Below, piece by piece: positions 1-51,058 of a stretch of 51,058 bases of DNA. This stretch comes from Acytostelium subglobosum LB1 (taxonomy: Eukaryota > Evosea > Eumycetozoa > Acytosteliales > Acytosteliaceae): NCBI RefSeq assembly GCF_000787575.1, contig NW_012236519.1:463886-514943 (forward strand), written 5' to 3'. The translations under genes were made by a program, and so were the position numbers. Position 1 is the stretch's first letter, and every line of letters starts with the position of its first letter. Under the pieces are notes generated by a model. The model did not search any database. It had not been told where the DNA came from and worked only from the letters and a program-made list of their open reading frames with translations.

Positions 1-702
1 CTCGCCTGCTTTGCTCTTGGCCTGTGCAAGGTTTGCTGGATGCATCATGAGAGTAAGGACACGGATCTCTGGGTCCAAACGGCTGGTGTAATGGAACACT
101 TTCTCTTCTTCACTCATGTTCAACGTGTGCTCCTTTTCTCCATATCGAGAGTTGAAGTTGGCAATGGGTGATCCATTCTGATGTAAGTGCTCCAACTCTG
201 TTCTCAACATTATGTTCTTGCTAGCAATGTCGAATCTTGTGTTCATGGCTTCCAACAAAGTTTGTACTGTGACAGGTCTGGGATTGAGCAAGTAGTACCA
301 TGTACGATCTGGTTCGTCAAACAATTGACCCATGTGATTGGCCAATTCCTCTTCGGTACAGTCAGTGTTGACCATCATCTGTCTCAGATTGATTGTCCAA
401 CTGTGGATAGATGCAGTCTTCTCTGACCATTTGCAATGTGGGATTGCATCTCTGATCGCTTTCTCTTTCCTCTCTCTCTCTCTTCTCTCTCTCTCTACTA
501 CATTCTCTTGTGGTCTAACTAATGCTTGTATTAACTGTAAGAGCTGTGCATTCTCAAATACGACTGGAGGTAAAATGTTTTGTTGAACTAGTTGTGGTGC
601 TGGTTGAGCCTGGGGTTGCTGTGCTGGCAGTTGTGGTTGTGCTTCCTGTTGTACTGGCTGTAGTACTGGTTGAGCCTGGGGCAAGGCTTGATTATTGTTC
701 AT
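1..702 (-). CDS. Gag-like protein of an LTR retroelement (partial, runs off left edge)
   Basis: Reading frame on the minus strand is open from ATG at 702 to the window edge (234 codons seen, C-terminus missing). After the start comes a Gln/Pro/Ala-rich stretch (about residues 5-40), then a charged Arg/Glu/Lys segment, then a region resembling Ty3/Gypsy-type Gag (retrotransposon gag fold): an INxxRYxEKE-like turn, then SEEEKVFHYTSRLDPEIR and a final Pro-Ala-Asn-Leu-x-x-Ala helix. This late part is the recognisable Gag signature (family knowledge). The frame is also open without ATG upstream to about 830, so a spliced 5' exon is possible. AT-rich DNA at 770-850 could be the promoter. Alternatively it is a domesticated Gag gene; the missing end would decide. 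Confidence 0.55.
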   Translation of the reverse strand, partial: MNNNQALPQAQPVLQPVQQEAQPQLPAQQPQAQPAPQLVQQNILPPVVFENAQLLQLIQALVRPQENVVERERRERERKEKAIRDAIPHCKWSEKTASIHSWTINLRQMMVNTDCTEEELANHMGQLFDEPDRTWYYLLNPRPVTVQTLLEAMNTRFDIASKNIMLRTELEHLHQNGSPIANFNSRYGEKEHTLNMSEEEKVFHYTSRLDPEIRVLTLMMHPANLAQAKSKAGE

Positions 703-818
703 TATTAATCCTAGTTCTCTTTTGCGTCTAGCAACGTATCTATTGAGTCTCTCCACTTTCTTATCAAAGAAAATATATATAAATATATAAATATTGTTGG
801 AACAAAATAAAAAATATT

Positions 819-2071
819 TCAAATAAAAAAAATAAAATATAAAAAAGTATAACAAATATAGATATATATATATGTATAACTGTATAATGTATAGAATGCC
901 CGCTTTATTAGTGTATTATGAATGATGTATATATACTGATTAGATGGAACATGGAATAGTGTTCTGTAGATTCCAGGATGATGACTCAGCAATGATAGAA
1001 TGTATGAGTCATGGTGACACATCGTGAATCGTATGTGACAAGTCGTCACAGCATCCAATTCGAAGTCAACTACAGATGTAGGTAGGCACCCGGATTGAAT
1101 GGGGTTTGAGGATGCCCAGCGAAGCTTCATGGCGGTGATTGAATTAGGAAACATAGTTGGTGGAATATCACCTACTATAACTACATCCAATGTGTGAACG
1201 CTAGAGGGAATATGTACGTTCGAATGGGTGAGATCGAGTTTTCTCTCCATTATTAAGTTGGTAACAGATTGTGGAATGCATCCAATTGGAAGTGGCTTGT
1301 TGAACTTTTTTCCTATCCGCAATGATGTCACAGAGGAAGGGATTGTTCCTGGAAGGAACTCTCCATTAACTTCGCACCCCAACACCAGCTGTGTGACGGA
1401 TGGAGGTATCGAACCAAGTGAAAAGGTGCAACCGAACCCGTGCTCAATTGAAAGAATTTCAATAGAACATGGTATGATGCCAGGGGAGATGTCTTGATTG
1501 ACAAGGTCGTTGAAAAAAATAGAAGTGACAGATGGGGGAATAAGATCATGGCTGATTGTTCGTTCTACCGTGAACTCAAAGCGCAAGGACTTGATATGGT
1601 GGTACTGTGAGTGTGGAACAAAGGACGGCTTGAAGTTTGAAATACGCTGGTCATAAACAACCTCCGTTGCAGTTGTTGGTATATATATTCCATTGTCGCC
1701 AATAAATGTTTGATGGTTGTCTGATTGTAAGCCACACCCATGGTAGCCCAAATGGTCGTCACTATTTTTACTGCAGACACGCCGCTTCAAAATGCTTTCT
1801 GGTAGTATAACAAGTGAAGGAAAGTAGAGGAGTAAGAATAAGAATACACGTAATACAAACATACAAACACAATATTGTGCAAATTTAATAGATACATACT
1901 CACAATAGATCTATATGTGAAGGGGGAGAAATTGGGTTCTTTGTAGTTGAGACGTTGCTGCAAAGCTGAATATATACCTTTGCACACAAGAGAAATACAT
2001 AGTTGATCTATCTCATCAAGTAGAAAATAAATATGCTGAGATATGGGGTGTTCAAGTATATGGACTAACAT
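819..2071 (-). CDS. F-box-like/FNIP repeat protein, two exons
   Basis: Exons 2071-1900 and 1798-819 (intron 1899-1799, GTATGT...CAG, phase 1) give 383 residues. The N-terminus (1-45) has the hydrophobic pattern of the F-box-like segment that opens many dictyostelid FNIP proteins (ISQHIYFLLDEIDQLCISLVCK). Residues about 120-270 carry about six degenerate FNIP repeats, recognisable by recurring G-x-IPxSVTxL (for example PGTIPSSVTSLRIGKKFNKPL). FNIP proteins form a large lineage-specific family in social amoebae, possibly ubiquitin-ligase adaptors (known for F-box, inferred here). The last about 30 residues are encoded by very AT-rich DNA and may be a weak tail. The start is the first ATG in frame. 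It lies head to head with the kinase gene. Confidence 0.75.
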
Positions 2072-2617
2072 TTGGTTGGTCTGTTATGTAAGTGAAAGTG
2101 AAAGTGAATAGTTAATAGTTGAAAACAAGAAACGAACAATGAAAGAAAATAAATTGCATTGGCCGCATTATGTGGGGCGTGTCATTCAAGACCCGGTTAA
2201 ACCCAAGAAATAACAAAAAAATAGTAGGCAGATATTTCACACTCACTGCAACTTGATCAGAGGCTCCCTCTTCCTCCCTCATAACCCTTGGTGCAAGCGG
2301 AGAGTGAAAATAATAATATATATATATATATTTGAATGAAGTAGATTGAATAGTGAACATTTAAACATGTATATTGTCATCAATTATTATTGTTTTTGTT
2401 GTTGATGATGTATACAGTTAGTGTTACTTTCGTCACTGTCGTATGTTTGATTTGGGTTAGCGACATCATAAATATAGTACATGTCTAGACATGACTCTAC
2501 TACTGTTTATTATTATTATTGATGGTGATGGATGAGTACAACCTTGAAACCTTGGTTTTTTGTTCATCCCTCCATTCAATGATCTGGACAAGTTATTTTT
2601 GAAGTTTTTTTATTAAT

Positions 2618-2633
2618 GTGGGGGAACCCCCAC
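2618..2633. promoter_or_regulatory. Perfect 7-bp inverted repeat GTGGGGG-AA-CCCCCAC
   Basis: Seen directly: seven-base arms with a two-base centre, about 290 bp upstream of the kinase start, in otherwise AT-rich DNA. G/C-rich boxes of this general kind bind factors such as GBF in Dictyostelium (family knowledge), but the match to a known site is not exact. It could be an operator for a dimeric factor or a small hairpin. Confidence 0.35.
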
Positions 2634-2705
2634 TTTTACCATCAAGTGAGGAGGCCCTTTTGGCGAGTCACCCACAATCCCTTGGCTACTCAATCATCAT
2701 TCGCA

Positions 2706-2725
2706 AACACACACACACACACACA
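2706..2725. repeat. (AC)n microsatellite
   Basis: About ten uninterrupted AC units upstream of the kinase gene. Confidence 0.9.
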
Positions 2726-2923
2726 AACAACGTTGTTAGAAACAAGGCAGATACTCTTCACTCAATCAGTCAACCATTCAACAAATAACAAGAAAGACGA
2801 TAATAATAGTCACAGAGTAGTAACAAGTTGTAGTAGTATAGTAGTAACATTGTTGTAATATTAGTAATAGTTTTGTAATATATTAGACAAGAGACAAGAA
2901 GAAGAAGGGACAGCGAAACAGCG

Positions 2924-5900
2924 ATGTCTACATTGTCAGTTCTTGACATGTATCCGACTCGTGCGTCGCCTACACTGCCCATCATCAACTTGGCCATACA
3001 TAGAAAGGCGATGGAAGATGGTGTTGGTAGTGATGGCCGAAGTGGTGGAGGAGGCGGAGGAGGCTCGTACGAACATCACCTTGGTCTATCAATCAGTAGC
3101 AGTAGCAGCAGTAGTATAGTCAGCAGCAGTAGTCATGGTAGTAGTCTTGGCGGATCATTCAATGATCGACTGCATCATCATCACACGCTCACACATCATC
3201 ACCTTGATTACGTGGACGATGATGTCGTCGACCTCTTATTGTCGCCGTCGGCCTCCACCCCCACACTAATGGTCACTGGCAACAGTAGTGCCCGCGATAG
3301 ACACAGTAATATAGAGAATACATTGACATCGACGACCAACACGACGACCACAACAACGACGACCACGACTACCACGACCACCAACAATCAATCAATAAGC
3401 AATCCAAACAATATCAATCAACCTTCATTCAATGACCTCAGTCTGACATGCGACACACTCACAGAGACGGACGACGACGACTTTGACATGGCGGCAGCCG
3501 CAGACGACGAGGAAGAGCAGGTCACAGAGGTGTTCTTTGGAAATGACGCAGACGAGGAGGAGGGTCGTTCAGTCAGGTTCGACAGCTCGCACAGTGTCAA
3601 GCGTGTTCACAGCAGTAGTCGCGCATCCTCGAGCAGTCCTGGAAGTGGCGGCATCACCGCACAACAGGAGTTTCTCGAGAGTCTGACGCCACACCAACAG
3701 AACCAATTACAGTTGTTGCAGGAACTGTATCATAGTAGTTCAAGGAGGATGCGTGAGCATCGATCACCTGCAACTGTGGCAATGTCCTCGCCAAACGTCG
3801 CGGGCAGTCCTCATCGATCGAACGCATGGCCCTCGTCCTCGGACTCACCACGACTCAACACGCCACCCATGCCCATCCCATTCCTGTCGTCCTCTCCACA
3901 CTCTGCCAATCAAGCTCACTCGCACGGCAACAGCAACATCAACAACACCAACAACAATGATGTCCATCAGATGTCGCCATCACCTTCACAGTCACCCCTG
4001 CTGGTGCCCCCTTATGCCTCGCCCATGTTCCTGAACTCGGGCAACTTCTCCCCACCATCCAAGTCGAGCACCAAGGGCAGCAACAGCAGTGGCGGCGGTA
4101 CCAATCTAAACGTGGCCAACAACGTCTTCTCCAACATCATCAAGAAGGGCAAGAGACTGACAACGATGTTCAGCAAGGATGGCGACGCGGACGAGCAGCA
4201 ACAGCACCAACAGTACAGCTACGTACAGATCTATCGTGGCATCAATGGAGAGAGCTGGCGAGCAAAGGTGAACTCATCGACAACAGTGCGCGATCTAATC
4301 TCAATGCTGTTGAGCACGACCACTATCGATCCGACGACTCTTACACTCTACATCACTCGCTCACTCAATGATTCATCGTTGGGCAGCAACAGCTCGTCCA
4401 ACAACCATGGCGACCTCAACAAGCCAGTCGAGAGGCAATTGAATGAGGATGAGAAGATACTAAAGGCCCAAAGGAAGTGGCCTGGTCCATCTGTATTTAT
4501 ACTAAAGACAAAGAGTAAGTTATCTTTTGCAATCTGGATGAGTGCGAGGACTGGACTGACCCCTCTCCGCCCTTACCTCCCATTTGCATCAAACTTGGAA
4601 ACAGAAGGAGATGGTCGATTCTCTGTTAGTTCAATCAATTCAGAGACGTCTGATCAATCTCAACATCAAAACAACTATCAATCACCTGTAGAATTATCCC
4701 CAATGGCATCTTTATCTCCATCACTCAAGTCCACCACCCCATCACCAATGTTCGAATCGACCTCATTGCACGTGCCGTCCTCGGTCGACGGCAGTGGCGG
4801 CGGCGGCCCCATGCCATACCTGAATTTGAATCACGACGGCAGCACCAACATGGACAATTCGTCCGAGTCTGAGTCGTGCTCCACTTGCAGCAGCTCCAAC
4901 AGTCAATCACCCAGCTTGGACCATCAATCGAGGAGGACAAGAAGGAAGCACTGGAAGAACGGCGAGTATCCTAAAAAGGAGATACGCTGGATCAGTCCAT
5001 TGGAGCTTGCAATCAGTACCAAGATTGGAGAAGGTTCCTTCTCACGCGTCTACAAGGGCACGTACAATGGCAAGACTGTAGCGATCAAAGTGCTAAACAA
5101 CAGCACACCAGAGCAATGGACAAACTTCAAGAAAGAGTACCGCATCCTCAGCATGACTTCACATCCTCGTTTGATCAAACTATATGGCGCATCAAAAGAG
5201 AGCAAGGTAAGTCCTATCCCTTTATCTTTGACACCTTGGTATCAACTCTAACAAACACCCAATCTTAATCAAACATTAGTTACTGATGGTGATGGAGTAC
5301 TGCGGTAATGGAAGTTTGGCCAAGATCATGGCAAGGAAGAACTTTGTCTTGACCTGGGAGCTGGTGTTGAAGTGGATGTTGGAGGCCTCAGCAGGCATCA
5401 ACTTCCTACATACAATGACACCAGCACTTGTACATAGAGATATTAAGGTATGGCTATTTCCATAGGTATGGTACCTTGTGGACATCATTAACTTACATTC
5501 ATCCATCCCTATCCTCAATCAATCCAGCCACATAATTTATTGATAACAACACAATATGCACTCAAGATTGCAGACCTTGGCTTGACCAAGGAGATAGACA
5601 TGCAGACCAATACCCTCAAAGGAACACTGGACTACATGGCACCAGTAAGTGTTTTGACACCCAACCGTCCATTTATACATCACAACTCTCTAACATCCAA
5701 TCAACACTTACCATCACCAGGAACTATTCGATGAGGTAGCACCGAGTCCATCATCGGATGTATACTCCCTTGGAATTGTCTTTTGGGAGCTTGCCAATCG
5801 ATTCCTCATGGGCAAGTACAAGAGACCGTTCGAGGACATACCTCAGATCACATTCAGCTACCAGATACCTATATTCACCAAGCAGGGCATCCGCCCCAAG

Positions 5901-6128
5901 ATGCCCGACAACTGTCCGCCCAACCTGGAGGACCTCATCCAGCGCTGCTGGCATCAAGACCCTGCACAAAGACCATCCTGTTATCAAGTGTTGTTGGACA
6001 TTGAGCAAATGTACAATGACTACGTCGATCATCATAACAGCAATGGCAATGGCAATGGCAATGGCAATGGCAACGGCAACAACAGTGTACATTACCAATC
6101 GCGACCATTACCGACAATGGCATTGTAG
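2924..6128 (+). CDS. TKL-type serine/threonine kinase with Ras-association-like domain
   Basis: Exons 2924-4514, 4605-5206, 5280-5447, 5528-5644, 5721-6128 (961 residues). The first intron (4515-4604, 90 nt) has no stop and keeps frame; if retained the protein gains 30 residues. Residues 1-430 are Ser/Asn/Thr/Gly/His-rich. Residues about 432-530 look like a Ras-association/Ras-binding fold ending in ERQLNEDEKIL...WP. The kinase domain spans about 664-925: GEGSFSRVYKG loop, Lys692 in VAIK, HRDIKPHN (Asp785), DLG instead of DFG (Asp803), APE (Glu827), and a TKL-like C-lobe. The tail has a Gly-Asn hexanucleotide repeat (6041-6075). A Ras/Rap-binding domain before a TKL kinase recalls Dictyostelium Phg2 (Rap1-linked adhesion kinase); orthology is an inference. 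Likely a cortical signalling kinase. Confidence 0.85.
6041..6075 (+). repeat. (AATGGC)n hexanucleotide repeat inside kinase gene
   Basis: Tandem AATGGC units encode an Asn-Gly run near the kinase C-terminus; length polymorphism would add or remove whole Asn-Gly pairs without a frameshift. Confidence 0.85.
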
Positions 6129-6533
6129 AGCAAATAAACAACCACAACTCATATTTATTCAATATCCTGATGCAGGCCTCTTCTGGACCTGTTGTGATGG
6201 CGTCTACTTTGATGTTGTTCGGTGTGAGAGTGATGTCCCAAGTGCTTCGAATTGGAGTGCATCTCACGCCTCCACTCTTGCTCTCGATCATATCATTATA
6301 CAGGGGTGTTTGTTGGTTGGTTGGTGGTTGGTTGGTTGGTTATTATTGTTGGACATAGTAATATTCGTTGCGTGATTGTAATGGATTGAATTTGATTGAA
6401 TTGGATTTGGTTGGATTGGATTGGCGTTGGGTGATCCATCACCAGAGGAAGGGTTAATTAAATAATGTGACACATGACGCAGTGCGATGCTATGGCTGGA
6501 TTATGGGACGGGTCATTGATGAAGTGATGATCA
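6129..6533. other. Intergenic 3' region between convergent kinase and rdeA
   Basis: About 405 bp between two convergent stop codons. It holds GGTT-type repeats (6310-6345) and GATTG/GGATT repeats (6378-6425). No supported gene or RNA seen; both 3' ends must terminate here. Confidence 0.5.
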
Positions 6534-7439
6534 TCACTTCGAAGATGCAGCACTGTTGCCATAAGTACGAAGCCCAGAACTAGGTGCAGTAGTGGCAGTC
6601 CTTGAATTCTGGTCCAGCTCTTTGTCACTCTTGCTACTGTTGTTGCTGATACCACTGTTGCTGGTGTTGTGGCTGTTGGTGCTGTTACTATGGTTGCCCA
6701 TACTATTGTTGCCAGACACCTTCTCGGTGGCGGTTTGGCTGTTGGGCTTATCGGAAACATTGTTATTGCTGCTGTTACTGCTGTTTTGTTTGGAGTTGTT
6801 TGATTCGGATGCCAACAATGATGATGATGATGAAGACGCTGATGATGATGCCGATGTGGCCGATGTTGGTCTGATTTCTGATGATGGCTTGGAGGATGGT
6901 TCTGTGGTCTTTGATGATCGATCATCTGCTGTACTGTTGTTCTTTGTTGTTGCCGCCGTTGTCAATGATGTCGACGAAGTTGATTGTGAAGCTGATACTG
7001 CAGTGGCTCCTGGAGGCACTGACGTTGCCGTCAGGGGTGGGGGCGAGGTCGCCTGCGAGCCATCCTCCTTGAAAGATGCCATATGTTTATCCAACAGCTT
7101 GAATAGCTCGCTCACCTCTGTTTCCAACTCTTCCATAAAGTTGGCCGCTTCGTCAAGCTTGCCCTCCTTGCAGTAGGCCTCTATCTTCCCACTGAGGAAG
7201 CGCACAGCCTCTGCGCCCATATAGCTGCTCGAGCCCTTGATATCGTGCGAGTGCAAAATGGAGGCCTTCTCATCATTGCTACGCAGAGATTCGGACAGCT
7301 GCGGCAAATGTTCGTTGACCGAGTCTTTATAAGAAGTGATCAAGTCCACTTCAAAGTCGGGATCGCTGTCAGAGTAGTCTGCCAACACATTCCTTTGGAA
7401 TCTCTCTGTTGGTGTTGGTCCTGAAAAGCTGGATATCAT
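6534..7439 (-). CDS. rdeA: RdeA-like histidine phosphotransfer (HPt) protein
   Basis: Single exon, 301 residues, ATG at 7439. Residues about 20-125 form an HPt four-helix domain: an acidic first helix (DSDPDFEVDLI), the phosphorylation motif HSHDIKGSS with the predicted phospho-histidine at His65, the GAEAVRFLSG turn, and a closing helix ending at KLLDKHMASF. In Dictyostelium RdeA relays phosphate from hybrid histidine kinases to the RegA response regulator-phosphodiesterase, setting cAMP levels during development (established). The position and context of His65 match RdeA. Residues about 130-301 are a Ser/Thr/Asn-rich low-complexity tail. It is cytosolic by lack of any signal or membrane segment. 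Confidence 0.85.
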   Translation of the reverse strand: MISSFSGPTPTERFQRNVLADYSDSDPDFEVDLITSYKDSVNEHLPQLSESLRSNDEKASILHSHDIKGSSSYMGAEAVRFLSGKIEAYCKEGKLDEAANFMEELETEVSELFKLLDKHMASFKEDGSQATSPPPLTATSVPPGATAVSASQSTSSTSLTTAATTKNNSTADDRSSKTTEPSSKPSSEIRPTSATSASSSASSSSSSLLASESNNSKQNSSNSSNNNVSDKPNSQTATEKVSGNNSMGNHSNSTNSHNTSNSGISNNSSKSDKELDQNSRTATTAPSSGLRTYGNSAASSK

Positions 7440-8453
7440 TATGTTTCTTTCTTTGTTTGATTGATTGGTTGATTGACTGTTTTGTTTGTTTGTTTGATGT
7501 TGTTGATGTTGACGATGTTGATGATGTTGATGTTGAACTTGTTATGATTAGATCGAGACAACAAGTAATAGAGAACCAATGATGAACAGCAAAAGGGGAG
7601 GGGAGCTCTTTACATCAATGACTTTGTTTCCTACTTCTAATTGATGTTATTGGTCTGTTATTGTTCTGGTTGTTTGTAGATGAAAAATTTAATGAATGAT
7701 TGGTTGGAGTTGATTGTGATGATGTGTATTCTTAATTGAATCAATATTATTAAAGAGAGAGAGGACTTTGGATTCAAAACAACATCAACAACAACACCAA
7801 CATTACACGAGAAGGAAGGAAAGGAAAGGAAAGGAAGGACGGATGGACAGACGGGCACAGTTAGAGTTGAGTTCCATCCATAAAAAACAAAGCTCGCAAC
7901 AACCAGTTGCATTGGTAATCATGAAAGAAACAAGGGGATGAACGAGAATGCTTGCTGGAAGGGGATGGAGAGTGCAAACAAACACACACTTAGACCCACT
8001 ACACACACTTCACCCCCACACCCACCTGTTCAGATGAGAGTGAGTGTGTATATGTGTGTCCAGAAGGAATGAATGAAAGAATGAATGAACACACAAAGTA
8101 GCAAGAGCTCCAATCATCAAGCGGCTCGTGCTCGCGATTACAGGTCCAACTTTAAGTTTTGTTGTTTGCAGCGTATGAAACAACCAAACGAATCTGACCT
8201 CTGTTTATTTGTTGTTGAGAACGGATATGAAAATGTGTGAATGAATGAATGAATGAATGAACAAATATCTAGAGTCAGAGTTTGGAGTATCATGTGACTT
8301 TCTTTCTTTGCCCAACACACACACACTCATGAACATCATTGATGAATCTAATCGCGTGTATTCTAACTTGATAGAGATATAAATATAGAATACCTAGCTA
8401 TTGGTAATAGTAATATCCTTTAATTGAAAGAGCGAGAGGATAAAGATAGCTAC
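7440..8453. promoter_or_regulatory. Long intergenic region upstream of rdeA
   Basis: About 1 kb 5' of rdeA and 3' of the SEC-C gene, both minus strand. It contains GATGTT/GTTGTT repeats (7491-7535), an (AAGG)n purine run (7811-7838), CACCCCCACACCCACC (about 8010-8026, similar in kind to GBF/G-box sites) and GAATGAATG repeats (8065-8090 and 8235-8262). No convincing ORF or RNA gene. Confidence 0.5.
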
Positions 8454-9607
8454 CTATTTTCTTGTCGACTTGGATGTTGTTGTTGACTTAGTCGTCGAGG
8501 TCGTGGCGGAAGAGGTGTCGGATGTAGGGTACGAGTAGTACTGTTTGGAGTTACCGGTTGCGCCATGACATTTCTTAAACTTCTGACCCGACTTGCAAGG
8601 ACAGACATCATTCACACCGACCTTTTGTTGTTTCATCGCAGGTATTCTAAGGAATTCGCGGTACTTGGCAATGGCGACTAAAGATGGTTGGATTGATGGA
8701 TGGGTGTTGTCGTTGTTAGTTAGCCAGGACATGACAGGAAAGGACAGGATAGGATATGACACATACTAAATAGTTCACTGGTTATACTACTAATGTCTGA
8801 TGTGCTGAGTGATGGGTCTTGCTTTTGTAACTTGACAAGCTGTGCTTGGTATTCATAGGGGTTCTTCTGGACCAAGTCCATCGCTTTATCACTTAACTGA
8901 ACCAACCGACTCATAACCTCTGCTTGCCATTCATTATTGAATATAACTGGTGATGGTGATGGTGATGGTGATGTTGTTGGTTCTGCTGATGCAGCTGGTT
9001 GATCTCCAATTGACATTATATCATTCAAGAGTACAACAGATTTGATTAGTGTCTCATCGATTGGACACTGTTGCAATGATTGTTCTGGAATGCGATGAAG
9101 TAGAGGTGCTTCATCATTCAATGATATCGACGCAGTCTCCACCACATTGATCTCCATGAACTTGATACCATGAGAGGAGGCGGCAGAATGTTTCTCGACA
9201 ACCTTTATCCACAAATCATCTATCTCTCTATTTGTTTGTTGTTGTTTAGCCTTTGGCTCCTTTGATATTGGTATATTATGACATCTCCAAACAGTGACTG
9301 TGGCAGTGGGTGTGGCAGCATCAGTGGCAGTGGAAGTGGCTATTGAAAGATGGTGATCCAATTCAGATGTGAGCAATGATTGATATGATGATATTGAGCC
9401 AGAGTAAAGATCAATATGCATCAATGATACTAATTTGGATGTTGATGTAATTGATCTTATAATGAATACACTTGAATCCAATGTTATAGAGTTACAATAT
9501 AATCTATTATTATTAATATTGTTTGATTCATTTGATTGTTGTTGTAATCTTGCAATAAATCCAGTTGGTATAAGATAGTTAACAATTGATGTTGATGTTG
9601 AAGTCAT
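8454..9607 (-). CDS. SEC-C motif protein of unknown function, two exons
   Basis: Exons 9607-8767 and 8677-8454 (intron GTATGT...TTAG, phase 1), 354 residues. The C-terminus carries CPCKSGQKFKKCH: Cys306, Cys308, Cys317 and His318 form the SEC-C zinc-binding motif known from the SecA C-terminus and many unrelated proteins, where it mediates protein or nucleic-acid contacts. Residues 1-280 have no family I recognise; they are mixed alpha/beta in appearance, with a Ser-Pro repeat near residue 220 and a helical stretch (EWQAEVMSRLVQLSDKAMDLV) before the intron. The intron holds short CCTGTC repeats. It shares a 174-bp divergent promoter with the pseudouridine synthase gene. Confidence 0.75.
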
Positions 9608-9669
9608 TGTTTGTTATTATTTGTTTGAATCGTGTGTGTTTGTGATGTATGAATGACGAAACACTCGGT

Positions 9670-9687
9670 CGTTTTTTGCAATCACAC
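9670..9687 (+). promoter_or_regulatory. Promoter element CGTTTTTTGCAATCACAC
   Basis: An 18-mer 95 bp upstream of the pseudouridine synthase ATG. The same 18-mer with one difference (T for C at position 10) lies at 40639-40656 upstream of array copy E. Recurrence in two unrelated promoters on the coding strand suggests a shared promoter signal. Confidence 0.4.
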
Positions 9688-9781
9688 ATAAAACTACAAC
9701 AATTTATTAATCACATGTTGTCTCGTTCAAACATACTTATTATTTGTATATATATATAGTTGTAATAATAAGAAATATAAT

Positions 9782-11393
9782 ATGATTGAGAAGATTAGAC
9801 TTGACAGATTGTTGTCAAACTTGGGTCTATGTACAAGGAGTAAGGCATTGTCATTCATAAATACAAACAAGGTCACTGTACAAGGACAAAAGACAACTCC
9901 AAAGTCTAAAGTATCAATAGATGAAGTTAGAATAGCAGGTAAACAATTAGAGAATACAAAACTGTATGTACACCTCCATCATTCATTCAATCAATCAATC
10001 ACATTACTCATTCATTCAATCAATCAATCAATCAATCAAACATTGTAGTTTAACAATAGCAGTTCATAAACCTGATGGATATGTATGCTCAACAGAGAAG
10101 ACTGCTGATCATAAGCTGATATATGACTTATTACCGGTATGTACATGATTGGATGATTGATGGTATCATGTACATGGACTAATATTATTGTTGGATGTTG
10201 ATTAGAAAGAGTTTATTAAGAGATCACCAACTTTGTCTGTGGCTGGAAGACTGGATAAATGGGTAACAGGTCTGGTACTGATGAGTCAGGATGGAAAGTT
10301 GGTCGAACGAATCATTACACCAAAGGACGATAGTGTTGGAAAGATATATGAAGTTGTCTGCAAGGAGAGGTTCAACGGTCGCGAGAAAGACGAGTTTGGG
10401 TCCGGCCAACTAATGTTGCGCAGTGAGACTGAACCTTGCAAGCCGGCCAAGTTTGAGCTGTTGGACGACGAGCTGAACAAAGCACGCATCACACTGTACG
10501 AAGGTCGTTATCATCAGGTCAGAAGAATGATGGCAGCCATGGGCAACAGGGCAATGGAGATTCACAGGACTCGCATTGGTCCAATCGAGTTGGGCGAACT
10601 GCCCGTTGGACAATGGAGACATCTCACTTCAGAGGAGATTGCAGAGTTGGAAAAGATCAAGGTCAGCAAGTCAGCAATCACAAAGAGATCATATAATCGA
10701 AAGAAGGCACTGTCCGACAAGGATGGCGGCGAAGACGAAGACGACGAAGAGGGCGACCAGAGGCTGCAGGCAGAGCTGGCCAACGAACCAGAGGAGGATG
10801 ACGAGAACGACGAGGATTATCAACGCAAGCTGAAGGAGCTGATCGAGGATGAGGAGAGGATCGCCAACTCGCGAGCCGTCGCCGCCGAGCAGCGCGAGCA
10901 GCAGAAGCAGCAACACGAGACTGAGGCCAAGGTGGCCGGAAGCGCGGCTGAGAAGATCGACCCAAGAGACTTGGAGACGAACGAACAGATGCAGGCAGAG
11001 ATTCATGCAGCCATCATGGCCAAGAACAAGGATGTACGATTTAATAGAAGAGGCGAGGTCATGGGAATCAACGAGGATCCAGATATCGATGTCACTGCGG
11101 AGGACCTGGAGAACCTGGTCAAGGACGATCCAGATTACAAGGCCTTCCTCAGGGAGGAGCCGGACGAAGACGATGAGTTTGATGAGGATGACGATGATTA
11201 TTACGAGCGCAAGCTGGCCGAGTCAGAGATGGACGATGGACAGTCAGACGAGATCCTGCCCGGACTGGATGCTTCCGAGAAGCCTTCCAACTTCAGTCGC
11301 AAGTCCAAGCCCAAGTCCAACTTTGCCAACGAGTACAAGAGGCGACAGAGATTGCAACAGTCCAAATCAAAGCCCAAGAGGAAGGAGCGATAA
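9782..11393 (+). CDS. RsuA/RluB-family RNA pseudouridine synthase with long acidic tail
   Basis: Exons 9782-9963, 10049-10136, 10206-11393 (485 residues). Residues about 5-50 are an S4 RNA-binding domain (RLDRLLSNLGLCTRSKA). HKPDGYVCS opens the catalytic domain, which has GRLDKWVTGL with the predicted catalytic Asp107, later KIYEV and RYHQVRRMM. This family isomerises uridine in rRNA. The usual Asp-Thr after GRLD-R is replaced by Trp-Val. Residues about 245-485 form an acidic/basic low-complexity extension absent from bacterial enzymes. There is no clear mitochondrial presequence, so nuclear, nucleolar or organellar location is open. It converges tail to tail with the flippase gene; the stop codons are 27 bp apart. 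Confidence 0.85.
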
Positions 11394-11420
11394 AGTATAT
11401 AAATATATTATATTATAATA

Positions 11421-14400
11421 TTATGGTAACAGAGGATCAGTGTCACTGAATGATAGTGACCGCTTACCTGCTGGAGTGATGTCGCCATCATCGCTCACTG
11501 CATCATAGGAGTCCTCGTCCACGAGTATGAGGTCGGTGGGCTTCATGTCTGTACCTGGCTGGCAAAGCACCAGCTTGACACAGCCAGCTTCAAGAGGATT
11601 GAATGAGTTCAGGCTGGAGTTGTTGTCGCCATACTGTAATAGACGATCCTTTTGATTGAATGCACGTCGTTGGCAACGAATCTGATTGACCAACTCGACG
11701 GTTGTGGGTCTGATGATCTGTAGCAGGTGATCCAGTGCGATCGATGGCAACACACAGATGGCCAGCGCGAGGACCAGTGATGTCCAGAAGCTGGCAGTGT
11801 CGACCAAGTGAGTCATGACTGAGTATGTGTCCATAGTTGGCGCGGCATTGAGTACGATCAAACATAGTATATACAATGGGATAGTTCCCCAGATCAATGC
11901 ATGATTGATCCATGTGATGGTACTGTTGTGATTGATTAAGTGTTAGTGAGTGATCGAGTGATTGATCGCAGGCAGGATACATACTGTGATTCAAAGAATA
12001 GAGTGAGTGATTGGAGGAGAATGAGCGCGGTGAATGATACCATTGAGAATGAACCGTAGTCAATGGTGGATCCTTGTGTGAAGGCAAAGGGACCGGCAGT
12101 GGCCGCGAATATTAGGATGGACTGGAAGGCTGCACGGAAGCCCCATCGTGTGATTGATTGCCAGTTGAATGCCGTGCTCTCCTGGGAGATAGAATAGAGG
12201 AATGGGTTGAGTCGCACGACACTCGCAGGTAGATCCTTGTCCAGGATGTAGCCCATCACAGGCAGGCCTGTGAACAGGATGTTGTAGGCTGTCAAAGAGA
12301 ATGTGTTGAAGAATGATGAGCCTGCATAGCCACTGAAGAACTGATATAGTATCTGAATGAAGCATATACACAGCGACTTGTAGAAGCTATAGTTGGCCAC
12401 GAAGCTAGTCCTGAGGTATGAGTATCGTCCATGTACAAACAGTAACTCTTGGAGGTGCTTGAACCTTGATATGCTGTAGTCTGCTGCACGTGCAGCTTGA
12501 AGACCTTCTCGTCCACTGATACCAACACCAATGTTGGCCTCTTGGATCATGGATACATCATTGCCTCCATCTCCAATGGATAGACACACCTTGCCAGTGT
12601 CCTTTACCATGCGCACAACCTGTGCCTTCTGCTCAGGTGTCACTCTACAACATATTACTGATGTAGATAGATCTGCCAAGGCCAATAGCTCGCGCTTAAC
12701 ATGAATGAGAGCTGTGTGTAGTGTATGACCCTCGATCACAATGGTCGCCTTGGGTCTCTCGTGTGAAGTTCCGTCAGTCTGGTAGCTTTGTTGGTACACC
12801 AGCAAGTCCTCCTCAATCTGCCTGATTGAATTCAAGATGTCCTTTGCCGCGACGTCCTGTTGTCCAGGTGTGCCAATGGTGTACACCTTGCAGTCCTTCT
12901 CAATGAGGTTGCATGCGTGGCCAATCTGAATGGCCGTACTGTACTTGTCTCCAGTGAGCATCCACACCTTGATATTGGCCTGTCGCAGACTTGAGATCGT
13001 CTCGGGCACGAACGGCTGCAGTCTATCCTCGATGGCTGTGATTCCCAGCAGCACCAAGTCTCTCTCCAAGCGCTCATATGCATCAAATAGCATCTGCTGT
13101 CTGTTCTCAATTGACATGCTGGCAGGTTGGAAGCGTGATGAGTGCCAGCTTTGGTACTCTTGCTCACTAATGACTCGCGAACTGATGCATAGCGTACGCA
13201 GTCCCTCTGCAGCAAACTCTTCAATGTGTGCCAGTGACTCTGCGTTAGTGACATTGAGGTGTCCCCCTGGCTTCTTGTCGGTCAGTCGCGGGATGATAGC
13301 ATCGTCCGCACCCTTGGTGATCAGCTTGATTTGTCCAGTTTGTTGGTCGCGTAGCACGACACTCATTCGCTTCCTCTCTGATGTGAACTCGAATGTGTGT
13401 AGTGGCGTGTATTGATGCTCTTGTCCTTGGATATCGACTGTGACACGAGATGATGATCTTGTTGTGAATGTGATGTTGAGTGCTGCGGCAGCCTTGACCA
13501 ATGCCTCTTCATCAGGTGATGATGCCCTGAGTAATAGCTTGCCATCGTGATCAGTCGATGGGAAGACAGAATGACACAGTGCCAGGGATGTAAAGAAGTC
13601 CAGTGTTGGCTGATGTCCAGCCTTCAACTCGCCCAACAGCTGTCCATCCTCCATTGATGTATGTAGTCGACTGTCAATCGAGCATCGCTTAAGCAACATT
13701 ATATTCTCTGTCAGTGTGCCAGTCTTGTCGGTGAACAAATGCTCTACCTGTCCCAAATCCTCGCTCAGTGCTGTGCTATTGGCCACGGCAGCCTGATCAG
13801 TGTTGGCATTATACATATTGATGTCCCAATTGATAAACAATGCATAGCAGTACTTGATCACATCGATTGTGACCTTTAGCGAGACTGGTATCATCTAGAG
13901 TTGGTTTGAGAGGGGTCAGTGATCAGGAGGACCGTGATTGATCGAGCATGATGATGATGCTTACCATTGAGTTGAGCAAGAGGAATCGAAGGGGGATGAT
14001 GATAAACTCGTACCATGGTGATTTGTAGGTGCTGGAGTAGCCAAGATACCAGAGTGAATGGATATCGTTGTGACGCACTGACTCGCCAATCGCTCCAAAA
14101 ATGACCACGAGAAGAAGTTGGAATGTGAAGATGATGATTGTGACTCGATTGATGGCGTGATCCAACTTGGTCCATTTGGTGGGCGGACCTTTCTTGTTCT
14201 GACCCATCTTGGTCTCATTGCCAGAGTATACACACAGGCCATACATGTGATCAGTGTTGCGTAGTTGAGTGGCCTGCAGTACAAAGTTGTTGGTGTCCAA
14301 CACGACCCAGTCTGATTGTGTGTACGTGTTTACTCGTCGACTGGCCACGACAGACATGCGGGCGTCCAGACTGTAGATGTTTGAGTTTGGTCCTGGACAC

Positions 14401-15089
14401 TCGACCACGCCTCTGAACTTGGACAGATCGCTCATTGAGTATCCACGCGTCTCAGCTGGCGCCATGCGGCTCTTCAAATCAGTCTCGCCGTCCAAGTTGG
14501 CCGTCTGAATGTAGCAGCTGCCGTCCTCGTTGGACGTGGCCAGGATCAGAAGGTCGGAGGGTATCTCGCGATCGCCCGTGAGGTATACAATGTCGCCCAC
14601 TCTAATCTCGCTGCTGCGCACCTGTTGTGTGGCTGACTCGCGCACCACGCTGTAGAGCCGGCTGTTGGCCTCGGAGTCTCTGCGCCGCCTGTTCAAATCG
14701 TCAAACACCTCCTTGATGGCCGACACGGCAAAGATGAAGACCAGTGCGCCCCAGGTGGACAATGGGTTGACTGGCGTGATTTCTGGAAACAGTTGGAGTA
14801 TTGCGATGAACAGAAAGTATATGTTCATTGGTCTCGAGAACTGCTCGTACAGATTCTTTGGCAAAAAGTTGATCAAAGTGTACTTTGTATTACATATGAC
14901 ATTGCTTTGGAAGTGCTTATTGCGCTCCGTGTCATTGGCATACACATTTCTAATCGTCTGTTCTGCTCGTCCATTGTTCTTCTATTATGTATAAGTATGG
15001 GTTGAGTTAGTAATTGAGGCCTTCCTTGGGCCAGGGTGGGTCCACAAACATCCACATACTCTTGCGAAAAGACTTGTCAATTGATCCAT
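11421..15089 (-). CDS. P4-type ATPase (phospholipid flippase), five-part gene with short first exon
   Basis: Exons 15089-15060, 14981-13965, 13894-11985, 11922-11421 give 1152 residues, normal for P4 ATPases. The 10-codon first exon (MDQLTSLFAR) joins in phase 0 to the segment leading into TIRNVYANDTERNKHF, the standard P4 N-terminal block. Other signatures: actuator DGET (about residue 174), PVSL in the fourth membrane helix, phosphorylation motif DKTGTLTEN (Asp405), hinge GDGGNDV (about residue 790), and about ten hydrophobic segments. The exon 3/4 junction gives ESHTITWINHALIWG, matching the conserved W-x-x-H-x-x-IWG region. It moves aminophospholipids to the cytosolic leaflet of plasma or endomembranes, usually with a CDC50 partner (family knowledge). 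Confidence 0.9.
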
Positions 15090-15519
15090 TGTATAAGATA
15101 AGTGACACTTATTACATGGACACAGTGTCACATAGATAGATCTAAACTTGCAAACAAACAAATGAATGAACTCTATTCACTCAACCAAACATGTGATTGA
15201 TTGATCAAGATGGACAAACAACACGAAAAAAGGATATTTGTGTGTTTTTGATGCAAAGTTTTTCACTCACACATTAAATTTTAATGTTTGATTGTGATAC
15301 TGAGTGAATATCTGTGATTGATTCGTGCGACCCAGGATTGTACGGGGTCTCCAATTGGATGTCGCTCAGTATCCCAGGTCTCTGTACAACGCCATCATTG
15401 TGAGGTCTTGTCGTCAGGTGGGAACATCGTCTTGGACTGAGGTGAGAGGTTCGCTTGATTGGACAAGCGTTGGCAAAAGGAACATTCATCCATCCATTCA
15501 TTCACGTGATTGAGCGCTA
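15090..15519. promoter_or_regulatory. Flippase promoter and 3' end of the EF-hand gene
   Basis: About 430 bp between the flippase ATG (15089) and the stop of the next minus-strand gene (15520). It has AT-rich patches and GATTGATTG repeats; nothing else identified. Confidence 0.4.
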
Positions 15520-17445
15520 TCACTTGCTCACTGGTGTACTATTGTTGTTGGAGTTGGAAGTAGTGCCGCCACTACCACTACTACTACTATTACTACTTGT
15601 GTTGCTGCCAAGGTCGCCAAAGACACGAGATAGTAACCTTTTTGGAGGTTGTCTACGTATTAGCTTCTCTCGCAGTGCTTTGAGGAAGGCCTTGCGAGTG
15701 GCCATCTTGTCGCATATCTCTGCCCACTCCTCCTCTGTGATGGACGCAGCAATCTCGAATGAAACGATGTGATTCTCCAATAGATGTGCCTTGAGGTAGT
15801 TCTTGTGCTTGTCGTCCAGCTTGATGCTGTTGCCATCGAGCCACTCTTGAAAGTCCTTGTTGAAGCTGATAGGTGGTGTGCTGCTGCCCGGTGTCGATGT
15901 GTTGTCTCCCGTGCTCTCGTCGTATGGCACGAACGGCTCGGTGTAGTCTGGGTCGTGGTAGAGCGCCTTGAGGAACGCGTAGTTGGAGCGATCCCACTCG
16001 TCCAGGATGACAAAGTAGTAGACGAGGAACATCTCAAAGTTGATCTGATCAAAGATGACAATGTTGAACTTCTCCAGCGTACCCAGCACCTGATACTCTG
16101 CAATACCCAGGATCTTGGCAAACTTGGTGAACCGGTGGAAGTTGATCGTGTGGTCGTCGGACGCAGACGAAGCGCCTGCCTGCTGCTGGAGTGATGTGTT
16201 GCCAGGGCCCGACGCCATGCCCATGCCACCGGAGCCAGAGATGTCGCCGCCGCCACCACTGCCATCGTCCACGACCTCGGGCAGATCGGCTCCACCTGCC
16301 GCCAGGATCTCAAACATTACGCGGCTGTGCTGGTAGAGGAACTTGGTGGTCTGGCCACACTCACGCGAGGCAAACAGTGCGATGATGAGGAAGAACTCCT
16401 CGAAGCCGACGACGCCAATGTCATCGCGGTCCAGCGCGTCAAAGAGGTCGAGGATGTGGAAGTAGCTAAAGTCGGTGAGGTGGCGCATAAAGAGCAGGAA
16501 CTGCGCCTCGCCCATCGTGAAGTCTGTCTGCTGTGTGTTGCGTTCGTACCAGTTCTTGGCTGTGTTGAAGCCCGACTCTGTGTAGAGCTTCTCAAACAGC
16601 GTCCTCTGTTTCAGTCGGTGGTGATGATTGGGTGGCCGCAGCGAGCTGTGGCTTTGTCGTCGTGGCTGAGGCAGTGGTGGCTGTGACTGTGACTGTGGCG
16701 GCTGTGGTGTAGGTTGTTTGGACTGCTGTACATTCGTTGCTGATCCGGTGGCGGGGGTAGATGTCGATGCTGACGCTGATGGTGCTGCTGATGTTGGCGG
16801 CGACGGTGATGATGTTGTGATGTGTGTGCTGGATGTTGGAGATGTTGGCGGTGAAACACTCGATTCAAAGTCGAGGAAGGAGTTGTTGAGATAACTGTTG
16901 AGTGGAGAGAATGTGTTGGGAGAGTTGCCAGATGATAGCAGTGATGAGCTGCTTGGTGAAAATGATGTCGACAATGGTACAAGCGTTGATGTTAATACAA
17001 ATGGTATGTGATTATTATTTGTGTTGTTGTTGTTATTTGGTGTTGATGGCTGTTGTTGTTGTTGCTGCTTGTCTGATGAGATTGGTGTTGTTGGTTCATT
17101 GATTGTATTTACACTGCTATTGCTATTGTTGTTGTTGTTGTTGCTATTATTACTGTTGTTGTTGTTGTTGATGTTTAGGGAGCTGAGGTTGCTTGCTGAT
17201 CTTGGAGGAGGTATTGGTTTGGTTATGCCTTGTGATGATGTCTGTAGTTGTGTCTTTGGAGGTTGAGGCTGAGGTTGAGGCAGTTTTGTACTGCTTCGAA
17301 CCGATACCTTTGGTGATGGAGGTGATTGTTGTTGAGGACTACTACTACTACTATTATTGTTTACAACCTCTATCGATGATGATGTCAACTCATTGAAGTT
17401 ACTACCTAAAATAATCGCTTTAAGTAGTTCAATGTTTATCTTCAT
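15520..17445 (-). CDS. EF-hand-like protein with low-complexity N-terminus
   Basis: Single exon, 641 residues, ATG at 17445. Residues 20-275 are Ser/Asn/Gln/Pro homopolymer tracts. Residues about 280-480 are ordered and helical, with one near-canonical calcium loop DRDDIGVVGFEE at 339-350 (Ile at loop position 5, Glu at 12), then FLIIALFASRE and a Gly-rich insert. A further helical block contains ILGIAEYQVLGTLEKFNIV and YYFVILDEWDRSNYAFLKALYHDPDY. The C-terminus (about 540-615: FQEWLDGNSIKLDDKHKNYLKAHLLENHI) resembles a SAM-like helical bundle. I do not recognise a named family; calcium binding is plausible but rests on one loop. Confidence 0.7.
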   Translation of the reverse strand: MKINIELLKAIILGSNFNELTSSSIEVVNNNSSSSSPQQQSPPSPKVSVRSSTKLPQPQPQPPKTQLQTSSQGITKPIPPPRSASNLSSLNINNNNNSNNSNNNNNNSNSSVNTINEPTTPISSDKQQQQQQPSTPNNNNNTNNNHIPFVLTSTLVPLSTSFSPSSSSLLSSGNSPNTFSPLNSYLNNSFLDFESSVSPPTSPTSSTHITTSSPSPPTSAAPSASASTSTPATGSATNVQQSKQPTPQPPQSQSQPPLPQPRRQSHSSLRPPNHHHRLKQRTLFEKLYTESGFNTAKNWYERNTQQTDFTMGEAQFLLFMRHLTDFSYFHILDLFDALDRDDIGVVGFEEFFLIIALFASRECGQTTKFLYQHSRVMFEILAAGGADLPEVVDDGSGGGGDISGSGGMGMASGPGNTSLQQQAGASSASDDHTINFHRFTKFAKILGIAEYQVLGTLEKFNIVIFDQINFEMFLVYYFVILDEWDRSNYAFLKALYHDPDYTEPFVPYDESTGDNTSTPGSSTPPISFNKDFQEWLDGNSIKLDDKHKNYLKAHLLENHIVSFEIAASITEEEWAEICDKMATRKAFLKALREKLIRRQPPKRLLSRVFGDLGSNTSSNSSSSGSGGTTSNSNNNSTPVSK

Positions 17446-17695
17446 TGTTGTTGTTATCTCTATATGTACTTCATGTAATAGATATCAATCACATTGTATA
17501 CAACTATCTATGTCTATCTCTGTATGTCTGTTGGTAACTAGTTAACTAACACGATTGTTTGATTGATCACAGTTTGACCAAGAGACGCGTGAATGTGTTT
17601 GTGAATGAGTGTTGGGGGAAGTTGTTTGTTTATGGGTCATTTACAAATTGATTGGTTGGCTAAGTCGAGGAAGTTGGAAGGTAGAGGGTAGAGGG

Positions 17696-19596
17696 CTATT
17701 TAATATCTGTCGGTCTGACAATCCTTCCAAATTGATAGGCGAGGAAACTGTAGATCTTGTTGAATAGACTCTTGTTGTCCAGGTACTCCAGTGTGATCTC
17801 TTCAGATTGTTTCAGATCCTCGTGGAACTGTCTCTCGATGTACTTGGCCACGCGCTCATCCGTGATCGATACGCACACCTCCAAGTTGCGCTGACTCCAA
17901 TGATCGAGATTATACGATCCAATCGTATTGTACTTTCCATCAATCGTTATCGTCTTGGAGTGTAATCTTGTTCCAGTCATCTCGTAGATCTTTACTCCTT
18001 TCCTGCAAATGATTTGATCAATTGATTGATGAGCGAGTGAGTGATTGAGGCGAGGTTGATCAAACATGACATCGACCCTTTTGGATACATACTCTAGAAA
18101 TGGTCTATAAATGTGTTGTCCGGCCATGCGTACCCAGGGAACGTCTGAGATGCCGGCGGTCAGGATCTTGACTTCGACACCACGTGATGCTGTGTCGATG
18201 ATGGCCTTGCGAAGGAGTCGTGGCGGCATGAAGTATGCAGAGGTGAGGTAGCAGTTCTTGTTGCAGTTCTTCAACAGGATGCTCAGTCCTCGTTGCAGGT
18301 TACGCTTGCCTCGCATCAGGTTGGACTCCCATACTTGGATGGGGACATCCTCCACCTTCATCTTGTTCTCGTCAAATTCGTGTGCGGCATCCTCTCCGTC
18401 TTGAAGGTAGTCATCGTCGTCGTCCTCGTCGTCAAAGTCGCGGTTGTCTTCCTCGTTGTAAAAGTCGCTAAAGTACTCATGGTATCGGTCGTACAGTATC
18501 TTGTCGCGTATCGAGTCGTCCATCGGACGGCCCAGGTCTGGTATAATTGATTGTGGATCGATGCTTGGCATTATAGCCTTGCCAGCCTCCGAGGCAGCCG
18601 CCGCCTCTGCAACTGCAGTCTCTGAGTCTGCCCCTCTCTCCAGTGATGAGGATGCGCGTGATGTCGTTGTGGTGGATGTTGGTATGTTTGATGAGTATGA
18701 GGATGAGGAGGAGGGATCGTCTTGATCCCTTGTCGTTCCAGATTGAATCAAATGTGATCGTTGTTGTGAGAATAGTGTCTGCTTGTCCTTCTTTGTGCTG
18801 TAGAAGGCGTCCAGGAGGTCCTTGACAACGGGCCCTTCAATCTTAACGTGCGTGTCTCTAAAGTATGATGTGCCCAACACCTTGCCAGCATACTTCTCGC
18901 TTATATTCATGCCGCCACAATAGCCAATCTTCTCATCGACAACGATCATCTTTCTGTGATTCCTAAACATGATGGGGAAGCTCGTTGAGAAGAATGGATT
19001 GAACTTGATCAATGCTGTAGTGTAACGAATGAGTGAGTGATTGAACCAGTCACGCGGTCGTTCTTATGAGACATAACATACTTGCACCGCTGTCTTTCAG
19101 TTCTTGAAGATGTGAGTCAGAGATGGACGAGCTTCCAATGGCATCATAGACAAACTTTACTTTGCATCCTCGCCGTTGTGCTGCCGTCAGCAACTGAATG
19201 GTCCTCAATCCAACGCTGTCAGGTTCAATTGTATAAGTCTCCATGTTGATCGAGTGTTTGGCCTATGAGAGTTCATCGTTAGTCAGTAAGTCAGTCAGCA
19301 ATATCGTCACGATCTAAGAGAGAGGTTGCCAACATACATTCTCAATGCTGTCCCACATCGACATGAATGTGTCGTCGCCATCAAAGAACAGAGTGACATC
19401 ATTATGTTCACTCCAATTCGAATCAAGTCTGTACAGTCTAATGATTGATTGATTGAGTTAGTGATCTGATAGACAACACGATATGATTGAATAATACCTA
19501 CTTCTTCAATATACTTCTGGACACGACATACTTCCATAGTCGTGTCTTCTTCAGTGATTCAAACAGCTTTGGTGCTTGCTTTGAAGGGAGACTCAT
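17696..19596 (-). CDS. Phospholipase D superfamily protein, cardiolipin synthase-like
   Basis: Exons 19596-19502, 19437-19338, 19262-19082, 19014-18093, 18002-17696 (534 residues). The last intron (18003-18092, 90 nt, GTATGT...GCAG) keeps frame and lacks stops, so naive ORF calling hides it; removal restores FLEKGVKIYEM. Two HKD motifs are intact: HRKMIVVD (His145) followed by GGMN, and HSKTITID (His447) followed by GSYNLD. The N-terminal block (FFDGDDTFMSMWDSIENAKHSI...) is typical of ClsA-like enzymes, which join or hydrolyse phosphatidyl groups. Between the two halves sits a roughly 130-residue low-complexity, very acidic insert. No transmembrane segment is evident. Confidence 0.85.
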
Positions 19597-19989
19597 CTTG
19601 TTGTGTGTATCTGTATCTTTGTATCCTATACTACAATTATATCACAACATCATCGTCTATGAGAGAGATAGATATTAACTGTTGTTGTCTTATCTGAATC
19701 AATCAATCACAGCACATCATTGCATCATTAGTGACATCCCCGAACTTGAATTGCGAATTGTAGTTCATTCACACGTGACTGCTCAAATTCGATCTTATGG
19801 GCTGGAACACATGATGAGTCTTTGGCTAAAGGAACGAAGACCATAATCATGATCACGCATCACAATCATCCATCCATCCCATCATACTTGTACAACTACA
19901 CGTCATTGTGTGTCGACCAATCAATCAAGTGAGTCATCTAGTCGATCAATCCACTCGTCCTGACGAAGGACGGTGGAGGTGGAATGTTG
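19597..19989. other. Intergenic region between the PLD-like gene and GCP3
   Basis: About 393 bp 5' of the PLD-like gene and 3' of the GCP3 gene (both minus). It must contain the PLD-like gene promoter; short ATCA repeats only, no supported gene. Confidence 0.4.
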
Positions 19990-22922
19990 TTATTTACTTG
20001 TGTTGCCTGGAGATGTACTGCTACCACTACTGCTACTACTGCTACTGGTGTTGTTGGATGATGATGCGGCTGCTGCTCTTGTACTACTATAATACTCATT
20101 AAAGTCAAGCATGTAGGACATGGAGATTGGATTGACATCCTTTTGAAGCTTGAGGTTGGCCATCTCTTGTTCAAATTGATTGAACACAGTCCTGTAGTCG
20201 CGATATAATACACTGAGATGTGTGACATAGTTGGTTAGTTCGCGACCAATCCTTGACTCTTGTGTCTCGGAGATCTTGACCTCCTTGCGCACGGCATCGG
20301 CCAACGAGCACAGATTCTTCTGGAGCATCGTGAACTTGTTGATGACGACCAGTATGCGCTTGAACACGTCGTAGCACGACTCTGAGTTGGACAGGAAGGT
20401 CTTGGTGCATATATCCTGCAGGTACTGGCTGTGCGCGTCGATTAGCTGATCCAGGTCGCTGGCGGCGCCGACGGCCTGCTGCATCTTGACCCACGAGTTC
20501 TCGATCGCCTCAAACATGACGTAGTAGTTGAAGTTGGTGATAAAGTGTGTCATCTCGTGCGACAGCATGTTGGAGCGCTGGAAGTCCGTGCCAAAGCTCT
20601 TTGAGTACTTGGACATCAGCACCAGAGTGTTGTAGCTGGCGCGTGTCTTGCGCCAAATGGACGACAGCGAGAACTCCACCTTCTTGACCGTCCACAGAAA
20701 GTGGAAGATCTTCTTGTAGCGCACCATGTCCTGCTTGGAGATGATCGTGGTGATGGGCATGTCGATGTGGTAGTCGATTGAGAAGATGTCCCAGCCTGTG
20801 CTGCCCGGTCGCTCGTCAAGCAGCGAGATGTCCAATCGCTTCAGAATGTCCTCGTCTTCGTACTGTGCGTTCGACGTGCGTATCACGCTCTCCATGATGC
20901 CGACAAGGCGGTGGCGCGTAAGCTGTGCGGCAGGTTTCAGCAAGTCCTCGCCAATCATGTCCATCAGGCCCTGAATGAAGTCGCCCTGTCCCAGCAGCAT
21001 GTATCGGCGCAGGGCTTGGCAGTGCTCCATGTATCTGAACTTGTCCATCATCAGATTGAACAGACGCTTGCTGCTGTGCTCTGACGTCCGGTTGATTACT
21101 GCCTCGAGGTTGCCAAGGTCGGCGTATGTCTCGAGCTGCACGCCTGGGCCAAGGGTGAACCTGTCCACGGACCAATGGGTCTCCTTGCAGCACTGTTTCA
21201 TAAAGTTGATCGACTTGCCTATCAGGAGGATTCGTCGGCTCATGTCCTGGTCGATGAATGTCGGCAGCATGTCGGCCTGCAGCGTGTACTTCTCCTTCCA
21301 CACGCGCTCCAGCTGTATCTTTTGATTCTTGAGGATGAAGAACTCGCCAAAGGGATCGTTGATCTCGCCCTCAAATATCCATCGGGTGATCATCGTGATG
21401 ATGGGCTGTGAGATGCGTACCAGTATCGATTTGACCATTGAGTGTACAACACTGTTGCCTTGGGCCGAGAATGACTCGACGTAGGAGATGGTGGCACCAC
21501 CCTTGCGATTGGCAACGCCGGCCACCAATGCGGCAAGTGATCGCAGTCGCGCCATTGGTTCCTGTATCCAAACAAACACGCCCATCAATGACGTGTTCTC
21601 GCTCTGGTAGTCTGGAGGTGGCTTGTATGATTGCAGTGCGGGGTTGTCCGTCACATTCCTATCTATCTTTGTCTCTAGAATGGCTATCAAGCGATATAAC
21701 TCTGCCAGCTCGTCTTGTAGCGCGGAGCAGAAGCACTATAGAGCAATCAATATCGATCGATTGTTAGGATATTGATGTGATTGAATGATCGCGAGAGAGA
21801 TGGACACTTACCTGGTTGACGAGACCCTTGTGGCGGAACTCTCCGTTGACCAGGAAGATTCGGATCTGCCTGAACAGCCAACCAAACTCTGCCAGACGGC
21901 CAATCATGTCGCGTCGAGGCCTTGACAGGTTCACATTGGGCTCCACGGCGAATGAATCAATGTCGTTGAAGAACTTGATGTACTTGCCATCGATACCCTG
22001 AAACACGTATATGAGGTCGCGTACCAGTAGTTCTTCGGCCACATCGACAAGTGGCTGTCTATTCTGTTGTTGCTGTTGTTGGTGTTGTTGTGGTTGTTTG
22101 GCCGCCGGCTTGGGCGACAGTGGAGACGTTGTCAGTTGCATTTTTAAGAAGTTGTTGTGCAATGGAGGTGGCTGATGCATCGTTTGCTGTTGCGATATCT
22201 TGGTCTGTTGTAGTTTGCTCTGTATCTGCTCCTCCAGAGATGCTGACTTGGCCTTGTGTCTATCATCCATCACACCGCCATTGGTGACTATTCTTAACAT
22301 TGTTTCCAGAATGACCTGATTGTTCTTTGACGTTGACAACAGATCACGATACAAGTCTCCAAACTTGATCAACTTTTCTTTGTCTCCAGTCTTCTTTACT
22401 GTTATCGATATCACTTGTCAGTATCATTCAATCATTCATTCAATGATGGGATGATGACTTACATGCTTGTTGCAGTTTATCATACATTGGTAGATCGTCG
22501 ACGTTACTACCATCGGTCTTCAATCCAGCAGCGTGTTGTTGTTGCTGTTGTTGTCTTGATATAGAGTTGGTGCTCTCGGCCAACCTCTTTCTGTAATCGC
22601 TGAATGATTCATTGTCAGATTGTTTGACTACAAGTGATAGCATCTTAAATAGGAGATCGGAGAGCACTGATGTCGATGTTGTTGATGTTGTTCTATTCTG
22701 AGTGGTTGATACTCCATTCATTCTATTATGATTCGTTGATGTTGATGTCGATGTTGTTGAGGTTGATGTTGATGATTGACGTGAAGTATTATCATTGTAT
22801 TGTTGCTGTTGTTGTTGTTTCAAGGTGTTCATTGTATATTGTTGTTGATCATTATTCATGACTTTGTTGTTATGATTTGCTGCTGTAGTCGTTGTTGTTG
22901 TATGTGGATGATTATAATCCAT
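19990..22922 (-). CDS. spc98: Gamma-tubulin complex component 3 (Spc98/GCP3)
   Basis: Exons 22922-22463, 22398-21812, 21735-19990 (930 residues). The start is ATG 22922; a GTG just upstream is ignored. Residues 1-100 are Gln/Thr/Asn-rich. The region from about 240 shows the GCP3 block RDLIYVFQGIDGKYIKF, then LSRPRRDMIGRLAEFGWL, and across the second intron QCFCSALQDELAELYRL, all Spc97/Spc98 (GCP) family landmarks. GRIP1 and GRIP2 regions follow, with KYKKIFHFLWTVKKVEF-like helices typical of the gamma-tubulin-binding half. The C-terminus is a Ser/Asn/Gly tail. With GCP2/Spc97 and gamma-tubulin it nucleates microtubules at the nucleus-associated body. Confidence 0.9.
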
Positions 22923-24664
22923 CACTATATTCTATCTGTCTTATTATCTATCTATTATATAACTTTGATTGATTAATGAATGAATTCTCAACTTCAAAGA
23001 TGAAGAATGTTTTGGCGCCAAGTAAAAGAATCGGAACTTCTTCAAATTCAAAAGAATCCCAACAACAACAAACTCAACAATGTGCAACATCCTGCATTCC
23101 CAAACACTATTCATAAAGATACAATGTTAACAAATGGTTATTGAATATAACAAAGAGTTGAAGCCATTGGAGAAGGCATTGGAGGAATGTAAGAAGTCGG
23201 CACTGTTTTGTTGTCAGGGCGAGTCAGAGTTGCCAATGCCAAGGATCGACGTGAAGGATGTTGGTGTGCTATCATTCCCAATGTCACAACAACAACTGCA
23301 GAGTATGATAGTCCAACGTGCGACACATTGTGATGGCAAAGGATCACATGTATGGCAGATACAGAACACAGACATCAGCATCACTGGTCGTCACTTCCAC
23401 ACGTTCTTTGACAGAGTGATCGTTGCCATCACGGCGTCGATGGGTCTGACCAGCGAGAAAGTGACAGCAGAGTTGTACAAGATGCTCATATATGAAAAGG
23501 GCAGCGACTTGAAAGGAATTGGGGCCGAGAAGGCTGACAAGATGTTTGGAACACTCGTGCTCTCGTTGCCTTGCGCACATCGTGGCGGTGACCTGGTCAT
23601 CAAACATTCAGGTCGCAATGAAGTGGTGTCATTGGAGAATGACTCAATGTCAGCGATCAAATGGACAGCATTCATTACTGATTGTCAACATGAAGTCAAG
23701 CCAGTCACTGAAGGCAATCGAGTGTGTCTCGTTTACAATCTCATGCGATCCGGAGTCAAGAAACTAAATGTCAACGTCAACTATGCTGCGCCAATCATTC
23801 AATCATTGAACCGTATCTTTGCTATCAATCCGCCAGTGCCCCCGAAACGAACAAGTGAAGAGGGCATAAGTGCAAGTAACAAGATCACCAAGAAGGCCAA
23901 GACCTCGACTACGACTACATTGACGACCATGATGGATGAATTCCAAGATGAGGACAAAGATCTTGGTAAAAGACCTGAGAAGCTAGTCTATGTACTGGAG
24001 TACGAATACTCAAAGTCCGACTTCACTTTGGATTCACTCGATGGTGTTGACGCACTCTTGGCTCGTCAGTTGATGTTAATATCCGAGGAGGCACAGATCA
24101 AACTTGGTCTGGCATTCATGCACATTAATGAGTATGTATGTATGTTGGCTGTCTGACTGGTGACTGGGTACTCACTCATTCATTCACTCGCTCAGGTCTG
24201 GAGAAACAAAGAATGGCATTAAGGAGCAACGTAGATTATATTTTTCCCTTAAGAATGTCAAGGATATCGAGACTGGTGAGATGATCATTGACGCAAATAC
24301 ATCATTGGAATACAAGGAGCTAATTTCTGAGGATTGTTGGAACAGTTTCATACCGGACAAGGAGGAAAATGATCATGACACCTACTCTAGGTACTACAAA
24401 TTGTCAGCATTGTTGATATGGAGCACCGCGGTCAGTGGCAAGTTCACCATGGTCAGTTCAGTGGACATTGCTCTCTATACTCTAAACAGGGAGTTGGTTA
24501 GTCTGGGCGGCATCGATGCCAACCCCTGTCGATCGCTTGACCTCTTCAGAGCAATGTGCACCTCCTTGGAAAGAATCAAGCAGAAGACTCCCGAGTATGT
24601 CACCTCGTTGCTCTCAATCCTATCCACAATCAAAGATGATCGATACATGCCCGACTACCTCAAG

Positions 24665-24667
24665 TGA
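24665..24667 (+). other. In-frame TGA in copy A
   Basis: TGA between DYLK and MLVGI, where copy B reads DYLSCMLVCI; family sequence continues in frame after it (to about 24918). Confidence 0.85.
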
Positions 24668-24917
24668 ATGCTGGTTGGCATTGACAAATTATTCGAGACA
24701 AACATACATATGGACTCGTTCTTGGAGCTGGTGCTTCGCAGACCGGCAATGACACCCGAGGCAGTGACTGAGGTGCTCAAACTGTTTGTGTCACGACATA
24801 TCAAATTTAATGGAGCGTTTGATCTGTTGGACAGGCTGTTGGTGCTTGACAAACCTCCAGTCCACTTCTCCACGCTGATACCAACGCTGGCCAGACTGAT
24901 TGCTGGAGAGCTGCACA

Positions 24918-25305
24918 GCAACAGGAGAGCACCAGCGCGGTTGAGAACTAATTGATCAGTGTAACATAGTTTGGTGACGAACTCCTCTATGTGTGTGCCA
25001 TCCAGGTTCACTGCGCGCCATATGATATGCAAACCATTGGCGATGGCTACGTCATCTTTCCAATATTTAAAACAATCTTGGATGTCATTAACATATTTGG
25101 CGAGTATCTTTTTGAAATCACTGCCCTGGACCCATTCTGGATGTGCTGCGCTGACTCTCTCCAACGGTGTCAAAACTCTAAGATTTATCCATGCACTGAA
25201 ATGGTTTGTAATATTGACCACAAACTTGTATATATCATTCAGTATTCCATCTGTGATGTATATTGGTGCAGTCACATTTCTGATCGACTGGCCATACTTC
25301 TCCAA
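24918..25305 (-). repeat. Inverted family segment inside copy A
   Basis: On the minus strand this 388-bp piece reads as the family region from VEKYGQSIRNVTAPIYITDG through HPEWVQGS and IIWRAVNLDGTHIEEF to ALLLLC. It is homologous to plus-strand sequence of copy B at 28290-28720 and, diverged, to the adjacent plus-strand part of copy A at 25305-25650. Left breakpoint is near GELHS (24915-24920), right near YITDG (25303-25308). The pair forms an imperfect head-to-head arrangement. The segment may come from a further, lost paralogue. Confidence 0.85.
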
Positions 25306-26307
25306 TTACATCACCGATGGCCTACTGCATGAGATGTTCAAGACTGTGGTGAAGAACTGCTGCGTCAAGACCATCCATGTCAAGGAACTTGTTACAACTT
25401 TGGCTCGGCTGGATAGAGTCACCGCGGCACATCCCACTTGGATCCAAGGAGTCGAGTACAAACAGTTGCTGGCGCGATTCGTTGAGAATACACTCTTCTA
25501 TAATTCCAATGATGACAATGTATCCGCCAACAACCTGAACATCATCTGGCATGCCTTGCACGCTGAGGGCACATACATCAAGACGTTCGCAACACAACTC
25601 TGCTCCAAAGACCAGTTCCCCAATAACACTGGTGCCCTCATATGTCTGCTCGGACTGCTGACCACAGAGTATGGCAACTCGCCTCACTATGCAAGCTTGT
25701 GGACCGTTGTCTCGACCAGCCAAATGAGGGTAGCCAGCATCAAGCCACCGCATGGCAATGAGGTACGCGGTAGAGTGTCGTGCACTTGTGTCAACTGCAA
25801 ATCATTGGTGCAGTTCCTACGCTCCCAACAGATGACCATGCATCTCAAGGCGAGGGTGTCTGACAGACATCTTCTTTCGTACTCTGCAAAGCCGTTCAAT
25901 CTCAAGTCCCAAACACTTGAGCACGGTATGCCACGTACGCTGGTGTTGACCAAGACCGCCGAGATGATTCAGAGCCAGAAGGATGCACACACTAAAGCCG
26001 TCAACTCCTGCCGTAAACTGCTTCAACTCAAACCAGCTGGCAAAGATGCGGTTGCACTTGAGGCGCTGGTCGGCACCGCCTCCCTCACACTTCCAGCTTC
26101 ATCAACTTCAACGACACAGACTTCGACTGGTGTCAAGAATGAGATAATAGAGTTGGACTAACCATTGATCAATCATTATTTATACATTCCAGGCTGAGTC
26201 CATGACAAAGTCGGCCGATCAATCAAATCAAACCATAAATGTAATTGGTGTGGACGACTCACACGAATTTGATCACTTTGTTTCAACATAACAATCACAT
26301 AACATAA

Positions 26308-29265
26308 ATGGTAATATTTAACAAAGAGTTGAAGCCATTGGAGAATTTACTTAAGGAATGTAAGAATGGTGCACTGTTTTGTATTAAGGGCAAGACAGAG
26401 CTGCCAATGCCAACCATTGAGGTGAAGGATGTTGGTGTCTTGTCATACCCAGTGCCACAACAACAGATACAGAGTATAGCAGAACATTCTACGGGTGAAC
26501 CTGATGTCAAAGGAACAAACCGGATAGTGCAACAAATCTGGCATATACCGAGCAAGGACATCACCATCACTGGTCGACACTTCCACTCATTTTATGAAGG
26601 CGTTATCCATTCAATCACAGAGTCGATGGGTCTGACCGGCGAGATAGTGGCAGCAAAGTTGTACAAGTTGGTGGTCTATGGCAAACACAGCTCCTTCCTG
26701 CCACAACGCGACTCTGAGAAGGCTGACAACATGTTTGGAACACTCATGCTCTCGTTGCCCTGCTCACATCGTGGCGGTACCCTGGCCATTACTCACTCGG
26801 GCAAGAAGATGTATGTGTCATTGGAAAACGACACTGTGTCATCTATCAAATGGACAGCATTCTTTGCTGACTGTCGACACGAGTTCATACATGTCACTGA
26901 AGGCAATCGAGTCTGTCTCGTTTACAATCTCTTTCGATCTGGAGTCAAGCAACCAAATGTCAAAGTCAACTCTACTATACCGATCATTCAATCACTCAAT
27001 CATATCTTTGGTGTCAAGCCTCCAATGCAACCTATACCCGATCTGAAGGTTGAGGTTGAGGGTGATGATGATAACAAGATCACCAAGAGGGCCAAGACCT
27101 CTACCAGCACAACAGTGACCACAAAGGTAGAGATGGAAAAGCAGGCAGGCAACGATGCTCAAAGACTCGATAAGATAGTCTATGCACTGGAGCACGTATA
27201 TTCAATGTCCAACCTCACACTGGAGTCACTCAAGGGCAATGACGCAATCTTGGCCCGTTGGTTGTTGTCAATATCCGAGGAGGCAAAGATCAAACTTGGT
27301 CTGGCATTCATACACAACGAAACGTATGTAGCTGGCTGGTTGACGGTATGATCAAGGGACACTCAAGCTCACACCCTCGACTACAACGGCCATCTTAGAT
27401 ATTTGGCGATTAGTAGGCATAGTAGCAAAGAGGAGCATTGCTATACTAATCTGACACTGGAGGATGTCAAGGATCTCGAGACAGGCGAGATCATCACCTC
27501 TAAATCATCAATTAAAGAAAATGAGCTAATGCCCGAGGATTGTTTGGACTTTAACAATCCGTTCAAGGAGAAGTCCAAGAGTGCGACGTGCAAAAAAGAC
27601 GGCCGCGTAGAGAGGTTCTACCGACAGTGTGCATTGATGATATGGAGCACGGCAGTCAATGGCAAGTTCACGATGGTCAGCTCAGTGGATGCTGCCCTGA
27701 TCATTTTCAACAAGGAGCTGAACGAGCGAGGGGGCATTGATGCCAACCCCAAGTTATCAATTGACATGTTCAGAGAAATGTTCTCATCCTTGGACCGAGC
27801 CAAAATGACTCCAGATCATGTTACAAAGATGCTCGTGATCCTGTCCAGAATCAAAGACGATCGATACATGTCCGATTACCTCTCGTGCATGCTGGTTTGC
27901 ATCGGCTTGGCCTTCAGGTCCAACATTCATTTGGACCCGTTCTTGGAGCTGGTTCTTCACAGACCGTCAATGACACCAGAGTCAGTGACTGAGATGATCA
28001 AACAGTCTGCGTCAGAACATGTTGCATTGGACTTCTCACTCAGTCTGTTAGACTGGCTGTTGCTCGAGCACAATCCGCCAATACCGGCACACTTGACTAC
28101 ACTCATACCAACGATGGTTATTATGATTGCCGGAAAGCTGGACTCTTTGGCACGATGCGATCAGCTGATCGTCACAATCAACAAGCATGCTGTGTTTGAG
28201 AGGCAACGCCAACAACTCCTGGATAATATCATACAGATAGCTCACAAGATACTGTTGGCCACCCAGTCGAAAGAGATCAATCAGATCATCATGTATGTGG
28301 AGAAGCAAACCGAGTCTATCACTAATGGCACCGCACCAATATACATCACAGATGGCCTACTGCATGAGATGTTCAAGATGGTATTCACAAGCGCTTGCAA
28401 TAGTTACACCGATTACATCCGTATCACAGATCTTGTTCCAAAGTTGGCAATGGCGGAGAGAGTGATGGCAGCACACCCTCTTTGGGTACAGAGTAGCGAA
28501 TTCAAAGAGATGCTCTCTAAACTAGTTATTGGTGATTTAGATCGATATCTTTGTTATTGGTCAGATGTCCAGGAAGTCACCAACAACCTGAACATCATAT
28601 GGCGCGCCTTGCACACTGATGGAACACACATCCAGAAGTTTGTAGCGCAACTCTGCTACAGCAAATCTCTGTCTTACAAACATGATAGGGTGCTCCTATG
28701 TCTGCTCAGATTGCTACACACTGCCTATGTCAACTCGCCACACTATGCAACCTTGTGGAACTATCTATGCACTTTCTTTGTGGGTGTCCAGCCACCCCAA
28801 CTCAATGAGATACGTGGTACAGTGTCTTGCACTTGTGACCATTGTCAATCACTCCAGCAGTTCCTTAGATCACCACAAGTGTCAATGCAACTCAGGGCGA
28901 CTGAGCCTATGAGGCGTCATCTTTCAAAGTCAGCCGCAGAATTCAATCTCCATAACATAACACATAAGGGCTCAAATCCACACACTCTGGAGTTGTCAAA
29001 GACCTTCGACATGGTTCAACAACAGCAAGATCATTACGTCCGGACAGTCAACATCTGCCACAGCCTACTTAAGCTCAAACCACCAGGCACAGTCGCGCCA
29101 GTGCTTGTCTCCCTAGTCAGCAATACTACGCCTCCATCTGTTTACCCTCATACCTACATCCAGGCAACCTCAGCCACTGCCCCGCCTCCAACCTCAATGA
29201 CGTCAACAACATCAACTATAACGCAATCAACAATCTACATGGTCAAGAAAGAGATCTTACAATAA
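26308..29265 (+). CDS. Array copy B: 2OG-Fe(II) dioxygenase-like protein, probable pseudoenzyme
   Basis: Exons 26308-27323 and 27399-29265 (960 residues). The open frame is intact. In the head, LPHRDSEK has become LPQRDSEK, so the first iron ligand is Gln133 (Asp135, His191 and Arg201 remain), and the upstream APYGKGTETITDLNVRR block is degraded. Without the first His, iron binding is doubtful. The linker is short with little acidic content and KRAKTS. Exon 2 fuses what are two exons in C-G and lacks GNEGG, keeping VERFYRQCALMIWST. The C-terminal module has CTCDHC (28828-28845) and CHSLLKL. The tail ends VKKEILQ, a psi-K-x-E site. The stop lies 13 bp from the stop of the convergent ankyrin-like gene. 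Confidence 0.8.
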
Positions 29266-29278
29266 TACAATTTATTAA

Positions 29279-31693
29279 TTAGTTAGTAAATGCTGGAACG
29301 ACAATGCCATTCTCGATAAGAAGTATTTGGTAGAGGTTGTAGTCGTTGTCATTGAATGGTTTGATGATTGAACGATACTTGTCGTAGAGGATGTTGTTAC
29401 TGTTGAATAACTGGACATTGGCATCAATAGATTGTATCGGGTATTTATCCACTTGTATTCCTCTCTTGATCCTCTCCAACGTCGGAGGTACGATGTATGG
29501 CAGTTGTCCAGGTTCGGACAGCGGAAGAACTGCATCAAGTATCGTTTGGTAAAGTGGAAATCCAAGTGAGACCTCTTCCAACAATCGATTGATGAACTGG
29601 CTACTGCGCTTGGAGGCTGGATCAATGCGCTCAAAAACAAACGCAAAGAAGTCCTTTAAACGATCATCCTTGTTAAGGTTCAGAGTCCACATGCAATCTT
29701 CAAGGTATAAAGTGAAGACACTGGCTTTAATGTATTGGCGAGCGCGATCAATGTTATCGCCAGAGTGATTCAGTATTGCTTGTTCATCAGTAGACATAGA
29801 CAATATGTAGTCGATTGTTTGATAATTGAATGTGAGCAATGCGCCAATCATATCTGTTTCAGGATTCGAATGGAATCCATTGTCCTTGAGGAACTTGATC
29901 ACCCTGATGTCTCCACTACGAAAACAAACGTCCTCGATCAAACTTTGATTCTTAACCGATGGGTCATAGAGCTTGACCACCAGGTCATATACTCCTAATC
30001 TGGCGGCGGTCGTGAACAATGTATGCCTGTATTGATGGGCATGTCCATGCGCACAGAACATATTCAGTGTTTCACGCGAGATGTTGAATGGACCAGTGTA
30101 TAATCGTTGAGGAGGAATGACAGTGAAGCTATTTGGCTTGAGTAGTTTGAGCACCTGGTCTTGGAAATCGATTGAGCACTTGGATAGTGCTTCCAAATCC
30201 AAGTTTAGGAACACAAACTTATCATACCGATTGTTGATCAGAAGCCGTACCGCCTCCTCATATTGTTGTTTGATCGCTTCATTCAATGCCGCATGCAGGT
30301 CGATGTGAAGATGGTTGATAATCGATGTGTTGCACAGCATCTCTTCAAGGCGCAATATGACATCCATGCGTCTGGCAATGATTGCCTGTTTGTAAACCTC
30401 CGAGAAGCTGCACTTGATCAAAGTGCTAGACTCCAGAAGGTAGTCCATCATTTCCATAGTGTGCTCATTCATCATGAGTTGAGTGACAGTCCACTTGGTG
30501 TTGGTTCCACACTTGATGTCAACTTGCTTGCATAGCGGACCAATGTGCTCGATGACATAGCGCACCCATTCGAAGCGTCCTTGCTCCAAGGGAATGTCCA
30601 ACAATTCTTTCTGACCAAATGAGAATGGACAATTGTTCTGATGATAATATGATGGAGTTGATACCGCCACCTCAAGATCTGAACGGATGTATCTAAGGTA
30701 GTCAATGTTTCCAGAGATAGAGGACTGGTGCAAAAGATTGTATAGCATGTACTTTCGTTCGTTGGACACTTTAGGAAGTTTGTACTCGATCTTGCCGAGA
30801 GCGTATTCATCCCCGTACCTTGCCACTGTTGTGTGGAACTTGTCTCGATCAATGTGGCGCCAACCCTTGTCGATGATGCGTAGAGCCACACGGCATCGCT
30901 TGTGGAACAACGCCAGACCCAGCAGTGTGATGTAGAACTCTCCATCCAGGTCGGTACCATCGGTGAGCATGTGATAATAATCAAATAGTTCAATGATTGT
31001 TGCGCTGGACTTCTGCTTAAAGATTGCTGTATGAGCGCTGTTATTGGGGTCTGCCTCTCCGCTCAAATGCTTGAGAATAGATGAGCGATGGCTCCAATTG
31101 AGCTTGACGATGGATACGAACAACTCGATATCGGCATGGTACCCGAGTGCAGACACTGCCATCAACTTGACTATGACTGAGGGCAAGGTCCATCCACCAT
31201 CCATAAGCTGCTTGATGAATGAATGATTTAGAGATACGATTGGATCATGTTTAGTGTCTTTAAACAGGTCCTTGAGTATGTTGTTGATTGGATTAAGTTG
31301 GTCAGAGTCTGGTGGCATGGCAACAAATCGATCAATGATAAAGCCAAAGATCACATTGTTGTTTGTGACGATAGACTGCTTGATCGTCTGTCTGATAGTG
31401 TAAGCTAGTACACTGTATGTACTGGTTCCTAGAGGGTTATCAAGTAGTACACCCAACAGAAGGTTGTGGCCAGCCTCATTATTTATGTACAACTTGTTGA
31501 AGAATCGAATGAATCGTTGATTATCACCTGCTGTTAGGCATTGTCCGAGTGTTGATATGTCTCTACCTCTGATCATACTCAAGTCCATACTCTTGTTAAT
31601 CATTGAGATGAGACTAGAGACCTTGTTTCTCGTGATTACATTGATCAAGAGTACATGACGGACCAAGTCCATCAGTCTCTCATCCCTCTCCAT
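29279..31693 (-). CDS. Large ankyrin-like repeat protein of a dictyostelid family
   Basis: Single exon, 804 residues, ATG at 31693. The N-terminus (LMDLVRHVLLINVITRNKVSSLISMIN) is helical. From about residue 300 onward there are degenerate helix-turn-helix repeats resembling ankyrin units (LLHQSSISGNIDYLRYI, DIPLEQGRFEWVRYVIE, ALNEAIKQQYEEAVRLLI, FTTAARLGVYDLVVKLY, FRSGDIRVIKFLKDNG). Such long, weakly conserved ankyrin-like proteins are abundant in social amoebae. Function is unknown; no signal peptide or membrane segment. It sits on the opposite strand between array copies B and C, so it entered or was trapped within the array. Confidence 0.65.
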   Translation of the reverse strand: MERDERLMDLVRHVLLINVITRNKVSSLISMINKSMDLSMIRGRDISTLGQCLTAGDNQRFIRFFNKLYINNEAGHNLLLGVLLDNPLGTSTYSVLAYTIRQTIKQSIVTNNNVIFGFIIDRFVAMPPDSDQLNPINNILKDLFKDTKHDPIVSLNHSFIKQLMDGGWTLPSVIVKLMAVSALGYHADIELFVSIVKLNWSHRSSILKHLSGEADPNNSAHTAIFKQKSSATIIELFDYYHMLTDGTDLDGEFYITLLGLALFHKRCRVALRIIDKGWRHIDRDKFHTTVARYGDEYALGKIEYKLPKVSNERKYMLYNLLHQSSISGNIDYLRYIRSDLEVAVSTPSYYHQNNCPFSFGQKELLDIPLEQGRFEWVRYVIEHIGPLCKQVDIKCGTNTKWTVTQLMMNEHTMEMMDYLLESSTLIKCSFSEVYKQAIIARRMDVILRLEEMLCNTSIINHLHIDLHAALNEAIKQQYEEAVRLLINNRYDKFVFLNLDLEALSKCSIDFQDQVLKLLKPNSFTVIPPQRLYTGPFNISRETLNMFCAHGHAHQYRHTLFTTAARLGVYDLVVKLYDPSVKNQSLIEDVCFRSGDIRVIKFLKDNGFHSNPETDMIGALLTFNYQTIDYILSMSTDEQAILNHSGDNIDRARQYIKASVFTLYLEDCMWTLNLNKDDRLKDFFAFVFERIDPASKRSSQFINRLLEEVSLGFPLYQTILDAVLPLSEPGQLPYIVPPTLERIKRGIQVDKYPIQSIDANVQLFNSNNILYDKYRSIIKPFNDNDYNLYQILLIENGIVVPAFTN

Positions 31694-31847
31694 CCTTGAT
31701 TGATTATGTATTTGATTGATTGATTGATTGATTGAATGTTGTTAGATCACTTTGTGGTGTGCCTCATTAAGGAGTCCGGGTCCAATTTGATCAAAGAAAG
31801 TTATAAGAATAGTTTATTAAATGATTGATCGATCTATTCGTATTTGC

Positions 31848-33841
31848 TTAGTATGCTTGTGACATGATAACCTTGGGATTGGCTGGCATCGTTGTGTTGT
31901 AGCCGTAGGGTGTCCAGAGTAACTCCACCTTCTTGAGTACCTTGTCACCTGGACAGTTCTCAACGATGAACTTGGTGCTGTAGCCACTGGTTGGATTGGT
32001 GTACGACTCGTAGATGTCTGGACTCATTGGTGTGTTTGACTTCCTCAGACCGGTCTGAAGCAGCTTGACCCACATGGAGCCATCAGCGTAGGTGACGCGC
32101 ATTGTGTAGTCGCATCCACTGCCGTGGCACCACCATGGGAACGTGCCCCTGTTGGGCACGATCAGGTCCAACTGAGACTGGTCTCTCGGATCGATCCAGC
32201 GTCGAAGGTTGCCAATTCTCTTGAACACGGGGTAGATGATCGAGCAGTCGGTGCATGGGGACGTGTCGGCGGTGATCAGATGCATCATGATCGTGTACAT
32301 TGGCCTGTTGCGGATGTAGGGGAAGCCGCTGTCCATTGAGTTCTTTGAGTTGTTGGTGATGATGTACTCATCGTACCTTAGCTCAATGTTGTTCCAGAAC
32401 AAGTACTTGTCGTTGGCCTCGTCGTAGACAATGTTGGTGCCCGATGGTGAGTAGGAGCCATCCTTGTTGACCTTTGTTGAGCCCTCTTGCCAGATCTGCA
32501 TGCGACCAATGTTGTAGTCGGCAAACATTGTGAATGGCTTGCCGCGGACCTGGTAGCCAGCGCCACCCTGCATTGGATCCTGACGAACACACTTGCCATC
32601 ATCAATCACAGCAGACTTCTTGCAAGTGGAGTAGTAGCTAGAGTTGGTTGGTGCGTAGATTGACATGAAGTTGTTGGACAAAAAGTCAAAGCCTGGCTGT
32701 GAGCCAAGCAAACTTCCATTGACGTATGGGTATCCCTCGGGGTAGGCTTCGCCAGCATGCTGTAGAGGTTGAGTGAGTGAGTGAGTATAGTGTATCATTG
32801 ATGAGGATGCAGGCAACTTACTGGAAGACCAAAGGCATGTCCCATCTCGTGGATGAAGATACCAGAGTAGGATGAGTCGCCAACGCATACACCACCACCG
32901 ACGGAGCCAAGACCACCACCAGGGCCACTGTAGCGGTTGGGTGCACCTGTTTGGTTCATGGCAACGAGGGGCACGTACATCATGTAGTTGAGTGAGCCAT
33001 CGCCGTTGGCTGCACGGAGGCCACTGAGAATGCCAAGGATCTCACCCATCATGTCGTAGCCATCCTTGAGCTGAGCGGCTCCCGTCAGCTTGTAGGCTGG
33101 GCGTGCACCGTTTGACGAGATGATCATCGATGGGAGGCTCATGATACCAATGTCGTGGTTCTTGATGATGAGCTTGGAGACGGGCCAGGTCTGGTAGATC
33201 GAGTCGTAGGTGAACTCGGTCACGTTGCTTGCCTTGCTGTAGGGGATTGAGTTGGTGTCGTTGGCGCCAAACATGTAGAAGGGCAGCAGGTCCAGGATGA
33301 ACGTTGAGTTCCAGCCGACCAAGGGATAGACAGCATCGGATGTCTTGTTGTTGACGACGATCTTAACGCCTGGCACGACGTACTGTGCAGGGATGTTCAA
33401 CCAGTATGTGTTCTCGTAGATGGCGGTGCCATTGGACTCGACTGAGGGCAGGGTGCTGGGCGGGTTCAACTGGATCGAGGTGGCGTACTCGACGTGCTCG
33501 GTGTTGTTGACGGTCCATGTTGCATTGGGCGTGAAGAAGGCGACGTAGGGTGGGGGTGCGTCAGGGTCGAGCTTCATCTTGATCGGCTTGATCATGAGCA
33601 TCGTCAGTCTGTTGCCAACGAGATGGAGAGCAGAGTCGGTGCCAGTCAAGTTCCATTTGAGGCCTTGTGCGGGTATGACATGTGTTTGTGCAAACAATGT
33701 CTCAAAGTTTGGTTTCTTATTCTCTTCATTATTATCATTCTTTCTCTTTGTCAACACAATAGTTGTTGGAATGACAATGGCTGCGATCACCAACAGCGCG
33801 ACAACAACCACAACAGCGATGATGATTTTTTTTGAAACCAT
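31848..33841 (-). CDS. Dictomallein-like M66 metalloprotease, membrane-anchored
   Basis: Exons 33841-32822 and 32759-31848 (643 residues). The N-terminus is a short cytosolic MVSKK, a hydrophobic helix (residues 6-31), then a basic/acidic stretch: a type II signal anchor or uncleaved signal. The zinc site HEMGHAFGLPH spans the intron: His331, Glu332, His335, Gly338 and His341 match the M66 HExxHxxGxxH motif of StcE and dictomalleins. Upstream Asn-x-Thr sites and a GGGLGSVGGGVCVGD loop fit an extracellular domain. Downstream Cys residues (CPGDK, CHGSGC) may form disulphides. Dictomalleins are putative secreted or surface proteases of Dictyostelium; the substrate is unknown. Confidence 0.88.
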
Positions 33842-34567
33842 CTCTTCACTTAATTTTAAAATAAATAATCAAACAAACAGTTATATATTAATATTAATAA
33901 TAATACAATTTATTGTGTTACAGATAAGATACAGATATTTATATATATAATATAATATTATACTTGTTGTTGGGATGAGATAAAATATGACCTGACGATC
34001 GTCGTTGAGAATATATTTATATCTTTTGTGGGATGTCAAGAAAAGTCTGTGATGTTTGAATAACTTAATAATGTTGGATTTCTTTGGAGTCGGAGTTGGC
34101 CTTATCTGTTGAGGTAATCAACAAGGCCCTGTTTAAGTGTAATAACGTCAACACTTCTTAGGTCTAAAGACCAAAGATATTTTTTTAATAAGTGTGGTGG
34201 CTTTTACGAATTGCGACTTCTCCAGTAAAGATGAATCGTTTTGTCTCGTTTGGTGGGTGTGATGGGTATCCAGGTTGATCAAGTTGATGGGTTGGTTCAG
34301 TCTTTACAGAATTGGGGATGGTAACAGAGAATAGATCTAAACAATTAACATGCAAGATGTTGGTATTGTACGTGGTCTTTAAATTTATTGAACAAATACT
34401 TAACTGACTGTATTATCTGTAGTCCATTTATTAATGTTTGATTGTTTGTGAAAGATTGAATGTTCTTCTGTTCACACACTTCGACAAGAGTTCATTCAAA
34501 ACGAGCGAAAGAATGTGAACAACAAACAAATAAATAAATTCGAGCGAGGCGATATACATATAACATA
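33842..34567. promoter_or_regulatory. Intergenic region between the dictomallein gene and array copy C
   Basis: About 726 bp, divergent promoters. AT-rich at 33880-33970, small palindrome GGTCTAAAGACC at 34161-34172, GT-rich GGTGGGTGTGATGGG near 34241-34264. No CArG box and no gene seen. Confidence 0.5.
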
Positions 34568-37500
34568 ATGAAGATAAAGTTTAACAAAGCCTTGATACCA
34601 TTGGATATGGTAGTGAGTGAACTTGGTAATGGTGCAATGTACTATTTTAAGGGAGAGCAATTGTTGGATATGCCAAAGGTCAAGGTGAAGGGCATTGGCT
34701 CACCACTGTCCTACCCCGTGCCAAAGGCCCAGCTTCAAAAGTTAATCGATCGTTCAACACGCGCACCCTATGGCAAGGGCTCAGAGACAATCACAGACCT
34801 CAATGTGCGACGTGTCTGGCAGTTGCAGAGCTCGGACCTCACTATCACAGGCAGACAGTTCACCAAGTTCTTTGATGGCATCATCGAAACCATCAAGGAG
34901 ACGATGGGTCTGAAGGACGAGGTCGTCCGGGCCGACCTGTACAAGCTGCTCATCTATGAGACCGGTGGCTTCTTCTTGCCACATCGTGACTCGGAGAAGG
35001 AGGACAAGATGTTTGGAACACTCGTGTTGTCACTGCCGTGTCCACATCGTGGCGGCGACCTCGTCATCAGCCATTCAGACAAAGAGACAGTCGTGTCATT
35101 GGAGAATGACTCAATGTCATCGATCAAATGGACAGCATTCTTTGCTGACTGTCGACATGATGTCAAACCAGTCACTGAAGGCAATCGAGTGTGTCTCGTG
35201 TACAACCTGATGAGGTCGGGAGCCAGGAAGATCCCCATCGCAAAAGACATCACTGGACCACTGCTCAGAACAATCAACAAAGCATTTGGTATCGAGTCCA
35301 ACACTAGAGCCCCTGCCGTCTCTCCAGCAGACATCAACAGCAACAACAATGAGGTTATAGATGTTGATGATGATAGTGAGGTTACAGAAGAGGACGATAG
35401 AGACGAGGTCGAGGATGATGATGACGATGCCGATGTCAAGATCACAAAGAAGGCCAAGATATCAACAACATCAACAACTACGACCAGAGTTGCAAGTGAC
35501 TCATCTGATGATAGTGAGGAGGATGAAGACGAAGACGAGGAGGAAGAGGACGACGACGAAGAAGACGATCCATATACATTCGATAGTGATGGTGGAGAAG
35601 TTGTATATTACGAGACAAGCTCAGAGGACGTGTCATGGCGCAAGAAAAAAGCGGTGGAGCCAGTTGGCACACCAGAGAAGATTGTCTTTGCCCTGGATCA
35701 TGTATACTCCATGGCCAACTTCACATTATCATCACTCAAAGGCAAGGATGCTGCACTGGCTCACTCACTACTAGCCATCTCCGAAGAGGCTAAACTGAAG
35801 TTATGTTTGGCATTCATTCATGGTAAAGAGTATGTACATCCACCCATCTCGATCACTCATTGGCTCATTTATTAACTCAATCAATCAATCATGTTACATC
35901 ACCAATAGAACAGGCAGGTACCAGAGTGAACCATGGCATCCACCAAGTAAAGTAGATATATCACTGATCCAGGTCAGGGACATCTTGACCGACAGCATGA
36001 TCGAAGATGAGATGGACTTATGGGATGGCGAGGTCTTGCCCCCTGGATGTCTGAGTCGTGTCAAGCCATACAATGTTGAGGCTCAAGAAGCAACAGGTAT
36101 GTGGTACTCATTCTGGAATCATTCTATTCAAGCAATCAATCAAATACTGACCATCAATCAATCAATCAAACAATAATAGGTAACGAAGGTGGAGAATACA
36201 ATAGATTCTATAGGAAAGCGGCAATCGTGGCATGGAGCACAATTGGAACTGGTCCATTTTCCATCGTCAAGTCGGTGGATGGATCTTTGAAGATTTTAAA
36301 GAGTGAGCTGGTCAAACTTGGAGGCATCGATGCCAACGCTCAGGCATCATTCGATTTGATCACAAGCTTGATGGCCTCGTGGGAGAAAGCCGGAGACGGT
36401 GCCGAGTTTGATGATGTACACCTTACCAAAATGCTCAAACTACTGCGGTCCATCAAGGAGGATGATAGATTCGTTCCCAAGATGTTGGAGGATATACTCA
36501 AGTTCATGGGCGATTGTTACGACACACAGTCACACGAGGAAGCAATCATGGAGCTGCTGTTCCAATGTCCATCAATGACACCAGAGTTGGTTGTTCGCCT
36601 GTTGGGTGTACTCATTGTCCAGGCATCAGTCGATGAGGCTATGACACTTCTCAACAAGTTGGTGACAGAGGCAACAACCAGTCTGAATGATCACCCTTCA
36701 AACTTGATCACACTGATACCAACATTGGCAGTCACACTCTGCGACAGACTGGGCAGCACCGTAGAATGTAAAAGATTCTTGGTGTTCATTCAATCAGACA
36801 TGGCGACAGGTGTGTTGGATGAAGCTCAGCGACAACAACTATTGGACACGACCACAAAGTCTGCTCAAGCATTCCTCAAGAGTGAGGTGATGATCGAGAT
36901 TGGCATCACTGGCAAGCTTAAGAATGTAATCCATCATCTCAAGGCGGTCAGAGAGAATACGTCGCAGACCTATGTCACACTGGACCTGGTGAGGGAGATG
37001 TATGTTTCCGTGATCAATGAGTACGCACTGGAGCCGCACGGTGATTATAGCATCGAAGGACTGTCGCGAATCCAGGCCATCAACATGGAGTACCCTGACT
37101 GGGTCACTAGCACAGACTATGACAAGTTGCTCAAGACAATTGTGAACAGCTTAGAGAATATCAAATCGATCAGCAAATTACATTTTCTGTGGAGTGTGGT
37201 CCAGGCGCATGCCGATGATGGTGCACTCTTCAACCTGCTGTTGGACAATCTATGCAAGGTCATATGGACTGGCAACACACTTGTTGGCCTCCTCTCACTA
37301 TTACACAAGGACTACAAAGACTCACCTCTGTATGTCAGGCTGTGGGAGCATGCAGTCAAGGGCTTCATCCAAGGTGGCACCCAATGTACATGTGAGGGCT
37401 GCCTCAAGATCACTGTCTTTGTTGAATCCTTGGACATGACGTTGCATCTCAAGGGCACAGATGCCGAGCGCAAGCACTTTGAGATCGAGGCCACCAAGTT

Positions 37501-38080
37501 CAGTATGAGGTACAGCACAATGCGCGAAGGCAGGCCGCCCTTCACTTTGGTGCTGACCAAGAGGCCAAGTGATCTTATCGTTAATCTGTCACCTCATATC
37601 AAGAAGCGCAAGGTGTTTGTTGACATGTGCCACAGCCTACATATACTCTGTCCGTCCAACACTGAGAATGATATACTCAATCGTGTTGTCAACAACACAA
37701 CACCTCCAGCAACCTATCCCCACACACTATTCAAGACAGTTGCACCATTGGTACTGTTCCCTCCTCCAGTTCCATTGAGGGAGGTTATCAATAACCTCGC
37801 AGAAGAAATAGAGATCATCATGGATGGTGGCGGTGGTGTACCGATGGACCACTCAGATGAAGAAGTAGTGGACAATGTAGTAAAGGAAGAGGTGAACATC
37901 CCAACAACATCAGTGGCCGTACCAACACGACGATATGTCAAGGTGGAAGAGGGTCACTCAGCCGCGGCTGCCGGAGATGTCAAGGAGGAGGGCGTACCAA
38001 CAGCAGCAGCAGCTCTAGTGCCCGTACCCAAGTTACACTATGTCAAGGTCGAGGAAGATATTAAAGAGGAGGACGAATAG
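34568..38080 (+). CDS. Array copy C: 2OG-Fe(II) dioxygenase with acidic linker and SUMO-like motifs
   Basis: Exons 34568-35829, 35909-36096, 36180-38080 (1116 residues), intact. The head shows APYGKGSETITDLNVRRVW, then LPHRDSEK (His139, Asp141), MFGTLVLSLPCPHRGGDLVI, CRHD (His197) and GNRVCLVYNL (Arg207), the Fe/2OG ligands of the prolyl-4-hydroxylase-like fold. The linker (about 255-370) is the longest of the array: Asp/Glu runs, TKKAKIS and RKKK basic patches and VIDVDDD (from residue 263), a textbook SUMO-interaction motif. Then EATG/NEGG-YNRFYRKAAIVAWST, a helical region, CTCEGC (37385-37402) and CHSLHIL. The tail has repeated YVKVEE and VKEE, psi-K-x-E sites. Probably a nuclear oxygenase; substrate unknown. 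Confidence 0.85.
36097..36179 (+). repeat. Intronic (AATC)n tract, representative of many introns
   Basis: The second intron of copy C has repeated AATCAATC before its AG. The same tract is in introns at 9964-10048, 39626-39701, 42197-42296, 45538-45627 and 48996-49062, and as its complement in minus-strand genes (for example 19439-19501, read on the sense strand). Confidence 0.7.
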
Positions 38081-38108
38081 CTTGTGTCGTTCCAGTTGAT
38101 CGATATTA

Positions 38109-38118
38109 CCAAATTAGG
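38109..38118. promoter_or_regulatory. Perfect CArG box CCAAATTAGG in C-D spacer
   Basis: Matches CC(A/T)6GG, the MADS-box (SRF-type) binding site; 29 bp after the stop of copy C and 94 bp before the ATG of copy D. Confidence 0.55.
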
Positions 38119-38211
38119 ACTGATCAGTGTGTGTGTGTGAGCGTGGGTGTCGTCTTTTATCAAATATCTCACAGATCTATTATTGTGTTGAGATAGTAAT
38201 AGATATATAAC

Positions 38212-40534
38212 ATGGAGATAACATATAATACCAATCTTAAACCATTACAGGATGCATTGGCGCTATGTGACAAGGGCTCGTTGTTCTGTGTGAAGGGCGA
38301 GAAGGAGTTGCCAATGCCAAAGATAGTGGTCAAGGATGTTGGAACGATGTCATTCCCAGTGACACAGGAGCAGGTACAGAAGTTGATTGAACGAGCTACT
38401 CGCGCACCATATGGCAAGGGAACAGAGACGATCACAGATCTCAACGTGCGACGTGTCTGGCAGTTACAGAACACAGACATCAGCATCACTGGCAACAAGT
38501 TTGACAAGTTCTTCAATGGCGCGATCAATAGTGTCAAGGAGACGATGGGTCTGGCCGGAGAGACAGTGACAGCAGAGTTATACAAGATGCTCGTCTATGA
38601 CAAGGGTGGCTTCTTCTTGCCACATCGCGACTCTGAGAAGGTGGTCAAGATGTTTGGAACACTCGTGCTCTCGCTGCCTTGCTCGCATCGTGGAGGCGAC
38701 CTCGTCATCACGCACTCGGGCAAGCAAGTGGTGGTGTCATTGGAGAACGACACAGTATCATCGATCAAATGGACAGCATTCTTTGCTGACTGTCGACATG
38801 AAGTCAAGCCCGTCACTGAAGGCAATCGAGTGTGTCTCGTATACAACCTCATGCGATCAGGTGGACACAAGCTCATGCTCAGCTCAGACTCAGGCGAGCT
38901 CATTACCAACGCACTCAACAAGGTGTTCTGTGTACAGACCAAGAGAAAGAAGAACAACGCACAGAAGCCATTGGTCATCGATGATGAAGATGACGAGGAA
39001 GACGAGAATGATGACGATGAGGACGACGAAAATGATGCCAAGGTACTCAAGAAGTCAAGGACATCAACAACGACAACAACTACTACCAAGACAGCTGCAT
39101 TAAATTCGGATGACGAGGATGACGAAGATGACGAGGATGACGAATCGGATGATAGCGATGACTATCATCACAATGTTGTTGGTAACAATGACAAACCAGA
39201 GAGGATAGTCTATGTACTCGAGCATGTCTACTCAATGGCCAACTTCACTATGGCATCACTCAAAGGCAAGGATGCAGCACTGGCACGAGCACTATTGGCC
39301 ATTTCCAAACAAGCCAATATCAGACTGGGCTTGGGATTCATAGATTGCATGGAGTATGTATGATTGAGCGAACGAGTGAGTGATTGGGCAACACTAGTTA
39401 ACAATCATACAATGACAACAAGGTCTGGAGGATACTATCATGAACGTGGTCAATCACCTGAATATCTAGACATTGATGACACAGAGATGTCATTGAGGGA
39501 TGTCAAGGATATCGAGACAGGAGAGTTAATCGATGACTATTTGGAAGTGAATGAGGAGCAGCTCATGCCCGACGGATGTTTGGATGACATCAAACCCTAC
39601 AAAGAGGAGGCTGAGGAGGCGACAGGTATGTACTATCATGACCCCAGCAATCAATCAATCAATCAATCAATCATCACTTACTCACTCACTCATTCAAACA
39701 GGTAATGAAGGTGGAACATACGAGAAGTTCTACAGACAGTCAGCCATCGTGATTTGGAGCACTGGTAACATGGGCAAGTTCTATAATGTCAAGACAGTGA
39801 AGGGTGCTTTGATCACAATGAATAAGGAGCTGACCGGAATTGGTGGAATCGATAAAGACTCTTTGGCAACACTTGGTCTGTTCAAGAAAATGACAAAGTG
39901 CCTCCACAGTGTTCCAGACAAGATCTCCAGCGACCTCATTCCAATGCTCTCACTCTTGCTCTCAATCAAGAAAGATCAATACCTTCCCAAAATCATCACA
40001 ATGATGCTTCGAACATTTGGTCCCGTATTCATTCCAAACTTGCATCAAGACGCATTCCTTGAGCTGATCCTGACGCGACCATCCATGACACCGACAACAG
40101 TACTCCAAACAATGTATCAACTTGTCAAGCATGTCCCAGTAGAGTCGGCAATTGGAGTGATGATCAAGGTGATGGACATGTCCAACCCTCCCGCGCACTT
40201 TGCCACATTGCTGCCGCAGGTGATGGATCTCATCGCGGGTGGACTACGAACAACGCCACAATGCAATCACCTGACACATCGAATTAATAACTATCCAGTG
40301 TTTGAACAACAACGTCAATCACTGTTGGACAAGGTGTCGAGGAGTGCCGACGCCATCAACAAAAAGTTGTCCAGTGGTAATGTTGTACCTCCATCAATGC
40401 CCTACACCTTTTCATCCAGTGGTCGATACAAGCAGCAAGCCTTCAAGACTCCTCCAAGTACACGTCTCAAGCAACAAGCTTTCAAGAACCCACCAAGGTC
40501 ACATGACGTCGAGATCATTGACTTGGACGATTAA
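38212..40534 (+). CDS. Array copy D: short 2OG-Fe(II) dioxygenase lacking the C-terminal module
   Basis: Exons 38212-39353, 39423-39625, 39702-40534 (725 residues). The head is complete: LPHRDSEK (His138, Asp140), CRHE (His196), GNRVCLVYNL (Arg206). The linker holds long Asp/Glu runs and KKSRTS. The EATG/NEGG block and first helical part are kept up to VFEQQRQSLLDKV. The frame then departs from the family: about 250 residues including CxCxxC are absent, replaced by a basic stretch with two QQAFK(T/N)PP units. It still ends VEIIDLDD (40508-40534), a SUMO-interaction-like tail also found in E. The stop is natural with no family sequence after it, so this is a deletion, not a nonsense truncation. 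Confidence 0.85.
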
Positions 40535-40608
40535 TAAATTAGAAAGGAAGGGTAATGTAATTGGATGTATTAATAAAAATAACACAGAGAATGATCACAT
40601 GACCAGTA

Positions 40609-40618
40609 CCATATTTGG
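40609..40618. promoter_or_regulatory. Perfect CArG box CCATATTTGG in D-E spacer
   Basis: Matches CC(A/T)6GG; 163 bp before the ATG of copy E, 75 bp after the stop of copy D. Confidence 0.55.
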
Positions 40619-40638
40619 ACAAAACGAAGTTCATCGTT

Positions 40639-40656
40639 CGTTTTTTGTAATCACAC
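40639..40656 (+). promoter_or_regulatory. Promoter element CGTTTTTTGTAATCACAC
   Basis: Same 18-mer (one difference) as at 9670-9687; 125 bp upstream of copy E. A weaker relative, CGCTTTTTGATTATCA, lies at 44148-44163 upstream of copy F. Confidence 0.4.
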
Positions 40657-40780
40657 CCCACTCTTAGATGATCAAGTTAGATATTAGAATGGATTGTTTC
40701 CAGCGAGTTCATAACACATGTTCACTTACACTTAAGTCAACGATATGTAGCATAACATATACAATTCAACCAATCTATCA

Positions 40781-43700
40781 ATGAAGTTACAGTTCAATAC
40801 TAAATTGCAACCATTACAGGATGCTTTGGCAAAGTGCGACAAGGGCGCACTTTTCTGTGTGAAGGGCCAGAGTGAGTTGGCAATGCCAAGGATCGAGGTC
40901 AGTGATGTTGGTGTACTGTCATTCCCAGTGACACAGGATCAGTTAAAGAAGATGGTGGAACGTGCCACACGTGCACCATATGGCAAGGGAACAGAGACGA
41001 TCACAGACCTCAATGTGAGACGTGTCTGGCAGATACAGAACGCAGACATCAACATCAGTGGTGAGCAGTTCAACGTGTTCTTCAATGCTGCCATCAAACA
41101 CATCAAGGATACGATGGGTCTGGCTGGCGAGACAGTGACAGCAGAGTTGTACAAGATGCTCATATATGACAAGGGAGGCTTCTTCTTGCCACATCGTGAC
41201 TCTGAGAAGGCTGCCAACATGTTTGGAACACTCGTGCTCTCACTGCCATGCTCACATCGTGGCGGTGACTTGTTCATTGCTCACTCGGGCAAGCAGGTGG
41301 TGGTGTCATTGGAGAACGACACTGTGTCATCGATCAAATGGACAGCATTCTTTGCTGACTGTCGACACGAGGTCAAACCCGTCACCGAAGGCAACCGAGT
41401 GTGTCTCGTTTACAACCTCATGCGATCAGGTGGTCACAAGCTCATACTCAGCTCAGACTCTGGCGAGCTCATAACCAATGAGTTCAACAAGTTGTTCTGT
41501 GTCAGAAAGGCTAAGAAGGTGTACAGGCCAAAGGTTGTTGATGATGAGGATGATGATGATGATGCAGTGGCCGCCAGAAAGGTCCATGATGACGATGAAG
41601 ATGATGATGAGGATGCCAAGGTGCTCAAGAAGGCCAAGACTTCACCGACAACTACAACATCAACCAAGATTGAAGGTGACAAAGAGAATGACGACGATGG
41701 CGATGATGATGATAATGATGAGGATATTGATGCCGAGTTCAACTTGGAAGGAGCCAAGGATAGAATGGAAAAGATTGTTTATACATTGCAACATGTGTAC
41801 TCGATGGCCAACTTCACATTGGAATCACTCAAGGGCAACGATGCTGTACTGGCTCGAGCACTATTGGCCATATCCGACAAGGCCCAAATCAAGATTGGCC
41901 TAGCATTCATTCACCTCAAGGAGTAAGTGTGCGAACCATAGGGTCATGAGTCCATCAACATTCAAGTGTCTAACCATTATCGAACCAAAACAGAGAAGGA
42001 GGATACTCGAATGAGTATGGAGGTCCTGAATACTATAATCCAGAGGCAGAGTTGACGTTGGAGTATGTCAAGGACATCGAGACTGATGAAGACATGGATT
42101 TGGATGAAGATATGACAGTGGAGGAATCAGAGATCTTGCCCAAAGGCAGATTGGATAACATCAAGCCATACGAAGAGGAGGCCGAGGAGGCAACAGGTAC
42201 GACCTATATCAATCAATCACTCATGGACTGGAAATATCCCAATCACTCACTCACTCAATCACTTATACTCAATCAATCAATCAATCAATCATATAGGCAA
42301 CGAAGGTGGAACATACGAGAAGTTATACAGACATTCTGCTTTGGTGATATGGAGTACGGCGTATACCGGCGTGTTTACGATGGTGGAGAACCCTGATGTT
42401 GTATTCCAAATGTGGGATGACGAGTTGGAGGAGATGGGTGGCATCGATGCCAACCCAAGGGCGACACTGGAGCTGTTCTTCAATATGCTCGTATGCCTCA
42501 ACAAGTTACAGAAGAGCCCTCAACAACTCGAGTCAATCTTAGCAATTCTGGGCGAGAACTCATCAAATCGCTACTTGCCCAAGCTCATCTCTTTGGCGAT
42601 TCAGTCATATGGGCCACAGTTTTCTGGGAGATTGCATGGGGATATCTTGATCGAGATACTACTTGATCCATCGCTGCGATCCATGACGCCCGACACAGTC
42701 TCCAAAACAATCACTCTACTCTTGCGATACGCGCCACCTGGTGGAGTGGTCGACTTGTGGTGCAAGATGTTGGAGGTCCCCAACCCACCGGAACACCTGT
42801 CCACTCTACAGTTGCATATGGTACATCAGCTCAAGGACAAAATATTCATCTTGGAGCAATGCGACAAACTCATCCAGGCACTCAACACACACGCCATGTT
42901 TGCACAAGAACGCCAAAAACTTGTGGACATGACCTGTGCCAAGGCAACTGCCATCATGAACATTGAGATGGCCAAAGGCACCTTCCCATCATCGCTCAAG
43001 GAGATTGAGCGATTGCTCGGATTGGTCGCCACAGGTGTCGCACCAAGCTATGTGTCGCTGCCCCGGTTGAAGGAGCTGTTCAAGATGGTCGTCCAAGGGT
43101 CTCCTCCAGATCTTCACATTATGATTATGCGGACACCCTATTTGATGGCCTCCCCACGATGGAGCGTATCGTCACAGTTTATCCAGACTGGGTAGCACAG
43201 GACACTGGATACAGGACTTTTCTCACAAAGTTGTTTGACCCAAATTCATATTATTCCTATCGTCGCAATGACAATCACAATGTCAACATCATGAATTTGG
43301 TATGGAGGGCTGTACACGCCGAGGGCACACTCATGGAGCAACTGTTTGGCGTACTCGCCAAAGTCACATGGAAGCCGGTCGCGCACATCATGCTACTCGC
43401 ACTGCTTCGCAACGCATTTGTGACCTCGCCACACTACTTCCGATATTGGGACATGGTGACGAGCAACAACCTGGCAGTGGCATCCATCCCCCCGCCCACG
43501 GGCAACATGTTGGGCGGCGCTGTGACATGCTCCTGCAAGCTATGCAAGAAGTTTGTCAAGTTCATACGCTCGCAAGATCTCAGCAGGAAGTTCATGGGCA
43601 CGGAGACTGAACGAACCCATCTGATGAACTACAAGGCCGAGTTTGGTCTACAATATAAAAACACTGGCAAAGGTGATGTAAGGACATTGGAGCTGAGGAA

Positions 43701-44061
43701 GACTATGAATGACAAAGCTTACACTGATCAGAAGAAGGCACAAGATGAGCATGCCTTGGCCTGCAATCTCTGCCACAGTCTACTTCACCTCCGACCTCAA
43801 CCGGACAACGTCAACGACACCATCAACTTGCTCAACAGCGTTGTCCTGTCGACACCTCCACCAGCAGTATATCCTCACACCACAGTCCAAGTCACCACTC
43901 CCATCACCAGCATGAACATAGGAGGTGGCGCTGGTGCTGGGGTTGGCGTGGCCCATGCGCCAGCCGTTGCGCCAGTCGCTCCAGCTGTTGGTGTGCCGCC
44001 ACAAGCCCGGCCTCCTGTAGCACAAAAGCATATAGAGATCATTAATTTGGACGACGATTAG
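40781..44061 (+). pseudogene. Array copy E: 2OG-Fe(II) dioxygenase with a single frameshift in exon 3
   Basis: Exons 40781-41922, 41994-42196, 42297-44061. The head is intact: LPHRDSEK (His138, Asp140), CRHE (His196), GNRVCLVYNL (Arg206); linker Asp-rich with KKAKTS. Exon 3 follows the family from NEGGTYEKLYRHSALVIWST to LKELFKMVVQGSP, then shifts frame between about 43090 and 43125 (length is one base short of a whole frame). In the new frame it resumes YDYADTLFDGLPTMERI and continues to the end, with CSCKLC (43528-43545), CHSLLHL and tail HIEIINLDDD. Left uncorrected, translation stops at 43193-43195 and loses the zinc-like module. Recent mutation or sequence error both fit; no splice pair resolves it. 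Confidence 0.8.
43090..43125 (+). other. Frameshift site in copy E
   Basis: Family similarity passes from one plus-strand frame to another within this window, equivalent to one missing base. The left frame ends with a stop 70-100 bases later. Confidence 0.75.
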
Positions 44062-44106
44062 ATATTATATTATTAAATTATTATTTTATTAATCTGGTAG
44101 ACATTA

Positions 44107-44116
44107 CTAAATATGG
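44107..44116. promoter_or_regulatory. CArG-like site CTAAATATGG in E-F spacer
   Basis: One mismatch (T for the second C) to CC(A/T)6GG, at the position equivalent to the perfect boxes in the other spacers; about 150 bp before the start region of copy F. Could also be read as a MEF2-like site. Confidence 0.35.
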
Positions 44117-44329
44117 AGATGAAGATGAAGTTCATCAAAAAAAGACTCGCTTTTTGATTATCATAAAGTTCTAACCCCACTCAGATATTTTGATGACCTA
44201 GTTAGTCCTTGGTCCTGCATAAACATACATTAACAAAACACATGTACACAACACAACATAGAGATATTGGTAGATATAAGTTACAACGAGCTGCTTGATG
44301 TCTTGGAGGATGCTCTGGAGACTCGTGAC

Positions 44330-44332
44330 TGA
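44330..44332 (+). other. In-frame TGA near the 5' end of copy F
   Basis: Occupies the Lys codon of the conserved CDKG segment; 63 bases downstream of the TTG that aligns with the ATG of other copies. Confidence 0.8.
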
Positions 44333-46726
44333 GGCACTCAGTTCTGTGTGCAGGGCGAGACAGAGTTGCCAATGCCAAAGATAGTGGTCAATGAGGCAGG
44401 CACATTATCATATCCAGTGACACCAGAACAGGTACAGAAATTGGTTGAACGTGCCACACGTGCACCATATGGCAAGGGAACAGAGACCATCACAGACCTC
44501 AATGTGAGACGTGTCTGGCAGATACAGAACACAGACATCAGCATCACTGGCAACAAGTTTACCGAGTTCTTCAATGGTGTGATCAACAGCATCAAGGAGT
44601 CGATGGGTCTGGCCGACGAGACAGTAACAGCAGAGTTATACAAGATGCTCATATATGACAAGGGAGGCTTCTTCTTGCCACATCGTGACTCTGAGAAGGC
44701 CGTCAAGATGTTTGGAACACTCGTGCTCTCACTGCCATGCTCACATCGTGGCGGTGACTTGGTCATTGCTCACTCGGGCAAGGAGATGATCGTGTCGTTG
44801 GAGAATGACTCGATATCATCGATCAAATGGACAGCATTCTTTGCTGACTGTCGACATGAAGTCAAGCCAGTCACCGAAGGCAACCGAGTGTGTCTCGTAT
44901 ACAACCTCATGCGATCAGGTGCTCGCAAGCTCGTTCCAACTCCAAACTCAGACGGTCGCGTCGTCGATGCTCTCAACAAGGTGTTCTGTATCAAGGTCAA
45001 GAATGAGGATGATGAAGGTGACGATGATGCCAAGGTGCTCAAGAAGTCAAAGACATCGACCACAACTACAACATCAACCAAGGTGGATGATGATGACAAT
45101 GATGATTACCCAGAGAAGATAGCTTATTGCTTGGAACACGTATACTCGATGGCCAACTGCACATTAGAGTCGCTCAAGGGTAACGACGCATCCCTTGCGC
45201 GAACATTATTGTCCATTGCCGATAAGGCCCAGATCAAGCTAGGCTTCGCATTCATTCATTGCACAGAGTAAGTGTACCACGTGGACCAATGGAGATGGCC
45301 ATCGATGGCGGACACTAACACAAACTCTTCCTCTTAGGTCTGGACCATATGAAGGAGGATACTATGGTGAGCAATACGGTGATGTAGAGGATAAGAGTCT
45401 TACGTTGACCGAGGTCAAGGACATGCTCACTGGTGAATATCTAAGCAATGAAATGGAATTGGACGATGCTGAGCTCATGCCCAATGGATGTATGGAGGAC
45501 GTCGACCCCTACGATGAGGAGGCCGAGGAGGCAACAGGTATGTTATAATAATTCAATCAATCAATCATTGCTACATGGAACTATTCCAATCTCACTCATT
45601 TGATCAATCAATCAATCAATCAAACAGGCAATGAAGGTGGATCATTTGAGAAGTTCTATAGACAATCAGCCATTGTGATATGGAGTACTGCACGTACGGG
45701 CGTGTTCACAATGGTCGCCTCTCTACAGTCAGCTTTGAACATCTTTAAAAGGGAGGTGAAAAAGCTTGGCGGAATTGATGTCAATCCACAGGCAACACTT
45801 GATCAGTTCACCAAGATGATGGAGTCGCTGTTCAGACTGAGAGCCAAATATCCTGACGATCTCACCTTGGTACTCACACTGCTGGCCACGATCAAAGACG
45901 ATCGGTTCATGCACAAGCTCTTGAAGCAGATCTTGCAGAGATATTGTGAATACTTCACTTTGAACCTCCACCAGGACCTCTTGCTCTCACTCCTTCGGCG
46001 TCCATCAATGACGCCCGAGGCAGCAACCGAATTAGTCAAGCTTGCCCTTCACCATTCTACATTCGAGACGTCCATGGCCATGTTACTCGCCATGCTGGCT
46101 GTGCCCAACCCTCCCGCCAACAACGCCACAATGCTACCCGCGATAGTCCAGCTGACCTCTGGCAAACTCAAGACGATGCCACAATGTGATCAACTCAGGG
46201 AGTGCATCACAAAGCATGCCGTGTTTGAACAACAGCGTACAGCACTCATGGCCCCAATTGATGCGATGGTGTTCAAGGTCTGGCAACAATCACTCGATGT
46301 GATGACCTTCACCCAGAAGATCCAGGAGATTGATCGACTGCTTGTGAGCCTGGCCACAGGAGCCACTCTCCCCAACTACATGTCCATCGCCAATCTGAAG
46401 ACCACGTTCACGTCGTCAATCCTAAAGAGCTCCACTGTACACTCCTACTATACAAACAATGTCTGGTCGACCATCTTGCCCGCACTCCCGATTCTGGAGC
46501 GCATCAAGGCGGCCCAACCAGAATGGATTACACAGGACCCCAACTACAGCAAGATGCTATCAATGCTGTTGAAGTATCAACCGAATTATTTCGACGACAA
46601 TACGAATGCCAACAACTTGAACATGATATGGCGAGCACTTCACTCGGATGGCACCGGACCACACATGCCAGGGCTCATCAGTATGATCACCCAGGCCAAC
46701 TTCATATCGGCTAGCGCTCACATCAT

Positions 46727-46925
46727 GCTGCTTGCTCCACATCGCGTTTATCGACTCGCCCCACTACTCCTTGTACTGGGACTACGTCGCGCGCATCAAC
46801 ATTGCGACGGCCTCAGTCCCGCCTCCCACGGGCCACGAGATACGAGCCAACATTTCATGCCCATGTGCCAACTGCCAGCAGTTCTCTCAGTTCTGTCGCT
46901 CACCAGTTATCACAATGTGTATACA
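46727..46925 (+). other. Out-of-frame patch between two compensating frameshifts in copy F
   Basis: Before and after this patch the family frame is shared; inside, the family sequence lies in the next frame (+1 entry, -1 exit). Exon 3 keeps a whole number of codons overall. Confidence 0.8.
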
Positions 46926-47391
46926 CTCAGAGCCAAGGAGACTGATCGACGTCATATCCTACAGCTTGTGAATCAGTATCGAAATGTCTTGAGTTATACT
47001 ACCTCGACAACAGGCACACCCAGGACATTGGAAGTGAGAAAGATTACATCCGCCATCACACACCAGGCCGAGAGGGAGAAGCACACTACAGCCTGCAACA
47101 ACTGTCACAGCATACTACAACTCAGACCACCTGGCAGGTTCAGCGACGCCCTCACTGGCGTTGTGGCGAACACTCCAGCTCCAATAGTATATCCTCACAC
47201 CAGAGTCCAGCCCACCACTACCATCACCAAGATCAATGCTACGGTCGCAGCCCCACAAGCCCCACAAGCACAACAAGCACAAGGACAGCCAGCAGCCCCA
47301 CAAGCACCACAAGCACAAGGACAACCAGCACCAGTCCCAAAGCAAGAGGTCATCAACGTGGATTAGATTATTATTATTATTATTATTAATA

Positions 47392-47401
47392 CCAAATTAG
47401 G
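47392..47401. promoter_or_regulatory. Perfect CArG box CCAAATTAGG in F-G spacer
   Basis: Identical to the C-D box, within a shared TACCAAATTAGGA 13-mer; 26 bp after the stop of copy F, 184 bp before the ATG of copy G. Confidence 0.55.
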
Positions 47402-47461
47402 ATTCCAATGGCTGGTCACCATCTAGTGGTCCATCTGGTGTACGTGTGTGAGTGTGGTTGA

Positions 47462-47480
47462 GTCCTCAGGACCTGAGGAC
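47462..47480. promoter_or_regulatory. Perfect palindrome GTCCTCAGGACCTGAGGAC
   Basis: Nine-base arms with a single central base, about 105 bp upstream of copy G. Candidate dimer-binding operator; not seen in the other spacers. Confidence 0.4.
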
Positions 47481-47584
47481 CGCAATCAATCAAGGCTTAA
47501 CTGGCTCTTGTCCTTCATTCATATTCCAACCATTATCAAGCAGACATATACACATAGAACATTATCACAAATATTAACAAGAGG

Positions 47585-50500
47585 ATGAAGATAAGATATA
47601 ATCCAGAGTTGGGAGTGTTGGAGAAGGCGTTGGCGGATTGTAAGAAGGGTGCGATGTTCTTGTGCAAGGGTGAGACTGAGTTGCCAATGCCAAGGATCGA
47701 GGTGAAGGATGTTGGTGTGCTCTCATACCCAGTGAGACAGGATCAGTTGCAAAGTATGATTGAACGAGCCACTCGTGCACCATTTGGCAAAGGAACAGAG
47801 ACAATCACAGACCTCAATGTGAGACGTGTCTGGCAGATACAGAACACAGACATCAACATCACTGGCATTGCATTCGAATCATTCTTCACAAGCATCACCA
47901 ACAGCATCAAGGAGTCGATGGGTCTGACCAACGAAGTGGTGACAGCCGAGTTGTACAAGTTGTTGGTCTATGACAAAGGCAGCTTCTTCCTGCCACATCG
48001 TGACTCTGAGAAGGCTGACAACATGTTTGGAACACTCGTGTTGTCATTGCCATGTCCACATCGAGGTGGTGACCTTGTTGTCAATCATTCAGGTCGTGAT
48101 GAAGTGGTATCATTGGAGAATGACTCAATGTCAACGATCAAATGGACAGCATTCTTTGCTGACTGTCAACATGAAGTCAAGCCAGTCACTGAAGGCAATC
48201 GAGTATGTCTCGTTTACAACCTGTTGAGATCAGGTGGTACCAATGTGGACATCAACATCTCATCCGAGCCCATCACTCAAGCATTCAATCAAGTGTTTGG
48301 TCTAGTCTCCAACAAGGCAGATGAAGATATGGAGGAGGGATCATCCGGCTCCAAGAGTGACAATGAAGATGAAGAAGACGACGATGACAACAACAACAAC
48401 AATGATAACAAGATCATCAAGATGGCCAAGACATCACCAAAAACAAACAAGACAACAAAGTATGATTTTGGAGATGATGATGATGAGTCACATTCGTCAG
48501 CAGACAATGAATACCGCGATGAGTTTAATGAAGAGTATGAAGAAGAGGAATACTATGAAGATATGGACAAGGATGAAGGTGAGGGTAAATATATTCCCGA
48601 GAAGATAATATATTCCCTGGAGCATGTCTACTCGCTATCCAACTTCAGAATTGAGTCACTCAAAGGTGGTGATGCGACCCTGGCACGCACCCTACTCGCC
48701 TTCTCCAATGAGTCCCGTATCAGACTGGCCCTATCATTCATTCACATCACTGAGTAAGTATCCACCAATGAATCAATCATTCAATCATACTAATAGATAA
48801 CATTATACAATAGAAAGGGAGGTGGGGAATGTATGGTTGATCCAAAAGATACAGTAGTCGTACTGAAGGATGTGAAGGACCTTGAGACTGGAACTATCCT
48901 GGAGGAGAAGATGAAGTTCAGTACAAAGGAGATCCTGCCCGATGGATGTCTAAAGAGTATCAAGCCATACTCTTTGGAGGCACAAGAGGCAACTGGTATG
49001 TACAAGCAAACAATCAATCAATCAATCAAGGAATATGCTCTAACTCTTAAACAAATGGACAGGCAATGAAGGTGTGTCATTTGATAAATTATATAGACAA
49101 TCAGCTATTGTGATATGGAGCACTGTGGAGATGGGCAAGTTCACTATGATCAGCTCAATGGATGTTGCGTTGGAGATGTTGGAGAAGGAGTTGACCAAGC
49201 TTGGTGGCATAGATGCCAACCCTTTGGCAACTCAACAACTGTTCAATCAATTGTTCAAAGCGATGTACAGACTCAAGCCAACTCCACAAAATGTAACCAG
49301 GTTACTCAATGTTCTCCGATCGATCAAGCCTGGCCATGACCAGCACCTCCCCATGCTACTCCAAACCATGTTGCAGACTGTTGGTGGCCAGATTCAAACA
49401 GACCTACATCAGGATGCCCTCGTGGAGATGATTCTCCAACGACCAACAATGACCCATGAGTCAATCGAGAGAGTGATGTCTCAGTTTGTGTCATCTGCCC
49501 CACAGAGTGCTGTCATGGACATGTTTTCCAAGTTGTTGGTATTGTCCGAGCCGTCCACTGCCACAGTGTTACCCATGTTTGCCGATCAAATCATTCCAAG
49601 GCTGACCAAAACAGATCAATGTGACCAACTGATTGATATCATCACATCTCATCAAGTGTTCAAAGAACAAAGACAGCACCTATTGGACAGGATCATTGTT
49701 GTGGCGAGGGCGATGTTCAGACCAAAGTTGAACAGAACGAGGTACATGCAAGGCAATGATCGAGACTCCACCTTCCACACGACCATCTCAATGATCGATC
49801 ATTTCTCCACGGCACTCAACAATGGCAAGGCGCCAATCTACTTCACGGACGCATTCCTGGGCGAGACATATCGCAAAGCGATCAAAGTATTGATCCAAAC
49901 AAACCAAGGCTACCTTAATTTTAATATTGTCCTGCCTGCCTTTCAGATCATGGAGCGCATCACTGCCGCCCATCCAGAATGGATCGCCGGTGACCAGAAA
50001 TACATTGAGCTCCTCAAGAAGCTGAGCGTGTTCCGGTCAAACTTCCATTCACACAAACACAACCAGATTGCCAACCAACTGTTTGTGATCTGGAAGGCAC
50101 TCCACAATCAGGAGGCCATCATCAATGACTTCCTCGGCCATCTCTGCTCCAAGCCACATCAGACATTTGGTATTGGTAACGTGGTATGGACTGGATACCC
50201 ACATCAATCACTCTTATTATTGCTTGGACTGTTGCATGAACACTACTCCAACTCGCCACAATATTCCAAGTTATGGGAACATGTTGCCAAGTTGAACTTA
50301 GAGAAGTCCACGACCAAACCAGACCCCAATGACAAGTCGATGGATGTGGAGATTCATTGTGAATGTGAACAATGTGGCAAGATCAAGGTGTTCCTCCAAT
50401 CACAGGATGAGGTGCTGGACTTGCCAATCCATTATTATCGTCGTGAACATGTTGAAACAAATATCGGCCAACTCAAACTGGATCAAAAGAAGGAGAGAGA

Positions 50501-50765
50501 CACCAACAATCGTGAGATGTGGAACATGGTATTGACCAAAACAGATGAGAACAAACATGCCAAGATGAACAAGTATGTTGAGGTGGTCAACAACTGTCAC
50601 AGTCTGTCAAAGATCAGGCCAACAACCACCCCGTCCAGCGTCATCGAGGTTGTCCAGAAGCTTGACGCAGTTGTCGCCGCAACACCCGAACCACAAAAGT
50701 ACCCTCATCTCAAAGCCAAAGTGAAGACCATCCCTCTTGGTCCCAAAGAACTAGTACACTACTGA
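47585..50765 (+). CDS. Array copy G: intact 2OG-Fe(II) dioxygenase without SUMO-like tail
   Basis: Exons 47585-48753, 48814-48995, 49063-50765 (1017 residues). Head ligands are present: LPHRDSEK (His138, Asp140), CQHE (His196), GNRVCLVYNL (Arg206), with the APFGKGTETITDLNVRRVW block. The linker is acidic with Asn and Tyr-Glu runs (about 240-335) and KMAKTSPKTNKTTK. Exon 2 ends QEATG; exon 3 begins NEGVSFDKLYRQSAIVIWST. A helical region with HPEWIAGDQKY follows, then CECEQC (50358-50375) and CHSLSKI. Unlike A, D, E and F it ends in a basic stretch and ELVHY, without a SUMO-interaction-like tail. With C it is the best candidate for a working full-length member. Confidence 0.87.
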
Positions 50766-51058
50766 TTTGGGCCGTTGAGTGAGTGGACCTTGTTTGTTTG
50801 ATCACATAAAGTATTTCCCGTGGGTAGCCAGCTTCACCTGTTCGAGACCCTTGGCGTAGCAGTTAGTTATTATTTTGATTTTTGCGAATTAAGTGTGTGA
50901 GGGTATGTCTGTGAGGGTATGTCTGTGAGGGTACGTCTGTGAGGGTATGATGTCTCTTATGTGTATCTATGATTGTTATTTATTGGTTATGTTATATTGT
51001 AATGTCATCACTCTGAGAAAGAGAGTTTAGATAGGACTTGCGTGCATCCTCTGGCCTA
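50766..51058. other. 3' flank of the array
   Basis: No supported gene. It contains a 14-bp minisatellite. A minus-strand open stretch at 50802-50875 ending THGKYFM-stop looks faintly coding and could be the last exon of a gene starting outside the window, but I cannot confirm it. Confidence 0.35.
50897..50950. repeat. 14-bp minisatellite GTGAGGGTATGTCT, about 3.8 copies
   Basis: Units at 50897, 50911, 50925 (one T to C change) and a partial unit at 50939. Each unit contains a splice-donor-like GTATGT. Confidence 0.9.

Follow-up and report, generated by a model that had tools for sequence, protein, structure and literature searches.

What kind of enzyme is encoded by a tandem array of large, multi-part oxygenase genes in a dictyostelid genome, and how have its copies evolved? 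The question is raised by a 51,058-nt stretch of Acytostelium subglobosum LB1 (assembly GCF_000787575.1, contig NW_012236519.1, positions 463,886 to 514,943). This stretch is referred to here as the window, and its positions are used unless the contig is named.

Extent and origin of the array

Positions 23134 to 50765 of the window contain seven paralogous heads (copies A to G), all on the plus strand and 55 to 76% identical to that of copy D. A sequence-only reading had described a seven-copy array; the seven paralogues are present, but its extent was too small. Five further heads (copies H to L) lie downstream of the window at 517022 to 532992 of the contig (C43), so that the whole array comprises 12 copies at contig positions 487019 to 534922, and a further three, dispersed over C43, C17 and C38, bring the family to 15 heads. 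The array is broken up by two minus-strand genes of other families, one without a Pfam match (29282 to 31693) and one encoding an M66 peptidase (31851 to 33841). Since the 11 open tails (B, C, D, F, G, H to L, and the dispersed copy S2) differ pairwise at at least 46% of residues, the copies are not duplicates made by the assembly. In a head tree built by a quick method and midpoint-rooted (63 rows, 15 amoeba and 48 bacterial, leaving out heads without the F..HRD pattern), all 15 amoeba heads fall in a single clade. At the level of head sequences, this shows that the tandem expansion has a single origin, in agreement with the lineage expansion proposed earlier.

State of the window copies

One gene plan had been read into all seven window copies; as sequenced, only C and G carry it in full and uninterrupted. 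In copy C, an intact head exon with linker (34568..35872, plus strand, as are all copies below) is followed by a short exon with EATG at its end (35913..36098, ends approximate and placed by eye) and by a tail with a GNEG strand, a helical region, a CxCxxC..H module and a VKxE-rich C-terminus (36182..38077). Copy G has an intact head exon with linker at 47585..48754 and its tail at 49062..50762. The head motifs are also intact in D, E and F. The tail of copy D (head exon 38212..39360, tail 39698..40531) is truncated, stopping at 40531 without the putative CxCxxC zinc module and with VEIIDLDD at its end. That of copy E (head exon 40781..41923, tail 42290..44058) lies in two frames, with a frameshift near 43090 to 43110. 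In copy F, the open head stretch (44333..45268) has an in-frame TGA just upstream of 44333, and the CxCxxC region of the tail (45627..47363) is in a different frame. The head exon of copy A (23134..24153) is degenerate, having lost HxD and GTETITDLNVRR, and its tail (24164..26158), in which CxCxxC is present, has an in-frame TGA at about 24665 and more stops at about 24950. Copy B has QxD in place of HxD in its head exon (26308..27348) and has lost the GNEGG motif from a tail that is still open and contains CxCxxC (27430..29262). Tails are thus interrupted or truncated in four of the seven window copies, and iron ligands are lost, at the proximal site, from three of the 15 heads (A, B and the dispersed copy S3), so the array may be degenerating in part.

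The head and its predicted chemistry

The profile PF13640 was matched above its curated cut-off by 12 of the 15 family heads, including five of the seven in the window (C to G). The heads proposed earlier to be 2OG-Fe(II) oxygenases therefore do match a 2OG profile. Copy A scored 17.9 bits against a cut-off of 27, and copy B was not among the matches of the PF13640 search of the genome. The HxD...H iron triad and the distal Arg, which has a role in 2OG binding in the HxD...H...R arrangement, are present in 12 of the 15 heads. Judged by profile and motifs, this is a genuine 2OG-Fe(II) oxygenase head.

The fold was explored with an AlphaFold model of L007, a full-length homologue from Parachlamydiaceae (pLDDT 86.8). 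Its best PDB matches in Foldseek were the Pseudomonas EF-Tu prolyl hydroxylase PPHD, followed by D. discoideum PhyA and PHD2 (E-values 6e-6 to 5e-4 among the best 50 matches listed, the aligned part of the model being unspecified). The prolyl-hydroxylase-like head anticipated from the sequence is thereby supported, on a bacterial relative rather than on a window protein. The family has the HxD...H...R ligand arrangement in common with these hydroxylases but contains three further parts (alpha/beta region, alpha-solenoid and CxCxxC..H module), and at the sequence level no solved 2OG oxygenase was matched. For the PKHD-type hydroxylase YbiX/PiuC (NCBIfam PRK05467), the best window score was 23.5 bits against a cut-off of 143; NF003974 was matched at E<=0.1 by 15 of 26 bacterial members (best 5.9e-5).

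Membership of other 2OG oxygenase groups was also considered. Among eight window ORFs and the 26 bacterial members, Pfam searches gave no TET_JBP match at E<=1, and TET/JBP membership was rejected; no AlkB match was found in the same set. OGFOD1 (4nhy) ranked 21 among the fold matches of L007, with 523 columns aligned, but with an rmsd of 22.1 and a TMt of 0.25, and the L007 region after the head (236 to 413), where that group has a second, non-catalytic DSBH, has few strands. The ribosomal uS12 hydroxylases OGFOD1, Tpa1 and Ofd1 resemble the present family as large multi-domain 2OG oxygenases with a disordered acidic stretch, and are described as a eukaryote-only subfamily (PMC4396695). In contrast to these proteins, the Ofd1 C-terminal domain is absent from the 17 families matched at E<=1 by the 26 bacterial members. 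The head most likely uses Fe(II) and 2OG to hydroxylate a protein, with proline as the probable site, as the modelled fold suggests.

Linker and tail

A basic KKAK-type motif occurs in 11 of the 15 linkers, in keeping with the acidic/basic linker noted earlier, and none of the 36 bacterial relatives measured has the acidic linker insertion. This combination fits nuclear targeting, and the enzymes may be located in the nucleus.

Structure prediction, which the sequence-only reading had proposed for copies C and G, gave for the tail of G an alpha-solenoid followed by a beta-beta-alpha CxCxxC..H module (pLDDT 82.9). The CxCxxC...CH module described earlier holds for CxCxxC, but its conserved part is a later His and not "CH." Of 51 bacterial homologues of at least 700 aa, 34 have CxCxxC, with a His 15 to 45 residues later in 33 and a later CH in only one. 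Of the 11 amoeba CxCxxC copies, ten have a His 20 to 26 residues later and nine have CH; in copy K, this His was not found. Binding of the target or its complex most likely falls to the solenoid and the CxCxxC...H module, which would make the tail the targeting part.

Six VKxE-like (SUMO-type) sites were counted in the C-terminal 60 residues of the seven window tails, against a mean of 0.67 after shuffling. They are a lead only, because copy C accounts for four of them.

Bacterial relatives

Bacterial proteins of about 800 aa, named "2OG-Fe(II) oxygenase," belong to the same family and share both its parts and their order. A multi-part C-terminus special to the amoeba lineage is therefore not supported; as far as sequence comparison goes, the architecture is no lineage invention, and the family is an old, uncharacterised one in scattered bacteria, with chlamydial and verrucomicrobial relatives among them. 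The bacterial members differ in lacking the acidic/basic linker, in rarely having a C-terminal CH, and in the similar synonymous divergence of head and tail. Most genomes having the family gave one match, and 23 plasmid records carry it. No relative emerged when two alignments were used for pattern-based scanning of viral contigs, or when phage records were searched by tblastn with L007, and viral or phage carriage was rejected on that basis. PADLOC matches to generic CRISPR-associated "2OG" models (26 of 26 members) and to cyclase and ZorA models (single members) were not counted as evidence of defence.

The bacterial neighbours include some nucleic-acid enzymes (SNF2, SWIM, AEP-TOTE primase-helicase, WGR and HsdR). 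In five of 33 genomes, the oxygenase has an SNF2 helicase no more than 8 kb away, against 0.37 places expected. Similarity to TOTE and other DNA-centred bacterial conflict systems is confined to a small minority, AEP-TOTE being near three of 58 loci: L008 (Pfam), and L028 and L029 (BLAST similarity), in L028 at 2.6 kb on the opposite strand. The majority of loci have no SNF2, SWIM or TOTE neighbour, and further neighbours are unrelated (fatty-acid synthesis-like, radical SAM and AAA). The SNF2 and SWIM neighbours suggest a possible link to DNA-bound machinery.

Homogenization confined to the head

The heads of copies G to L are 77 to 93% identical and differ at 11 to 29% of four-fold sites, whereas their tails are 36 to 54% identical and differ at 34 to 64% of these sites; the jump occurs within exon 1, at the linker. 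Four-fold-site divergence is larger in the tail in all 15 pairs, with an excess of 0.17 to 0.48. In a bacterial control of 70 pairs, obtained by keeping homologues longer than 700 aa that have both landmark motifs and then pairs with at least 8% common 5-mers, the tail excess is at most 0.15 and head and tail diverge about equally. The heads are thus homogenized and the tails are not, a pattern that suggests gene conversion limited to the catalytic head. The dispersed copy S2 differs from G to L at 0.62 to 0.66 of four-fold sites in the head and 0.57 to 0.71 in the tail, so the synonymous sites of the head are free to change. Together with the bacterial control, this rules out a mutational cold spot or codon constraint behind the contrast.

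Over an alignment of 739 columns, copies G and H share 91% DNA identity; in G, this putative conversion region (47567..48302, plus strand) starts 18 bp ahead of the ATG and reaches approximately codon 239. In both G-H and G-K, the high-similarity stretch starts near the ATG and stops inside exon 1 at nearly the same point; G and I give one continuous BLASTN match of 76.5% without a visible break. The dispersed copy S1, at a distance of about 240 kb, differs from G to L at only 0.18 to 0.57 of head four-fold sites, depending on the stretch compared, and groups with K in the head tree. Head similarity is therefore not explained by array membership alone. Upstream sequences of 11 copies have only short matches of 21 to 25 bp.

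Interpretation of the array

We slightly favor the reading that the array encodes nuclear protein (perhaps prolyl) hydroxylases of uniform chemistry with diversified targeting tails. A rather less probable possibility is that this is an ordinary tandem family under birth-and-death evolution, serving a conserved housekeeping function; its tails would be under loose constraint, and head conversion would be a side effect of protein conservation in the head. Several copies are broken, bacterial heads are also usually more conserved than tails in protein sequence, and the tail dN/dS of about 0.38 in H-I and J-K, the two least saturated pairs, fits relaxed purifying selection; this value does not demonstrate that selection has favored new targets. 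However, seven bacterial pairs with heads 87 to 94% identical have tails 78 to 88% identical, whereas nine array pairs with heads 87 to 93% identical have tails only 39 to 54% identical, and seven of the 12 array copies (C, G and H to L) retain open CxCxxC tails with a GNEG start.

The nearly common endpoints in G-H and G-K would also be expected from recent duplication of a head cassette before older, different tails (exon shuffling) instead of repeated gene conversion. We consider this unlikely, since head divergence among G to L is graded (0.11 to 0.29), lower in core codons 121 to 160 (0.07) and higher at the edges, which fits repeated short conversions, and since the tails are alignable along their length (D being truncated). 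It is very improbable that the head acts on nucleic acid in a TET/JBP- or AlkB-like manner while the tail reads DNA or RNA. Such a role would suit the nucleic-acid enzymes among the bacterial neighbours and the PUF proteins among the solenoids matched in the tail fold search, where all matches were weak (none at E<=0.001), but the Pfam results above and the fold matches to protein prolyl hydroxylases argue against it.

Under the favored reading of nuclear hydroxylases, the array is a dictyostelid tandem expansion of an old family of large 2OG-Fe(II) oxygenases that scattered bacteria also have. The head, with Fe(II) and 2OG, would hydroxylate a protein; the linker behind it would direct the enzyme to the nucleus, where the solenoid and CxCxxC...H module would bind the target or a complex holding it. 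Gene conversion would homogenize the heads within the array while linkers and tails diverge, so that one chemistry is kept and many targeting surfaces are offered. A more specific proposal, which we regard as quite improbable, is a nuclear recognition system of amoebae descended from a bacterial DNA-associated module, some members of which still lie beside SNF2/SWIM helicases and TOTE primases; its varied solenoid/zinc tails would pick foreign or self DNA-bound complexes (e.g., viral or transposon machinery) for a catalytic head that conversion keeps uniform.

The literature titles and abstracts consulted describe neither this family nor head-confined conversion in dictyostelids, although other reports may exist. 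What is new is the mode of array evolution: within one gene, the enzyme part evolves in concert and the presumed targeting part diverges. An uncharacterised bacterial oxygenase family is now connected to a eukaryotic gene array, and the SNF2/SWIM neighbourhood provides a first functional lead for it. If the tails bind different partners, the array would be a natural set in which one protein-modifying chemistry is sent to many addresses.

Extent of the array and state of its copies

The oxygenase family was surveyed across the whole genome (30.7 Mb, 56 contigs; the window is G000:C43:463886-514943). The seven copies of the window lie on the + strand, with heads starting at 23134 (A), 26308 (B), 34568 (C), 38212 (D), 40781 (E), 44333 (F), and 47585 (G). 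A search with copy D added five heads downstream on the same contig (H to L, 517022 to 532992) and three dispersed ones, S1, S2, and S3, on contigs C43, C17, and C38. The array is interrupted on the − strand by an 804-aa ORF (window 29282-31693), with no Pfam match at E ≤ 0.001, and also holds an M66-type metallopeptidase gene (window 31851-33841, −) that consists of two overlapping ORFs and lies between B and C. S3 adjoins a gene for a protein with FNIP repeats, which are abundant in dictyostelids, in keeping with the note's assignment of the DNA to this group.

In a genome profile search, 12 family members, including C, D, E, F, and G, scored above the curated cut-off of PF13640 (2OG-Fe(II) oxygenase superfamily), as did 6 places outside the family. 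The copy A head scored 17.9 bits, short of the cut-off of 27, and S3 gave no match to PF13640 at E ≤ 1e-5. The iron-site HxD, distal His, and Arg are retained in 12 of the 15 heads; A lacks HxD, B has QxD, and S3 lacks the proximal His and the Arg.

Copies C and G run uninterrupted through the head, a short exon, the EATG/GNEG junction, the helical region, and the CxCxxC..H module. Copy A has in-frame stops, B keeps an open frame with both GNEGG and the proximal His missing, and D is truncated before the zinc module. As assembled, E carries a tail frameshift, and F carries an in-frame TGA near its start and its CxCxxC region in another frame, either of which may be real or an assembly error. 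CxCxxC and an open tail are present in all five downstream copies, so that 7 of the 12 array copies look complete, H to L being counted on the strength of these tails. S1 (2189-4127 of locus L004) has intact head motifs and, on the opposite strand, tail-like sequence without CxCxxC, from which it looks like a broken copy.

Divergence of heads and tails

For the 11 copies whose tail is open, all pairwise comparisons of head core and of tail were made at codon level; A and E were excluded (interrupted tails), as were S1 and S3 (no comparable tail at hand). Among the 15 pairs of G to L, heads showed amino-acid identities of 0.77-0.93 and four-fold differences of 0.11-0.29, against 0.36-0.54 and 0.34-0.64 for the tails. 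Head and tail differed strongly in single-pair Fisher tests (G-H, p=1e-9; G-J, p=9e-12), and the pair D-F went in the same direction (0.23 versus 0.51, p=0.001); two S2 pairs gave p=0.55 and 0.44.

The transition falls within an exon. Sliding windows reaching no further than copy G codon 280 gave four-fold differences of 0.07-0.25, and those from codon 261 on (overlapping linker windows, each with few sites) gave 0.49-0.71; tail windows gave 0.40-0.66. BLASTN aligned G and H at 91% over 739 columns, from 18 bp upstream of the ATG to about codon 239, followed by about 290 unalignable bp and then 67%. G versus K gave a comparable pattern (88% over 730 columns followed by 67-70%), and G versus I gave a single continuous match (76.5% over 1809 columns).

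The S2 head differs from those of G to L by 0.62-0.66 at four-fold sites, so that head synonymous sites are unconstrained. The tail-over-head excess was at most 0.15 in 70 bacterial pairs versus 0.17-0.48 in the 15 array pairs. The contrast is most simply accounted for by gene conversion or by a head cassette that was copied repeatedly. Homogenization is weaker at copy C, whose head differs from those of the other compared array copies by 0.37-0.45. S1, about 240 kb from the array, shows intermediate differences (windows range from 0.18 to 0.57) and in the head tree falls with K, indicating that either conversion or a recent move extends beyond the array.

Bacterial relatives and origin

A bacterial genome scan with seven intact heads returned 29 loci, 26 of them with ORFs of 746-868 aa; L010, L022, and L024 have truncated or short ORFs. 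CxCxxC is present in 21 of the 29 ORFs and absent from five of Bacteroidota (L011-L015). In a wider set of homologues of at least 700 aa, 34 of 51 have CxCxxC, with a subsequent His in 33 of the 34. On this sequence evidence, the architecture is old. Homologues (E ≤ 1e-40) occurred in 6/288, 10/294, 8/395, and 9/398 genomes of four phylum samples, with the centre genome itself among those counted in each. The distribution of the family is broad but sparse. It is present on plasmids (23 records), and no member was found in the phage records or viral contigs searched.

All 15 amoeba heads form one clade (SH-aLRT 100); within the limits of these data, the expansion has a single origin. The closest bacterial head is L007, from a Parachlamydiaceae metagenome-assembled genome (support 94, slightly below the tool's mark of 95), followed by L008 together with L073 and L074, two heads whose genomes belong to the same phylum sample (fork 92, drawn open). 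Known Parachlamydiaceae live in amoebae, making gene exchange possible, in either direction.

Neighbours were surveyed at 58 bacterial loci, most of which have no DNA-acting neighbour. Relatives of the HTH/PRiA4_ORF3 protein of L017 occur at nine, in eight cases on the strand of the oxygenase and upstream of it; two of the nine were checked against Pfam. SNF2 helicases gave strong profile matches at six loci (L020, L075, L077, L078, L079, and L096) and a weak one at L025 (29 bits). SWIM-type neighbours were seen at L020 (Pfam) and, by similarity, at L075 (without a Pfam match) and L079, AEP-TOTE primase-helicases at 3 of 58 loci, and HsdR next to the L088 oxygenase gene. Among four annotated plasmid regions viewed, that of Bradyrhizobium has a DEAD/SNF2 helicase, a SWIM-annotated gene, and the oxygenase consecutively, that of Acidiphilium has a WGR protein, and those of Microvirga and Thiodictyon have neither arrangement.

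As a control, 100 SNF2 places were located in the 33 genomes that carry a G identifier; six, in five genomes, lie within 8 kb of an oxygenase, where random placement predicts 0.37 (Poisson p=4e-5 for at least 5). This proximity beyond chance suggests that in some bacteria the oxygenase acts close to DNA-bound machinery, and is no proof for the amoeba. Oxygenase relatives at L105, L020, L075, and L079 have a SWIM-type protein and an SNF2 helicase (DUF3670) nearby, possibly a conserved bacterial module.

Predicted structure and proposed function

Two AlphaFold models were built. That of full-length L007 (34 further input rows: 25 bacterial, 9 window pieces; pLDDT 86.8, pTM 0.78) has a DSBH-like head (~23-221) followed by an alpha/beta region (236-413), in which the final long strand comes after the GNAG motif and bears YHRAA..W; residues 414-680 form a helical array, and CxCxxC lies in an alpha/beta module (~700-760). 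The second domain is not clearly a second DSBH. PPHD, DdPhyA, PHD2, and OGFOD1 were among the 50 Foldseek PDB matches listed (E 6e-6 to 5e-4) and, judged by their size, probably fall on the head. The copy G tail (15 further rows; pLDDT 82.9) was modelled as a helical solenoid with a small module; its PDB matches were varied, mostly solenoid proteins, with none at E 1e-3 or better.

The amoeba proteins carry an insertion between head and second domain. A K(I/V)xK(K/R/M)(A/S)(K/R)-type motif occurs in 11 of 15 heads (not in H, K, S1, or S2), and 10 of 15 copies have a 20-residue window with 11-19 acidic residues; the stretch at this position in 36 bacterial relatives with the H.YT landmark spans 34-43 residues, with at most 6 acidic per 20. 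We infer that the amoeba proteins may be imported into the nucleus. An EIIDLD-like sequence that resembles a SUMO-interacting motif forms the C-terminal tip of copies A, D, E, and F. The final 60 residues of the copy C tail (window 36182-38077) hold repeated VKxE motifs, of which A and B have one each.

Our best reading is that the head would hydroxylate protein, that the solenoid and zinc module would choose the target, and that the enzyme would act in the nucleus. The array would then hold the head chemistry constant while letting target choice vary.
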